A DNA stretch of 64,000 bases from Beroe forskalii. Lineage: Eukaryota; Ctenophora; Nuda; Beroida; Beroidae. The notes beneath the pieces are model-generated. The model was not told the origin of the DNA and searched no databases. It worked only from the letters and a program-made list of their open reading frames with translations. Below, piece after piece: positions 1-64,000 of this stretch. Location of the stretch: positions 1 to 64,000 of the forward strand of contig WFMF01000548.1 in NCBI GenBank assembly GCA_011033025.1, in the 5' to 3' direction. Position 1 is the first letter of the stretch. The number at the start of each line of letters is the position of its first letter. A program made the position numbers and the translations under genes.

Positions 1-430
1 AGGGGTTTAAAGGGGGTGGAGAAGTCACCTGGGGTTTTGTTCAGCCCAATGGTGGGTTAGAATTTGGGGAGATAAGTTTGGGGAAATGGGGGTTATTGGG
101 GTGCAATGAAGTCAGCCCTGGGAATGAAGTTAAAAGTGAGATAAGTCAGCCCTGGAATGAGGGGTTTAAAAATAAGGGGGAAAGATGAATACCTGGAAAT
201 GATGGGTTAAAAGGGGGAGATAATCAGCCCTAAATAATGGGTTAGTAAGGGGGTGGGATAATTTCCCTGGGAATGGTTGTAAGGGGTGAGATGAAGTCGT
301 CCAAATTTTGAATGGGGGGGAGATAATCATTGGGGGAATGGGGGTTAGTAATGGGGGAGATAAGTCATCCTGAATGTGGGTTGGAAAAGGGGGGGAGATG
401 AATCGTCCGGGGAAAGGGGTTAAAAGGGGG
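1..430. repeat. G-rich degenerate tandem repeat
   Basis: Imperfect repeats of roughly 40-50 bases built on 'gagataagtcagccctggg' and 'gggttaaaagggggaga'. Unit length drifts, largely through G and A run-length differences, as in a poorly polished consensus. No coding potential was recognised. Bases 432-720 hold only a chance reading frame. Confidence 0.6.
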
Positions 431-719
431 TGTGGCGGCCATTGAACGCCCCGTCAGACCCCCCTCCCTTATACCCCCCTTACCCCTTCTATGTGGGTGC
501 GTGATTTTCCAGGTGCGTGATTTTCCGTATGGATCCATTTTTGCATCCTTTCTCCTAGATACTTTATGTTTCCCCCACCCAAATTGGTTTTCTGTATCTA
601 TAATGGGAAAGTTTTATGATTTAAAATGGGGGACAGGTATATTAAAAAATCGTAAGAAAATAGAAAGAAAAAAGGGTCGTCTTAAGGGTTTTTTTTGACA
701 TTGGGTTAAAATATATGTA

Positions 720-1180
720 TAGTTTTTTGGGGCCTCTGAAAGGGAACCCCAACCCAACCCCTCATCCAACCCCCCAACCCAACCCCCCTCAATACCCAAC
801 CCCTAAACCCCAAACCCCTCAATAAAAACCCCCAATACCCAACCCTTCAATACCCCAACCCCCACCCAACCCTCAATACCCAACCCCTCAATCCCCCCCT
901 CAATCCCAACCTCTAAATACCCAACCCTCTCAATCCCCAACCCCCCAATCCCCAACCCCCCCACCCCCAATACCCAACCCTAAATCAACCTCTCAATACC
1001 CAACCCCCCAATGCCCAACCCTCTCAATACCCAACCCTCTCCAATACCCAACCCTCTCAATACCCAACCTCTCAATACCCCAACCCTCTCAATACCCAAC
1101 CCTCTCAATACCCAACCCCAATACCCAACCCTCAATACCCAACCCTCTCAATACCTTCCCCCTCAATACCAGCATTTAAG
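720..1180. repeat. C-rich minisatellite, ~16-bp unit
   Basis: Repeats of 'caatacccaaccctct' with length variants. It superficially resembles telomeric repeats but has no fixed 5-7 base unit and is internal. The plus-strand frame through it is low-complexity and not a gene. Confidence 0.8.
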
Positions 1181-1249
1181 ACTAATAATACCTTGATAAA
1201 AGTAAATTCATAATTTTCAATGAGAGAGAATCAATGTTAATTTCCAGTA

Positions 1250-1430
1250 ATTGTCAGTTTCTGACAGGAGAACGCCAACTACCAGTCGATTTTTACTTTT
1301 TACTGCATCAAAAAAAATTCTAGCCGATTTTTCTTGTCAGTATAATTACAATGCGTACAAACTTCAACAATTTTCCATAAATCAACTTTCAGTCTACGAA
1401 ATGTGAAATTGACCTTGGACACCGAAGGAG
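1250..1430. mobile_element. Diverged fragment of a foldback element arm
   Basis: The stretch 'gaacgccaactaccagt' followed by 'attctagccgatt' and 'ataattacaatgcg' parallels the arm of the palindromic element at 37,231-37,546 ('gaacgccagctaccagt', 'ttcctagccgaagtt', 'gtaattacagtgcgc'). It is seen as a diverged partial copy. The rest of 1,200-1,650 is AT-rich with nothing recognised. Confidence 0.5.
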
Positions 1431-1652
1431 TATAAAACTATGAGAAGTATATTGCTGAATCACAAATTGAAATAGTTTCCTAGAAAAATTTTCTGAAAAA
1501 TCAAAACTGACATCAAAAATTTGGGGTAACTTGAGAAATTCAATTAAACTGACATCGAATTGGAAATCTAAATTTGTCCACTAGGTTCATTGCGTTCAGT
1601 ACTGAGATGAAAGATTGAGAAATGAGTTCATCCTCACAGTCTTCGGAATCTG

Positions 1653-2420
1653 TCACTCCTCAAATTGTGGATTAATCGGGTACAGGTTAGTCAGATTGGA
1701 AGCAGATTGGGCGTCGCTTGTTCTTGAGAGTGGGTTACTAGACTGCGGGACACTTGATTGCGGGTCACTTGACTGAGGGACACTAGACTGAGGGACACCA
1801 GACTGAGGGACACAAGACTGAGGGACACTAGACTGAGGGACACTAGACTGAGGGACACTAGACTGCGGGACACTTGATTGCGGGTCACTAGACTGAGGGA
1901 CACTAGACTGAGGGACACTAGACTGAGGGACACTAGACTGAGGGACACTAGACTGAGGGACACTAGACTGAGGGACACAAGACTGAGGGACACTAGACTG
2001 AGGGACACTAGACTGCAGGACATTCGTTGCAGGTTCTGGTTTCTCAATTTCAGAATAAGGAGGTGGCTGTTCGCCGAAATGAATGACCGGGTTGAATACT
2101 TGGTCGGCGTAACAAACTTGTCCGGATTGATTTGGGTAAACTGGTTGAGCTGCTTGACCCGGGTAAATTACTGGTTGACCCGGGTAAACTGGTTGATATT
2201 GCGACTGGTTGGCATGTCCGCCGTAAGGTGGCGGATTTGAGGCTGGGTTTTCAACAACAATTGTTGGGTTTCGCTGCGCCAATCCTTCACTGCTACTTCT
2301 TTTGTTGCAGCAAAACCAACAGAAGCAAATGAGAGTTACTATAGCAACCGTTCCCAATATCACTCCAGGGACCACCTGGAGTAGGAGACCTGGTTCCATT
2401 GCTTGATTCCCTGGTTCCAT
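1653..2420 (-). CDS. Single-pass membrane protein with PPxY motifs, C-terminal exon
   Basis: A 255-residue open frame. Residues about 12-37 form one hydrophobic segment ending in Cys/Trp-rich CFCWFCC, then a basic stop-transfer (NKR). The tail carries two PPPY motifs (NPPPYGG, PPPYSEI), the usual ligand for WW domains of NEDD4-type ubiquitin ligases, and YPGQ/YPNQ repeats. It ends in about 24 near-perfect VPQSS pentamers encoded by a 15-bp minisatellite (about 1,720-2,022). The layout recalls shisa, VOPP1 or WBP1 adaptors, but no family is assigned. The first ATG sits directly after 'cattccactag', a plausible splice acceptor, so this may be a last exon whose ectodomain lies upstream on the minus strand (above 3,735). 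That exon was not found. The pentamer number is likely polymorphic. Confidence 0.6.
   Translation of the reverse strand: MEPGNQAMEPGLLLQVVPGVILGTVAIVTLICFCWFCCNKRSSSEGLAQRNPTIVVENPASNPPPYGGHANQSQYQPVYPGQPVIYPGQAAQPVYPNQSGQVCYADQVFNPVIHFGEQPPPYSEIEKPEPATNVLQSSVPQSSVPQSCVPQSSVPQSSVPQSSVPQSSVPQSSVPQSSDPQSSVPQSSVPQSSVPQSSVPQSCVPQSGVPQSSVPQSSDPQSSVPQSSNPLSRTSDAQSASNLTNLYPINPQFEE
1720..2022 (-). repeat. 15-bp coding minisatellite (VPQSS repeats)
   Basis: The unit 'gactgagggacacta' on the plus strand encodes VPQSS in the minus frame. Variants give VPQSC, DPQSS and NPLSR. The period is a multiple of three, so copy-number change keeps the frame open. Confidence 0.85.
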
Positions 2421-2433
2421 CTAGTGGAATGAG

Positions 2434-3735
2434 CATCAGAAGTGGTATACAATCAGTATTAGTAGTGGTATACGATCAGTATCAGAAGTGGTATACAATC
2501 AGTATCAGTAGTGGTATACGATCAGTATCAGTAGTGGTATACGATCAGTATCAGTAGTGGTATACAATCAGTATCAGTAGTGGTATACAATCAGTATCAG
2601 TAGTGGTATACGATCAGTATCAGTAGTGGTATACAATCAGTATCAGTAGTGGTATACAATCAGTATCAGTAGTGGTATACGATCAGTATCAGTAGTGGTA
2701 TACAATCAGTATCAGTAGTGGTATACGATCAGTATCAGTAGTGCTATACAATCAGTATCAGTAGTGGTATACAATCAGTATCAGTAGTGGTATACGATCA
2801 GTATCAGTAGTGGTATACAATCAGTATCAGTAGTGGTATACAATCAGTATCAGTAGTGGTATACAATCAGTATCAGTAGTGGTATACGATCAGTATCAGT
2901 AGTGGTATACAATCAGTATCAGTAGTGGTATACAATCAGTATCAGTAGTGGTATACGATCAGTATTAGTAGTGGTATACGATCAGTATCAGTAGTGGTAT
3001 ACAATCAGCATCAGTAGTGGTATACAATCAGTATCAGTAGTGGTATACAATCAGTATCAGTAGTGGTATACAATCAGTATCAGTAGTGGTATACAATCAG
3101 TATCAGTAGTGGTATACAATCAGTATCAGTAGTGGTATACAATCAGTATCAGTAGTGGTATACAATCAGTATCAGTAGTGGTATACAATCAGTATCAGTA
3201 GTGGTATACAATCAGTATCAGTAGTGGTATACAATCAGTATCAGTAGTGGTATACAATCAGTATTAGTAGTGGTATACAATCAGTATCAGTAGTGGTATA
3301 CAATCAGTATCAGTAGTGGTATACAATCAGTATTAGTAGTGGTATACAATCAGTATCAGTAGTGGTATACAATCAGTATCAGAAGTGGTATACAATCAGT
3401 ATCAGTAGTGGTATACGATCAGTATCAGTAGTGGTATACAATCAGTATCAGTAGTGGTATAATCAGTATCAGTAGTGGTATACAATCAGTATCAGTAGTA
3501 TACAATCAGTATCAGTAGTGGTATACAATCAGTATCAGTAGTGGTATACAATCAGTATCAGTGGTATTGAAATCAGTATCAGTAGTGGTATACAATCAGC
3601 ATCAGAAGTGGTATACAATCAGTATCAGTAGTGGTATACAATCAGTATCAGTAGTGCTATACAATCAGTATCAGTAGTGGTATACGATCAGTATTAGTAG
3701 TGGTATACGATCAGAAGCAGAAATGGCGATCAGTA
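2434..3735. repeat. 23-bp minisatellite, ~56 copies, beside a splice acceptor
   Basis: The unit 'agtatcagtagtggtatac' plus 'aatc' or 'gatc' repeats about 56 times with few substitutions. On the minus strand the array runs up to the putative acceptor of the 1,653-2,420 exon. The last intronic bases before that acceptor ('gtataccacttctgatgctc') are themselves a diverged unit. Confidence 0.9.
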
Positions 3736-3739
3736 TCAA

Positions 3740-4480
3740 AAATGGTATAACTATATAGGTATACAATTACAAATGATGAAAAATTAAAAATGCTCAAAAT
3801 AAATAAGTAATAGATAAATTTATTGGCCTTTCATTAATAAAGCAACCTCTTCAATCAGCATTATGGCCAAAATCGAATCTTTTTTTGAATCGCTTTTAAT
3901 CGGCGCCTCGGAAGAAATCTTTTAATCTGCTAAGTGCTGACATCGTACCAGATTGAGAATGTCATACTCTGAAGTAACCATAGAAAACACATGTTTTGCA
4001 TTGAAATTCCAATTGCTGTATTTGTTAATTCAAGAGGCTTTCAAACCAACTCTCCAGTAAAAGTCTAATATTTGTCTTTAGGGGCCAGATAAACAAAGCC
4101 AAATAAGGTTTTTAAAAAGAGGAAATGTAAGTTAGAAAACAACGCTTTTCAAATGCTGACGCATGCTCAAAGAACAAGCTACAAAATTTGAAAGTGCAAG
4201 TTGTCCTTTCAAGTGAGAAATGATTATCAGCCTGGCCAACTTCACCCACTTCAGTAAAAAACTAAAAGATTTCCCTCCCCCGTCCTTTTTTGGTTTTGGG
4301 AAAAATTTTGAATACTATCTCTATGATAGAAGAAAAAATTTGTACATTTATTCGTCTCTAAAATGGAATGCCGAGCACAAAAACTATTAAATAAGGCCAG
4401 TCAAAAATTAGCTCCTTCAATAGAAAACATATCGGTCACACTTTTTCAACGTAAATCTTTAGCCATAATTTAAATTTTAC
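3740..4480. other. No recognisable gene
   Basis: AT-rich DNA without convincing exons on either strand and without clear repeats. It may be an intron of the minus-strand membrane-protein gene. Confidence 0.5.
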
Positions 4481-4818
4481 CAGTGCACAAACAAACATTG
4501 ATAAGTTTGAAGCCATGCAGAAAAGAGCCGTTAAAGTGGGGTTTTCAAGTGAAGATTTCTGCAGTTATACCCAAATCAGAATACCACCTAAAATTAAAGA
4601 ATCTAGATGTCCTGCCAATGAAATACAAGTTTGATTATAACATCTTAGTCTTGTTCTATAAGATGTTCAATCATCCTAGCCCATTTTCAAGTATCCCTGG
4701 ATACCTTGACCCAAAGAACAAAGTTTCTAAAAACGGTTTAATAAAGTTTAATAAAGTTTTAAGGTATCTGAAAGCTGACGTTCCACGGAAATGGACCTCG
4801 GGTCCTAGCCTCCGTTAA
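4460..4818 (+). pseudogene. LINE reverse-transcriptase C-terminal fragment
   Basis: The translation contains LKNLDVLPMKYKFDYNIL followed by FYKMFN, matching residue for residue the spacing of LKELDILPFKIKFALNDL in the LINE at 19,439. Upstream, another frame reads DKFEAMQKRAVKVGF, the usual 'FE..Q.RA.K' motif of these LINEs, so the fragment carries a frameshift. 5'-truncated relic. Bases 4,820-5,400 hold nothing recognised. Confidence 0.65.
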
Positions 4819-5414
4819 CCGACCAGTAACTGCCCGTCTGTACCAAATTGCTTGGGCAGGGGGTCTTGCCAGCTCCCTGGTTTTACCTTTGACATTTTAC
4901 AATTTCCATTTACTCGTGTCATTGTCCATTGCTTGCACTTCACAATTGAACAAATGGATATTGGACTGTCACTGAGGAGTGTTAAATGGGCAGCTAGCTA
5001 ACTAGCACCTGTATTCTATCACCATCATGGCTAATTTCCTGGAATTTCATTGCGAATTTCCAGGCATTTTCAATGGGTTGAGCACTTGCATCGAATATAC
5101 AGGTGGGAAAGCTCGGGTGTACCGTATAAATGCTAATTTTATTGAAAAGGCCCCAAAGAACTCCATGAGGGGTGGAGCTCGATGGAATGTACTATATCAG
5201 TCGCAGATGACAGATCACTTGGCCAGTGTCAATGATTTTCCAAGAAATGACAGGTAAAGATAACAGAGGAACTGGAAAGCGGGGAAAACCACATCAAATG
5301 ACTGGTGGGCAAGGGCGGATCCCAGTAGGGGTTCAAAAGCAGCTACTCAGTTCAGATCCACCACATTCATCTTCTACACACTCGAGTAGGCTGCTCTTAA
5401 GTTGTGTGTACCGG

Positions 5415-5690
5415 TTGTCTGGTGTCACTACTCTCAATGTCTGGTGTCACTATTCACAATGCCTGGTGTCACTACTCACAATGTCTGGTGTCACTAATCA
5501 CAATGTCTGGTGTCACTACTCACAATGCCTGGTGTCACTATTCACAATACCTGGTGTCACTACTCACAATGTCTGGTGTCAATACTCACAATGCCTGGTT
5601 TCACTATTCACAATTTATGGTGTCACTACTCACAATATGTTGTGTCCCTGATCAGTATTCACAATGTCTAGAGTCGCTATTCACAGATTC
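5415..5690. repeat. 22-bp minisatellite, ~12 copies
   Basis: Unit 'tggtgtcactactcacaatg' plus 'tc' or 'cc', with TTC/CTC and terminal variants. Frames through it are low-complexity artefacts. Confidence 0.85.
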
Positions 5691-5734
5691 TGGTATAACT
5701 AACTTGGTAACTTGGTAGGGTTTATCCGTTGAGT

Positions 5735-8670
5735 TGGAAGGGTCATCAGAGTTCCGACCACCGCGCTGGCGAATAGTCTACCAGAGAGTTGGACCAGCTG
5801 CAGCTGTAGCCAGCGACCGGAGGCTCGTCCGGTATCAAGGAAAGAAATTTCGACAAGCTAGACTTAAACGTGTCAAAAGTTTCTGCAGCTTTCATATTAG
5901 GTACCTTATTCCATAACTTTAGGTCCTTGTACCGCAAATGAACTGTCATAGAGTGTTTGATTTCTCGAGGAGCTTGACTTTGCTAGTGGTGGGATGACCT
6001 TCTCATACCGTTTCTCGATGTCATCTTGAATGAAGTGTCACAGGAATTCGGGACTACATTGTGGGAGAATCTTCCACATCGTCAGAATGACATATCTCTC
6101 CCGTCTACACGCTGCAGTGACATGAGCTTCAATTAGGAGAGCCTTTCCCAATAAGTCAGATTCTGTCCAGAAATTCGTCTTGTAGTTCTTTGAACTCCCT
6201 CTATCAGTTGTATCAGTCACCTTACCAGGGTTCCACAGAGGACAGCAGTACTCAATGTGCTTCTAACAGCGACTTGTAAAGAGTAGCCATACAAATCCTA
6301 TCACGAGTTTTAAACACACTGAACACCCCAAGATAGTTTGCTCCTAGCTTTGAAACCATGTTACCTATGTGTTTCGACCAGCTTAGGATCATGATACCAT
6401 AACTCCAAGGTCTCTGACTTGATCAACCGGGTAAAAGTACTTCTTCTCCAAAGAGACTCTGTATTGCAATGTTTCAGCGAAGAAAAGGAAGTTCAAGGTT
6501 CAAACTATTCCTATTATGCAGATGGTTTAGGAGTTTCAAACTTCTGCTCATGAAGCTTCATATTGTTAGAGCGGCTCAGTCAAGAATCCTAAACAGGTCC
6601 TCCTGAAGTAGAGAATAATCTTCAAGTAGTCAATCTGTTTGGAGACCCGAGTGTCGTCAGCGAAGAAGCTCAACTTGGATGAATCACAACAAGCTCAAAA
6701 TTCATTAATGAACAATATAAAGAGAAGTAATGCACACTTCCCCTGAGAACACCACTCAACACCCTCATAATATAGGAGTGAACACCGTTCAACTTTAACA
6801 ACTTGCTCACGGTCCGTGAAGGACTCCTATCATTACGACTTTACCTTGGGGTCATACCCCTTTAAAATTTAGGATAAATGGGTTCCCCCGTCCCCAACTT
6901 TGTCGAAACGCTTTTTCGTAATCAAGGTAAATAGAGTCCGGCTTTTCCACGATAAAGCCTTCTATATGATGTCATCGAAGTGATCCGCATTTGAGTCAAA
7001 CAGCTCCGATTAGATCTGAAGGTTGTTTTTTCAGTTAAGAGGTTGTTATCTTAGATGACCCACCCTGCTTCCTGTTTAACCCCCTCTATAAACCTTGACT
7101 AGTGGGATGTCAAATGTGACTGGGGCCCGTAGTTTGCAGCTTCACATCTACTACCCCAAAAAAAGGGTGAAAAACCCTGGGCTTGTAAAAATTCTGGTCC
7201 CCGATGAATTGACTCTGACCCAGCCAAAAATTTTTTCGGGGCACAAGACTGGGGGCCAAATTTTTTCAATTTTAAAAATAACTGGGGATGCCATCAGGTC
7301 CCGGGCAGAAACCAGTTTTATTTCCATATAGCCTCTTCCCAAAGAGCCCTTTAAAACCCAAACCCGGGCGTTTTTAGGGGTGGGAAAGTGAAAGGAAAAG
7401 GGTCCGGGTTTTCAAGGGAGTTAGGATCACCGAAACAACAGAACTTTGTTGCAGGAGATCGGGTTCCCCTTTCCCTTCAGTAAAGCTTTTTTCAATTTAA
7501 GAGGGTTTTGTTCTGTTTGACCTTTAAAAAACTTAGCATACGAAAAAAACTTTTGGGGTTTCTTTTTAAAACCCAAGCTTTTTTTTCATGGTCCAGAGTG
7601 AACAATAGCCTCCTTGGGTTCATAGCTAAGAGGCCCCAAATTTTGTCTTTCAAGTTTCTTTTATCCCAAGATCTCCAGCACACCTAGAGCGGGGAGTTCC
7701 CCAAGCTTGTTTTTTCCTTTTGAGGAGGAAACCTTTTGGGTTCCGTTTGGAGGCCTTTTAGGGAAACTTTGATAAGCACGTATCCAGTACAACAATAATT
7801 CAAAATTTTTCCGAAAACTGGTTTTTTCTTGACTTTTCTCCCGTTGACTGCATCGAAAACGTCATTCAGCTTACTAAAGTCAGCCTGAGAAAAGTCCAAC
7901 GATCTGAAGTTCATCTCATCCAAAGATATGAAGCCTGCACATCATCCACAGCACCAGGATCGAAAGATAGCAGAACATTCACCATGTTGTGATCGGAAAT
8001 GTCAGTCGATTCAGCAGTTACCTCCGATACCAGTCCGATTATTGTTGCAGAGTACAAGATCCAAATGTTGTTCTGTTCTCTGTGGCACAGTGACCATCTG
8101 ACTGAAGGTGATCAGACTTGAAGTTGAAAAGGTAGGCTAAGGGCTGGAGGTTTGATTCCGAAGTCCCTCCACTCAACACCTGATGATTCCCCTCGATATG
8201 GGGAAGTTGAAATCACCGGTAATAGAACAAGTCACAATCAGCACCCGCAAGATTTTCAATAGCATAACATGGTTGATCCAGAAGCTTCGTGAAACTAGTG
8301 TGGCTGGCATCAGGTGGCCTATATATGACTACCAACAACTTGGCAGACGGGTACACATTAAACAGCCCCTGACAAGTGCCATCATCGAAGCATTCTGTTG
8401 CTGAGATAGGAAGGGATGCCAATAGGTAGAGCATTGCCCTCCGCCACTCCTTTTGCCGCGCGGTCGCATCGGGATACACAGTACCCTGGAATCTCAAGCT
8501 GGGCATCGCTGATATAAGATTTCAGCCAGGATTCTGTGATCGCAATGAAAGGGAATAACTGACCAGACAGTCGCTTCTCCTCAACATGACCTATAAGGTC
8601 ATGAAGTTTCCATCTGCCGACAGCTTTAGCAGATGGATTGAAACTCCTAGCGTTTAGTAGTATCACTTAG
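5735..8670 (-). pseudogene. Decayed LINE retrotransposon (endonuclease + RT)
   Basis: Domains lie in the expected order on the minus strand, in broken frames. At 8,382-8,666 is an APE endonuclease start with NARSFN and AITESWLKSYISDAQL...GY. At 8,213-8,506 is VVIYRPPDASHTSF. At about 6,640-6,672 is the RT catalytic box as FFADDTRVS. At 6,030-6,280 are HIEYCCPLWNPGK and a CRRERY...MWKIL block. At 5,746-5,949 is the C-terminus (LWNKVP, FKSSLSKFLSLIPDEPPVAGY). This is the architecture of CR1/Jockey-type non-LTR elements. Many frameshifts are present, some (6,830-7,730) looking like homopolymer consensus errors. Confidence 0.75.
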
Positions 8671-8698
8671 ACTCATTGCTCACAATGTATCACTGTTG

Positions 8699-11406
8699 CT
8701 ACCCATGTCATTATGGCTATCGCACGACTCTGGACCCTGGTGCACCAGTTTATGTTGCCACAATAATTTTGAATATTTACTGAAATTTTTTCATCGATTG
8801 TAAGTTGATAGATGTTAATATGTTATGAGTTGGTAGGGGTGTGTTATGGAGTTGATAGGGGTGTGTTATGAGTTGATAGAGGGGTATGTTATGACTTGAC
8901 TGCGGTGTTAAAAAAAGGGGATGGGGATATTTTGGCCAATTGGGGGGGTTTTATGGATTTGATGGGGGTATGTTATGAGTTGACGGGGTGTTTAATGACT
9001 TTTGCGGGGGTTTTAAAATTTTGATAGGGGTATGTAATGAGTTGACAGGGGTATGTTATGATTTGATAGGGGTATGTTATGAGTTGACTGGGTATGTAAT
9101 GAGTTGATAGGGGTGTGTTATGAGTTGATAACATTCCACAATTAAAGAGATCCTGGTATATGTGATGATTTGGCCAACAAAACGTATAAAGATTCCCTTT
9201 AATAAAAAAGCAAAAACCCTTATAACCATAGAGTTTCCCCCTAGTTTGGCATAAAAACCATTGTCCATTCTCGCACTACAATTGAAAAAATTTGGGAAAC
9301 CCCCGGGATAGAGAACATTTTTTAGGTGAAAATATACCCTTTTTAAAAACAGCCATATCTCGAGAACCATACAAGATACATGGCTCATTGGCCCAGTGTT
9401 GTAAAGAAGAAAGGTAAAACCCAGGATAAAATTTTTTAAAAGTGTCTTTACCGTCATGTTTATGACGTCATTATGACCCAAAAAGTCAGGAAATTTAAAA
9501 ATTTCAAAGCGAAAAATAAAAACTTTTTTAAAGCGTTTTTTTTCGGAAACCAAGATAGGAAAAATGTTCCGTCTAGCTCCGAAAGAATTTTAATGAATTT
9601 TTGTAGTTTCTAAAGCTTTTCATTGAGATTTTTGGGATTTTTTAACCATGGTGACGAAAAAAGCCGCGGAAAAACGGTAAAAACTTCTTGTAAAGAGAAC
9701 GGGGCCACCCCCGGGACTTCATCTTAAAGGTCGTTTTTTCCCCTCCCCCCAAGTGTACTGTCTCTTTGATTTCTACAAATTATGGCTTTTTCGTCATTAA
9801 TGGTATTGGTAATCAAAAATTACATTTTTAAAAAACCGTTTTCTTCGCATTTGCAAACCTTATTTAACCCTTTAGGTTTTAGCGCTTCAAAGCACGGGAA
9901 AAAGGGGGATATTTTTTCCAAAAACCAAAAAGGGGGGTTTTTTTTGCTTTGAAAAAACCCAAAGAAGAGAAAATGCAGGTTTAACGGCCCCGTCACTTGG
10001 GTGTACTTTTTTTGTTTTAAACAAAATTTGGGGATTTACGCGACGTTTGGGGCCCTTTTAACCGTCCACCTTTTTCATATCTTTGGTTTTTTGGGAAAAA
10101 CCGCCTTCCTAACCAAATCCATTTTTTTTTAGGAAAAAAATTTAAAATAATGTTGTTTCCTTTCGCCAGAGGTAAAGTGCTTTTTAACATTCTTGTGTCC
10201 CAGTAGATTGAACGGGACATGGGGTGTTTCAAACACCGGAAGGGAAGTTCAAAACACCTTTCATGCCCCCGACAAACCCCGAAAAGGGACCCAACCTTTT
10301 TTTGAGCTGGCCCCCTATTTTTTGGGAAATTTAAAATTTTTTAGTCCTGGTTTCTTTTGTTTAAACGTTGGGTTGAAATTGTAAGATGCTATGTCAGTGA
10401 TGGTTTGATGACTTAATATCATCATGGACAGATCACCAAACTTACCGGGGCCCATCTGCTCTTGTCCATACTTTCGTTTTGGTTTCCTGACTTTGGGGCC
10501 CTCCTAAGAAGCGTTATAAATGATTTGATGTTGAGTTAGAGATGGTAGGTCCAGTCCCCGGCTGAATTTTCACTTCCCATCTGGTATTCCAAGGCCCCCC
10601 CTTTCAGAGGGCCAAAATTGACAAGTCGGGTCTTAACCACCCCGAATTTGATTTACAGAATTAGTATTCAATTTAACCCCCGGCATTATTCAAAGGGGTT
10701 TAAATGTAATTCTCAATGAGACCCTTGGAATACCCCGATAGATTAGGTTCACCACTGCCGGGGGTGTCCTGGGTCTTCATTTTTCCATTGTCTCGTGTTC
10801 AGAGCTTTCCACAGCAACAGATTTGGGAAAAAGAAATAACCCCCTTTTTACATTTCCCGTCCACTGATTCTTTAAGCTTTCCATTTTAAGAAGTAGTTTT
10901 CTTTGGGGGACGTTACAATGTTTCTGTCAGTTCTTCGCGACACAAGTTCATAGATACGTTTGAATTCTCAAGGTCTGTCACTTATCAAAGAGACCATCGT
11001 TTGGTTGGCTAATATATTTTCTGGTAAATCATATGGATTTTCCATTTATTGCAGACTGAGAGATAACATAATTACTATAATTCCTTCATTCACAGTTTTA
11101 AAAAAGTCTAACCGGGGGATGACTCTTTAACAGGGTTTTAAAAAATTTTTACCTTTCTTTGGGAGGTTTAATTTAAAAAAGAAAAAACCGTTTCCCTTTT
11201 TTGGATCAACCCCTTTTTCCTTTTTGGGTAAAGGGGGGTTTAAATTTGAAAAAAATTTTAAATTTTTTTAATTCCAAAAAAAAACAGGTTTTTTTAAAAA
11301 ACCACTTTAATCCTGGGGTATCCTCAACCGGGTGTCTTTTGTCTGTTCCCCTTTTTTGGGGTCCTTTCCCCAAATGTCTGGTCAATCCCAAATTGTTGTG
11401 TCTCTG
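8699..11406. repeat. First, homopolymer-damaged copy of a ~2.7-kb block
   Basis: It starts with 'acccatgtcattatggcta' and follows the same order of landmarks as 11,407-14,050: a GTTGATAGGGGTGT minisatellite, the 'gaaccatacaagatacatgg' block, the 'gtcagtgatgg' block, 'ggtaggtccagtccccggct', and a corrupted version of the secreted gene's first exon near 11,110-11,160. Differences are dominated by inflated or collapsed runs of A, C, G and T rather than substitutions. It reads as a poorly corrected copy of the following block. Confidence 0.7.
8820..9130. repeat. Minisatellite 'gttatgagttgataggggtgt' (copy 1)
   Basis: Units of about 21-22 bases, matching the array at 11,525-11,960 in the second block copy. 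The damage includes runs of extra A, G and T. Confidence 0.75.
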
Positions 11407-13862
11407 ATACCCATGTCATTATGGCTATAGCACGACTCCGGACCCTGGTGCACCAGCTTATGTTGCCACAATAATTTTGAATATTTACTGAAATTTTTTC
11501 ATCGATTGTAAGTTGATAGATGTTAATATGTTATGAGTTGGTAGGGGTGTGTTATGAGTTGATAGGGGTGTGTTATGAGTTGATAGGGGTATGTTATGAC
11601 TTGACTGCGGTGTGTAATGAGTTGATAGGGATATGTTATGAGTTGACAGGGGTATGTTATGATTTGATAGGGGTATGTTATGAGTTGACTGGGGTGTGAC
11701 TGCGGTGTTGTTGATAGGTATGTAATGAGTTGACAGGGGTATGTTATGATTTGATAGGGGTATGTTATGAGTTGACTGGGGTATGTAATGAGTTGACTGG
11801 GGTGTGTTATTAGTTGATAACATATCCAATGAGTAAAGAGGGGTGGTGTTAAAGGTTGACTGGGGTGTGTTATGAGTTCACCCCTATAATGAGTTGATAG
11901 GGGCATGTTATGAACCATAGGGATGTGTTATGAGTTGATAGGGGTGTTATTGTCCATTGCTCGCACTGCACAATTGAACAGTTGCGAGCCCCCTGATAGA
12001 GAACATTTTTAGGTGAAAAGTATACCCTCTTTAAACAGCCATATCTCGAGAACCATACAAGATACATGGCTCATTGGCCCAGTGTTGTAAAGAAGAAAGG
12101 TAGAACTTACGGATAGTGACTGGGGTGTCTTGAGTTGACTGTCATGTTTATGACGTCATTATGACGCCACAAAGTCATGAATTTCAAATTTCACTAGGGC
12201 GAAAAATGAACGTTGACTGCGGTGTGTTTTCGGTATGAAGCTTTCAAGATAGGAAAAATAGGGGTCTAGTTATGAGTTGATAACATTAATGTAGTTTTGT
12301 AGAGATAAAGCTGTGCATCATTGAGCCACAATTGTTTTAACCATGGTGACGCAAAAGTTTGCCTTAGGCATAAGGCAAAGCCCTTGGACTTCATCTTCAG
12401 ATACGTTGTCGGTCATAGTCCCAAGTGTGCTGTCTCATGTGATTTCTACAATATTATGGCATTTTAATGACGTCATTAATTGAACAATGGTAATGATAGA
12501 GGACATTTTAGGTGAAAGCTATTTTCTCTTTAAACAAACATATATTTACCATTCAAGATTTGGGCTCATCAAACCCAGCGTTGGAAAGAAGGGTGATATT
12601 TTACGGATAGTACCAAAAGTGGATTTGTCATGTTTATGACGTTTTTATGAAAAACCAAAGATCGATGAATTGGTTTTAACGGAAAATGAACGTTTTTCAG
12701 CGTGTTTTTCGGTATGAAGCTTTCAAGATAGGAAAAATGTTCTGTCTAGCTCCGAAAGGAAATTTAATGTAGTTTTGTAGTTTCTAAAGCTGTGCATCAT
12801 TGAGATATTGGCGATTGTTTTAACCATGGTGACGCAAAAAGTCGCGAAAACGGTAGAGCTTCGTGTGAGAGAACGGGGCCATCCCTGGACTTCATCTTCA
12901 GATACGTTGTCGGTCATAGTCCCAAGTGTACTGTCTCATGTGATTTCTACAATATTATGGCATTTTAATGACGTCATTAATGGTATGTGGTAATCAAAGA
13001 TTCACATACAACAGCTGTTTTCTTCGCATTTGCAAACCTATATTTAGCATTCATTTGAGTTTGAGCGCTTCAAATAAGCACTGAAAATGGGTGATATTTT
13101 TTCCTAAATCGTTAGTTGAACAGATAAGATGCTATGTCAGTGATGGCATAGATGACTTAGTATCATCATGGACGATCACTAAGCTTACCGGGTCCCATCT
13201 GTTCTTGTCCATACTTTCGGCATTCACAGTTTCCTGACTTTAAGGTCATCCTACGTAAGCGTTATGCAATGATGATTTGATGTTGAGTTAGAGATGGTAG
13301 GTCCAGTCCCCGGCTGAATATTTCACATACCTCATCTGGTATTCCGACAGGTCTAATTGCAGAGGGCGCTAAACTTGACAAGTCGCTCTTAACCACCTCA
13401 AAGAGATTATAGATTTACAGACTCAGTATTCACACTTAACTTTGACATTATGTCAAAGTTAAGTGTGAATTCTGCAATGAGACCTGTCGGAATACCAGAT
13501 AGATTAGGTTCACCACTGCCGTGGGTGTGTCCTGGATCTTCATTTTCCATTGTCTCATGTTCAGAGCTTTCCACAGCAACAGATTCGGGGAAACAGAAGT
13601 AACACCTATTACATTTCCAGTCCACTGATTCTATTGTGCTTACCATTCATAAGAAGTAGTTTTCTTGGGGCACGTTACAATGTTTCTGTCGGTTCTTCAT
13701 GACACAAGTTTCATAAGATACGTTTGAATTCTCAAGGTCTGTCACTTATCAAAGACCATCGTTTGGTTGGCTAATATATTTTCTGGTAAATCATATGGAT
13801 TTTTCCATTTTGAAAGATAACGCATAATTATATATAATTCCTTCGCTCACAGTTTTCAAAAG
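11407..13862. repeat. Second, cleaner copy of the ~2.5-kb block
   Basis: It begins again at 'acccatgtcattatggcta'. It includes the minisatellite at 11,525-11,960 and a partial internal duplication: 'aagctttcaagataggaaaa' occurs near 12,239 and 12,720, and the 'tttatgacgtcattatgac' area recurs. It also holds the foldback hairpin at 13,335-13,498. It leads directly into the secreted gene at 13,863. No gene was recognised inside it. Confidence 0.7.
13335..13498. repeat. Nested inverted repeat (foldback)
   Basis: Outer arms of about 30 bases ('atctggtattccgacaggtc' and its complement, one or two mismatches) enclose a perfect hairpin at 13,428-13,470 with 20-base arms (ATTCACACTTAACTTTGACA) and a 3-base loop. 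It could be a small MITE or a palindromic regulatory structure. Direct flanking repeats were not identified. Confidence 0.75.
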
Positions 13863-13941
13863 ATGTCTAATCAGTGGATGACTCTTCTGGTGACATTTAT
13901 ACTTCTGGTAGCTGTAAAATCGTCGGATCACCTTCCTCTTG
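13863..13941 (+). CDS. Secreted crystallin-like protein, exon 1 (signal peptide)
   Basis: The first ATG opens MSNQWMTLLVTFILLVAVKS, a textbook signal peptide of about 20 residues, then SDHLPLG. The exon ends in phase 1 at G|GTAGGT. A 264-bp intron follows. A corrupted copy of this exon exists near 11,110-11,160. Confidence 0.7.
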
Positions 13942-14205
13942 GTAGGTTTAATTTGATTAATTGTAATCAAAAAACAGTTTTACACCATACTATTGGTTCA
14001 AGTTATCTAACCGGTCCTTTTTCCGTAAGGCTGGTTTGAAAAAGGCCAGTTAAAGTGGGGCCGGTTAAAATAAGAGAGGAGTGTTTTTTTGATATGATTA
14101 TGAAAATGATTACCCTACATTAAAAGGTAGATCTTTGTCCATTTGACGAGTTGAAAAGGCCGACAAAACAAAGGCCAGCGAGGTACTGGAGTTGATTCCT
14201 CTCAG

Positions 14206-14840
14206 GTGAATGCAGCAAACTCTGCAACACTGGAGTTGACAAGAACGGACAGGAATGTAACACACATCGCTGCGAGATAAGAATGTACGGAGACGACAAC
14301 CTTAGTAAGGGGTGGTCCAAGGCAAATTATATGGTAGATCACCAAAGCAGGGTAATGGATGTCAGAAGGTACCGATATCAGGCCGGTATGTCAAGTACTC
14401 ATGCAGTCTCCGGCAACTGGAAAGTTAAGTTCTTCGGAAGAGTGGGAGACCAGATCGTTTGCGAAGGACAGAAGATACCATTCCTGGATGTAAATGACAA
14501 ACTTTATGCAGTAGAAGAATTGCACGAAAACCCTCCTGATTGCAACTTCTATTTGGTTCTATCAGATGGGGATACCACTATAAGATTCGTCCGCTCAAAT
14601 GGAATTCTGAACGAAGTGAGCAAGCAGTTCAATGATTGGGCAACGAAAGTAACAGATTTCAAGGGTTACTGGAGGGTGTACGCGGATAAAAAGTGGAGCG
14701 GAACTTACTTAGACATCTGTGAAGGGGATGATGTGGATGACATTAATAAGGGTCTGAGAGATGCGGGATTGGCGGGGAAGATAACTGGAGTTCAACGACT
14801 CTCCTGCTGTGGAAAGAACAATCCAAACCGTATTTGTTAG
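14206..14840 (+). CDS. Secreted Cys-rich, beta/gamma-crystallin-like protein, exon 2
   Basis: The acceptor 'ttcctctcag' joins in phase to exon 1 for a 237-residue product. After the signal peptide come six cysteines in a short region (ECSKLCNTG...ECNTHRCEIRMYGDD), then a globular part ending SCCGKNNPNRIC. Near the C-terminus, YWRVYADKKWSGTYLDICEG followed by GKITGVQRL resembles a beta/gamma-crystallin Greek-key motif (aromatic, then W-S-G, then a downstream S/T-x-V-x-x-L strand). Such domains are often calcium-binding and extracellular. The family call is moderate; secretion and gene structure are firm. It lies on the opposite strand to SIDT, just beyond its last visible exon. Confidence 0.65.
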
Positions 14841-16052
14841 TGATACATGACTATCATTGGCGCCCAGTGGTCTTCACATCAGAGTCCGGCCAATCGTTGA
14901 AGAGGATTCTTCTAGCCAAGATATGCTGTATATATGTCACCAGAATCGCAGATAATACATATTTCGAAATAGTATGTGCTCAGGAAATGAAAAAAATGAT
15001 ATTGTGTAGAATGTACAGTAAATTTTGAATCCTTGCAACGAATGAAAAAAAATTGTAGTTTCAACCTCTTGAATGAAATGTACACTGCACAGAGGCAACA
15101 AAAGTAGAACAAGATGAACATCTTGTTTCCTAGCTACATTATCGGACATAATTATCACAGTCATTACTGTCCCGCTGAGTACCTCAGCGTGAATATTAAT
15201 GTCCGTGAAGTTTTTGGTCCGTGAAACTAAAGTCCGTGATAATTATGTCCGATAGGGTAAGTCTGGGCGCTCAGTGTCGAAGTGTCCGCAATATCATGTA
15301 CATTGTACATATAATTTACATTGTACGCGCGCGGTGAGTTTAGAAAAGTTCGACCATGATCCATTTAATGTCCAAAAAAGAGCAGCAATTAGGGCACAGA
15401 TTAGGGTACATCGTTGGTACACCTGAAAAAGAAGCACCTCTTGGACATATCTCGAAAACACACTACCACTAACCACACTCTTACCACACACTCCATTCCT
15501 CTTACCACACTCTACCACAAACTCCATTCAATAAGGGCCGATTCACTTATAAAATTGGTTTGCCCATCAATTTAGGCCCATTAATTTAAATAGGCCAGCA
15601 CCACTTTAGAGCGCGCTTCGTATGGCTGTAACTTGCATCAGTTAAAAGACTAAATTCCCAAGAAAAGCAGAAACAAATGGAGCTGGAGCCGGGTTTTTAA
15701 TTTAGGCCTCCATTTTAACCTTAATGATGGGAAAACAAGTTTGAAGCTGATTTCTCCAAAATTGTGGCCATTATGGCCATCTTTAACACCAAAATAGGCC
15801 AGTGCCACTTAGGCAATAGGCAGGTGCTTCGCATGGGCATAAATTCGTCATTTTTCATCCAAGTTTGATCCAAACAATGACACTAAATAATCAGCACGTC
15901 GAATGCAATAAAAAGCTAAGCTCTATCTCCTTCTTCGTGTTTCCCAATATATGACTAAATGAGGGCTGAGCCCCCCCCCCCAATTCACTATATGTAATGG
16001 GTGCAATGAGATGCGAACTATCAACTTATCATATTATAAATCGTGACAGTAC
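14841..16052. other. 3' flank / SIDT intronic or intergenic DNA
   Basis: No exon was recognised on either strand. The stretch holds a 111-bp MITE (15,142-15,252) and AT-rich DNA with recurrent 'taggccagcaccactt' motifs (15,595 and 15,800). The SIDT exons expected after 16,053 are not here. Confidence 0.6.
15142..15252. mobile_element. Small TA-flanked MITE
   Basis: Perfect 17-base terminal inverted repeats (TCGGACATAATTATCAC and complement) flanked by TA on both sides, total 111 bases, no ORF. TA duplication plus short inverted ends suggests mobilisation by a Tc1/mariner-type transposase. Internal subrepeats 'gtccgtgaa' are present. Confidence 0.75.
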
Positions 16053-16204
16053 CTGAAGAAGTGTGTGATTCTTGAGAAGATGCCACAGTCTAGAGATATC
16101 ACCCCCATGTAGTACATGTGCGAGGTGAAGAAGAGAGTAGCCACCACGTACAACACTGCGAAACATATCCAGAAGTAGATCGTCTGAACGTACACACCCA
16201 CCAC
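16053..16204 (-). CDS. SIDT: SIDT exon 14 (FAVLYVVAT...HMYYMG)
   Basis: The acceptor 'ctacctggcag' starts the exon in phase 0. The product includes YFWICFAVLYVVATLFFTS, a transmembrane helix, and HMYYMGVISLDCGIFSRI, which aligns with the conserved LYYMGRWKLDSGIFRRI region of vertebrate SIDT2. The donor is CAG|GTACTG in phase 2. This is the last SIDT exon recognised; the C-terminal helices, with the conserved His pair of this superfamily, are not visible downstream. Confidence 0.85.
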
Positions 16205-16220
16205 CTGCCAGGTAGAGGGA

Positions 16221-16900
16221 GTGTCAGGAAACCTAAAAACCTAGCAGAGAGGGGTGTCAAGAAACCTAGCAGAGAGGGGTGTCAGAAAACCTAGCAGAGA
16301 GGGGAGTCAGAAAACCTAGCAGAGAGGGGTGTCAGAAAACCTAGCAGAGAGGGGTGTCAGAAAACCTAGCAGAGAGGGGTGTCAGGAAACCTAGCAGAGA
16401 GGGGTGTCAGAAAACCTAGCAGAGAGGGGTGTCAGAAAACCTAGCAGAGAGGGGTGTCAGAAAACCTAGCAGAGAGGGGTGTCAGGAAACCTAGCAGCGA
16501 GGGATGTCAGGAAACCTAGCAGAGTGGGGTGTCAGAAAACCTAGCAGAGAGGGGTGTCAGAAAACCTAGCAGAGAGGGGTGTCAGAAAACCTAGCAGAGA
16601 GGGGTGTCAGAAAACCTAGCAGAGAGGGGTGTCAGAAAACCTAGCAGAGAGGGGTGTCAGAAAACCTAGCAGAGAGGGGTGTCAGAAAACCTAGCAGAGA
16701 GGGGTGTCAGAAAACCTAGCAGAGAGGGGTGTCAGAAAACCTAGCAGAGAGGGGTGTCAGAAAACCTATCAGAGAGGGGTGTCAGAAAACCTAGTAGAGA
16801 GGGTGTCAGAAAACCTATAAAACCTAGCAGGGAGGGGTGTTAGAAAACCTAAAAACCTAGCAGAGGGGTGTCAGAAGGGCTGTAAAAGTATATACCTAGC
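16221..16900. repeat. 25-bp minisatellite at the SIDT exon 14 acceptor, ~26 copies
   Basis: Plus-strand unit 'agcagagaggggtgtcagaa' plus 'aacct'. Read on the SIDT strand each unit contains 'cacccctctctgctag', a pyrimidine tract ending in AG, so each is a potential decoy 3' splice site. The true acceptor ('cactccctctacctggcag') is a diverged version of the same unit. Confidence 0.9.
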
Positions 16901-16990
16901 AGAGGAGGTGTTAGAAAACGTGAAATAGAGTAGAGTGAATGGTTAGAAGCTCTAGAATTGCTGATTGCTGCTAGATATTGCAATGCTTAC

Positions 16991-17157
16991 CTCGATGAAG
17001 ACAGTGAATGATAAGAAGATGTACGCCGTGTAGGCATGGGGGTTGACGTCAGGGTGCCGCAGCTGGTAGATCTTCAGCATGAGCAGCCCAGCCATCAGAT
17101 ACATGAAGGTAGAGTCGAACTGGAAGTTGTAAGCAGTAGGACACACGTGGTACGAAG
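16991..17157 (-). CDS. SIDT: SIDT exon 13 ([19 protein letters not shown])
   Basis: Encodes (A)[19 protein letters not shown] then [20 protein letters not shown] and [16 protein letters not shown], closely matching the most conserved part of SIDT proteins ([20 protein letters not shown] in human SIDT2). The Ser (exon 12), His and Asp of the SxxxH...D motif shared with alkaline ceramidase/PAQR-type membrane hydrolases are present. The exon starts with 2 bases completing the Ala codon from exon 12 and ends in phase 0 at GAG|GTAAGC. Confidence 0.92.
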
Positions 17158-17213
17158 CTGAAAGTAGAAGTTGTAAGCAGTAGGACACACGTGGTACGAA
17201 GCTGAAAGTAGAA
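17123..17213 (-). repeat. Two-copy 44-bp duplication of the exon 13 acceptor and exon start
   Basis: The block containing the pyrimidine tract, the CAG acceptor and the first ~35 coding bases of exon 13 is repeated directly with a period of 44. Only the inner copy continues into the complete exon. Confidence 0.9.
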
Positions 17214-17384
17214 GCTTCTCGTTCAAATTTCTCGGCTCCCTTGGTCCGATGTAAAACATAAATTCATGTTTTAATGCCGCACAGATCGTGTTTAAAAATG
17301 TTATCTATAACACTTACACAACTCGGAACATCTATGATAGCCCAATCCAACCCTAAATTTAGAAGCATTGATGATAAGGCTAAC

Positions 17385-17442
17385 CTGAGAGAAGGCCCTC
17401 CATACACAAGGAAAAGCCCACTGAGTAGTAAATACCGTTGTG
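17385..17442 (-). CDS. SIDT: SIDT exon 12 (GIYYSVGFSLCMEGLLS)
   Basis: A 58-bp exon after 'gctgccccag' encoding HNGIYYSVGFSLCMEGLLS, equivalent to GLFYAMGTALMMEGLLS of human SIDT2. It ends in phase 1 and joins exon 13 in frame (G+CT = Ala). The donor is CAG|GTTAGC. Confidence 0.8.
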
Positions 17443-17679
17443 CTGGGGCAGCCCGTACCTGAACGAGTGTTGGCGTTATTTCCAATGTGGCTGATATTAA
17501 TGTGATGAAGGGTAGGTTGATGTGTATGATGATTTATCGTTAGATATGCACAGTGCAGATATCTTTTGTTACTTATTTACTTATTAACATGAGAGCATGA
17601 TACACTCTGAATGGGACGAAAATATGTAAATTGTAACACCTCATCAGTGGTATGCTCTGATTAGGTGTAAGGATCGCTA

Positions 17680-17890
17680 GGAATCGGTCGGTTAACCGAA
17701 CCGAAACCGAAATACTGGTTAACTGGGCATTTTCAGCCAACCCGAACTGAAACCGAATATTTTGATTTCGCAATTAACCGTTTAGGGAAATCGGTCGGTT
17801 AACCGAACCGAATCCGAAATACCGGTTAACCGGCGTTTTTAGCGAACCGAAACCGTAACCAGATTTATTGAGAAATAGTAACCGGTCGTT
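17680..17890. repeat. 'Aatcggtcggttaaccgaac' repeat
   Basis: Two ~105-base tandem copies rich in palindromic GGTTAACC. They lie in the intron between SIDT exons 11 and 12. Function and class unknown. Confidence 0.7.
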
Positions 17891-18144
17891 TGGTAACGAT
17901 GGCCACGATGGCATTGGTGACTCAGACCAGGTGTGATATCTTTTCGCTACATAACAGTGATCGGGCGATATGTCGTACTCGTATCCTTACAAAATTAGAT
18001 ACAGTGGTGATCTTGTTAACTTAAATTTGGCTATATAGTCCTACAATAAAACAATGTACCCTCGCTAAGTCCAGCACATCTCAACCTGCTGTCTCAGATC
18101 ACAGACTCACAGAGTTGAGGGACAGGCTCGTCAGCCACACTTAC

Positions 18145-18181
18145 CAAAGGGATCAAGGTAGTCAATCTTTGGAGGCCCTTA
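18145..18181 (-). CDS. SIDT: SIDT exon 11, 37-bp microexon (tentative)
   Basis: After a 53-bp intron, 'cacttgtaag' precedes 37 bases that join exon 10 and exon 12 in phase and give NKGLQRLTTLIPL before HNGIYYSVG. The donor TTG|GTAAGTG is strong; the acceptor has a poor pyrimidine tract. It is chosen because it keeps the frame and fills the loop length expected between two helices. Residue similarity alone is weak. Confidence 0.5.
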
Positions 18182-18234
18182 CTTACAAGTGCCTCTTTCC
18201 TTTATATGTAAGATTTTGAATGTGAAGCACTCAC

Positions 18235-18339
18235 TTTTTGCCCAGGATCGGTTTCTCCTTGATGGAAGCTTGGTACTTCGTATCACGATGCTTAACTATG
18301 AGAAGGAACAGAAGACCGAGCAAAATGTAGCCACAGTTA
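18235..18339 (-). CDS. SIDT: SIDT exon 10 ([15 protein letters not shown])
   Basis: The acceptor 'ttttttcag' leads to (S)[20 protein letters not shown], matching [20 protein letters not shown] of SIDT2: a transmembrane helix and the start of a cytosolic loop. It starts by completing AG|T and ends AA|GTGAGT in phase 2. Confidence 0.9.
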
Positions 18340-18440
18340 CTGAAAAAAATTAGATGTCGTTAGATCGATGAGTATTCAACTGCATACTTTCTCAAAGAAG
18401 AACAGAGTCTAAATACAGAATTCTAATTTCAAACAAAGCC

Positions 18441-18704
18441 TCTACCTGAAGATGTTGTTAAACTGCGAGACCACCCCTAGTGACTCTACCTGAAGATGTT
18501 GTTAAACTGCCAGACCACCCCTAGTGACTCTACCTGAAGATGTTGTTGACCTGGGACACCACCCCTAGTGTCTCTACCTGAAGATGTTGTTAAACTGCGA
18601 GACCACCCCTAGTGACTCTACCTGAAGATGTTGTTGAACTGGGACACCACCCCTAGTGACTCTACCTGAAGATGTTGTTGAACTGGGACACCACCCCTAG
18701 TGGG
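18441..18704 (-). repeat. 44-bp tandem copies of SIDT exon 9 end + donor (6 copies)
   Basis: Six direct copies of a 44-bp unit. On the minus strand each reads 'ctaggggtggt...' then CAGTTCAACAACATCTTCAG and the donor GTAGAG. The first copy is the real end of exon 9. Variants change GTCCCAG to CTCGCAG, which adds an AG just upstream. Copies differ at only 1-6 positions. Confidence 0.95.
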
Positions 18705-18771
18705 CGGGAACACAGGTAGTTGTAGTAGCAGATGTCCTGGTTGCCAGTGAAGTGCACTATCAACTGGATCC
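18666..18771 (-). CDS. SIDT: SIDT exon 9 ([13 protein letters not shown])
   Basis: The acceptor 'actctcccag' joins in phase to exon 8 (G+GG). The exon encodes [20 protein letters not shown] then [14 protein letters not shown], matching [20 protein letters not shown]...FNNIL of human SIDT2. It can end at any of six identical donors; the first gives the frame that joins exon 10. Confidence 0.92.
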
Positions 18772-18862
18772 CTGGGAGAGTATCACATTCAACACTCAAG
18801 ACTCAGGAAATAGGAGAGAAGGAGTGCCTGGATACTATCCAGGCACCCTCTCTTTCATTCTC

Positions 18863-19438
18863 GTAGAATATGGCAATAGGGATCAGGTTCAAATTGGGCA
18901 TTGCACTGACTCACCTGCCACTAGCTGGATGACAGGGAGCGCGTAGAATATGACAATAGGGATCAGGTTCAAATTGGGCATTGCACTGACTCACCTGCCA
19001 CTAGCTGGATGACAGGGAGCGCGTAGAATATGGCAATAGGGATCAGGTTCAAATTGGGCATTGCACTGACTCACCTGCCACTAGCTGGATGACAGGGAGC
19101 GCGTAGAATATGGCAATAGGGATCAGGTTCAAATTGGGCATTGCACTGACTCACCTGCCACTAGCTGGATGACAGGGAGCGCGTAGAATATGGCAATAGG
19201 GATCAGGTTCAAATTGGGCATTGCACTGACTCACCTGCCACTAGCTGGATGACAGGAGCGCGTAGAATATGGCAATAGGGATCAGGTTCAAATTGGGCAT
19301 TGCACTGACTCACCTGTCACTAGCTGGATGACAGGGAGCGCGTAGAATATGGCAATAGGGATCAGGTTCAAATTGGGCATTGCACTGACTCACCTGCCAC
19401 TGACTCACCTGCCACTAGCTGACTCACCTGCCACTAGC
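18863..19438 (-). repeat. 80-bp exon 8-edge satellite, block 1 (~7 copies)
   Basis: Copies of the 80-bp unit described at 23,624-28,719. Near 19,380-19,438 the unit is disrupted by short repeats of 'actcacctgccactagct', and the block is cut by a LINE insertion. Confidence 0.95.
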
Positions 19439-20656
19439 TGTTCGGTTATTTGGCACCCTATCAGCAAAAATCAGTTACACAAATTTGAGTCTATCCAAAA
19501 GAAGGCCATAAAATGGATAAATGGACAACCATTTGATCATTATAGTGATGCCATATATGCTGAAAAACTTAAAGAATTAGATATCTTGCCTTTTAAAATC
19601 AAATTTGCTCTGAATGATTTGTTATTGTTATTTCAAATTATCAATAGATTGATCCCGATTGATTTACCACCTTATTTTTCGATAACCAAGCCTCATGATG
19701 TGAGATTAACGAGAAAAACCTCTGCAATTATTGACAGTACTGATCAAACTCACATCAAATGCAGCATAAAGCCGCACTGTGATAGCTTTAGAAATAGTTT
19801 CTTTTATAGGACCACGATGCTCTGGAATAACATACCATGTGAAATAAGGCAAGATAAATCCTTTGCTGTATTTAAATGTAAACTACGTAGTTTTCTATTG
19901 TCCAGTGACCTAGGTTGGCCTGATTAAAAACTGATAAAACTGCAGGCATAAATATTTCAATGACCCCAGGGGAGTGTCTAGTCGTCAGTATCATCTTGGG
20001 TCACACTTTGTTTCTAGTTCCCAAGTATGTATTTAAATTATATGATCGTACATTCTTGTGTGATCTTGCAGCTGTTGCTAGAGTTTCCTCATAGATAAAG
20101 CTATATTTCCGATTAAAATCAAAGTCTCCATTTTAACTTTTACATTATAACTTTTGTGGACTATGTAACTTAATCTTATAATTATATCGAATTAAGTGAT
20201 GAAAGCCAAAATAATGAGCAATGATTGTCTCAAATGCTTATTAAATTAAATAATTCTAATTTTATAATTATAATTCATTGTCTTATCTCAAATGCTTATT
20301 AAATTAAATAATTCTAATTTTATAATTCTAATTTATTGACTTAATAACTTATTATTATCTAGATATCTTACAGTTTCTAATTGGGCAATTTGTAATTTGA
20401 ATTTTTGCTTTCTAGTCATTACCTACCACACAGTATGAGCCTAAGTTATAAATTAGCCGATATTATTAACATATCATATATGTTTTGATTGATGGTTGTC
20501 AGGCCCTGCTCTTATTACGGTTTCATACTGTGTTGCAGGTTTAGCCTCAATTATGGGGGTTATTTTATAATATTTTATCAGATATTATCCCAGATGATAT
20601 TGTAAGATAATTCTATTTAATTGAAATTTTGAAATAAAAAAAAAAAAAAAAAAAAA
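19439..20656 (+). mobile_element. 5'-truncated LINE with poly(A), inserted in the satellite
   Basis: The insert interrupts the 80-bp array after '...ccactagctg' and ends in a poly(A) run followed by 'agctggatgac', giving a short target duplication (about AGCTG). The plus-strand frame to 19,927 encodes an RT C-terminus: HKFESIQKKAIKWINGQPF, LKELDILPFKIKFALNDL, PHCDSFRNSFFYRTTMLWNN then IPCEIRQDKSFAVFKCKL. About 720 bases of AT-rich 3' UTR follow. The open frame suggests recent insertion. Confidence 0.9.
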
Positions 20657-21470
20657 GCTGGATGACAGGGAGCGAGTAGAATATGGCAATAGGGATCAGG
20701 TTCAAATTGGGCATTGCACTGACTCACCTGCCACTAGCTGGATGACAGGGAGCGCGTAGAATATGGCAATAGGGATCAGGTTCAAATTGGGCATTGCACT
20801 GACTCACCTGCCACTAGCTGGATGACAGGGAGCGCGTAGAATATGGCAATAGGGATCAGGTTCAAATTGGGCATTGCACTGACTCACCTGCCACTAGCTG
20901 GATGACAGGGAGCGCGTAGAATATGGCAATAGGGATCAGGTTCAAATTGGGCATTGCACTGACTCACCTGCCACTAGCTGGATGACAGGGAGCGCGTAGA
21001 ATATGGCAATAGGGATCAGGTTCAAATTGGGCATTGCACTGACTCACCTGCCACTAGCTGGATGACAGGGAGCGCGTAGAATATGGCAATAGGGATCAGG
21101 TTCAAATTGGGCATTGCACTGACTCACCTGCCACTAGCTGGATGACAGGGAGCGCGTAGAATATGGCAATAGGGATCAGGTTCAAATTGGGCATTGCACT
21201 GACTCACCTGCCACTAGCTGGATGATAGGGAGCGCGTAGAATATGGCAATAGGGATCAGGTTCAAATTGGGCATTGCACTGACTCACCTGCCACTAGCTG
21301 GATGACAGGGAGCGCGTAGAATATGGCAATAGGGATCAGGTTCAAATTGGGCATTGCACTGACTCACCTGCCACTAGCTGGATGACAGGGAGCGCGTAGA
21401 ATATGGCAATAGGGATCAGGTTCAAATTGGGCATTGCACTGACTCACCTGCCACTAGCTGGATGACAGGG
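20657..21470 (-). repeat. 80-bp exon 8-edge satellite, block 2 (~10 copies)
   Basis: Continuation of the array interrupted by the LINE, with near-identical units. It ends at a 12-base target duplication (TGGATGACAGGG) of the next insertion. Confidence 0.95.
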
Positions 21471-23623
21471 TCTTAGTCTTAGTAAAACGGCCACAGTCGG
21501 TTTAATCAACCAGGCCAGTGGCAGCCATGCTGAGCATGGAGACTATCCCTAGTACACTAGGTGAAGGGTGTGAACTCCTGGGTGGTTTTTCAGGCCACCC
21601 GAATGCCGGAGATATCCTGGGCTGAGAGTAGCCTACCCGTCCAGGACCTCACTGGACCAGCAAGCCACCAACGCCCCTGGCTTCAAACAGACTGCAAAAC
21701 AAGTCAGTGCTTGCCTGCAGATTAAGTCGGAGATCAGCCGGAGGTGGCTATGTACCACCTCCCTTCATCTGACTGAGCCACAGGGAGATCTGACCCAACC
21801 AGACTGTGTAAATAATATTCCCATTGATTGGAGTTATGCTGGGATCAATGGGCAAAGCCCAGCTATGGGGTACTACCTGGAAAAGAAGAGAGGGAACTGA
21901 CTGATAGTTTTGTGATATTTTTGGTGATGTTTGTGGTGTTGTATAATTGTTCATTAATCTTGGCAATGTTGCTAAATCTGATTTATTGGGACTAGTCGGT
22001 TCCCGTCCTACGGACGGCGAATGATGGCAGCCGCATGAGCTAACGGCCACATGTCCCTTTGACAGTAGTTTAACCGTGCGAGTTTGGAGGGGAAATTCGA
22101 AACTTTAATTTCTGCGGAAAAAAGCTTCCCACGCCCCCAACGGTAACCCAATATTGCCGACAATATTCTCAAAACCTTTACTCATCATAAGCAACTCCAT
22201 AGCGAAGGAATTTTGAAAAAATTCGAAACTTTATTTTTTGCGAAAAAAAGGGCGTGGCCTCCCACGCCCCTCAGGGTGACCCAATAATTCGGACAAAATT
22301 CTCAAAATTTTTATTCATCATAAGGAACTCGATGGCGAAGGAATTTTGAAAAATTCGAAACTTTAAATTTTGCGGAAAAAAGGGCGTGGCCTCCCACGCC
22401 CCTCAGGGTGACCCAATAATTCGGACAAAATTCTCAAAACTTTTATTCATCATAAGCAACTCGATAGCGAAGGAATTTTGAAAAATTCGAAAGTTTAATT
22501 TTGCGGAAAAAGGGCGTGGCCTCCCGCCCCTTAGGGTGACCCAATAATTCGGACAAAATTCTCAAAATTTTTATTCATCATAAGGAACTCGATGGCGAAG
22601 GAATTTTGAAAAAAATTCGGAAGTTTAATTTTGCGAAAAAAGGGCGTGGCCCCCACTCCCTCAGGGTGGCCGAAAAATTATCTCGGTATTTTTCTAATTT
22701 ATTATTAAGTTTTTGCAACACGACGGAAAAATAATTTTGTTGCCTACTTGAAATCAGTAACGCCACATATAAATAAATATATATATATATATTAACAACA
22801 CGCATTATATATAGTAAGATGGAACATCCTTTCGAAATTGGCTGCAGTTTGTACTGTAGTATTTATTTCTATGGGTCTAGATGTACAGAAATTTGTTGCC
22901 TGACGGAAGTGGTGAGGTAATGGGACTTAGCTGGTTTGAAGTACAGAGTACCCAGCAGGTGAGGGTGATGAAAGTGGGAGATAACGAAATAAAATGTTGT
23001 TTCCTGATAATTGGATATAATATGGGGAGAATTGGACAGTGCGCTTAGTTTTAAAGCAGTAAGAGGGTTGATAATGCAGGGGTCGCCAATGTAACTGCTG
23101 CTTCCAGAATGAGACAAAATTATTCCATGATGGTGCTGAGGAACCTTGGAGGATCTGAACTTTGGAGGGATCTGGAGAAAATCTTATCAGGGGTTCTTGA
23201 GTGGCCTTTGAGAGTTTGAGGAGGAAGCCATATTGTTTTTTGTAGTACAAAGTGAGTACTGACTACCGGGCTGTGCCCATGTTGTTACAGTATATAATAT
23301 GTATTTATGGGTTGATCATTCCCTTTGAGGACAGTCTTCAAGTTAGTGTACCTGAATTATAGTCAATTATTAAGTAAAAAGATAAAAGAATAGTATGGAT
23401 ATAGAAAGAGGGGGCTAGGGTGGTTATAATGTAAAATCAAAAGTTAATATACCGTGAGGGGCTGGATAGTGAAGTTATGATACTTAGCTGGTGAGTGGTA
23501 CTAGAGAGTACCCAGCAGGTGGAAGGAGTGGATGATACCAACTGCATGGGGAAGTGCAGTTGGCACACTCGGGAGGGGGAGGTGCGTGAAGCCCCAACTG
23601 GGAAGAACCAGGTCCCTGCCCCG
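21471..23623 (-). mobile_element. 2.15-kb retroelement-like insertion with 12-bp TSD
   Basis: The insert is flanked by TGGATGACAGGG at 21,459-21,470 and 23,624-23,635, so it is a clean insertion into the satellite. On the minus strand it ends in 'ttttactaagactaaga', a short-repeat tail like those of some LINE-dependent elements, which sets its orientation. Inside are about five ~120-bp tandem units (22,090-22,680), an AT microsatellite near 22,775, and two related segments about 570 bases apart containing 'cacctgctgggtactct'. No complete ORF was recognised; it is non-autonomous or truncated. Confidence 0.7.
22090..22680. repeat. ~120-bp tandem repeat, 5 copies
   Basis: Units run 'gggcgtggcctcccacgccc', then 'ctcagggtgacccaataatt', then 'attcatcataaggaactcga' and 'gcgaaggaattttgaaaa'. 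They lie inside the 21,471-23,623 insertion. Confidence 0.85.
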
Positions 23624-26600
23624 TGGATGACAGGGAGCGCGTAGAATATGGCAATAGGGATCAGGTTCAAATTGGGCATTGCACTGACTCACCTGCCACT
23701 AGCTGGATGACAGGGAGCGCGTAGAATATGGCAATAGGGATCAGGTTCAAATTGGGCATTGCACTGACTCACCTGCCACTAGCTGGATGACAGGGAGCGC
23801 GTAGAATATGGCAATAGGGATCAGGTTCAAATTGGGCATTGCACTGACTCACCTGCCACTAGCTGGATGACAGGGAGCGTAGAATATGGCAATAGGGATC
23901 AGGTTCAAATTGGGCATTGCACTGACTCACCTGCCACTAGCTGGATGACAGGAGCGCGTAGAATATGGCAATAGGGATCAGGTTCAAATTGGGCATTGCA
24001 CTGACTCACCTGCCACTAGCTGGATGACAGGGAGCGCGTAGAATATGGCAATAGGGATCAGGTTCAAATTGGGCATTGCACTGACTCACCTGCCACTAGC
24101 TGGATGACAGGGAGCGCGTAGAATATGGCAATAGGGATCAGGTTCAAATTGGGCATTGCACTGACTCACCTGCCACTAGCTGGATGACAGGGAGCGCGTA
24201 GAATATGGCAATAGGGATCAGGTTCAAATTGGGCATTGCACTGACTCACCTGCCACTAGCTGGATGACAGGGAGCGCGTAGAATATGGCAATAGGGATCA
24301 GGTTCAAATTGGGCATTGCACTGACTCACCTGCCACTAGCTGGATGACAGGGAGCGCAGAATATGGCAATAGGGATCAGGTTCAAATTGGGCATTGCACT
24401 GACTCACCTGCCACTAGCTGGATGACAGGAGCGCGTAGAATATGGCAATAGGGATCAGGTTCAAATTGGGCATTGCACTGACTCACCTGCCACTAGCTGG
24501 ATGACAGGGAGCGCGTAGAATATGGCAATAGGGATCAGGTTCAAATTGGGCATTGCACTGACTCACCTGCCACTAGCTGGATGACAGGGAGCGCGTAGAA
24601 TATGGCAATAGGGATCAGGTTCAAATTGGGCATTGCACTGACTCACCTGCCACTAGCTGGATGACAGGGAGCGCGTAGAATATGGCAATAGGGATCAGGT
24701 TCAAATTGGGCATTGCACTGACTCACCTGCCACTAGCTGGATGACAGGGAGCGCGTAGAATATGGCAATAGGGATCAGGTTCAAATTGGGCATTGCACTG
24801 ACTCACCTGCCACTAGCTGGATGACAGGGAGCGCGTAGAATATGGCAATAGGGATCAGGTTCAAATTGGGCATTGCACTGACTCACCTGCCACTAGCTGG
24901 ATGACAGGGAGCGCGTAGAATATGGCAATAGGGATCAGGTTCAAATTGGGCATTGCACTGACTCACCTGCCACTAGCTGGATGACAGGGAGCGCGTAGAA
25001 TATGGCAATAGGGATCAGGTTCAAATTGGGCATTGCACTGACTCACCTGCCACTAGCTGGATGACAGGGAGCGCGTAGAATATGGCAATAGGGATCAGGT
25101 TCAAATTGGGCATTGCACTGACTCACCTGCCACTAGCTGGATGACAGGGAGCGCGTAGAATATGGCAATAGGGATCAGGTTCAAATTGGGCATTGCACTG
25201 ACTCACCTGCCACTAGCTGGATGACAGGGAGCGCGTAGAATATGGCAATAGGGATCAGGTTCAAATTGGGCATTGCACTGACTCACCTGCCACTAGCTGG
25301 ATGACAGGGAGCGCGTAGAATATGGCAATAGGGATCAGGTTCAAATTGGGCATTGCACTGACTCACCTGCCACTAGCTGGATGACAGGGAGCGCGTAGAA
25401 TATGGCAATAGGGATCAGGTTCAAATTGGGCATTGCACTGACTCACCTGCCACTAGCTGGATGACAGGGAGCGCGTAGAATATGGCAATAGGGATCAGGT
25501 TCAAATTGGGCATTGCACTGACTCACCTGCCACTAGCTGGATGACAGGGAGCGCGTAGAATATGGCAATAGGGATCAGGTTCAAATTGGGCATTGCACTG
25601 ACTCACCTGCCACTAGCTGGATGACAGGAGCGCGTAGAATATGGCAATAGGGATCAGGTTCAAATTGGGCATTGCACTGACTCACCTGCCACTAGCTGGA
25701 TGACAGGGAGCGCGTAGAATATGGCAATAGGGATCAGGTTCAAATTGGGCATTGCACTGACTCACCTGCCACTAGCTGGATGACAGGGAGCGCGTAGAAT
25801 ATGGCAGGGACGGTTCAAATTGGGCATTGCACTGACTCACCTGCCACTAGCTGGATGATGTGAAATTGGGTTCAAATTGGGCATTGCACTGACTCACCTG
25901 CCACTAGCTGGATGACAGGGAGCGCGTAGAATATGGCAATAGGGATCAGGTTCAAATTGGGCATTGCACTGACTCACCTGCCACTAGCTGGATGACAGGG
26001 AGCGCGTAGAATATGGCAATAGGGATCAGGTTCAAATTGGGCATTGCACTGACTCACCTGCCACTAGCTGGATGACAGGAGCGCGTAGAATATGGCAATA
26101 GGGATCAGGTTCAAATTGGGCATTGCACTGACTCACCTGCCACTAGCTGGATGACAGGGAGCGCGTAGAATATGGCAATAGGGATCAGGTTCAAATTGGG
26201 CATTGCACTGACTCACCTGCCACTAGCTGGATGACAGGGAGCGCGTAGAATATGGCAATAGGGATCAGGTTCAAATTGGGCATTGCACTGACTCACCTGC
26301 CACTAGCTGGATGACAGGGAGCGCGTAGAATATGGCAATAGGGATCAGGTTCAAATTGGGCATTGCACTGACTCACCTGCCACTAGCTGGATGACAGGGA
26401 GCGCGTAGAATATGGCAATAGGGATCAGGTTCAAATTGGGCATTGCACTGACTCACCTGCCACTAGCTGGATGACAGGGAGCGCGTAGAATATGGCAATA
26501 GGGATCAGGTTCAAATTGGGCATTGCACTGACTCACCTGCCACTAGCTGGATGACAGGGAGCGCGTAGAATATGGCAATAGGGATCAGGTTCAAATTGGG

Positions 26601-28719
26601 CATTGCACTGACTCACCTGCCACTAGCTGGATGACAGGGAGCGCGTAGAATATGGCAATAGGGATCAGGTTCAAATTGGGCATTGCACTGACTCACCTGC
26701 CACTAGCTGGATGACAGGGAGCGCGTAGAATATGGCAATAGGGATCAGGTTCAAATTGGGCATTGCACTGACTCACCTGCCACTAGCTGGATGACAGGGA
26801 GCGCGTAGAATATGGCAATAGGGATCAGGTTCAAATTGGGCATTGCACTGACTCACCTGCCACTAGCTGGATGACAGGGAGCGCGTAGAATATGGCAATA
26901 GGGATCAGGTTCAAATTGGGCATTGCACTGACTCACCTGCCACTAGCTGGATGACAGGGAGCGCGTAGAATATGGCAATAGGGATCAGGTTCAAATTGGG
27001 CATTGCACTGACTCACCTGCCACTAGCTGGATGACAGGGAGCGCGTAGAATATGGCAATAGGGATCAGGTTCAAATTGGGCATTGCACTGACTCACCTGC
27101 CACTAGCTGGATGACAGGGAGCGCGTAGAATATGGCAATAGGGATCAGGTTCAAATTGGGCATTGCACTGACTCACCTGCCACTAGCTGGATGACAGGGA
27201 GCGTAGAATATGGCAATAGGGATCAGGTTCAAATTGGGCATTGCACTGACTCACCTGCCACTAGCTGGATGACAGGGCAGAATATGGCAATAGGGATCAG
27301 GTTCAAATTGGGCATTGCACTGACTCACCTGCCACTAGCTGGATGACAGGAGCGCGTAGAATATGGCAATAGGGATCAGGTTCAAATTGGGCATTGCACT
27401 GACTCACCTGCCACTAGCTGGATGACAGGGAGCGCGTAGAATATGGCAATAGGGATCAGGTTCAAATTGGGCATTGCACTGACTCACCTGCCACTAGCTG
27501 GATGACAGGGAGCGCGTAGAATATGGCAATAGGGATCAGGTTCAAATTGGGCATTGCACTGACTCACCTGCCACTAGCTGGATGACAGGGAGCGCGTAGA
27601 ATATGGCAATAGGGATCAGGTTCAAATTGGGCATTGCACTGACTCACCTGCCACTAGCTGGATGACAGGGGAGCGCGTAGAATATGGCAATAGGGATCAG
27701 GTTCAAATTGGGCATTGCACTGACTCACCTGCCACTAGCTGGATGACAGGGAGCGCGTAGAATATGGCAATAGGGATCAGGTTCAAATTGGGCATTGCAC
27801 TGACTCACCTGCCACTAGCTGGATGACAGGGAGCGCGTAGAATATGGCAATAGGGATCAGGTTCAAATTGGGCATTGCACTGACTCACCTGCCACTAGCT
27901 GGATGACAGGGAGCGCGTAGAATATGGCAATAGGGATCAGGTTCAAATTGGGCATTGCACTGACTCACCTGCCACTAGCTGGATGACAGGGAGCGCGTAG
28001 AATATGGCAATAGGGATCAGGTTCAAATTGGGCATTGCACTGACTCACCTGCCACTAGCTGGATGACAGGGAGCGCGTAGAATATGGCAATAGGGATCAG
28101 GTTCAAATTGGGCATTGCACTGACTCACCTGCCACTAGCTGGATGACAGGGAGCGCGTAGAATATGGCAATAGGGATCAGGTTCAAATTGGGCATTGCAC
28201 TGACTCACCTGCCACTAGCTGGATGACAGGGAGCGCGTAGAATATGGCAATAGGGATCAGGTTCAAATTGGGCATTGCACTGACTCACCTGCCACTAGCT
28301 GGATGACAGGAGCGCGTAGAATATGGCAATAGGGATCAGGTTCAAATTGGGCATTGCACTGACTCACCTGCCACTAGCTGGATGACAGGGAGCGCGTAGA
28401 ATATGGCAATAGGGATCAGGTTCAAATTGTGCATTGCACTGACTCACCTGCCACTAGCTGGATGACAGGGAGCGCGTAGAATATGGCAATAGGGATCAGG
28501 TTCAAATTGGGCATTGCACTGACTCACCTGCCACTAGCTGGATGACAGGGAGCGCGTAGAATATGGCAATAGGGATCAGGTTCAAATTGGGCATTGCACT
28601 GACTCACCTGCCACTAGCTGGATGACAGGGAGCGCGTAGAATATGGCAATAGGGATCAGGTTCAAATTGGGCATTGCACTGACTCACCTGCCACTAGCTG
28701 GATGACAGGGAGCGCGTAG
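23624..28719 (-). repeat. 80-bp exon 8-edge satellite, block 3 (~64 copies)
   Basis: A highly homogeneous 80-bp unit. On the SIDT strand each copy contains the coding end of exon 8 (NLIPIAIFYALPVIQLVA), the splice donor GGCAG|GTGAGTCAG, and about 25 bases of intron ('tgcaatgcccaatttgaac'). Most copies are identical; variants are 1-4 base deletions in 'cagggagcgcg' and one rearranged pair near 25,800-25,870. No copy carries a recognisable acceptor. Confidence 0.97.
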
Positions 28720-31700
28720 GGGAGGGGGTAAGGCAAACTTTGGCAAACTATGGCAAACTTTGGCAAACACTTTTTTTGGCAAACTCCAAAAAAAGTGGAA
28801 GCATTTGCCAAAGTTTGCCAAAGTTTGCCAAAAATAAAACACCTTTTTAGCCACTTTGGCAACACTTTAGGTACCCATAATATGCTTTTCAAAGATGCTG
28901 AATCGATTCCCAAGGTCTGTTTCACATTTTGACGTTATCCAGAAGCTTTAACAGCGACTACATCCACATTGAATAGAGTAGTGGGCTACAGTAACAAATA
29001 CGATATTTCATTACCTCTTACTTTAAGTTTTATGCATTCAAGTACTGAGTAGTCCGATCAAACTGTTGTATGAAGCCCTAAAACCGAAGCATCCACGCTA
29101 CATAAGTCTGATACTACAGCATTAAATCAATAGTAAGGCCCCACCGTGACCATTGGGCAGTTTCCATGGATTCCTGCAACATAACCTGACATGTTGAGAA
29201 TGCTAATTGCCTAGTGAAGGTTAAGTGGAGCCAAGTGGTGGCTGTTTGTAGCATAGTGGAGCCTATTGGAGGCTCTGAGGAGTCTAGTGACGGCTGAGTG
29301 GATCCCAGTGGGGGCTTTGTAGAGCCTAGTAGAAGCTGTGTTGAGCCTAGTGAAGGCTGAGTGGATCCTAGTGGAGAGTGATTGGAGCCTAGTGGAGGCT
29401 TTGTAGAGCCTAGTAGTAGCTGTGTGGAGCCTAGTGGTCCACAAGGCTCCACTCATTCTACACTAGACTCCACTCAGCCTTCACAAGTAGTGGAGGCTGC
29501 TCGGAGCCCAGTGGAGGTTGAGTGGAGGCTGTGTAGAGCCTAATGGAGGCTGTCTGGAGCCTAGTGGAGACTTTGCAGAGTCATTAGGCTCCACTAGGCT
29601 CCATTCAGCCTCTGACCACTCTACACTAGGCTCCACCCAGCCTTCACTAGTAGTGGAGGCTGTGTGGAGGTTGAGTGGAGCCTAGTAGAGGCTGATTGGA
29701 GCCTGATTGGAGGCTGAGTGGAGCCTAGCGGAGGCTGACTGGAGCCTAGTGGAGGTTGTGTAGAGCCTAACGGAGGCTGTGTGAAGCCTATTGGAAGCTT
29801 TGTAGAGACTAGTGGTCCACTAGACTTCACTTAGCCTACACTAGGCTACATTCAGCCTCTACTAGGCTCCACACAGCCTCCATTGCGCAGTTGTCGTTTT
29901 CAGCATCTGAAGTGCCCACTCAGCTCAAATCATTGACAGGCCACCCTGTTAGACCGTGGGAAAAAGATTCTTATGTGCGCACTTGTCTGTAGGCCGTAGA
30001 GACTAGTGGTCCACTAGGCTCCTCAGCCTCCACGAGGCTCCATTCAGCCTCTACTAGGCTCCACACAGCCTCCATTAGGCTCCAATCACTCCAGTCTTCA
30101 CTTTATAGTAGTGGAGACTGTGTGGAGCCCAGTGGAGATTGTGTGGAAGCTGTGTGGAGACTAGTGTAGGCTGTGTGGAGCCTAGTGGAGACTGTGTGGA
30201 GCCTAATGGAGGCTGTGTGGAGCCTAGAGGCGGCTGTGTGGAGCCTAGTGGAGGCTGTCTGGAGCCTAGTGGAGGCTGTCTGGAGTCTAGTGGGGGCTGT
30301 GTGGAGCATAGTGGATGCGGAGTGGCGCCTAGTGGATGCTCAGTGGAGCTTAGTGAAGGCTGAGTGGAGGCTGTATGGAGCCTAGTGGAGGCTGTGTGGA
30401 GCCTAGTGGAGGCTGTCTGGAGTCTAGTGGTGGCTGTGTTGAGCCTAGTGGAGGCTGTGTGGAGCCTAGAGGCGGCTGTGTGGAGGCCTGGAGCCCATAG
30501 TGGTGGCTGTGTGGAGCCTAGTGGAGTTGAGGCTGTCTGTAGTCTAGTGGAGGCTCCGTGGAGTCTAGTGGAGGCTGGGTAGAGGCTAGAGGCGGCTCCT
30601 GGGTGGAGCCTAGTGAGGCTGGTTGAGCCTGTTGAGTCTGGGGGAGCCTAGTGGAGACTGTGGGGGAGCCTAATGGGAGGCTGTGTGTGGTCTAGAGGCG
30701 GCTGTGTGGAGCCTAGTGGAGGCTGTCTGGAGCCCTAGTGGAGGCTGTGTGGAGTCTAGTGGGGGCTGTGGAGCATAGTGGATGCGGAGTGGCGCCTAGT
30801 GGATGCTCAGTGGAGCTTAGTGAAGGCTGAGTGGAGGCTGTATGGAGCCTAGTGGAGGCTGTGTCTGGAGTCTAGTGGTGGCTGTGTTGAGCCTAGTGGA
30901 GGCTGTGTGGAGCCTAGAGGCGGCTGTGTGGAGCCTAGTGGAGGCTGTCTGGAGTCTAGTGTGGAGCCTATAGTGAAGTCTGTGTGGAGCCTATTGGAGG
31001 CTGTGTGGAGCCTAGTGGAGGCTGTCTGTAGTCTAGTGGAGGCTCCGTGGAGTCTAGTGGAGGCTGGGTAGAGGCTAGAGGCGGCTGGGTGGAGCCTATT
31101 GAAGGCCGAGTGGAGCCTAGTGGAGGCTGGTTGGAGCCTGTTGGAGTCTGGGGGGAGCCTAGTGGTGGCTGTGTGGAGCCTAGTGAAGGCTGAGTGGTGC
31201 TTAGTGGAGGCTGTGTGGAGCCTAATGGAGGCTGTGTGGAGCCTAGTGGAGGCTGTCTGGAGTCTAGTGGTGACTGTGTGGAGCCTAGTGGAGGCTGTGT
31301 GGAGCCTAGAGGCGGCTGTGTGGAGCCTAGTGGAGGCTGTCTGGAGTCTAGTGGTGGCTGTGTGGAGCCTAGTGGAGTCTGTGTGGAGCCTATTGGAGGC
31401 TGTGTGGAGCCTAGTGGAGGCTTCTGTAGTCTAGTGGAGGCTGTGTGGAGCCTAGTGGAGGCTGGGTAGAGGCTAGAGGCGGCTGGGTGGAGCCTATTGA
31501 AGGCCGAGTGGAGCCTAGTGGAGGCCGAGTGGAGGCTGGTTGGAGCCTGGTGGTGGCTGTGTGGAGCCTAGTGGAGGCTGGTTGGAGCCTGTTGGAGGCT
31601 GGGTGGAGCCTAGTGGTGGCTGTGTGGAGCCTAGTGAAGGCTGAGTGGTGCCTAGTGGCGTCTGAGTGGTGCCCAGTGGAGGATAGTTGGAGCTATCTGA

Positions 31701-32495
31701 AAGTTTGAATCTATAAATTGTTTTTCAAATTACTAAATAAGTGCACATTTTATCAGTTTCAGCTAATTGATTAAGGCTCCAGTGAGCCTCCGTATAGCCT
31801 CCACTAGCCTCCATTAGGCTCCATATTAAAGCTTTAGCCTGCACGAAAATGTTATGTTTCAGTTTCTGTGGAGGCTAATGGAGGATTATTCTTCAGTGGA
31901 GGCTAAATCAAAATTTTAGCCTCAATAGAGGTTGAGTGGAGGCTAATGGAAGCTGGTGGGCTCTTATTATCCACAACAGTGGAGGCTTTTTTCGAAAATT
32001 AGACTATTGCAACCATTAGCCTCAATGGAGGCAAATTTTTGAAATTACCCTACACTCAGCCTCCGGACCCATGGATACTAATGCAGGCTAATTTTGGTCA
32101 TGTTCCTGTGGTACCATTTTGCCGAAGACACGTTATCTGATGAACTCAAGTTAAAGATAAGTAGATAGTAGATACATGTATCCATGCCTGGGAATTATAA
32201 GCAACTCTTTTCTCGAACGAAAAGGTTCTCGAAATTTCTAACCCTGGTCCTTCAGCCTAAGGATACCTTTTTGTAAACAGTATGGTGCTTGGACAGGGAA
32301 GGTCCAGGCGTAAAGCCTCGAAGGGGAAGGTCTGAATGAAAATTAAGCATTGGATATCGATTCAGCTCCTTTGAAAACCATTATACACACGTCCTGTATG
32401 CACTGTGGACAAGAAATCAGAAATTACAAAATTTTTGGTTTATTTTTGGCAAACTTTGGCAAATTTTGGCAAACTTTGGCAAACTATGGTATTTT
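28720..32495. mobile_element. Large foldback-type element, copy A
   Basis: The element sits in the 80-bp satellite. Its left end is G-rich then 'taaggcaaactttggcaaac', forming a quasi-palindromic module with 'gtttgccaaagtttgcc' around a hairpin ('actttttttggcaaactcc...'). The right end (about 32,430-32,490) has the matching 'ggcaaactttggcaaa' run but lacks the terminal G/C stretch, so it may be truncated or rearranged. Sequences further inside each end ('gctgaatcgat') also match in inverse. The interior is mostly a ~21-bp minisatellite (29,210-31,700). No transposase was seen; it is non-autonomous. A second copy, reversed, lies at 61,650-64,000. Confidence 0.75.
29210..31700. repeat. ~21-bp minisatellite 'gtgtggagcctagtggaggc'
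   Basis: A long array with many point variants and higher-order blocks (e.g. 'agaggcggctgtgtggagcc' recurring). Left parts include reversed segments ('ggctccactcagcct'), so orientation switches within the element. All open frames through it (WSLVEAV and EPSGGCV repeats) are repeat artefacts. Confidence 0.9.
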
Positions 32496-32499
32496 CAAA

Positions 32500-33304
32500 T
32501 TGGGCATTGCAATAGGGATCAGGTGACTCACCTGCCACTAGCTGGATGACAGGGAGCGCGTAGAATATGGCAATAGGGATCAGGTTCAAATTGGGCATTG
32601 CACTGACTCACCTGCCACTAGCTGGATGACAGGGAGCGCGTAGAATATGGCAATAGGGATCAGGTTCAAATTGGGCATTGCACTGACTCACCTGCCACTA
32701 GCTGGATGACAGGGAGCGCGTAGAATATGGCAATAGGGATCAGGTTCAAATTGGGCATTGCACTGACTCACCTGCCACTAGCTGGATGACAGGGAGCGCG
32801 TAGAATATGGCAATAGGGATCAGGTTCAAATTGGGCATTGCACTGACTCACCTGCCACTAGCTGGATGACAGGAGCGCGTAGAATATGGCAATAGGGATC
32901 AGGTTCAAATTGGGCATTGCACTGACTCACCTGCCACTAGCTGGATGACAGGGAGCGCGTAGAATATGGCAATAGGGATCAGGTTCAAATTGGGCATTGC
33001 ACTGACTCACCTGCCACTAGCTGGATGACAGGAGCGCGTAGAATATGGCAATAGGGATCAGGTTCAAATTGGGCATTGCACTGACTCACCTGCCACTAGC
33101 TGGATGACAGGAGCGCGTAGAATATGGCAATAGGGATCAGGTTCAAATTGGGCATTGCACTGACTCACCTGCCACTAGCTGGATGACAGGGAGCGCGTAG
33201 AATATGGCAATAGGGATCAGGTTCAAATTGGGCATTGCACTGACTCACCTGCCACTAGCTGGATGACAGGGAGCGCGTAGAATATGGCAATAGGGATCAG
33301 GTTC
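32500..33304 (-). repeat. 80-bp exon 8-edge satellite, block 4 (~10 copies, incl. founder)
   Basis: The array begins, in gene direction, with the genuine end of exon 8 and its donor at 33,248-33,249 and continues as direct copies into the intron. It is broken at 32,490-32,530 where the foldback element abuts a scrambled unit. Confidence 0.95.
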
Positions 33305-33552
33305 CACTGGTAGAGTCTGTACTTGTACTCGTTGCTGTTGCAGCTGAGGTCTGCCACCGTCAGCTCCACCTTGGAGCGTCTGATCTCCGTCACCTCGTTC
33401 AGATCCTCGCAGTAGTCCACACTTCCCAAGCTATCCTGCGTCTTGTGACGCTGGTGCTCACCCCGCGACACGGAGTCCCCACTGCGGCCCCCTTTAGGGT
33501 CGTGTGATGTCGCTCCGTATGAGGGCTTGATGTCCTCGGGAGCAGCAATCTC
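33249..33552 (-). CDS. SIDT: SIDT exon 8 (cytosolic loop + transmembrane helix)
   Basis: The acceptor 'ttacaccccgcag' joins exon 7 in phase 0. The 304-bp exon encodes an acidic/polar loop (EIAAPEDIKPSYGATSHDPK...), then RRSKVELTVADLSCNSNEYK and YRLYQWNLIPIAIFYALPVI followed by QLVAG. It aligns with [20 protein letters not shown] and [20 protein letters not shown] of human SIDT2. The donor GGCAG|GTGAGT is the first of about 90 near-identical donors spaced 80 bases apart. Read-through into the intron meets a stop within 11 codons (VAGESVQCPI-stop). Confidence 0.95.
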
Positions 33553-33556
33553 CTGC

Positions 33557-35080
33557 GGGGTGTAAAGTTATACAGAGAAACCTGATCTCCTGAGGACAAC
33601 AGGGGCGTAAAGTTATACAGAGAAACCTGATCTCCTGAGGACAACAGGGGTGTAAAGTTATACAGAGAAACCTGATCTCCTGAGGACAACAGGGGTGTAA
33701 AGTCATACAGAGAAACCTGATCTCTTGAGGACAACAGGGGTGTAAAGTTATACAGAGAAACCTGATCTCTTGAGGACAACAGGGGTGTAAAGTTATACAG
33801 AGAAACCTGATCTCCTGAGGACAACAGGGGTGTAAAGTTATACAGAGAAACCTGATCTCCTGAGGACAACAGGGGTGTAAAGTCATACAGAGAAACCTGA
33901 TCTCTTGAGGACAACAGGGTGTAAAGTTATACAGAGAAACCTGATCTCTTGAGGACAACAGGGTGTAAGTTATACAGAAAACCTGATCTCCTGAGGACAA
34001 CAGGGGTGTAAAGTTATACAGAGAAACCTGATCTCCTGAGGACAACAGGGGTGTAAAGTCATACAGAGAAACCTGATCTCTTGAGGACAACAGGGTTTAA
34101 AGTTATACAGAGAAACCTGATCTCCTGAGGACAACAGGGGTGTAAAGTTATACAGAGAAACCTGATCTCTTGAGGACAATAGGGGTATAAAGTTATACAG
34201 AGCAACCTGATCTCCTGCGGACAACAGGGTTTAAAGTTATACAGAGAAACCTGATCTCCTGAGGACAACAGGGGTAACGTTATACAGAGAAACCTGATCT
34301 CCTGAGGACAACAGGGGTGTAAAGTTATACAGAGAAACCTGATCTCCTGAGGACAACAGGGTGTAAAGTTATACAGAGAAACCTGATCTCCTGAGGACAA
34401 CAGGGGCGTAAAGTTATACAGAGAAACCTGATCTCCTGAGGACAACAGGGGTGTAAAGTTATACAGAGAAACCTGATCTCCTGAGGACAACAGGGGTGTA
34501 AAGTCATACAGAGAAACCTGATCTCTTGAGGACAACAGGGGTGTAAGTTATACAGAGAAACCTGATCTCTTGAGGACAACAGGGGTGTAAGTTATACAGA
34601 GAAACCTGATCTCCCTGAGGACAACAGGGTGCAAAGTTATACAGAGAAACCTGATCTCCTGAGGACAACAGGGGTGTAAAGTCATACAGAGAAACCTGAT
34701 CTCTTGAGGACAACAGGGTTTAAATTTATACAGAGAAACCTGATCTCCTGAGGACAACAGGGGTGTAAAGTTATACAGAGAAACCTGATCTCTTGAGGAC
34801 AACAGGGGTATTAAGTTATACAGAGCAACCTGATCTCCTGCGGACAACAGGGTTTAAAGTTATACAGAGAAACCTGATCTCCTGAGGACAACAGGGGTAA
34901 CGTTATACAGAGAAACCTGATCTCCTGAGGACAACAGGGGTGTAAAGTTATACAGAGAAACCTGATCTCCTGAGGACAACAGGTGTAAAGTTATCCAGAG
35001 AAACCTGATCTCCTGAGGACAACAGGGGTGTAAAGTTATACAGAGAAACCTGATCTCCTGAGGACAACAGGAGTGTAAAG
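33557..35080 (-). repeat. 45-bp minisatellite at the SIDT exon 8 acceptor, ~33 copies
   Basis: On the gene strand the unit reads 'tctctgtataactttacacc' then 'cctgttgtcctcag' and GAGATCAGGTT. The true acceptor is 'ttacaccccgcag' followed by GAGATTGC. Each unit thus carries a pyrimidine-rich AG followed by the first five bases of exon 8. One more unit lies at 40,603-40,650, beyond an inserted block, so the array was split. Confidence 0.95.
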
Positions 35081-35082
35081 TT

Positions 35083-35846
35083 ATATAGATTCGTCCGGGT
35101 TATTGCGTGAGGATTTAGCCAGCGGGAGGGGATAGAAAATAGAGCGATAGACACGCTGGCATAATCCCTCTATCAAATACATTCACTGTCTCTATCACAT
35201 AGTTTCAGTGTATTGTACTCCTTTCAAACAACACGCACTCTTACTCGCAACATGTATACCAAATGTTTCGTTCCCACGAGAATCTCTCTAAACATGTAAT
35301 TACCGTCCCACGTGACTCGCACACGTGCCACTGTTACTGTACCAAATCAAGGTCACGTGTTGCGCGCGCGCACGTGCCACTGGTTTCGGAGCAATATCCT
35401 TCAGCAAACGGTTTCTCATTCTCTCATACACAGTTTTTGCACTTAATTTCTGTTTCGTTTCGCCGTTCTGGCTCTGCTTGTTAACACGGCGAGAAGAGGT
35501 CAATTTACCTCTTTTGCATGCTCCTGCAGATTATCGTAATGCCCTAATATTCGTCGATATTGTGTTTGTTGTTTTGATTCTTTGATTGATATTGTTTTTG
35601 TGGTTGCATTTGTTATCGTACAATAGTCCTCTTTGAAACATACTCCTGTTTAATTCATAGACTTATTTCTGTTCATGAACCATCCTTCTCCTGCCATCCT
35701 CAAGTCAATTCTGCAAAGTTTCAAATCAACCAATCAAAGCACTGAATCTCTTGAAAAGCTGAAATGCTTGTTCTGCCAATTGTGTTATCAGTTATTTCCA
35801 TTAGTTGTGTTTTTAGACTCTTATGCAATAACCCGGACTCATCTAT
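35083..35846. mobile_element. MITE-like element with ~20-bp inverted ends
   Basis: The left end 'tatagattcgtccgggttat' and right end 'aataacccggactcatctat' are inverted with two mismatches. The interior has no RT or transposase ORF. It is inserted at the edge of the 45-bp array and abuts the next element. Confidence 0.65.
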
Positions 35847-36769
35847 AATACATAGACACGGTGCTCTCAGAGTCTATTTAAGTGTAACCCCTCGACTTCG
35901 TCTCGGGATTACTAGTAAGGGAATTATTTGGATATAGGCATGGTATCTGGGAAAAAATTATTGACAAAGGTTTGAGTGGTTCAATTGACTCTAATAGGTG
36001 TCTAGAGTCACCAAAAAAATTGATTCAAATTTTCGACTTTCGGAAACCTCAGGGTGGCCACGCCCATTTTTGAGCGTGGGAATTTTAAGAAAAATTGCTA
36101 AAAAATTCATTCAAAAGCGAATGGGGCATGATTATACTCTAATCCCATGTTTTTTGGCACGAGAAATCGTTTAGAACCGATATCTAAGTCCTAAAACCAA
36201 TATTTTGGCCGTTATGGACCACGCCCACTTTTTGTCATCAATATTATGGCCGAAAAGCCAAAATTATTATACGGCTTCCACTAGGGCATGATTATACTTG
36301 ATTCCTAGGTTTTTTGGCACGAGAAATCGATTAAAGCAATTACCAAAACGCTAGAATTAATATTTTGGGCATTTTGGACCTCGCCCACTTTTTGGCACGA
36401 GCGTAATGGCCGAAAATCCGAAGTTATTATATGGCTTCAACTAGCGCATGATTATACTTGAACCCTAGTTTTTTTGGCATGATTATACTTGATTCCTAGG
36501 TTTTTTTGCACGAGAAATCGATTAAAGCAATTACCAAAACGCTAGAATTAATATTTTGGGCATTTTGCACCACGCTCCATTTTTGGCACGAGCATTATGG
36601 CCGAAAATGCGAAGTTATTGTATGCAGTATGGCTTCAACTCACCAAAAGCATGTCTTATTCAGTGATTCTCTCATGCTTTTCCTTAAGATTCTACTTCTA
36701 GGCGATTGCGAATTTCCAAGGTTCTTGAGTTCCATAAGGCTACCCGAGAGTGTTGCTCAGAAGTAAAAT

Positions 36770-38490
36770 AGGGTTGTTGACGAGTCTGTTTATGAGTCCG
36801 AGAGGGTAGTTCAGAAGCACGAGAGAGGTGGTCAAGAGTACGAGAGGGTTGCTCAGGAGTTCGATAGAGTTGTACACCAGTACGAGAGCGTAGTTCAGGA
36901 GCACGAGAGGTCAGAGGCGTCGAGGGGTGGTCAAGACGATGAGAGGGTTGTCAAGGAGTCCGAGATGATTGGTCATGAGTACGAGAGGGGACGAGGGGTG
37001 GTCAAGACTACGAGAGGGTTGTTAAGGAGTACGAGAGGGGACGAGGGGTGGTCAAGACTACGAGAGGGTTGTTAAGGAGTACGAGAGGGGACGAGGGGTG
37101 GTCAAGACTACGAGAGGGTTGTTCAGGAGTCCGAGAAGATTGGTCTGGGGTACAAGAGGGTTCTTCTGGGGTACAAGAGGGTTCTTTTGGAGTACGAGAG
37201 GGTTCTTTTGGAGTACGAGAGGGTTGTTAAGGGGGCCGGGGGGGTCTGAGGTCGATTTTCGTTTTTTCATTGTTTCTGATAGAGCTGAACGCCAGCTACC
37301 AGTAGGTTTTTACCCCATGAAAAAATATTGTTCCTAGCCGAAGTTATGAATTTTCCAAATCGCGAGTTCGCCTGTAATTACAGTGCGCGCGCAAACTTGA
37401 CGCGATTTGCGAAAATAAACTTTAAAATCTATCTCCTCCTACAATTTTTGAGGAAAACCCTTGAAACTTGGTAGTTATGTTCTAGGGCATAAAACAAAAC
37501 TTTAGATCGAGCCGATTTTTGAATCAGGCCTCAGAAGTGAAAATATGACCTCTCAAAGTTGGCTCCTGTCCCAAAAATAGTCAAAAATGATGATTTTCAA
37601 ATTTCAAAAAGCCATATTTTCACTTCTGAGGCCTAAATCAAAAATCGACTCGATTCAAAGTTTTGTTCCATGCCCCAGAACATAACTACCAAGTTTCAAG
37701 GGTTTTCCTCAAAAACTGTAGGAGGAGACAGATTTTAAAGTTTATTTTCGGCAAATCGCGTCGTAAGTTTGCGCGCGCACTGTAATTACAGGTGAACTCG
37801 CGATTTGAAAAATTCATAACTTCGGCTAGGAACAATATTTTTTCATGGGGTAAAAACCTACTGATAGCTGGCGTTCAGCTCTATCAGAAACAACAAAAAA
37901 CCGAAAATCGACCTCAGACCCCCCCCGGCCCCCTTAACCTGAGTATGAGAGGGTTGTTAACCTGAGTATGAGAGGGTTGTTCTGGAGTACGATAGGGTTG
38001 TTGTGGAGTACGAGAGGGTTGCTCAGGAGTCCAAGAGGGTTGCTCAGGAGTACGATAGGGTTGGTCAGGAGTACAAGAGAGTAGTTCAGGAGTCCGAGAG
38101 GGTTGCTCGTAACTACGATAGAGTTGTTCAGGAGTACAAGAGGGTTGTTCTGGAGTATGAGAGGGTTGTTCTGGAGTACGAGAGGGTTGCTCAGGAATCC
38201 GAGAGCTTTGCTCAGGAGTACGATAGGGTTAGTTAGGAGTACAAGAGAGTAGTTCAGGAGTCCGAGAGGGTTGCTCGAAGTACGATAGAGTTGTTCAGGA
38301 GTACATGAAGATTGTTAAGGAGTACGAGAGGGATGTTCTGGAGTACGAGAGGGTTGCTCAGGAGTACGAGAGGATTGCTCAGGAGAACGGTAGGGTTGGT
38401 CGGGGAGTACAAGAGGGTTGCTCAGGAGTCTGAGAGGGTTGCTCAAGTACGATAGAGTTGTTCAGGAGTCCGAGAAGGTTGGACTGAGTT
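36770..38490. repeat. 22-bp minisatellite 'gagtacgagagggttgttca'
   Basis: The array runs in the same orientation on both sides of the inner palindrome, although the outer arms are inverted. So it is the loop of the outer foldback, and the inner palindrome was inserted into it. Reading frames across it are artefacts. Confidence 0.85.
37231..37933. mobile_element. TTAA-flanked palindromic MITE (703 bp)
   Basis: Two arms of about 315-320 bases (37,231-37,546 and 37,614-37,933) are inverted copies with roughly 5% difference by eye, around a 67-base loop. The element is flanked by TTAA on both sides (37,227-37,230 and 37,934-37,937), the target duplication of piggyBac-type transposases. Ends start GGGGGCCGGGGG. 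A diverged relative lies at 1,250-1,430. Confidence 0.85.
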
Positions 38491-39242
38491 TTATTAATTG
38501 CATTAATCGATTGCTCGGGCCATAACACCAAGTATTCAAGTATAGTTATGCCCTAGTTGAAGCTATATAATAATTTTGGATTTTTGACCATAATATTTGG
38601 GCGAGGTCCAAAATGCCCAAAATATTAATTCTAGCGTTTTGTTAATTACTTTAATCGATTTCTCGTGCCAAAAAAACTAGGTTTCAAGTATAATCATGCG
38701 CTAGTTGAAGCCATATAATAACTTCGGATTTTCGGCCATTATGCTCGTGCCAAAAGTGGGCGAGGTCCAAAATTCCCAAAATATTAATTCTAGCGTTTTG
38801 GTAATTGCTTTAATCGATTTCTCGTGCCAAAAACCTAGGATTCAAGTATAATCATGCCCTAGTTGAAGCCATATAATAATTTTGGCTTTTCGGCCATAAT
38901 ATTGATGACAAAAGTGGGCGTGGCCCATAACGGCCAAAATATTGGTTTTAGGACTCAGATATCGGTTCTAAACAATTTCTTGTGCCAAAAAACATAGGAT
39001 TAGAGTATAATCATGCCCTATTTGCTTTTGAATGAATTTATAGCAAATTTTCTTAAAAATTCCCACGGTCAAAAATGGGCGTGGCCACCCTGAGGTTTCC
39101 GAAAGTCGAAAATTTGAATCAATTTTTTTGGTGACTCTAGACACCTATTAGAGTCAATTGAACCACTCAAACCTTTGTCAATAATTTTTTCCCAGGCCCT
39201 CCACACAATTCCCTTACTATACACAAAGAATGAAAACTCGTG

Positions 39243-39299
39243 CGCTGCGCGCACTCGTATCATTCTATCAGATAGAACCCGCTACGCGGGTTCTATCTG
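39243..39299. repeat. Two adjacent perfect hairpins
   Basis: GTGCGC-tgc-GCGCAC near 39,241-39,255 and AGATAGAACCCGC-tac-GCGGGTTCTATCT (39,270-39,298). They sit just inside the right end of the 3.5-kb foldback. Confidence 0.8.
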
Positions 39300-39708
39300 A
39301 AATAGATCCCTTCGCGCACCGTGTCTATGTATTTTATAGTAGTCTCACGACAAGTTTTGACCGATTTAAAGGGTAGTACTATATGCGTATAATAGTCTCA
39401 CGCACATTTAACATAGCTCCTCTGCGAATTACATCCCTTGATATCTAGCGTCTCTCACATACACTTTATAAGGATGCTAAATGAAAAACCCATCTATTAC
39501 ATGAGCTCTATTTGATAAATCCGACACCGCATCAATGTTATATCTTCTCTACATCAACATTATATAAAATAGATCTTTGCTAATTCACATGCCAAGTTAT
39601 CATGCGTCTTCTTTGTATCCTTATGTAATTTATAGCCCCAAGATGAATATTATTCACAGTCATCCCCAAACCACAGCTACATATAACCTACGTGTTACAA
39701 ATATGCGA

Positions 39709-39921
39709 AACACGTTCGACTATTATATTACTTTAGCGAAAGCCATTCATAACATATCTAAATTTATCACGGCTCCACTCTTCGAGTGTCGCGTGATAAA
39801 TTAGATATAAATATTTCGTAGCAAGCTACTCAATATTTATATCCTATTACATACTCATTTCATTCGTATGTAATAGAGATATGTTAATTCCTGGTCTTTC
39901 GCTAAAGTACATAGAGTCGTG
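39709..39921. repeat. Cloverleaf-forming element C1
   Basis: The outer stem TACTTTAGCGAAAG (39,729-39,742) pairs with 39,896-39,909 and extends outward imperfectly (AACACG...GACT). Inside are three separate perfect or near-perfect hairpins: AATTTATCACG with 39,792-39,802; ATATAAATATT (39,805-39,815) with 39,832-39,842, plus inner GTAGC/GCTAC; and CTATTACATAC (39,844-39,854) with 39,866-39,876. No ORF. Confidence 0.8.
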
Positions 39922-40394
39922 TTCTACACGCGTTCTATATCATGTGTCTGTTATGACTTACAACTTTAAATGTAAATCTATGCGACCTTTGTATTTGCGT
40001 TACAAAAACGTGCATATCTCCGAGGTTTTTTGAGCAAACTTGATGAAACTTTCAGGATATTTAGAGTTAGATATAAGCAACATCTCAGTGAAGTTTAGAT
40101 TCATTTTTGAGCTCCAGAAGCGGAGTTATGACCGAAAAGCCACTTATTAAGCGGTAACTTTAAAACAAAACACCAGTTTATTTGTCATATCTCAATTTCT
40201 GGAGGTCAAAATGTTAGCTACTCCAGGATTATATTTGTCATATCTTGCCCGTAATATCCTGAAAATTTGATCAAAATTGCTCAAAAACGGCTGAGTTATG
40301 CGCTTTTTTTGTTTTGTGTAAACAAGCATTTTTATTATTACCATATAAGGTAATGTGTGCTTGTTGTGTACAGGGTGTGTCTTGTGTACACCGT

Positions 40395-40605
40395 TCGACT
40401 ACTATAGTACTTTAGAGGCTCAAACTCACCGCAGAAATATGATTTAGAGCACTCGGCTCAGCTTCGCTTCGCCTCGCACTCTAAATCATTTAAATGTCTC
40501 CAGCTTCGCTGTCGACATTTAAATATTATATAGAGCCCTGCTGTCGCAGGGCTCTATATTCTTATATTGTCTGCGTGTTCGTCTTACGCCTCTAAAGTAC
40601 ATATA
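40395..40605. repeat. Cloverleaf-forming element C2
   Basis: The outer stem GTACTTTAGAGGC (40,407-40,419) pairs with 40,588-40,600. Inside are three hairpins: ATGATTTAGAG (40,439) with 40,479-40,489; ATTTAAATGTC (40,488) with 40,514-40,524; and TATAGAGCCCTGC (40,529) with 40,546-40,558. It shares the flank 'cgttcgacta.tat' and the start 'tactttag' with C1 but has different arm sequences. Confidence 0.8.
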
Positions 40606-40811
40606 GAGAAACCTGATCTCCTGAGGACAACAGGGGTAACGTTATACAGAGAAAGTCGGTACTTGGTGCCCCAACAACGTACTGATCACCGTCTTCGAAC
40701 TCATTTGAGAACTTAGTTTAATGTATTTACGTACAGTTTAAGAAAACTGAATCAGTTCTTGTAACTTGGTGTCAAGGTAACAACTAAATTAGTTTTTGAC
40801 AGCAAACTCAC

Positions 40812-40881
40812 CCCTGGCTCGTCAACATCCCCATCAGACAGCGAAGTGTACTCGAACTCAATGTTAAAACCCCGGATAAAC
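40812..40881 (-). CDS. SIDT: SIDT exon 7 (EFEYTSLSDGDVDEPG)
   Basis: The acceptor 'tctttaaacgcag' leads to 70 bases encoding (K)FIRGFNIEFEYTSLSDGDVD then EPG. It completes the Lys codon from exon 6 and ends in phase 0 at GGG|GTGAGT. The EYTSLSDGD segment corresponds to the acidic YDTLTDID loop between the first two helices in vertebrate SIDTs. Confidence 0.85.
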
Positions 40882-40905
40882 CTGCGTTTAAAGATTACAT
40901 GAGAC

Positions 40906-42660
40906 AGGGTGACACAGGGTGACATGATACACAGGGTGACATGATACACAGGGTGACATGATACACAGGGTGACATGAGACACAGGGTGACATGATACAC
41001 AGAGTGATATGAGACACAGGGTGAAATGATACACAGGGTGACATGAGACACAGGGTGACATGATACACAGGGTGACATGAGACACAGGGTGACATGAGAC
41101 ACAGGGTGGCATGATACACAGGGTGACATGAGACACAGGGTGACATGATACACAGGGTGACATGATACACAGGGTGACATGATACACAGGGTGACATGAT
41201 ACACAGGGTGACATGAGACACAGGGTGACATGAGACACAGGGTGACATGAGACACAGGGTGACATGATACACAGGGTGACATGATACACAGGGTGACATG
41301 AGACACAGGGTGACATGAGACACAGGGTGACATGAGACACAGGGTGAGATGAGACACAGGGTGACATGATACACAGGGTGACATGATACACAGGGTGACA
41401 TGATACACAGGGTGACATGATACACAGAGTGACATGATACACAGAGTGACATGATACACAGGGTGACATGATACACAGGGTGACATGATACACAGGGTGG
41501 CATGAGACACAGGGTGACATGAGATACAGGGTGACATGATACACAGGGTGACATGATACACAAGGTGACATGAGACACAGGGTGACATGAGACACAGGGT
41601 GACATGAGACACAGGGTGACATGAGACACAGGGTGACACAGGGTGACATGATACACAGGGTGACATGAGACACAGGGTGACATGATACACAGGGTGACAT
41701 GATACACAGGGTGACATGATACACAAGGTGACATGATACACAGGGTGACATGAGACACAGGGTGACATGAGACACAGGGTGACATGATACACAGGGTGAC
41801 ATGATACACAGGGTGACATGAGACACAGGGTGACATGATACACAGGGTGACATGATACACAGGGTGACATGAAACACAGGGTGACATGAGACACAGGGTG
41901 ACATGATACACAGGGTGACATGATACACAGGGTGACATGAAACACAGGGTGACATGAGACACAGGGTGACATGATACACAGGGTGACATGATACACAGGG
42001 TGACATGATACACAGGGTGACATGAGACACAGGGTGACATGAGACACAGGGTGACATGATACACAGGGTGACATGACACAGAGTGACATGATACACAGGG
42101 TGACATGATACACAGGGTGATATGAGACACAGGGTGACACAGGGTGACATGATACACAGGGTGACATGAGACACAGGGTGACATGATACACAGGGTGACA
42201 TGAGACACAGGGTGACATGAGACACAGGGTGGCATGATACACAGGGTGGCATGAGACACAGGTGACATGGGACACAGGTGACATGACATGACATGAGGAA
42301 CAGGGTGACATGAGACACAGGGTGACATGATACACAGGGTGACATGAGACACAGGGTGACATGACACAGAGTGACATGATACACAGGGTGACATGAGACA
42401 CAGGGTGACATGATACACAGGGTGACATGATACACAGGGTGACATGAGACACAGGGTGACATGAGACACAGGGTGACATGAGACACAGGGTGACATGATA
42501 CACAGGGTGACATGATACACAGGGTGACATGGGACACAGGGTGACATGATACACAGGGTGACATGATACACAGGGTGACATGATACACAGGGTGACATGA
42601 TACACAGGGTGACATGAGACACAGGGTGACATGAGACACAGGGAGACACAGGGTGACATG
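40906..42660 (-). repeat. 17-bp minisatellite downstream of the exon 6 donor, ~100 copies
   Basis: Units 'tgacatgatacacaggg' and 'tgacatgagacacaggg' alternate irregularly. All three minus frames stay open for hundreds of codons (CVSCHPVYHVTL-type), a trivial result of a 17-base unit without stops; it is not a gene. The array fills most of the intron between exons 6 and 7, up to about 25 bases from exon 7. Confidence 0.95.
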
Positions 42661-42905
42661 GGACAAAGATTAGAAGTAGGAACTAAAGGGCACCTACTTC
42701 TCAGTCTCAAGGAGACACAGGGTGACATGGGACAAAGATTAGAAGTAGGAACTAAAGGGCACCTACTTCTCAGTCTCAGGACTGCACACAGCGGGTGATA
42801 TGGGACAAAAAGATTAGAAATAGGAACTAAGGGCACCTACTTCATGGTCTCAGAGACACAGGGTGACATGGGACAAGGGATTACTGTTACTGTAGGAAAC
42901 AAAGG
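42661..42905 (-). repeat. Three degenerate copies of the SIDT exon 6 end + donor
   Basis: The motif 'gcacctacttctcagtctca' (exon 6 end and donor, reversed) recurs at about 42,690, 42,759 and, degenerate ('cacctacttcatggtctca'), 42,833, then at the genuine site 42,906. Spacers contain 17-bp array units. This is the transition from exon edge to minisatellite. Confidence 0.9.
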
Positions 42906-42913
42906 GCACCTAC

Positions 42914-42976
42914 TTCTCAGTCTCAAGGATGGTCCCCACGTAAGCGAGTAGGTAGATGATGAGTAGGAGTCCGACA
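42914..42976 (-). CDS. SIDT: SIDT exon 6 (first transmembrane helix)
   Basis: The acceptor 'ttttctaatcag' leads to 63 bases encoding VGLLLIIYLLAYVGTILETE, the first membrane helix after the ectodomain. The exon ends AA|GTAGGT, phase 2, and joins exon 7 in frame (LETEKFIRGF). Confidence 0.85.
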
Positions 42977-43006
42977 CTGATTAGAAAACAATTCTAAACT
43001 GTATGG

Positions 43007-43112
43007 TGGACTCCACCTGACCAATTACATCGTTCTTAATCCTGGAGGAATGGGTATGTCATGGTGGACTCCACCGAGATTATCACATTCTTAATCTTGG
43101 AGGAATGGGGGT
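43007..43112 (-). CDS. SIDT: SIDT exon 5 candidate, duplicated in tandem
   Basis: Two ~54-bp copies each carry 'cccattcctcca(a/g)g' followed by a short coding stretch: the upstream copy reads KIKNVIISVESTMTY, the downstream one IKNDVIGQVESTIQF. This resembles the pre-membrane segment of SIDT (QKTLSVLVSQAVTSEAY in human SIDT2). Donors are unclear, so limits and which copy is used are uncertain. Confidence 0.5.
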
Positions 43113-43120
43113 TACTGTTA

Positions 43121-43680
43121 CTGTACAGTGTACACAACACACTTAACACAACACACAACACAATATACAATATAAATTTTTTAAACTGTACACTTTCTGA
43201 GATAATGGTTGACCCAAAAGTTATACCAAGGTGTAAACCAACTTTTGGCCAATATACAATTTGGGTTTATCCAATTTAAACTGTACACCACTCACTGTAC
43301 CAAAAAACTGTTAACTACACCCCCACCCCTTAACTCACCACACACTGCACACAACACACTACACAGTGCACAATACACACTGTACCAATGTAAACTGTAC
43401 AATACACACTGTACCAATGTAAGGTTTTCTTACATAGCAGTTGTACCAATATAAAGTGTAGTAAACTGGCATTACACACATAAATATACACTGTACAATA
43501 CACACTGTACCAATATACCAATATACAATATAAACTGTACACCACTCACTGTACCAATGTAAACTGTACACCACTCACTGTACCAATGTAAACTGTACAC
43601 TACACACTGTACCAATGTAAACTGTACACTACTCACTGTACCAATGTAAACTGTACACTACACACTGTACCAATAACCTA
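43121..43680. repeat. ~29-bp minisatellite 'ctgtaccaatgtaaactgta'
   Basis: Tandem units with ACACACT/CCACTCA variants and a short AC-rich part at the left. It lies in the SIDT intron between exons 4 and 5. Confidence 0.85.
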
Positions 43681-43774
43681 ATAGTAAACTGATATCTCAC
43701 TTGTTGCTTATCTATAGTCCTCAATTGTCGTCACCCCAATGGCACTGAGCTCAAGCAGTTATCTGTCTGTTAAC

Positions 43775-43838
43775 TTGAGCCGAAACAGTTCGTGTTTGCT
43801 TTTTTGGGGTGGATAACCACTACAACTATGAACTCCTC
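43775..43838 (-). CDS. SIDT: SIDT exon 4 (EEFIVVVVIHP)
   Basis: After 'caatcctgatcag' the frame reads EEFIVVVVIHPKKANTNCFG then S, matching NSFYVVVVVKTEDQACGGS of human SIDT2. The donor CAA|GTTAAC is weak. The acceptor phase (0) does not match the phase 1 end of exon 3, so a base error or an unusual junction is likely. Confidence 0.7.
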
Positions 43839-44065
43839 CTGATCAGGATTGTCATGGAATCTTTCGCATAAGTTTCATATCATCTTAAGGCATTTGGCAA
43901 AACATTCCTTCATTTCTAATTTTGGTTTGTTTGCGTATTCAAATAAGGTAAAGCTCTGTCCTTTTAAGGTCCTTTGGAATCGAAGAATTTATTAAATGTA
44001 GGTATTTTACTGTAGCGTTATATCATTATGAACCCCTTGCAATGGTTATCTATTAAACTCCTCAC

Positions 44066-44228
44066 TAAATTCAGGGGTCACGGTAATGGCAGCGAGTCTG
44101 GTCATACTCTGGAACATTCCATCGTACTCAATGTCATACTTGAGGTCGTGTATCGGACATATGTTCTTCTGGATGGAGATCGTGGCACAGGTGTCAGAGT
44201 CAGACTCTACCCTCACTAGGACCAGGTC
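44066..44228 (-). CDS. SIDT: SIDT exon 3 (ectodomain)
   Basis: Encodes DLVLVRVESDSDTCATISIQ, KNICPIHDLKYDIEYDGMFQ and SMTRLAAITVTPEF, matching [20 protein letters not shown] and [20 protein letters not shown] of SIDT2. The nearest canonical acceptor ('cagctgaaag') gives phase 0, but exon 2 ends in phase 2. A TGA blocks extension upstream. Using 'gctg' as a TG acceptor would restore the frame and the exact family spacing (FKNIKDLVLV). The donor is TTTA|GTGAGG. Confidence 0.85.
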
Positions 44229-44550
44229 CTTTCAGCTGACTGCAAATAGAGGGGGTCACGAATAAACTACATGTGGTATTTGCTGTCTTAAATAGGGCAA
44301 AGTCAGCAGAAAACCACAGTAGACAGTATTATACCCCTCCTGAGCTTGTTTTAGCGACCGTGTAAGTTTGGTTATACGGGCTCCACTGAATTACAGTGCA
44401 AAAAAGCTTAAAATGACATTTGATTTTATAAAGGAGCACTCAAATGTCTATTTAAGCGCTGATTCCAGACGAGAGTCGTCAGACTCGAGAGAAGAAATAC
44501 TGTGGTTTCGATAACGAACTCGGCACGCCATTATCCGACTTACAAAGTCT

Positions 44551-45395
44551 CGGCTGCCACCTCGACTACCGTGTAAGTTGCGGTATCCGCTTAACAAACC
44601 ATGTGTTCTACATTCATTGCAAGTTGATCAGTAACAGTCAAGACAAGAGCCAAAATCATAATTCGCATTTTGTGTGGCCTCAGGGGACTCAATGGAACAC
44701 GATCCAGGTGAAATAAGTTTGTTGTTTTCGATTTAATTTCAGCCTATTTTTGTGCGAAAATCCGTTGGACGACGATAATCACATGATTTTCGAAAGCTTC
44801 TGAATACAATTCTCTCGTATCAGTTATTTCGTTTAAACTTCAACCTCTTGAGTCCGTTGGACAAACTGCGCAGGGCTTGCCAGCCCCCTGATTAATTACA
44901 TGTTTTTGTTAATTATAATATTTACGTAATTAGTTGACAGCACTTACATGTTTTTAAAGGAGTATTTGAAGTACATTGGGGTTGAGGGGGTGACGTTGGC
45001 GGATATTTTCTGATCTTCTATCAGCTGAAAGTTCTCGACATAGTCCGCCCTGATTTGCCCTGATTCGGCTGCCACCTCGACTACCGTGTAAGTTGCGGTA
45101 TCCGCTTAACAAACCATGTGTACTACACTCATTGCAAGTTGATCAGTAACAGTCAAGACAAGAGCCAAAATCATAATTCGCTTTTGGTGTGGCCTCAGGG
45201 GACCCAATAGAACACGATCCAGGTGAAATAAGTTTGTTGTTTTCGATTTAATTTCAGCCTATTTTTGTGCGAAAATCCGTTGGATAATCACATGATTTTC
45301 GAAAGCTTCTGAATACAATTCTCTCGTGTCTGTTTTTTCGTTTAAACTTCAACCTCTTGAGTCCGTTGGACCAGCCCCCTGATTGATTACATGTT
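44551..45395. repeat. ~515-bp tandem duplication in SIDT intron 2
   Basis: The blocks beginning 'tcggctgccacctcgactac' at about 44,550 and 45,066 run in parallel to 'gactccgttgga' near 44,860 and 45,360. Between them is a copied piece of exon 2 (44,921-45,058). Confidence 0.85.
44921..45058 (-). pseudogene. Duplicated 3' part of SIDT exon 2 with its donor
   Basis: About 138 bases appear identical to 46,721-46,858: intron start, donor AT|GTAAGTG and the last ~110 bases of exon 2 (ADYVENFQLIEDQKISANVT region). The copy lacks the exon's acceptor. It lies downstream of the real exon 2 in gene direction. Confidence 0.9.
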
Positions 45396-45408
45396 TTTGT
45401 TAATTATC

Positions 45409-46710
45409 TTACTTATAATTTCGCATTTCGTGTTTTTTCTCCGTACGTCACGCCCCATGGCAACGCGCGCGCAATGGGGGAAATTGCACGTGCAGATTAA
45501 TCGCGCGCGCGTTCATTTCTGTTTCATGCTGTTTTAATTTCGGAGCTTCGTAACTTTTGATATGATTCGTTTTTGATGCGGTAAAAATATTAAGCTGATT
45601 TGAATTTGCGAACGAGGTGCTGTAGCAGCGCCGAGTGAGTTGTATTTGCAGTCTGGCATGTGGGCCTGCTAGTCTTACTTATAATTTCGCACTTTCTGTA
45701 TGTTCTCCGTACGTCACGCCCCATGGCAACGCGCGCGCAATGGAGGAAATTGCACGTGCAGATTAACTGCGCGCGTTCATTTCTGTTAAATGCTGTTTTA
45801 ATTTCAGAGTTTCACAATTTTTGATGATCTGGTTGGAATTTTTTGATGCGGTAAAAAGTATTTAGTTGATTTGAAATTTGCGAACGAGGTGCTGCGTAGC
45901 AGCGCCGAGTGAGCTGTGTATTTGCAGGCCCAACGGGCCTGCTATTTATAATTTCGGTCAACGGGCAAGGTCTTAATTAGTAAGCAGAATTATGCTTCCG
46001 GCACCGAATTAAATTTGAGCTTGCCAAGAAAATATCAAGAGAAACGAATGCAAAAGGGAGTAAGGAGGTGCCGTTGCTATGGAAACCAATTTTAGTGCAC
46101 GTGCAGATTATGATTAGTTCTATGCGAGTGCTTTCTAACACGCTTCTACTGTTAAATGCTGTACTGTAGATTTTGGAAATTTGACGTTTTCTTTACTTCA
46201 AGTTCAAGATCTCAAGATGGACATTACTTGAATAACGGAGGATATTTCAGATGGATTGTTATCATAAAACTGTGGCAGAGTTCGGTCTATAATCAATGCT
46301 TAGTCGGTGATAACAGTAGTAACTGTAATTTTGAAATTGAACGCTTAGAGCAATCTAAGGTTTACAAAAGTGTACAATTGATCCTGGCCCGGGTCAATAT
46401 GAAAAAAATTGTCCAATGTCAGTTATCAGTATGGGAATCAGTTGTCAGATTTAATATCATCCTGCGGAACAAAAACGGAACAAAAGTCACATGATTTAGC
46501 ACAATTACTGAGACTAATCGTCAAACTATTTTTTCACCCTGCTCCTTCATAAAATTCGTTGCGTATAACTATTGATCTGATTGCAATTTTTTGATGCGGT
46601 AAAAATTATCCAATCAATTTGAATGGTAGTGTTCAATATTTGCAAACGAGGTGCTGCGTAGCAGCGCCGAGTGAGCTGTGTGTCTGCAGGCCCAACGGGC
46701 CTGCTAGTAA
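45409..46710. mobile_element. Tandem cluster of a hairpin-ended MITE family (3 copies)
   Basis: Copies at about 45,409-45,672, 45,673-45,945 and a longer one to 46,710. Each has 'cttacttataatttcgca' or a related start, 'cgaggtgctgcgtagcagcg' (hairpin GCTGC-gta-GCAGC) and an end with 'aggcccaacgggcctgctag' (palindromic AGGCCC...GGGCCT). The first two also share 'cgtacgtcacgccccatggc' and 'gcacgtgcagattaa'. The 112-codon frame inside the third copy is probably fortuitous. Confidence 0.7.
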
Positions 46711-46747
46711 AGTTATAATATTTACGTAATTAGTTGACAGCACTTAC

Positions 46748-46966
46748 ATGTTTTTAAAGGAGTATTTGAAGTACATTGGGGTTGAGGGGGTGACGTTGGC
46801 GGATATTTTCTGATCTTCTATCAGCTGAAAGTTCTCGACATAGTCCGCCCTGATTTGGAACTCCCGCTGAATGTTGTCGCTGGACGACACGTCTATAGCC
46901 AGGAATAAGGGCACCTCCCCAGCCGGATTCAGGAAGTTCCAATGCGGGCACAATGTGCGGGCAACT
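46748..46966 (-). CDS. SIDT: SIDT exon 2 (ectodomain)
   Basis: The acceptor 'tttctcccgcag' joins exon 1 in phase (AG+A = Arg). The exon encodes VARTLCPHWNFLNPAGEVPL, FLAIDVSSSDNIQREFQIRA and the following DYVENF...NVTPSTPMYFKYSFKN, matching VERTLCQPP...[20 protein letters not shown]...FKYEFPE of SIDT2. The donor AT|GTAAGTG is strong, phase 2. Confidence 0.92.
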
Positions 46967-47279
46967 CTGCGGGAGAAAGGTATGAAATAAAGTTTCGCAT
47001 AATTATACTTTTGATTTTCTCGGCACAATTGCCATCCAACCGACACCCTTCACCCTCCCTTGACACCACTCAATCACACATAATTAACCTCCTCTCCATC
47101 CTTAACTCTCAGCAGACGACAATAATCACAAAATATATTGAAAACTTCTGATTACAACTCTTATCTATCGTATCAGGTATATCGTTTAAACTTCAATCCC
47201 TTGATGAAGTATAATTTAAGTGTTCATTTACAGACATAGAACATAGGACATAAGGTGTCCACAACCTAATATCTCCCAC

Positions 47280-47587
47280 CTGTTATAGACTTGATATCCC
47301 TGGTCATTGAGGGGTATTGTGAATGAAGTAACTCCGAGGATCTGCCGAGCAGTGACTATCAGAGGGTTTCTGACCGTAGCATTGAGCGCTTTGGCGGAGA
47401 TTCGCACAGGTTTCCGCGTCACTATCTCAGGGTCTAGGATGAAGAAGAAGCTCTTCTGATAAGTTGCAGTGACATTAGCAGTGATGGTCTGCGAGAGGTT
47501 AGCTGCAATGACATCGGGGTTAACAGTGGTGACGAGTGGAAGGGAGATGAGGAGGGAGATGAGGAGAACCACTTCATGCCATGACAT
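47280..47587 (-). CDS. SIDT: SIDT exon 1: start of SID1 transmembrane family protein
   Basis: Start of a gene running leftward to at least 16,053. SID1/SIDT proteins are multi-pass membrane proteins with a large extracellular beta-rich domain. Nematode SID-1 imports dsRNA; vertebrate SIDT1/2 are lysosomal or plasma-membrane proteins linked to nucleic acid and lipid handling. The first ATG gives MSWHEVVLLISLLISLPLVT, a signal peptide, then NLSQTITANVTATYQ with N-glycosylation sites and TARQILGVTSFTIPLNDQGY, equivalent to the VRQKEAVVSFQVPL strand of SIDT2. The donor is CAG|GTGGGA, phase 2. In all, 13-14 exons are recognised; exons 6-14 join in phase, while junctions 2/3 and 3/4 do not. The C-terminal third is absent from the window. 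Confidence 0.9.
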
Positions 47588-49447
47588 GGTGGGTCATCAG
47601 ATCATTCTACTGTTGGGTTAAAGTAGGGTAATTGGAAAGGGGGTTAAAATGAGTTAATCAATCAGGGGTTTTCAAACAGGAATAAAGGTGGCAAATTGGG
47701 TGAAATAACAGAGATCTGTTTTAGGTGATAAAGCAACAAGTACAAAGAACGTAACACGTTTAGGTAATTATCTAAATTAAACCGAATAGCAACAAGTGAT
47801 GTCAGCCATACCGAGTTACATTAGGTTCCAAAATTAGTTATTTTCCACATTAAAAAACACCGACCGCACTTAATATTGGGACGTAAAGCAACACGATTGC
47901 ATAATAAACGTACGTGATACCGGCTGCGTACAGATTTTCAATGTGTCGCCGCGCGTTCCAAATACATGAGTGAATTTGCGTGCCACTAATTTGGCACAAG
48001 AACATTGAAGTACCTATAATAATGCAAACGTGGCTAACATTAAAATATTCAGCGTCTTCTGATATCCACTTAACAACTTCAAGGAAACTTCACAGTAATT
48101 TAGTAATTGGGGCATTAGGAAAGAAAGCGATTTAACTGGTAAGCGTTTAAAAGAAGGGGGAGGTCAGTAGACCTTGAAACACGTAAACAAGAGTAACACA
48201 CACAGCTACTAACTTAGGAGGCATTGAGTAATGAGTTAGAGACTAAGAACACTACGTTACGTGTTAGTATGTGAAACCAGCTGCACAATGCACTAATGTT
48301 ACACACATTTAACACATGTTTTGATATACCTTTACGCGGTACTTAAATAGGACACATTGAGCGTGAAACGTTAACAAAGGCTTGGTATCAATATCACGTA
48401 ATATGTAATGAATATTGAATAATGCAACGTAGTACAGTGCAAATCATAACATAACAACGTACAGCAAAGAGTTGTTACTATACTAGAGCGTACACTCAGT
48501 TTTTTTTTCATGAGAAACTTAGCCTAGGATTTCAAAAATTTAAGAAACTTAGCCTAGAATTTCGGAAAAATTAAGAATCTCCACTTTTGAAATTAGTGTA
48601 TAAATGCCTATTGCAACTGAAATTCTTCTAACAGGAAACGTCTGGCTTCTGGGAGCTACGCCCCAAGACTCCCACTTTTTGATTGTGAACATTATGAAAC
48701 TAATTTATAACTTCTATTTGACTTATAGAATAACCTGTCAGATTTAGCACATAACAGAAGTTGTTGCTGAGACAGAATAAAGTTCCATTTTATTCTCGTA
48801 GGTCCAGAAAGCCAGAACCTCTGTTAGCAGCTGTTAGACAATAAATTCATTTCCAAGCATTGGGCTCTGCTATGTAGTTATAGTAGTCTCACGACAGGTG
48901 AAGAGCACAAGAGGAGGTATCAATCTATTTGTATAATGGGAGCAGCATGCGCTGTTTATAACATGTTATTACATACATGTAATTTGATACCCATTTAATA
49001 GCAACACTATGCATCCTTTTGATTTGCGTTACAAAAATGCGCATTGCGCATATCTCTGAGGCTTTTGAGCAACATTGATGAAACTTTCAGGAACCAACTA
49101 CAGTCAACACAGTAGTTTCCTATCATATCCTTATATTGGACGTTTTGCTGTAGGAAACCGATTAAGAAACGTTTGGGCTCGTGAAAAACAAGAAACTAGT
49201 AGCCTAGGATTTCAATAAGTTTCTTACAAAAAACTGACTGTACAGCAAGTCAACGGAGTATAATTCTATAGTTTGCTTAATTAACTTTTAAATAAAACCA
49301 GCAATACGTCGGACTGAAGATTATTTTCATGGGAATTTACCAGCAAATTCACATGACTCAAAGTAACATCCTAGCAACAATTGAAGCAACTTTACAAGCA
49401 TCCTATACTACAAAGCAACCTAGATTTAAAGCAACACCTAGAAGCTT
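47588..49447. other. Intergenic region between SIDT and GET3
   Basis: Upstream of SIDT on the minus strand and downstream of GET3. AT-rich; no gene recognised. At 48,880-49,010 is a piece sharing 'tatagtagtctcacgaca' with 39,338, with internal inverted pairs (GGTATCAA/TTGATACC). At 49,018-49,100 a piece matches 39,990-40,060 ('gatgaaactttcagga'). These are dispersed copies of the hairpin-rich repeats in the SIDT intron. Confidence 0.6.
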
Positions 49448-50473
49448 CTACAAGTTCTTCATAAGATCGTGTACTGAGTTAGACTCCATGTCCGGTGGGT
49501 TAACTAAGAAACCCCCAAATTTCCTTAACATCGGCACACCCTTCACTTCGCAGGGCATCTGGGGCATCTTAATGACGTGGAAATCTTCGTATAAGTCCTG
49601 AATTTGATCCAAGTATTTGACCTGCATTTTAGCCCGTGATCCGCACAACCCGCACGCTATACCATCCTTATCTCTGTCGGGATAGACCACCTGATTGACA
49701 ACCACGTTGTGCGTGTCTATGTCGAGGGCTGTTAGTTTCTGAATGAGACGCTCTGTCTCGTATAGCGACAAGAACTCGGGTATGCACACGCAGACAAAGG
49801 TCGTGACGTCAGGGTCCTTGAGTTCCGTGTTGAGTCGCTCCACTACGGGCAGGAGCTCGTCTAGCTGGTCCATGTTGACAGCAGCGTTAATTCCCAGCGA
49901 GCCTGACATGGTGTTCACAAGCCCTCCCACCCAGGACTTCATCTGGATGAGTTGGCGCAGGACCTTGTCAATGGAGCGCGGGATAGACAGCAGCCGCAGA
50001 GTGTGTCCCGTGGGGGCAGTGTCGAACACGACCACCTCGAACTTGTGGGTGTCCACTATCTTGAAGATGTTAACCAGGGCTATCAGCTCATCCAAGCCAG
50101 GCAGGTTCCCCACCACGTCCTTCATCAGGTTCTTCATGAAGTTGTGTTGTTCGCTGGAAGGGTCTGCGAATATCTCCTCTATCCCCTCCTCGGGAGGGGA
50201 GGAGTCCACCTCCATGGCGTGGAGGTGGGGCACCCCCTTCACGGGGGTAGGACTCCTCGTGAACTGCTGCTCGAACGAGTCCGCTATGTTGTGCGCAGGG
50301 TCGGTGGAGATCAGCAACACGCTCTCGTGGTGAGCAGCTAGCTGCATCGCCAGACTGCAACTCACTGAGGTCTTGCCAACGCCTCCCTTGCCTCCCACAA
50401 AGATCCACTTCAACTCACTTTGCGCCAGAATGTTCCTGATGTTCGCCTCATACTCAAAGTCCTCTTCTTCCAT
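49448..50473 (-). CDS. GET3: GET3/ASNA1 ATPase (TRC40), intronless
   Basis: Encodes 341 residues of the ArsA/GET3 family, the cytosolic ATPase that takes tail-anchored membrane proteins to the ER receptor. Visible motifs: P-loop GGKGGVGKT (residues 27-35) with the intradimer signature Lys, switch I STDPAHNIADSF, switch II DTAPTGHTLRLL, and the zinc-binding CGLC pair near residue 276 followed by KYLDQIQDLYEDFHVIKMP. The hydrophobic groove region (NMDQLDELLPVVERL) is present. Length equals the family norm and the first ATG is in the expected place. The whole gene is one exon, whereas animal homologues are usually split; retrocopy or intron loss are both possible. No frameshifts are seen, so it is probably functional. 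The reverse-strand frames overlapping it are shadows. Confidence 0.95.
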   Translation of the reverse strand: MEEEDFEYEANIRNILAQSELKWIFVGGKGGVGKTSVSCSLAMQLAAHHESVLLISTDPAHNIADSFEQQFTRSPTPVKGVPHLHAMEVDSSPPEEGIEEIFADPSSEQHNFMKNLMKDVVGNLPGLDELIALVNIFKIVDTHKFEVVVFDTAPTGHTLRLLSIPRSIDKVLRQLIQMKSWVGGLVNTMSGSLGINAAVNMDQLDELLPVVERLNTELKDPDVTTFVCVCIPEFLSLYETERLIQKLTALDIDTHNVVVNQVVYPDRDKDGIACGLCGSRAKMQVKYLDQIQDLYEDFHVIKMPQMPCEVKGVPMLRKFGGFLVNPPDMESNSVHDLMKNL

Positions 50474-51273
50474 AGCTCGCTATTGCAAGTGGAGGGGTTA
50501 GGCTTTATCAACACAATTCTTAGTCCTTTGTCATTCGTGCTTTGAGAAGTATGGGAATGATGACGGAAGGTAAAAAATCATTGCACTTTTGTATCTGCTT
50601 TAAAATTTATCAAATTTTGCATTGAAACACGAATACAATATTGCAAATTTTACAAAAAGGATCTTTACAAAAAGGATTGGTTGTGTTGGTCCGCGGCGGT
50701 TTTTAAGCGTTCTTTACTATAATAAAGCCCGTGATATGAAAAAGAACGCGGCGGTTAAACTTGAAACTGCTAGAACTACTGCAAGATTAAAAAAGCTAAA
50801 ATGCCATGTTGTGATGGTTCGAATATCAAGAAGTGACGTAAGCGGTAAAAGGCTTATAGTTTTGTAGAGAAATAATAATATCCGACTACCGACTGGCTTC
50901 GGCAGGGTTAAGACAATAAGTCATCTTTATGTGCACGATGATCCCCATTACATCATTCTCTAAATATCGCGGGTTTTATAGTAAAGAACGCTTAATACTT
51001 TAATAATCATAAAAAGAGCATTAGAAGAAAGCCAAATTATGAGCATTCATAAAATTTTGGCTAAATGCAACCACCAGTGGGTAAAAATACCCACCTATGG
51101 GTAACTTTGAGAATTGATGATGATTATTATTAAGCCACCAGAAGACTATTAAAATGACACCAATAAAGACTCACATCCCTGTTACTTGTAGTTGAGTAGC
51201 TAGTTATCAGATATTCTAGGCACTGTCCATCAGGAGTAACGCTGAGGTCGGTGGAATCACAAATCTACCTACT
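50474..51273. other. GET3 upstream region, no gene recognised
   Basis: AT-rich. Two short related segments containing 'taaagaacgct' or its complement 'agcgttctttacta' (50,707 and 50,980) form a distant inverted pair. The 81-codon plus-strand frame has no recognisable features. Confidence 0.5.
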
Positions 51274-51456
51274 TCACAGCAAGGACAAGTCTTCACTGCT
51301 ATTCACTACTGATCGGAGCTTCCCTTTCTGCTTCAACAGGTCTTCTTCAAGCGAGTTTTTGTTCTTTTTCGTCTCGGATTTCTCTCTTTGAGCTTGCTCT
51401 ATGGCAGCGATCCGTTGGTCTGAGTCAGGCGTTATCTCATTGATCGTCTGAATTAT
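51274..51456 (-). CDS. Unidentified gene, last exon
   Basis: The acceptor 'caccttcctgcag' begins IIQTINEITPDSDQRIAAIE then QAQREKSETKKNKNSLEEDL, ending LKQKGKLRSVVNSSEDLSLL and a stop. It is highly charged and likely helical or coiled coil. It joins the exon at 51,594 in phase 0. Family not recognised. Confidence 0.6.
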   Translation of the reverse strand: MIQTINEITPDSDQRIAAIEQAQREKSETKKNKNSLEEDLLKQKGKLRSVVNSSEDLSLL

Positions 51457-51593
51457 CTGCAGGAAGGTGTTGTAACGGGTTGGTACTTTATTGGGTTGGT
51501 ACATTAATTACAGTATATGGTTTCATGCTTTCAAATGTCAAAGTCTATTGAGACTGTCAGGTCTCACATTGTTATCGAATGTGCCTGCATTAC

Positions 51594-51759
51594 CTGACTC
51601 ATACTGTTGAGACTCTCAGGTCTCACGTTGCTGCTGGTCCCCAGTTTGGGGTGTATTTTGTCGGAGACAGCCTTGTAGTTGTGGATGAACGGAGTGAGCT
51701 GCTTCACAAACGTTATCAGATACTGCGTCTCGTTCTTTATTCTTTCCACAACAGACATT
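51594..51759 (-). CDS. Unidentified gene, penultimate exon
   Basis: Encodes MSVVERIKNETQYLITFVKQ then LTPFIHNYKAVSDKIHPKLG and TSSNVRPESLNSMSQ, ending at CAG|GTAATG. The 5' limit is uncertain: 'caaagacag' could be the acceptor, or the frame may extend into the adjacent G/C-run region. Further upstream exons (possibly near 51,980-52,140, a Thr/Ser/Pro-rich frame) could not be established. Confidence 0.55.
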
Positions 51760-51774
51760 CTGTCTTTGTAACGC

Positions 51775-51860
51775 TCCCCCCCCCCCAAACGCCCCCCCTA
51801 GGCTCCTCCCCCCCCCCCCCCTTCCCCCCCCCCAAACTCCCCTTTCCTTTTCCCCCCCCA
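51775..51860. repeat. C-rich homopolymer tract
   Basis: Long runs of C with few interruptions. Run lengths are unlikely to be reliable in the assembly. It sits against the 5' side of the exon at 51,594-51,759. Confidence 0.8.
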
Positions 51861-52169
51861 CAATCGCTCCACCATTTCCCGATACCAATATATAACATGA
51901 ACTATACACTGAAACATATTAGGCTTGAAAGGATTATCATTATTACTACGTATGTATTATTAATGTACGTATTAATGTGTTCCTCCTGAACTCGTCTTGA
52001 TGTTGGAGCTTGTGAATAGGTCCTTGCCAAGACTTATAGAGGATGTGGGTTTGTATGTTGGTGGGAATGACGTATTATCATTCACATTGGGTTTGCACGC
52101 AGACAGCGGTGTGCTGAGTGTGTCTAGGTTTCTAAGGATGATATAGTTCCATAGTTGTACAGTCATAGT

Positions 52170-55100
52170 CGTCTTGGGTCATATCTTTGAGTGTATATCT
52201 GAATAATAGAGATTGACGGGTTGTGTGTTTGTACGAGAGATTGACGGGTTGTATGAGTGTAATAGAGATTGGCGGGTTGTATGTATGTGTGTGTGTATCT
52301 GGTATCAGCTCCAGACTAGCAAACGTAGCCTGGCACAGATAATTGTCACAGCTGTTGAGACAATTGCACTCTCTCCCACACAGAGATAACTTTATATAAC
52401 ACACATATCATGTAAAACAAGGCCGATGACAGGGTGTTACCCTTTTACCCGTAACTCGATTATTAATATAAGCGGATATCTTAGAGTGACGTCATTATCA
52501 TAGCTTAACGTGGTGAATTGATTACAATATGAACTGTGTAGGGAGGGTTTCCCTTTTTCTCTGACTCATTTAATCACTTGATCATCATATCATCATCACC
52601 TCCCTCTGTAGACCCTTTTCAATCATGACGTAAACAAGCATCATGACATCATCATACTGTGTAATGATATACGCTACATTCTGCATGTATAATCCAGCTG
52701 TAAAGTACATTGTACATTCTTGCAGAATACAATACAATGTGTGTATTTTCTCTAAAATGTTGCACAATCTGCATACCACAGTGCATACCACGGAAAAGCT
52801 TCTAGATTATTTAATTAATGTACTAAATCTGCTTCAATATATATTAAACAATTACCGAATCAGCGGAGCGGTGATTTTGCAACAATGATCCTCCGACAAA
52901 CTCAGCTTACAAACAAACACACATACAAACACAGCTTACAGACAAACATCTAAGGAATTATTATTTTTGGTGGTTTGCAGTATCCCGGCTTCAGGTCTAA
53001 AGTCTAAACTCACGGCATATATTATTATTAGGGGGACTATAATATTATTTCTACACGATGGTGAAATGCCGTGTTTGGGTGGAATGTTATTATCAATTAA
53101 TGACGTTATCGTACTTCATACAACTGTTTTAAAGAACGACTGGAGTAGAGTGGGACAATACGACCTGAACAAATCTCACTTGGGGGGTGGAATGATAATC
53201 TAATTAGCCCTTATCACGACACCTAAAAATAATTTGTTATATGGAAAAAATGTTGTGTCCGTAATTATTTATACTTTTATATTACTGATAATTGGTAAAA
53301 TGTGAAGTAAGGAATTCAGGTTTGTATTCTACAGTTCATTCATCGCAGCAATTAATAATTAACTTTGAGAAATATCCGCATAATAATTATAATAATAAAT
53401 AAAATATAATTATACGGGGAAAATCCCCCGCTGCTGTTTAGGAAAAGCATTTAAAATTCATTTATCGGGAATCTAGATAATTTAAGAGTCATTTTTGTAA
53501 TCCGTGTCGTTCTGACTAGACTCATAGCGAACCAAATCATGATCGTCAGAAGATCATTTGAGGCGTGACGAGCTCCAGAACAAGATCCCAGTTACTGCTG
53601 ACCACAATGATTTGCGAATAATAATGCGGAATGCCGGACCGGCTTGGTTTGACCTGGACAAGGTCTAGGAGAATAGAAGACCACCCTACCCTACCTCGCT
53701 ATAATACTCTCCGATAATAACTTGGAACTGTCAACCAAATTTCTCGGCTGACTCGGTCCGAGATAAACTGAAAAAACCACAATCCTTCGAGCATACCAGT
53801 AATAAATACCTTCACTTTGGAGCTGTGCAACCACCTCGACTTCGCCTCAGCGGCATCAGTACAGCTCTCAAAGTGCTTATATAGGCACTCAAGGTACTTA
53901 TATAGGCACCCACCCTACCCCGCCCCGTTATATTGGCACATTATACCGCGTATTATGAAATGGTGCCACCCGTCACCTGGATGTTTTGACATGAACTTGA
54001 AGGACAGACCAATCTCCTATTTCCTCTCTCGAACAGCATTCTAGCTTTTAAATGCGGCTTTTGAGGACTGAGCGAACATTCCAGAATATGCCAAATTAAA
54101 GTGCTAGAAAGACACGCTAATTTTAATCCAGGGGAGAACAAACTGGGTATGAAGTGTGGTGAGGGTACATAATATTGTGCGCTTTATTAACAGCCTTGTA
54201 CAAAGCCCTTTTCTTGCGGATTGTGGAGCTCAATGAATGAAAAAGAAATCTTTTTAAGTACGAATATAAAGTTAATTTACGTGATGTATATTCCTAGCAT
54301 ATTTTCATATTACTAGAACTTTACATTACAACTCAGGTTACTATAAATCATCAGCTCGGCTATCCGTAGTCTGGCTGTTATTTGTTTCACCCCTGACACT
54401 TTATCACCCACCCCACTCTGCCCACTAGCACAGATTAATTCAGCCCTCCCTCCTGCAAACCCCCAGCATTACCACTGGTACCGACTTGTAACTTGGCTGC
54501 TGCGTTTTCCAAACGATTTTTTGTCATTTTTCGTTTCACATCCTATTATAATTTTGATCGATATGACGATTCGTATATATATGTTGACGTATATACCCGC
54601 ACGAAAAATGAGCTGTGGAAAGTCAATAATTCACCTCTCAAACACCTGATAAGGACGTCATTATTCACCAACTAGCAAATTATTTGTGTGCGACCTACGC
54701 TACCTTGAGGATTGTTGGGATAATTTTCACATATCTATTTTATTGAATTGGCCTGAGTCTCCTCACAAAAATTTGATTGTAGCTCTATTTCCGTGCCAAG
54801 ATTCCGTAGACTATAAAATCAAATTAGGTTGGGGAATCTTACCAGGAAATGTAATATCAGTTGGTTCAGGAATCAGGAACTTAAAACAGCGATTTATCAT
54901 TCCAGATATAATGATAATATATGTTACCCTGGCTTGAATCATTATATCTCCCTCATACAAGTTGTATATTATAATCATCAATATATTCATTTCTTGGACA
55001 CACCGAGAGACAAATAATGGTGATCAATGATCAGCATGTGTTTCGTTCACTATAAAACGCCGATGGACATCAAGCAGATTTCTTTTTGAACTCAACGAAT

Positions 55101-58100
55101 TTCATGGATTTGTTTATTCAATGACTTTTGTCAAAAATTAATCAGCTATCTGTAACACATACTTCGTTTTGACGAAATATAAACATTATTGAATGTATGA
55201 ATTTTCACAAGCAGCAAACTAAATACGTTTCAATTATAGGTAACGAGTTAAATTATAAGTACTTGCTTAATACTTGTTAAATCAATTAATGTGAGAAGCT
55301 TGAATTTTAACATGAAATGAAGAGTTTAATAATTCTTTTAATCAATGGTCGGATTCACAACTAGTGGCCAAATTTCATATTCCCATTTGGAAAGGTTTGT
55401 TCTAAATTGATTCTATGCCTAAAATTGTCTTTCATTGGATCAACTTTAGGTACTTTGAATCTGGATGGCTTCCATGTAGTTATGATCATATTTCAAATTT
55501 TCACAAACTTGTCTATTATTCACAGAAAGTTTTAAAGCTATGAATCATAATGAACATTTCACAAAAACCTTTTAACTTGTCTGTTGACTCTGTGAATTAT
55601 CAGTGCGTTCAGAGAGTCGGTCAATGTCAATTGTTTTCTTGATCCAATCACGTTACACGCATTGAATGAGATCTGACAATTTGAGCGGTAGTGAGCTATG
55701 CCAGGAATTCTTTAATTGCGGAGGAATGTGGAAGGCTGTGTTTCTATTGGTAAGCAGGGAGGGCTGATAGAGTCGGTGATATCAGTATTAAATGTCCCCT
55801 CTCTCCATCTCAAAGTCCGATCTATGAAGCAGCGATCGGAACGATTCCGTTCCTCAAATTGCCCTGCACGGTACTTTCCTAATTACTGCTATGCAACATA
55901 TTTCCCTAATCACTCTGTACGTCCTCAAAGCTTTGAGAGTACAATTTAACTTCAACATGGAGGCTAAAAAGCTAAAATAAGCCTTACAGCCACATTTTCA
56001 GACTCCGATCGGAACTTCAGAAACTCTTGGCCGCGTGCCCTGAAAAATATATAATTTCTTTGCAGATCATCTTCGGCCGTTCATTTAGAGATATTTTGTT
56101 TCAATTACTGGTGGGTCACGTGAGTTCAGTGCCATTGGCAGGGTCCCAGTGGAGGTCTCCTAAGTGCATGTTAGGTTCAGGGCGTCACCAGCCCCGGTAT
56201 ACGGACAGGTGGCTGCCAGGTGTGGATTATTCGATGCGTATATTTTATGTATAATATTATTTTAATATATGAATAATAATAATATAACAGAAGCTCAACA
56301 CTTTGAGTTGAGCCGATGTTAGCGTGATGCGTAGGAGCGTAAACTATCATACTCTCTGCTGCCCCTCTGTTTTTCATTTGTCAAGCTCATTAGCAGTCGC
56401 ACGTAGGAGTGACCTTGGTAGTGTCTCTTAACGGACATTACTTCCATTTCATTTCAGAGGTCGCGTGTGGTGTGCACACTTCAAAGACTTTCTAGGTCAC
56501 TATCGGTAATCCATTGCGGTATTTCGTATCAGCAGTTCATGAAATCAATTAAATATCGTCTTCAAAAGTTCCCATCGGCATTGATAAACAATGATTGATT
56601 CACACGGCATACAAACTGAATTGGTTTGATTTACATTACAAAAGTCGCCTGAAGGCTGGCTAAAAGTCAGTGTACTATTGAGCTTGCTTGATTCATCAAC
56701 AGTCAATTTAATATCGAATAGAGCTTGACACGTTGCTGGCTTTTAATCAAGGATATTGAGACATGCCGTTGACAAAGTAGACTCGTAGTATGGAGCCAAG
56801 AGAAATTAATCATGAGATTACCAACCCTCGCGCGTTTCACGCCAATATCCCTGATTAAACAGGTAAACTGTAAACATTCCCCTCCGTACTTTGTAGGGTA
56901 ATTACTTCCCTAGTACTCTGTACTTTGTAGGGTTATTACTCCTCTAGAGCTCGCAAGGCGAAGGAAATTTACTTTTAATGCATCATGTTGATCTACCATA
57001 TACCCGTGCTAAGAAGGGCCTGAGAACAGACGATTTTACAAGGCCGGATTTCCTCCAAATGGATATTATGTGAGACAAGTTAGGTGTGGTCTTTTGGTGC
57101 TCTCTTTGCCAACGCTAATCTCCTTCGGTGCATTCCTTTTTGATGACGAAATTGATACAGGATGATTTGGGGTGGTAGGAAATCATCAGTACACATTAAA
57201 AGAAAGCCTGACATTCTCTTGTAACTATATGTTAAACATCTTTCCATCTTTTGTAACTCCCGTTGCCGCTAATTCGAACATGTTTCACAAATTTGTCACA
57301 GGGGCGCATACTTTTGACGGAACGCGCGGTCATTTGACTTGTGATTGTATACGCGCGCTCACATGATTTCTACAACGCGCGCAGTGAAAACTGCGGTGAT
57401 ATTAACGTACTAAATCTGGTCTCTAACTTACAATTTTAACGGGGGTGTCCCTGTAATTTTACTGAAACACCTGGGAAAATATCGGATAGCAATTACTTGT
57501 AATGCAATACTTTTAAGTACGCTAACTGGAGCCTTTGAAGGTGTTAGTTGGTCCACTGAGTGTTGATCTTCACACTTACAATTGACAACATTGGTCTCCT
57601 AATTTGAAGTGATGACATCAGGGATATGAGTCAATTATATGACGGCATACCGTCAATCACTCAATCGAGCGCCGCTTCAACCCTCAAAGCAAGCGTACAA
57701 TAGCCCTGTCAAAGCGGGCCGGTACTCTAGGTCAGGTAACAGTCTGCAATGTAGGTGTGACTCAGGACTGAGACTGCTCGAGTGATCTGATGTCTCAGCT
57801 AACCTCTGAATTACGGTGAAAACGTCTGGACTACGATGATTTGTGGATATTTAGCATGGGAAATCCTTGTAAACTTGCCGGCTCAGTCCTCAGTCGTAGC
57901 ATCAATTCCTGATGTATCTCTCAAACACACACCTTACATTTACATGCCCTGCCCACAATTCTTGAAGACGTGGAAATCAGAATTTAAAAGGCCGTTAAAA
58001 TTTAATGTCACTCAAACACCTGAAGTAGAGTTGTAACGGTGATATTAATCGGATTATCGGTTTGTCCGTGTAACGAACTTCCTGGTACTTGGAGACTCCG

Positions 58101-58813
58101 TGTTGTTTATTGAATAATTATACAAAGAGACTTCTTGGAATTATTATAATCCGATGCCTGGACGTGTCTTTCTAGCTTTGTCTGTGAAAACACTCGCAAT
58201 CGCAGGCCTTTTATTAACCGGATGCAGTGATTAAGAATTTTGGGTAGAGTTGATATGAAGTGTGATTCAGACCCAAGTAATATATGGTTATCGGTGAAAA
58301 CATGGAAACAATCAGGAATCTACGATATGTTCCTTGGCCAATTTTCCCACGATTTTCTGGGAAACCGCACATTTCGTTACGAGTTTTAATTTCCATGGTG
58401 ATCAGCTTTAGCAGGACATGTTTCAAATTTGTCTAATAATTGAATTATGTCATGATTAGAATTAACAGGAAATACTTCATGAATTCCTTATCACCCAGCC
58501 TCATGATTTAATGGGATAAGAATTTTCGGGCATGCACCAATGCCGCTGTTCGATTGGGTTCTAGCTGTCTTGACCAACGTCCTACCTTGACCCAACTACT
58601 TCATCCCCAATCAAACCCAGACATTCTCGAATATTCTAAAATATCTCAAAATTGCCTTGAATGTTATGATCCAAATTTCCTTACTCGAATATTGAAAAAG
58701 TGAGAAGTGACAAACAACACATATCGCCATCCGTCTAGACAATCAGATACAGACAACCTTCTAAGTACTACCTGAGTATTTAGCAGACGAATAACTGATT
58801 CCCACCATTTCAG
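52170..58813. other. Long AT-rich stretch, no gene recognised
   Basis: Holds a three-unit 'gagattgacgggttgt' repeat and a GT microsatellite (52,205-52,300) and AT-rich microsatellite-like DNA (53,380-53,410, 56,240-56,290). Nothing could be identified as an exon. Part may be introns of the Wnt gene, whose 5' exons should lie upstream of 58,814 on the plus strand, but they were not found. Confidence 0.5.
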
Positions 58814-58990
58814 ATGTCAGTGAGTCAGGGTTTATCTACGCGCTGATGTCTGCTAGTGCTATACACGGAGTAGTTAACTCCTGTTCAGATGGAGATATCT
58901 ACATGTGTGGATGTAAGGAGATGGACAACGCACCGGCTCCAGATAGGCCTGGCTGGACCTGGGGAGGGTGCTCAGATTCACTTGATAATG
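58814..58990 (+). CDS. Wnt: Wnt ligand, internal exon
   Basis: The acceptor 'ccatttcag' leads to VSESGFIYALMSASAIHGVV, NSCSDGDIYMCGCKEMDN and PGWTWGGCSDSLDN. This is the classic Wnt segment (ETAFIYAISSAGVVHAVTRAC, CGCD, GWEWGGCSDN), with its cysteines and the WxWGGCSD block intact. It ends in phase 1 at G|GTGAGT and joins the next exon in frame. The first exons are not recognised in the window. Confidence 0.92.
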
Positions 58991-59758
58991 GTGAGTGCTA
59001 ACCTCCTGTATTTGGGGAATAATGGTGAGTGCTAAACTTCCCGGGTATTTAAGGGAAAGGAAATGGATTATCATATTAGGACCAGGATGGGGTGTTGAAG
59101 TCGATATCAGATCGTGATGGTGTTATCAAGTTTGTGGATTTATGTAGGAATTTCTTCCTGAAACAGCATGTTTCGTGAGAATGTAGCATTCCATCACACA
59201 GGATTCCATTAATTATTTTTAGGATTCGCGATGTTTTACCGCACGTTGGGGACCCCGGAAATCCCTCCCCGTTTCCCACGCTTTTCTGCAGCCTTGCTTG
59301 TCGGCATATTGCCACAAAGTGTGCCCACGGCTTCCTCCATTACATCACTACATCATATCTATCCTATGAGTGATTGCTATATTCATAGTGATTGCTATTC
59401 ATACATTGATATGCGTTGCATGACCTCATAGTATGTTTTGTTACTAATATATCCTGTTTATAAAAGCAGTGTTTGTACACGACATTAGTGCTTGTCTCTG
59501 TAATCCCCCTGTGGTCGGGGAAATGACGGCATAGTTCAGTTTTACACCACTACTACTGCTACTACACAGAATATGTCTTCTAAATATAGAAATTAGATTT
59601 GCAATGTTGCAGTTTGAAACGGTGTGAAGCACTATAAAAAAAGAGCATGCAATATGTTCTAAATATGTCATGTGTCAAGGCTCAAGCAATAAGTATGTGT
59701 GTTTACACACGCTGTAGTATGCAATACATAACAAGAAGTTGACATGGATTTGCCGCAG

Positions 59759-59863
59759 CTATTGTGGAAAGAACACGGCGGTTCGTTGACAGTCCGCACA
59801 CCTCTCGGGATGAGTTGTCAGAGAAGATAAAACGGCACAACAACAGAGCTGGTTATCTGGCAG
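59759..59863 (+). CDS. Wnt: Wnt ligand, internal exon
   Basis: The acceptor 'gatttgccgcag' completes GCT (Ala) with the preceding exon and reads IVERTRRFVDSPHTSRDELS then EKIKRHNNRAGYLA, ending CAG|GTTGAT. FVD and HNNxAG are conserved Wnt landmarks, equivalent to the FVDA...NLHNNEAGR region. Confidence 0.9.
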
Positions 59864-60016
59864 GTTGATAGGATGACCTCAAGAGTCAAGTTGCTTCTTG
59901 GCAGGATTTACTCTGTATTTTGGATGAAATAAAATTATTTCTGACGATTTTTGTATATCTGAACCACAAAACGTAACCAGTCCTTAATTCAAATAACCTC
60001 TTCGTCCATCTGGCAG

Positions 60017-60486
60017 TGAAGAACAACATGCGGCAGATCTGCAAGTGTCAGGGTCTGTCCGGCTCGTGCACCATCAAGACGTGTTACGAGCGTATGCCAG
60101 AGATAGACGATATCGGGAGTCACCTGATGGAGAAGTACAAGTGGGCGCTGCGCGTCATCGAGAGCATCACGGACAACACGTGGATCCTGTACGACAACAC
60201 GGACCCAGCGCCAGCGGAGGACGACCTCGTCTACTCCTCCGTGACAAACATGGACTCCTTCTGCCTGCCCAACGAGGTGGTCGGCAGCGTCGGCACCAAG
60301 GGGAGGGTGTGCCAGACAACCTCCATCCGCAAATCTGACTCGTGTAGCAATCTGTGCTGTAAGCGCGGCTTCGTGGACAAGGTGGTGAGCGTGATATCAG
60401 ACTGTAACTGTCAGTTCATTTACCACAGCTTAGAGATGAAGTGCACCAAGTGCACCAATAACTTTGTGGAGAAGATCTGCTCGTAG
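60017..60486 (+). CDS. Wnt: Wnt ligand, terminal exon
   Basis: The acceptor 'ccatctggcag' leads to VKNNMRQICKCQGLSGSCTI then KTCYERMPEIDDIG, the Wnt fatty-acylation loop with its lipid-accepting Ser in GLSGSC. The cysteine-rich C-terminal domain follows (GRVCQTTSIRKSDSCSNLCC, KRGFVDKV, CNCQFIYHSLEMKCTKCTNN, CS-stop). Wnts are secreted, palmitoleoylated ligands for Frizzled receptors. Deviations: the usual KTCW is KTCY and CCGRGY is CCKRGF, so it is a divergent member. Subfamily not assigned. GC content is higher here than in the flanks, as expected for coding DNA. Confidence 0.95.
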
Positions 60487-61640
60487 GGGCGCGCCGCGGA
60501 GAGGGCACCCCGCCCTCCTCTGATAGCACTTAGTCCTAAATAACCCCTCAAAGAAGAGAGAGAAGAGAGCAGATAGATAGCAGCGAGATGTCCCCCACCA
60601 CTATCACACGATTACACTGTCCCGGGGCACCGTGCCACGCCCAACTCCAGGCACCAGCAAACAAATACAAAGACTCCACCTCACTTTGAATATTTCACAA
60701 TCTTTTTATCTGATATGTTAAATTGTCGAATCTAAGGGCCGCGCGTGATTCATAGACGGTATATAGTGTCGTCATAGTATCTAGTGTCGTCATGGTAAAA
60801 TAGTGTCGCCATGGTACTGTCGTCATTTTATGAGGATTGAAGCTGAACCGCTTATTTCTCTCACGTGCCATTTAACATTATATCGGGAGCGTATTGGCCT
60901 ACTCTTACTCTTAGGTCCTTTAGACATTTACCAATCAGCGAGCCAGTTAGCGTTCAACTCGCTCTCTGATTGGTCAATGTTATGAAGATTTTGGGATCTT
61001 TCTAATACTTAAGCTAATTCGACCCCGATATTAATAGGACATCCTGAGTTGAAGGTACCCGCTGTTTGGTATGTAGAGGAGAAGTAGCATTCCATGACAT
61101 GATCGTCAGATGGCAAGCAGATTTCAAGGTCTGTGTTTAGGTACTGCAACTGTGTGTACTGTGTAGAGTGTATGATGTATGTGTGTTTGTAAATGTATAT
61201 TTGTATGTTTGTGTGTATGTATGTCTGTTAATCGTAGTAATGCCGTATGTTTGTTTGTATGTAAGTTAGCATGGTATCTTCAGCTCATGAATTATGTAGG
61301 ATATAAATAATTTGATTTGATATTATTAAGACAGAAAAGACAGTTACGAATCGCACAGTTGCGCCCAGAGACTGTTATTAGAAATTTCAAACATGTGATA
61401 TGAGCTGCAGTGAAGCCAAGGAATGAAAGCAATGACAACATCAAATTCCGCCGTGTTCATTCACATTCGTTTTTAATCATTCGAAAATAATGAAATAGAG
61501 AAAAAGGACGGCCAGATTGTAAATAACGAAGAGTTTATTTTTGATTTATTCGATTAGATGATTTAAAGTTGAGTCTTAAGTATTTAGACTTTGATATCTA
61601 GTCGCCTTGTGAATTAATTAGTTGCAACTGGCTAACAAGG
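60487..61640. other. Wnt 3' flank
   Basis: GC-rich for about 60 bases after the stop, then AT-rich, probably the 3' UTR. Three short 'tagtgtcgtcat' repeats (60,765-60,830) and a GT/AT-rich tract (61,140-61,260). No further gene seen. Confidence 0.6.
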
Positions 61641-61647
61641 TTGGGGG

Positions 61648-64000
61648 GGGGGTAAGGCAAACTTTGGCAAACTTTGGCAAACGCTTCCACTTTTTTTGGA
61701 GTTTGCCAAAAAAAGTGTTTGCCAAAGTTTGCCATAGTTTGCCAAAGTTTGCCAAAATTTGCCAAAGTTTGCCAAAAATAAACCAAAAATTTTGTAATTT
61801 CTGATTTCTTGTCCAGTGCATACAGGACGTGTGTATAATGGTTTTCAAAGGAGCTGAATCGATATCCAATGCTTAATTTTCATTCAGACCTTCCCTTCGA
61901 GGCTTTACGCCTGACCTTCCCTGTCCAAGCACCATACTGTTTACAAAAAGGTATCCTTAGGCTGAAGGACCAGGGTTAGAAATTTCGAGAACCTTTTCGT
62001 TCGAGAAAAGAGTTGCTTATAATTCCCAGGCATGGATACATGTATCTACTATCTACTTATCTTTAACTTGCGTTCATCAGATAACGTGTCTTCGGCAAAA
62101 TGGTACCACAGGAACATGACCAAAATTAGCCTGCATTAGTATCATGGGTCCGGAGGCTGAGTGTAGGGTAATTTCAAAAATTTGCCTCCATTGAGGCTAA
62201 TGGTTGCAATAGTCTAATTTTCGAAAAAAGCCTCCACTGTTGTGGATAATAAGCGCCCACCAGCTTCCATTAGCCTCCACTCAACCTCTATTGAGGCTAA
62301 AATTTTGATTTAGCCTCCTCTGAAGAATTAGCCTCCATTAGCCCCCACGGAAACTGAAACATAACATTTTCGTGCAGGCTAAAGCTTTAATATGGAGCCT
62401 AATGGAGGCTATAACGGAGGCTCACTGGAGCCTTAATCAATTAGCTGAAACTGATAAAATGTGCACTTATTTAGTAATTTGAAAACAATTTATAGGATTC
62501 AAACGGAGGCTCACTGAATTGGTCCGATCAATCATTTGATTAGTTTTGAATAGAAAATCTTTTGAGATAAAATATTGCTCATTTAATTTAGTAATTTGAA
62601 AAACATCATTTATAGATTCAAACTTTCGACCAGACGTTAGCTCCAACTATCCTCCACTCACTGGGCACCACTCAGACGCCACTAGGCACCACTCAGCCTT
62701 CACTAGGCTCCACACAGCCACCACTAGGCTCCACCCAGCCTCCAACAGGCTCCAACCAGCCTCCACTAGGCTCCACACAGCCACCACCAGGCTCCACCCA
62801 GCCTCCAACCAGCCTCCACTCGGCCTCCACTAGGCTCCACTCGGCCTTCAATAGGCTCCACCCAGCCGCCTCTAGCCTCTACCCAGCCTCCACTAGGCTC
62901 CACACAGCCTCCACTAGGCTACAGAAGCCTCCACTAGGCTCCACACAGCCTCCAATAGGCTCCACACAGACTCCACTAGGCTCCACACAGCCACCACTAG
63001 ACTCCAGACAGCCTCCACTAGGCTCCACACAGCCGCCTCTAGGCTCCACACAGCCTCCACTAGGCTCCACACAGTCACCACTAGACTCCAGACAGCCTCC
63101 ACTAGGCTCCACACAGCCTCCATTAGGCTCCACACAGCCTCCACTAAGCACCACTCAGCCTTCACTAGGCTCCACCCAGCCGCCTCTAGCCTCTACCCAG
63201 CCTCCACTAGACTCCACGGAGCCTCCACTATACTACAGACAGCCTCCACTAGGCTCCACACAGCCTCCAATAGGCTCCACACACACTCCCCTTCACACAG
63301 GCCACCACTAGACCCAGACAGCCTCCACTAGGCTCCACACAGCCGCCTCTAGGCCCACACAGCCTCCACTAGGCTCAACACAGCCACCACTAGACTCCAG
63401 ACAGCCTCCACTAGCTCCACAGCCTCCACTAGGCTCCATACAGCCTCCACCGGCTCCACTGAGCATCCACTAGGCGCCACTCCGCATCCACTATGCTCCA
63501 CACAGCCCCCACTAGACTCCAGACAGCCTCCACTAGGCTCCAGACAGCCTCCACTAGGCTCCACACAGCCGCCTCTAGGCTCCACACAGCCTCCATTAGG
63601 CTCCACACAGTCTCCACTAGGCTCCCCCCAGACTCCAACAGGCTCCAACCAGCCTCCACTAGGCTCCACTAGGCTCCACTCGGCCTTCAAAAGGCTCCAC
63701 CCAGCCGCCTCTAGCCTCTACCCAGCCTCCACTAGACTCCACGGAGCCTCCACTAGACTACAGACAGCCTCCACTAGGCTCCACACAGCCTCCAATAGGC
63801 TCCACACAGACTCCACTAGGCTCCACACAGCCACCACTAGACTCCAGACAGCCTCCACTAGGCTCCACACAGCCGCCTCTAGGCTCCACACAGCCTCCAC
63901 TAGGCTCAACACAGCCACCACTAGACTCCAGACAGCCTCCACTAGGCTCCACACAGCCTCCACTAGGCTCCATACAGCCTCCACTCAGCCTTCACTAAGC
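61648..64000. mobile_element. Foldback-type element, copy B (inverted, truncated by window)
   Basis: Starts with a G run and 'taaggcaaactttggcaaac', then follows the reverse complement of 32,490 down to about 29,200: the 'gagctgaatcgatatccaat' block, the 'tacatgtatccatgcc' block complement, then the ~21-bp minisatellite as 'ggctccacacagcctccact' from about 62,640 to the end. By eye the unique part differs from copy A by only a few bases per hundred. It shows what the complete right end of copy A should look like. Confidence 0.85.

Follow-up and report, generated by a model that had tools for sequence, protein, structure and literature searches.

Exon-edge minisatellites at splice junctions of a SIDT gene and of other genes in a probable non-lancelet animal

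Results

A SIDT homolog on the minus strand

The window, the whole stretch of 64,000 nucleotides analysed here, carries on its minus strand an RNA-channel gene that its sequence identifies as a SIDT1/2 homolog. Thirteen translated and joined pieces align to human SIDT1 (query residues 41-613 against SIDT1 60-667, E 1.1e-111), and from the end of exon 8 onward the pieces read off exon-adjacent splice sites match SIDT1 nearly gap-free. The N-terminal part of the model, exons 2-5, is provisional because the phases of these exons do not all close, and the exon-5 junction would give an implausibly short intron. The C-terminal exons lie out of order on the SIDT contig (C634). Slashes below mark exon-intron borders.

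33249..33552, minus strand: SIDT exon 8, ending ...IFYALPVIQLVAG, donor CAG/GTGAGTCAG (homology to SIDT1, edges checked)
18666..18771, minus strand: SIDT exon 9 (SIDT1 alignment, edges checked)
16053..16204, minus strand: SIDT exon 14, the last exon of the gene recognised in the window (SIDT1 alignment)
44913..45057, minus strand: exact copy (145/145 nt) of the end of exon 2 and the start of intron 2 (self-BLAST); its source, 46713-46857, is about 1.8 kb off, and the copy lies within intron 2

Arrays at SIDT donors and acceptors

Arrays in the SIDT gene were called by TRF, after which their edges were checked and copies were recounted by BLAST. An earlier note on this DNA had claimed that tandem arrays are seeded by exon edges at SIDT junctions, and the anatomy of the units bears this out at exons 6, 8, 9 and 13. 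The following arrays lie at donor sites, except for the last, which lies in the exon 5 region.

18862..33304, minus strand: exon-8-end array through intron 8, 80 bp, ~90 copies (TRF, BLAST), in blocks at 18862-19440, 20656-21470, 23624-25858, 25869-28719 and 32524-33304 (TRF)
18440..18702, minus strand: array at the end of exon 9, six copies of a 44-bp unit (37 nt of exon end and 7 nt of intron; TRF, edges checked)
42642..42925, minus strand: exon-6-end array, ~69 bp x 4, diverged (TRF)
40912..42648, minus strand: 17-bp array, ~104 copies, extending the intron part of the exon-6-end unit (TRF)
43003..43109, minus strand: exon-5-region duplication, 55 bp x 1.9 (TRF)

The largest unit, at 80 bp, consists of the last 56 nt of exon 8 and 24 nt of intron, including the donor CAG/GTGAGT. 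Its copies total ~91 over the TRF blocks, in agreement with the ~90 claimed earlier; by BLAST, 85 copies reach at least 85% of the unit length, with a mean identity of 99.6% and 66 perfect. On the gene strand the string CAGGTGAGT is found 93 times, on the opposite strand not once. Three unrelated inserts break the array, whose units account for roughly half of intron 8 (14.5 kb). At the end of exon 9 the claimed six copies of 44 bp were recovered. For the end of exon 6, where three copies followed by a 17-bp array had been described, the 17-bp array was found, and TRF gives 4.0 copies at 83% matches where BLAST recovers just 2 that reach 85% of the unit length. Once the 17-bp array is included, 98% of intron 6 consists of arrays. 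The exon-5 duplication is close to the claimed two copies of about 54 bp, and either copy may be the exon that is used.

At acceptors, the window contains the following arrays, listed with a remnant of one of them that lies elsewhere.

17123..17214, minus strand: exon-13-start duplication, 44 bp x 2 exact copies (9 nt of acceptor/intron and 35 nt of exon; TRF)
33557..35089, minus strand: 45-bp array adjoining the exon 8 acceptor, 34 copies (TRF)
40600..40655, minus strand: remnant, close to where intron 7 begins, of the 45-bp unit from the exon 8 acceptor (sequence reading)
16236..16817, minus strand: array of 23 copies upstream of the exon 14 acceptor, with a 25-bp unit that includes CTCTCTGCTAG/GT (TRF)

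The exon 13 duplication is as previously described (44 bp, twice). The 45-bp unit contains CAGGAGAT (CAG/GAGAT, the acceptor and five exon nucleotides), a match that 3 of 300 shuffles equalled, and its count of 34 by TRF or 31 by BLAST brackets the ~33 copies given before. An array of about 26 copies had been placed at the exon 14 acceptor; an array is indeed there, with 23 copies and further partial units to about 16887, although by TRF it ends 31 bp short of the junction, across a gap whose alignment to the unit is weak and was equalled by 1 of 300 shuffles. Beyond the window, an exon reading TDFISSPKPLYMDRF (C634:100490-100678) has a 44-bp acceptor array of ~60 copies. Copy numbers thus run from 2 to about 100, and the coexistence of all stages from duplication to satellite, also claimed earlier, is borne out.

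Arrays recur in unrelated genes and differ between near-identical copies

Arrays of the same kind recur in dynein, CCT and myosin genes. Two pairs of near-identical copies show an array and a single-copy state at the same junction. One of the two CCT genes on C558 has a 37-bp donor array (12 exon and 25 intron nt, 2.9 copies) where the other has a single copy, and at a 31-bp acceptor array the states of the two genes are reversed. Of the two dynein copies on C441, one carries a 62-bp acceptor array where the other has the unit once; a donor array of 86-bp units counts about 7 of them in one and 3 in the other. At C441:50.7-53.7 kb these two arrays meet with chimeric units, the intron being filled from both ends. 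These copy-number differences lie either between alleles or between duplicated genes. Between C184 and C447, which align at 92-95%, the intron 3' ends do not align, and a simple single-copy precursor was not seen there. The C558 donor, the sole pair readable cleanly, has no clear microhomology at the founder breakpoints, so slippage remains a proposal.

Arrays are in excess at splice edges

In SIDT, 6 of 23 edges have a spanning or abutting array against 1.6 expected, a number reached in 6 of 3000 trials, but this test is biased because the gene was chosen for its arrays. A wider sample from the 216-Mb genome, nearly all of it chosen irrespective of repeats, comprises 169 splice edges located in genes for dynein, CCT-chaperonin and myosin. 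Seventeen of these edges have an array (13 spanning, 4 abutting), whereas random placement hits a mean of 5.6, with a maximum of 13 in 2000 trials; arrays are found at splice edges at two to three times the uniform expectation. With local intron density as the baseline, enrichment is about twofold (13-14 against 7.0, P 0.020-0.008). Arrays span or abut 11 acceptors out of 83 and 6 donors out of 86.

The sample was reached by excluding 36 of 205 edges that lacked a scored splice site. Eighteen candidate array edges were read by eye, and one acceptor was dropped (C173:212231, whose true edge is ~21 nt off the array); the script also misplaced C441:50850, the true edge being about 50837 and still spanned. 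Only edges near arrays were read in this way, and other scripted edges may also be off. The donor at C691:746372 was taken from where a long open frame ends, so it may be no splice site. The kinase family (136 rows), with many whole-domain single-frame matches, was kept outside the edge statistics.

Discussion

The arrays at SIDT junctions and in the other genes are probably exon-edge minisatellites, known from lancelets as mirages: short tandem duplications of an ordinary sort, preserved because splicing still works from the copy next to the exon. A founder would be a short tandem duplication (units here are about 26-86 bp) that happens to take in an exon end or start together with its splice site. 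With an intact splice site retained in the exon-adjacent copy, the protein would be unchanged and the surplus copies would turn into intron, whereas tandem duplications lying entirely within exons would be purged. Extra copies would then multiply, plausibly by slippage and by unequal or template-switching exchange, and could fill an intron, in one dynein gene from both ends. Units that span the boundary at SIDT exons 6, 8, 9 and 13 and at the exon near C634:100.5 kb, with like anatomy in the dynein, CCT and myosin genes, favour this reading, as do the nearly gap-free SIDT1 match of pieces read off exon-adjacent sites and the differing states of paired gene copies. We infer that splicing uses the exon-adjacent site, that the copies are tolerated rather than favoured, and that they expand by such a route. 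Pure tolerance, however, predicts zero junction excess, yet the excess is two- to threefold.

That excess is what a bias in formation would produce, if breaks, R-loops or stalled polymerases at junctions started tandem duplications there and introns grew inward from their splice sites. The density of exon-proximal array ends, which is 2.54 per kb up to 10 bp from an edge and 0.6-1.2 per kb further inside introns, points the same way as the edge counts. Genome-wide, three occurrences of CAGGTAAGT at 20-50 bp spacing gave 175 matches against 13 for the reversed motif (single counts 1734 and 1365); this contrast counts matches, not arrays, and we do not take it as decisive, since at the array level there were 6 donor arrays among 100 listed of the 175 matches against 3 control arrays (P 0.33). 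Set against neighbouring intron sequence the excess is no more than about twofold, and R-loops and breaks are conjectural; we regard a formation bias as rather unlikely. The broader idea that splice junctions are the preferred birthplace of arrays in this animal, probably a non-bilaterian, through a process tied to transcription or splicing, is rather doubtful; much intron length would then be amplified exon edge, grown from one or both ends, with dozens of decoys that the spliceosome must ignore. A splice-site process or selection for decoys, as the earlier note suggested, would be a stronger cause than the mere tolerance of junction-crossing duplications, which may suffice.

That selection maintains decoy splice sites, as it might if they tuned splicing or alternative splicing, seems very improbable. 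Identity among the 80-bp copies is 99.6%, and of their 28 differences just 1 lies within the 24-nt intron part; we rejected an inference of selection from this profile. Recent amplification alone would give such identity. In the 45-bp array, moreover, 10 differences in 31 copies hit the G of the acceptor AG, and an array can be present in one gene copy and absent from its partner. It is equally hard to credit that a poor long-read assembly invented or inflated the repeats. At 8.8-11.4 kb the window does resemble a corrupted second copy of 11.5-13 kb, and the C-terminal SIDT exons are out of order, but many contigs carry arrays, with differing units, and two inserts within the 80-bp array, one with an 11-12 bp direct repeat and another with a poly-A end, are as expected of insertions into a real array. 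Least credible is seeding by a mobile, introner-like splice-site element. The 14-mer CCCTCGTGTTTCAG is common to acceptor arrays of a CCT gene on C558 and a myosin gene on C225, but it is the sole cross-family 14-mer among 40 listed of 173 shared, the other 39 joining two CCT copies, and the other units that were read consist of the local exon edge or intron end.

Lancelet mirages have been described in Adh3, TnC, the globins BflGb6 and BflGb9, and PGBD5, with copy number varying between haplotypes and splicing reported undisturbed; the counts given are 3 and 6 copies for BflGb6 and 2-7 for PGBD5 (PMC3087553, PMC3902484). The earlier note had taken the involvement of 3' splice sites as new relative to lancelets; the published cases, in the portions available, cover both 5' and 3' boundaries (PMC3087553, PMC3902484), as donors and acceptors are both hit here. 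The likeness lies in a tandem minisatellite unit that spans the exon-intron boundary and splice site, at SIDT exons 6, 8, 9 and 13 and at 13 of 169 edges. Compared with the lancelet cases as available, the present arrays differ in reaching ~90 copies of an exon-edge unit, in kilobase introns mostly built from it, in affecting six junctions of SIDT by a spanning or abutting array and one on a displaced C-terminal exon, in touching ~10% of edges in the wider sample and in filling one intron from both sides.

The host of these arrays is itself probably not a lancelet. Lancelets have near-identical Hox homeodomains, and the Antp homeodomain finds only weak matches here: among 26 in the whole genome, the best near-full-length ones are 50-51% identical and one 36-residue partial reaches 58%. 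A mitochondrial COX1 (C1134:40-1344, with four in-frame TGA) is 51% identical to a demosponge-type sequence. As a guess, such COX1 divergence and such weak homeodomain matches would suit a ctenophore or a calcareous sponge.

Among the entries listed from the openly accessible literature, outside which most subscription journals lie, only lancelet work used the name mirage with this meaning. In segmental duplications, human paralogs have variable internal tandem repeats, on average four copies of 30 bp, which add length to exons and introns; some of them lie at the exon-intron boundary, and novel introns have been proposed to result (PMC2812944). These resemble the present minisatellites in position and differ in that half lie in coding sequence, copies are few and paralogs were compared with transcripts; the available part of that paper describes no long splice-site arrays in introns (PMC2812944). 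Intron gain has also been traced to exon segments that bear AGGT and undergo tandem genomic duplication (PMC3443670, PMC4974935), likewise through short tandem duplications with exon sequence and splice-like signals; as far as the source was available, that process makes a new intron within an exon, whereas here an existing intron enlarges from its own splice site (PMC3443670). Three further candidate parallels (PMC1636649, PMC12783039, PMC4039745) describe, in the parts available, other phenomena.

Boundary-spanning mirages at 5' and 3' junctions were thus already known, and what is new is their frequent occurrence in a probable non-lancelet. This suggests that a curiosity described in a few lancelet genes, and related to the few-copy repeats of human paralogs, is apparently common in an animal lineage far from them, where perhaps one in ten splice edges is affected. 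Tandem copying of the exon-intron border, which reaches about 90 copies, fills introns with decoy splice sites. Intron growth and the standing of junctions as hot spots of tandem duplication become testable in one genome, as does the question of how the spliceosome chooses the right donor among tens of nearly identical sites.

SIDT gene and its exon-edge arrays

The minus strand of the window (bases 1-64000 of contig C634, which is 110,485 bp long; genome searched, 216 Mb in 1134 contigs) carries a SIDT1/SIDT2 homolog whose translated pieces align to human SIDT1 residues 60-667 (E 1.1e-111). The in-window exons reach position 438 of the SIDT family model, and the C-terminal part of the model was not found beyond 16,043 in the window. 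Exons that complement them (model 442-594) lie outside the window at C634:99,552-100,678 (about 5550-6690 of the extracted stretch L041), on the same strand as the gene and out of order, upstream of exon 1, a displacement that we take as misassembly or real rearrangement. Inside intron 2, an exact 145/145 nt copy of the exon 2 end and its donor (window 44913-45057 versus 46713-46857, ~1.8 kb apart) is a non-adjacent exon-edge copy. By eye, window 8800-11400 resembles a second copy of 11500-13000, degraded and full of homopolymer runs, and is probably a low-quality assembled duplicate.

The unit of the donor arrays (exons 8, 9 and 6) is the end of the exon plus the start of the intron, and that of the acceptor arrays (exon 13 and the exon at C634:100.5 kb) is the end of the intron plus the start of the exon.

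Tandem arrays at or near SIDT exon edges (minus strand)
Exon 8 (33249..33552) donor: 80-bp unit, 56 exon + 24 intron nt, about 90 copies
Exon 9 donor: 44-bp unit, 37 exon + 7 intron nt, 6 copies
Exon 6 donor: unit of about 69 bp, four diverged copies according to tandem-repeat finder (TRF), continuing as a 17-bp array (about 104 copies)
Exon 13 acceptor: 44-bp unit, 9 intron + 35 exon nt, 2 copies
Acceptor of the exon at C634:100.5 kb: 44-bp unit, about 60 copies, sharing about 16 nt with the exon
Adjoining exon 8 acceptor: 45-bp array, unit containing the acceptor + 5 exon nt
Near exon 14 acceptor: 25-bp array, 31 bp away, unit matching weakly up to the junction (equal score in 1/300 shuffles)

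The arrays that an earlier note had claimed at the ends of exons 8 and 9 and at the start of exon 13 were recovered with their unit sizes and copy numbers. At the end of exon 6 the array and the 17-bp array after it stand, with four diverged copies in place of the three claimed, and the exon 14 array is present but off the junction, the weak unit match bridging the gap. The gene strand contains 93 occurrences of the sequence CAGGTGAGT, the opposite strand none. TRF arrays of any kind account for 98% of intron 6, 74% of intron 13, 71% of intron 8 and 69% of intron 9, and cover just 0-2% of introns 1, 2, 3 and 10; the 80-bp array alone fills about half of intron 8. In the SIDT paralogs on contigs C468 and C216, no array lies, by coordinates, within 40 bp of their five exon matches (two further SIDT matches, C504 and C216:113916, set aside).

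Three foreign inserts break the 80-bp array; one has an 11-12 bp flanking direct repeat and one a poly-A end, and at least those two therefore entered an array already present. The third insert in intron 8 (window 28720-32523) contains 21-bp satellite arrays between TTTGGCAAAC-type repeats, and these parts recur in opposite orientation at window 61656-64000, which suggests a mobile element carrying a satellite. In intron 7, window 35900-39200 looks by eye like a large inverted repeat that encloses 21-bp arrays, resembling a fold-back element.

Survey of other genes

Genome profile searches gave 46 rows for CCT chaperonin, 94 for dynein AAA_6 and 83 for myosin head, of which 43, 50 and 20 were used. 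DNA was sampled around the top 30 rows each for CCT and dynein, at C602 and C2 as 10-kb stretches, and in four smaller stretches (three myosin, one C441). Loci were chosen by model score or exon number, blind to repeats; the exception was the 2.1-kb C441 stretch, chosen for repeated matches. Six loci containing long open frames (L012, L022, L040, L045-L047) were excluded, as were dynein rows that represent repeat copies within the C441 arrays. The resulting 28 merged stretches (130,785 bp) contained 93 arrays (period at least 10, TRF score at least 40), and a scored splice site was available for 169 of the 205 exon edges. Very long open frames (787 to 3715 aa) were seen for dynein at C534:80398, C26:9056 and C1024:1425165 and for SIDT at C621:78939, in genes that are intron-rich elsewhere in the assembly; these loci may be retrogenes or DNA of another eukaryote.

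Before reading by eye, arrays crossed 13 of the 169 edges and ended within 10 bp of five more. With one abutting case dropped, 17/169 edges (10%) carried an array, comprising 11/83 acceptors and 6/86 donors (16/168 when the C441 stretch, which contributes one edge, is omitted), so that edge arrays extend beyond SIDT to dynein, CCT and myosin genes.

Examples of edge arrays in the survey
Dynein, C790, donor: DNLK/GTACGG, 26-bp unit
Dynein, C163, acceptor: 49 bp x 22, 41 exon nt
Dynein, C489, acceptor: 37 bp x 3
Myosin, C225, acceptor: 34 bp x 8
CCT, C184, acceptor: 40 bp x 23, 3 exon nt

The 14-mer CCCTCGTGTTTCAG is common to acceptor arrays of a CCT gene (C558:177839-177914) and a myosin gene (C225:1033085-1033234).

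When each array was re-placed at random, with overlap with known coding sequence limited to one period, a mean of 5.6 and a maximum of 13 edges were hit in 2000 trials, against the 17 observed. Under stricter array scores, with 20% hidden coding, or with one gene per copy pair dropped, 0-1 of 500 trials reached the observed value. Against a harder null, the array-end density of adjoining introns, 13-14 ends lay at -30 to +10 of an edge versus 7.0 expected (P 0.020-0.008). Because these two comparisons give such values, the junction excess of arrays, which the earlier note had proposed to measure against random positions, is two- to threefold and not overwhelming. A whole-genome search for three occurrences of the donor string CAGGTAAGT, spaced 20-50 bp apart, gave 175 matches versus 13 for the reversed string (single occurrences, 1734 and 1365). 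Because the matches are clustered, this reduces to six arrays among the matches listed (100 of 175) versus three for the 13 control matches, a difference that is not significant. In one donor array among the matches listed (C248:400,078-401,127), the unit can be read as a kinase-like exon end, EGGDLHTWLSAR, followed by GTAAGT.

Array and single-copy states in near-identical genes

Two CCT genes on C558 have aligned blocks 82-98% identical; a 37-bp donor unit is present in 2.9 copies in one gene and singly in the other, whereas for a 31-bp acceptor unit the states are swapped. Of two dynein copies on C441, the first (C441:50.7-53.7 kb; L073, L075) carries a 62-bp array at the acceptor and about seven donor units of 86 bp, the opposing arrays meeting mid-intron in mixed (chimeric) units, and the second (C441:58-61 kb) has a single acceptor and three donor units; its ~400-bp intron body has no counterpart in the first copy by BLAST. 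C184, with its 23-copy acceptor array, is 92-95% identical over aligned stretches to C447, which has a different intron end. In the C580 pair, the array is present in both copies.

Discussion

The arrays share their anatomy with lancelet mirages, minisatellites that two papers place at both exon-intron boundaries (PMC3087553, PMC3902484). The kind is therefore already known, and the proposal that 3' splice sites are newly involved here relative to lancelets was wrong. For human paralogs, too, tandem repeats of few copies have been described at exon-intron boundaries (PMC2812944). For the array scale within one gene and the frequency across the genome seen here, no precedent was found in the literature searched. 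Near-full-length genome matches to the Antp homeodomain reach 50-51% identity at best (58% in one partial match over 36 residues), and host COX1 is 51% identical to a sponge-type sequence; these weak matches argue against a lancelet or other bilaterian host.

The junction excess may come from some formation bias; alternatively, tolerance alone could produce it, given imperfect null models. The simplest account that the sequence offers for the arrays themselves is one of duplication, survival and expansion. An array would be born as a short tandem duplication across a splice junction and would survive where the exon-adjacent copy retains a complete splice site, and its expansion would come later, inside the intron.
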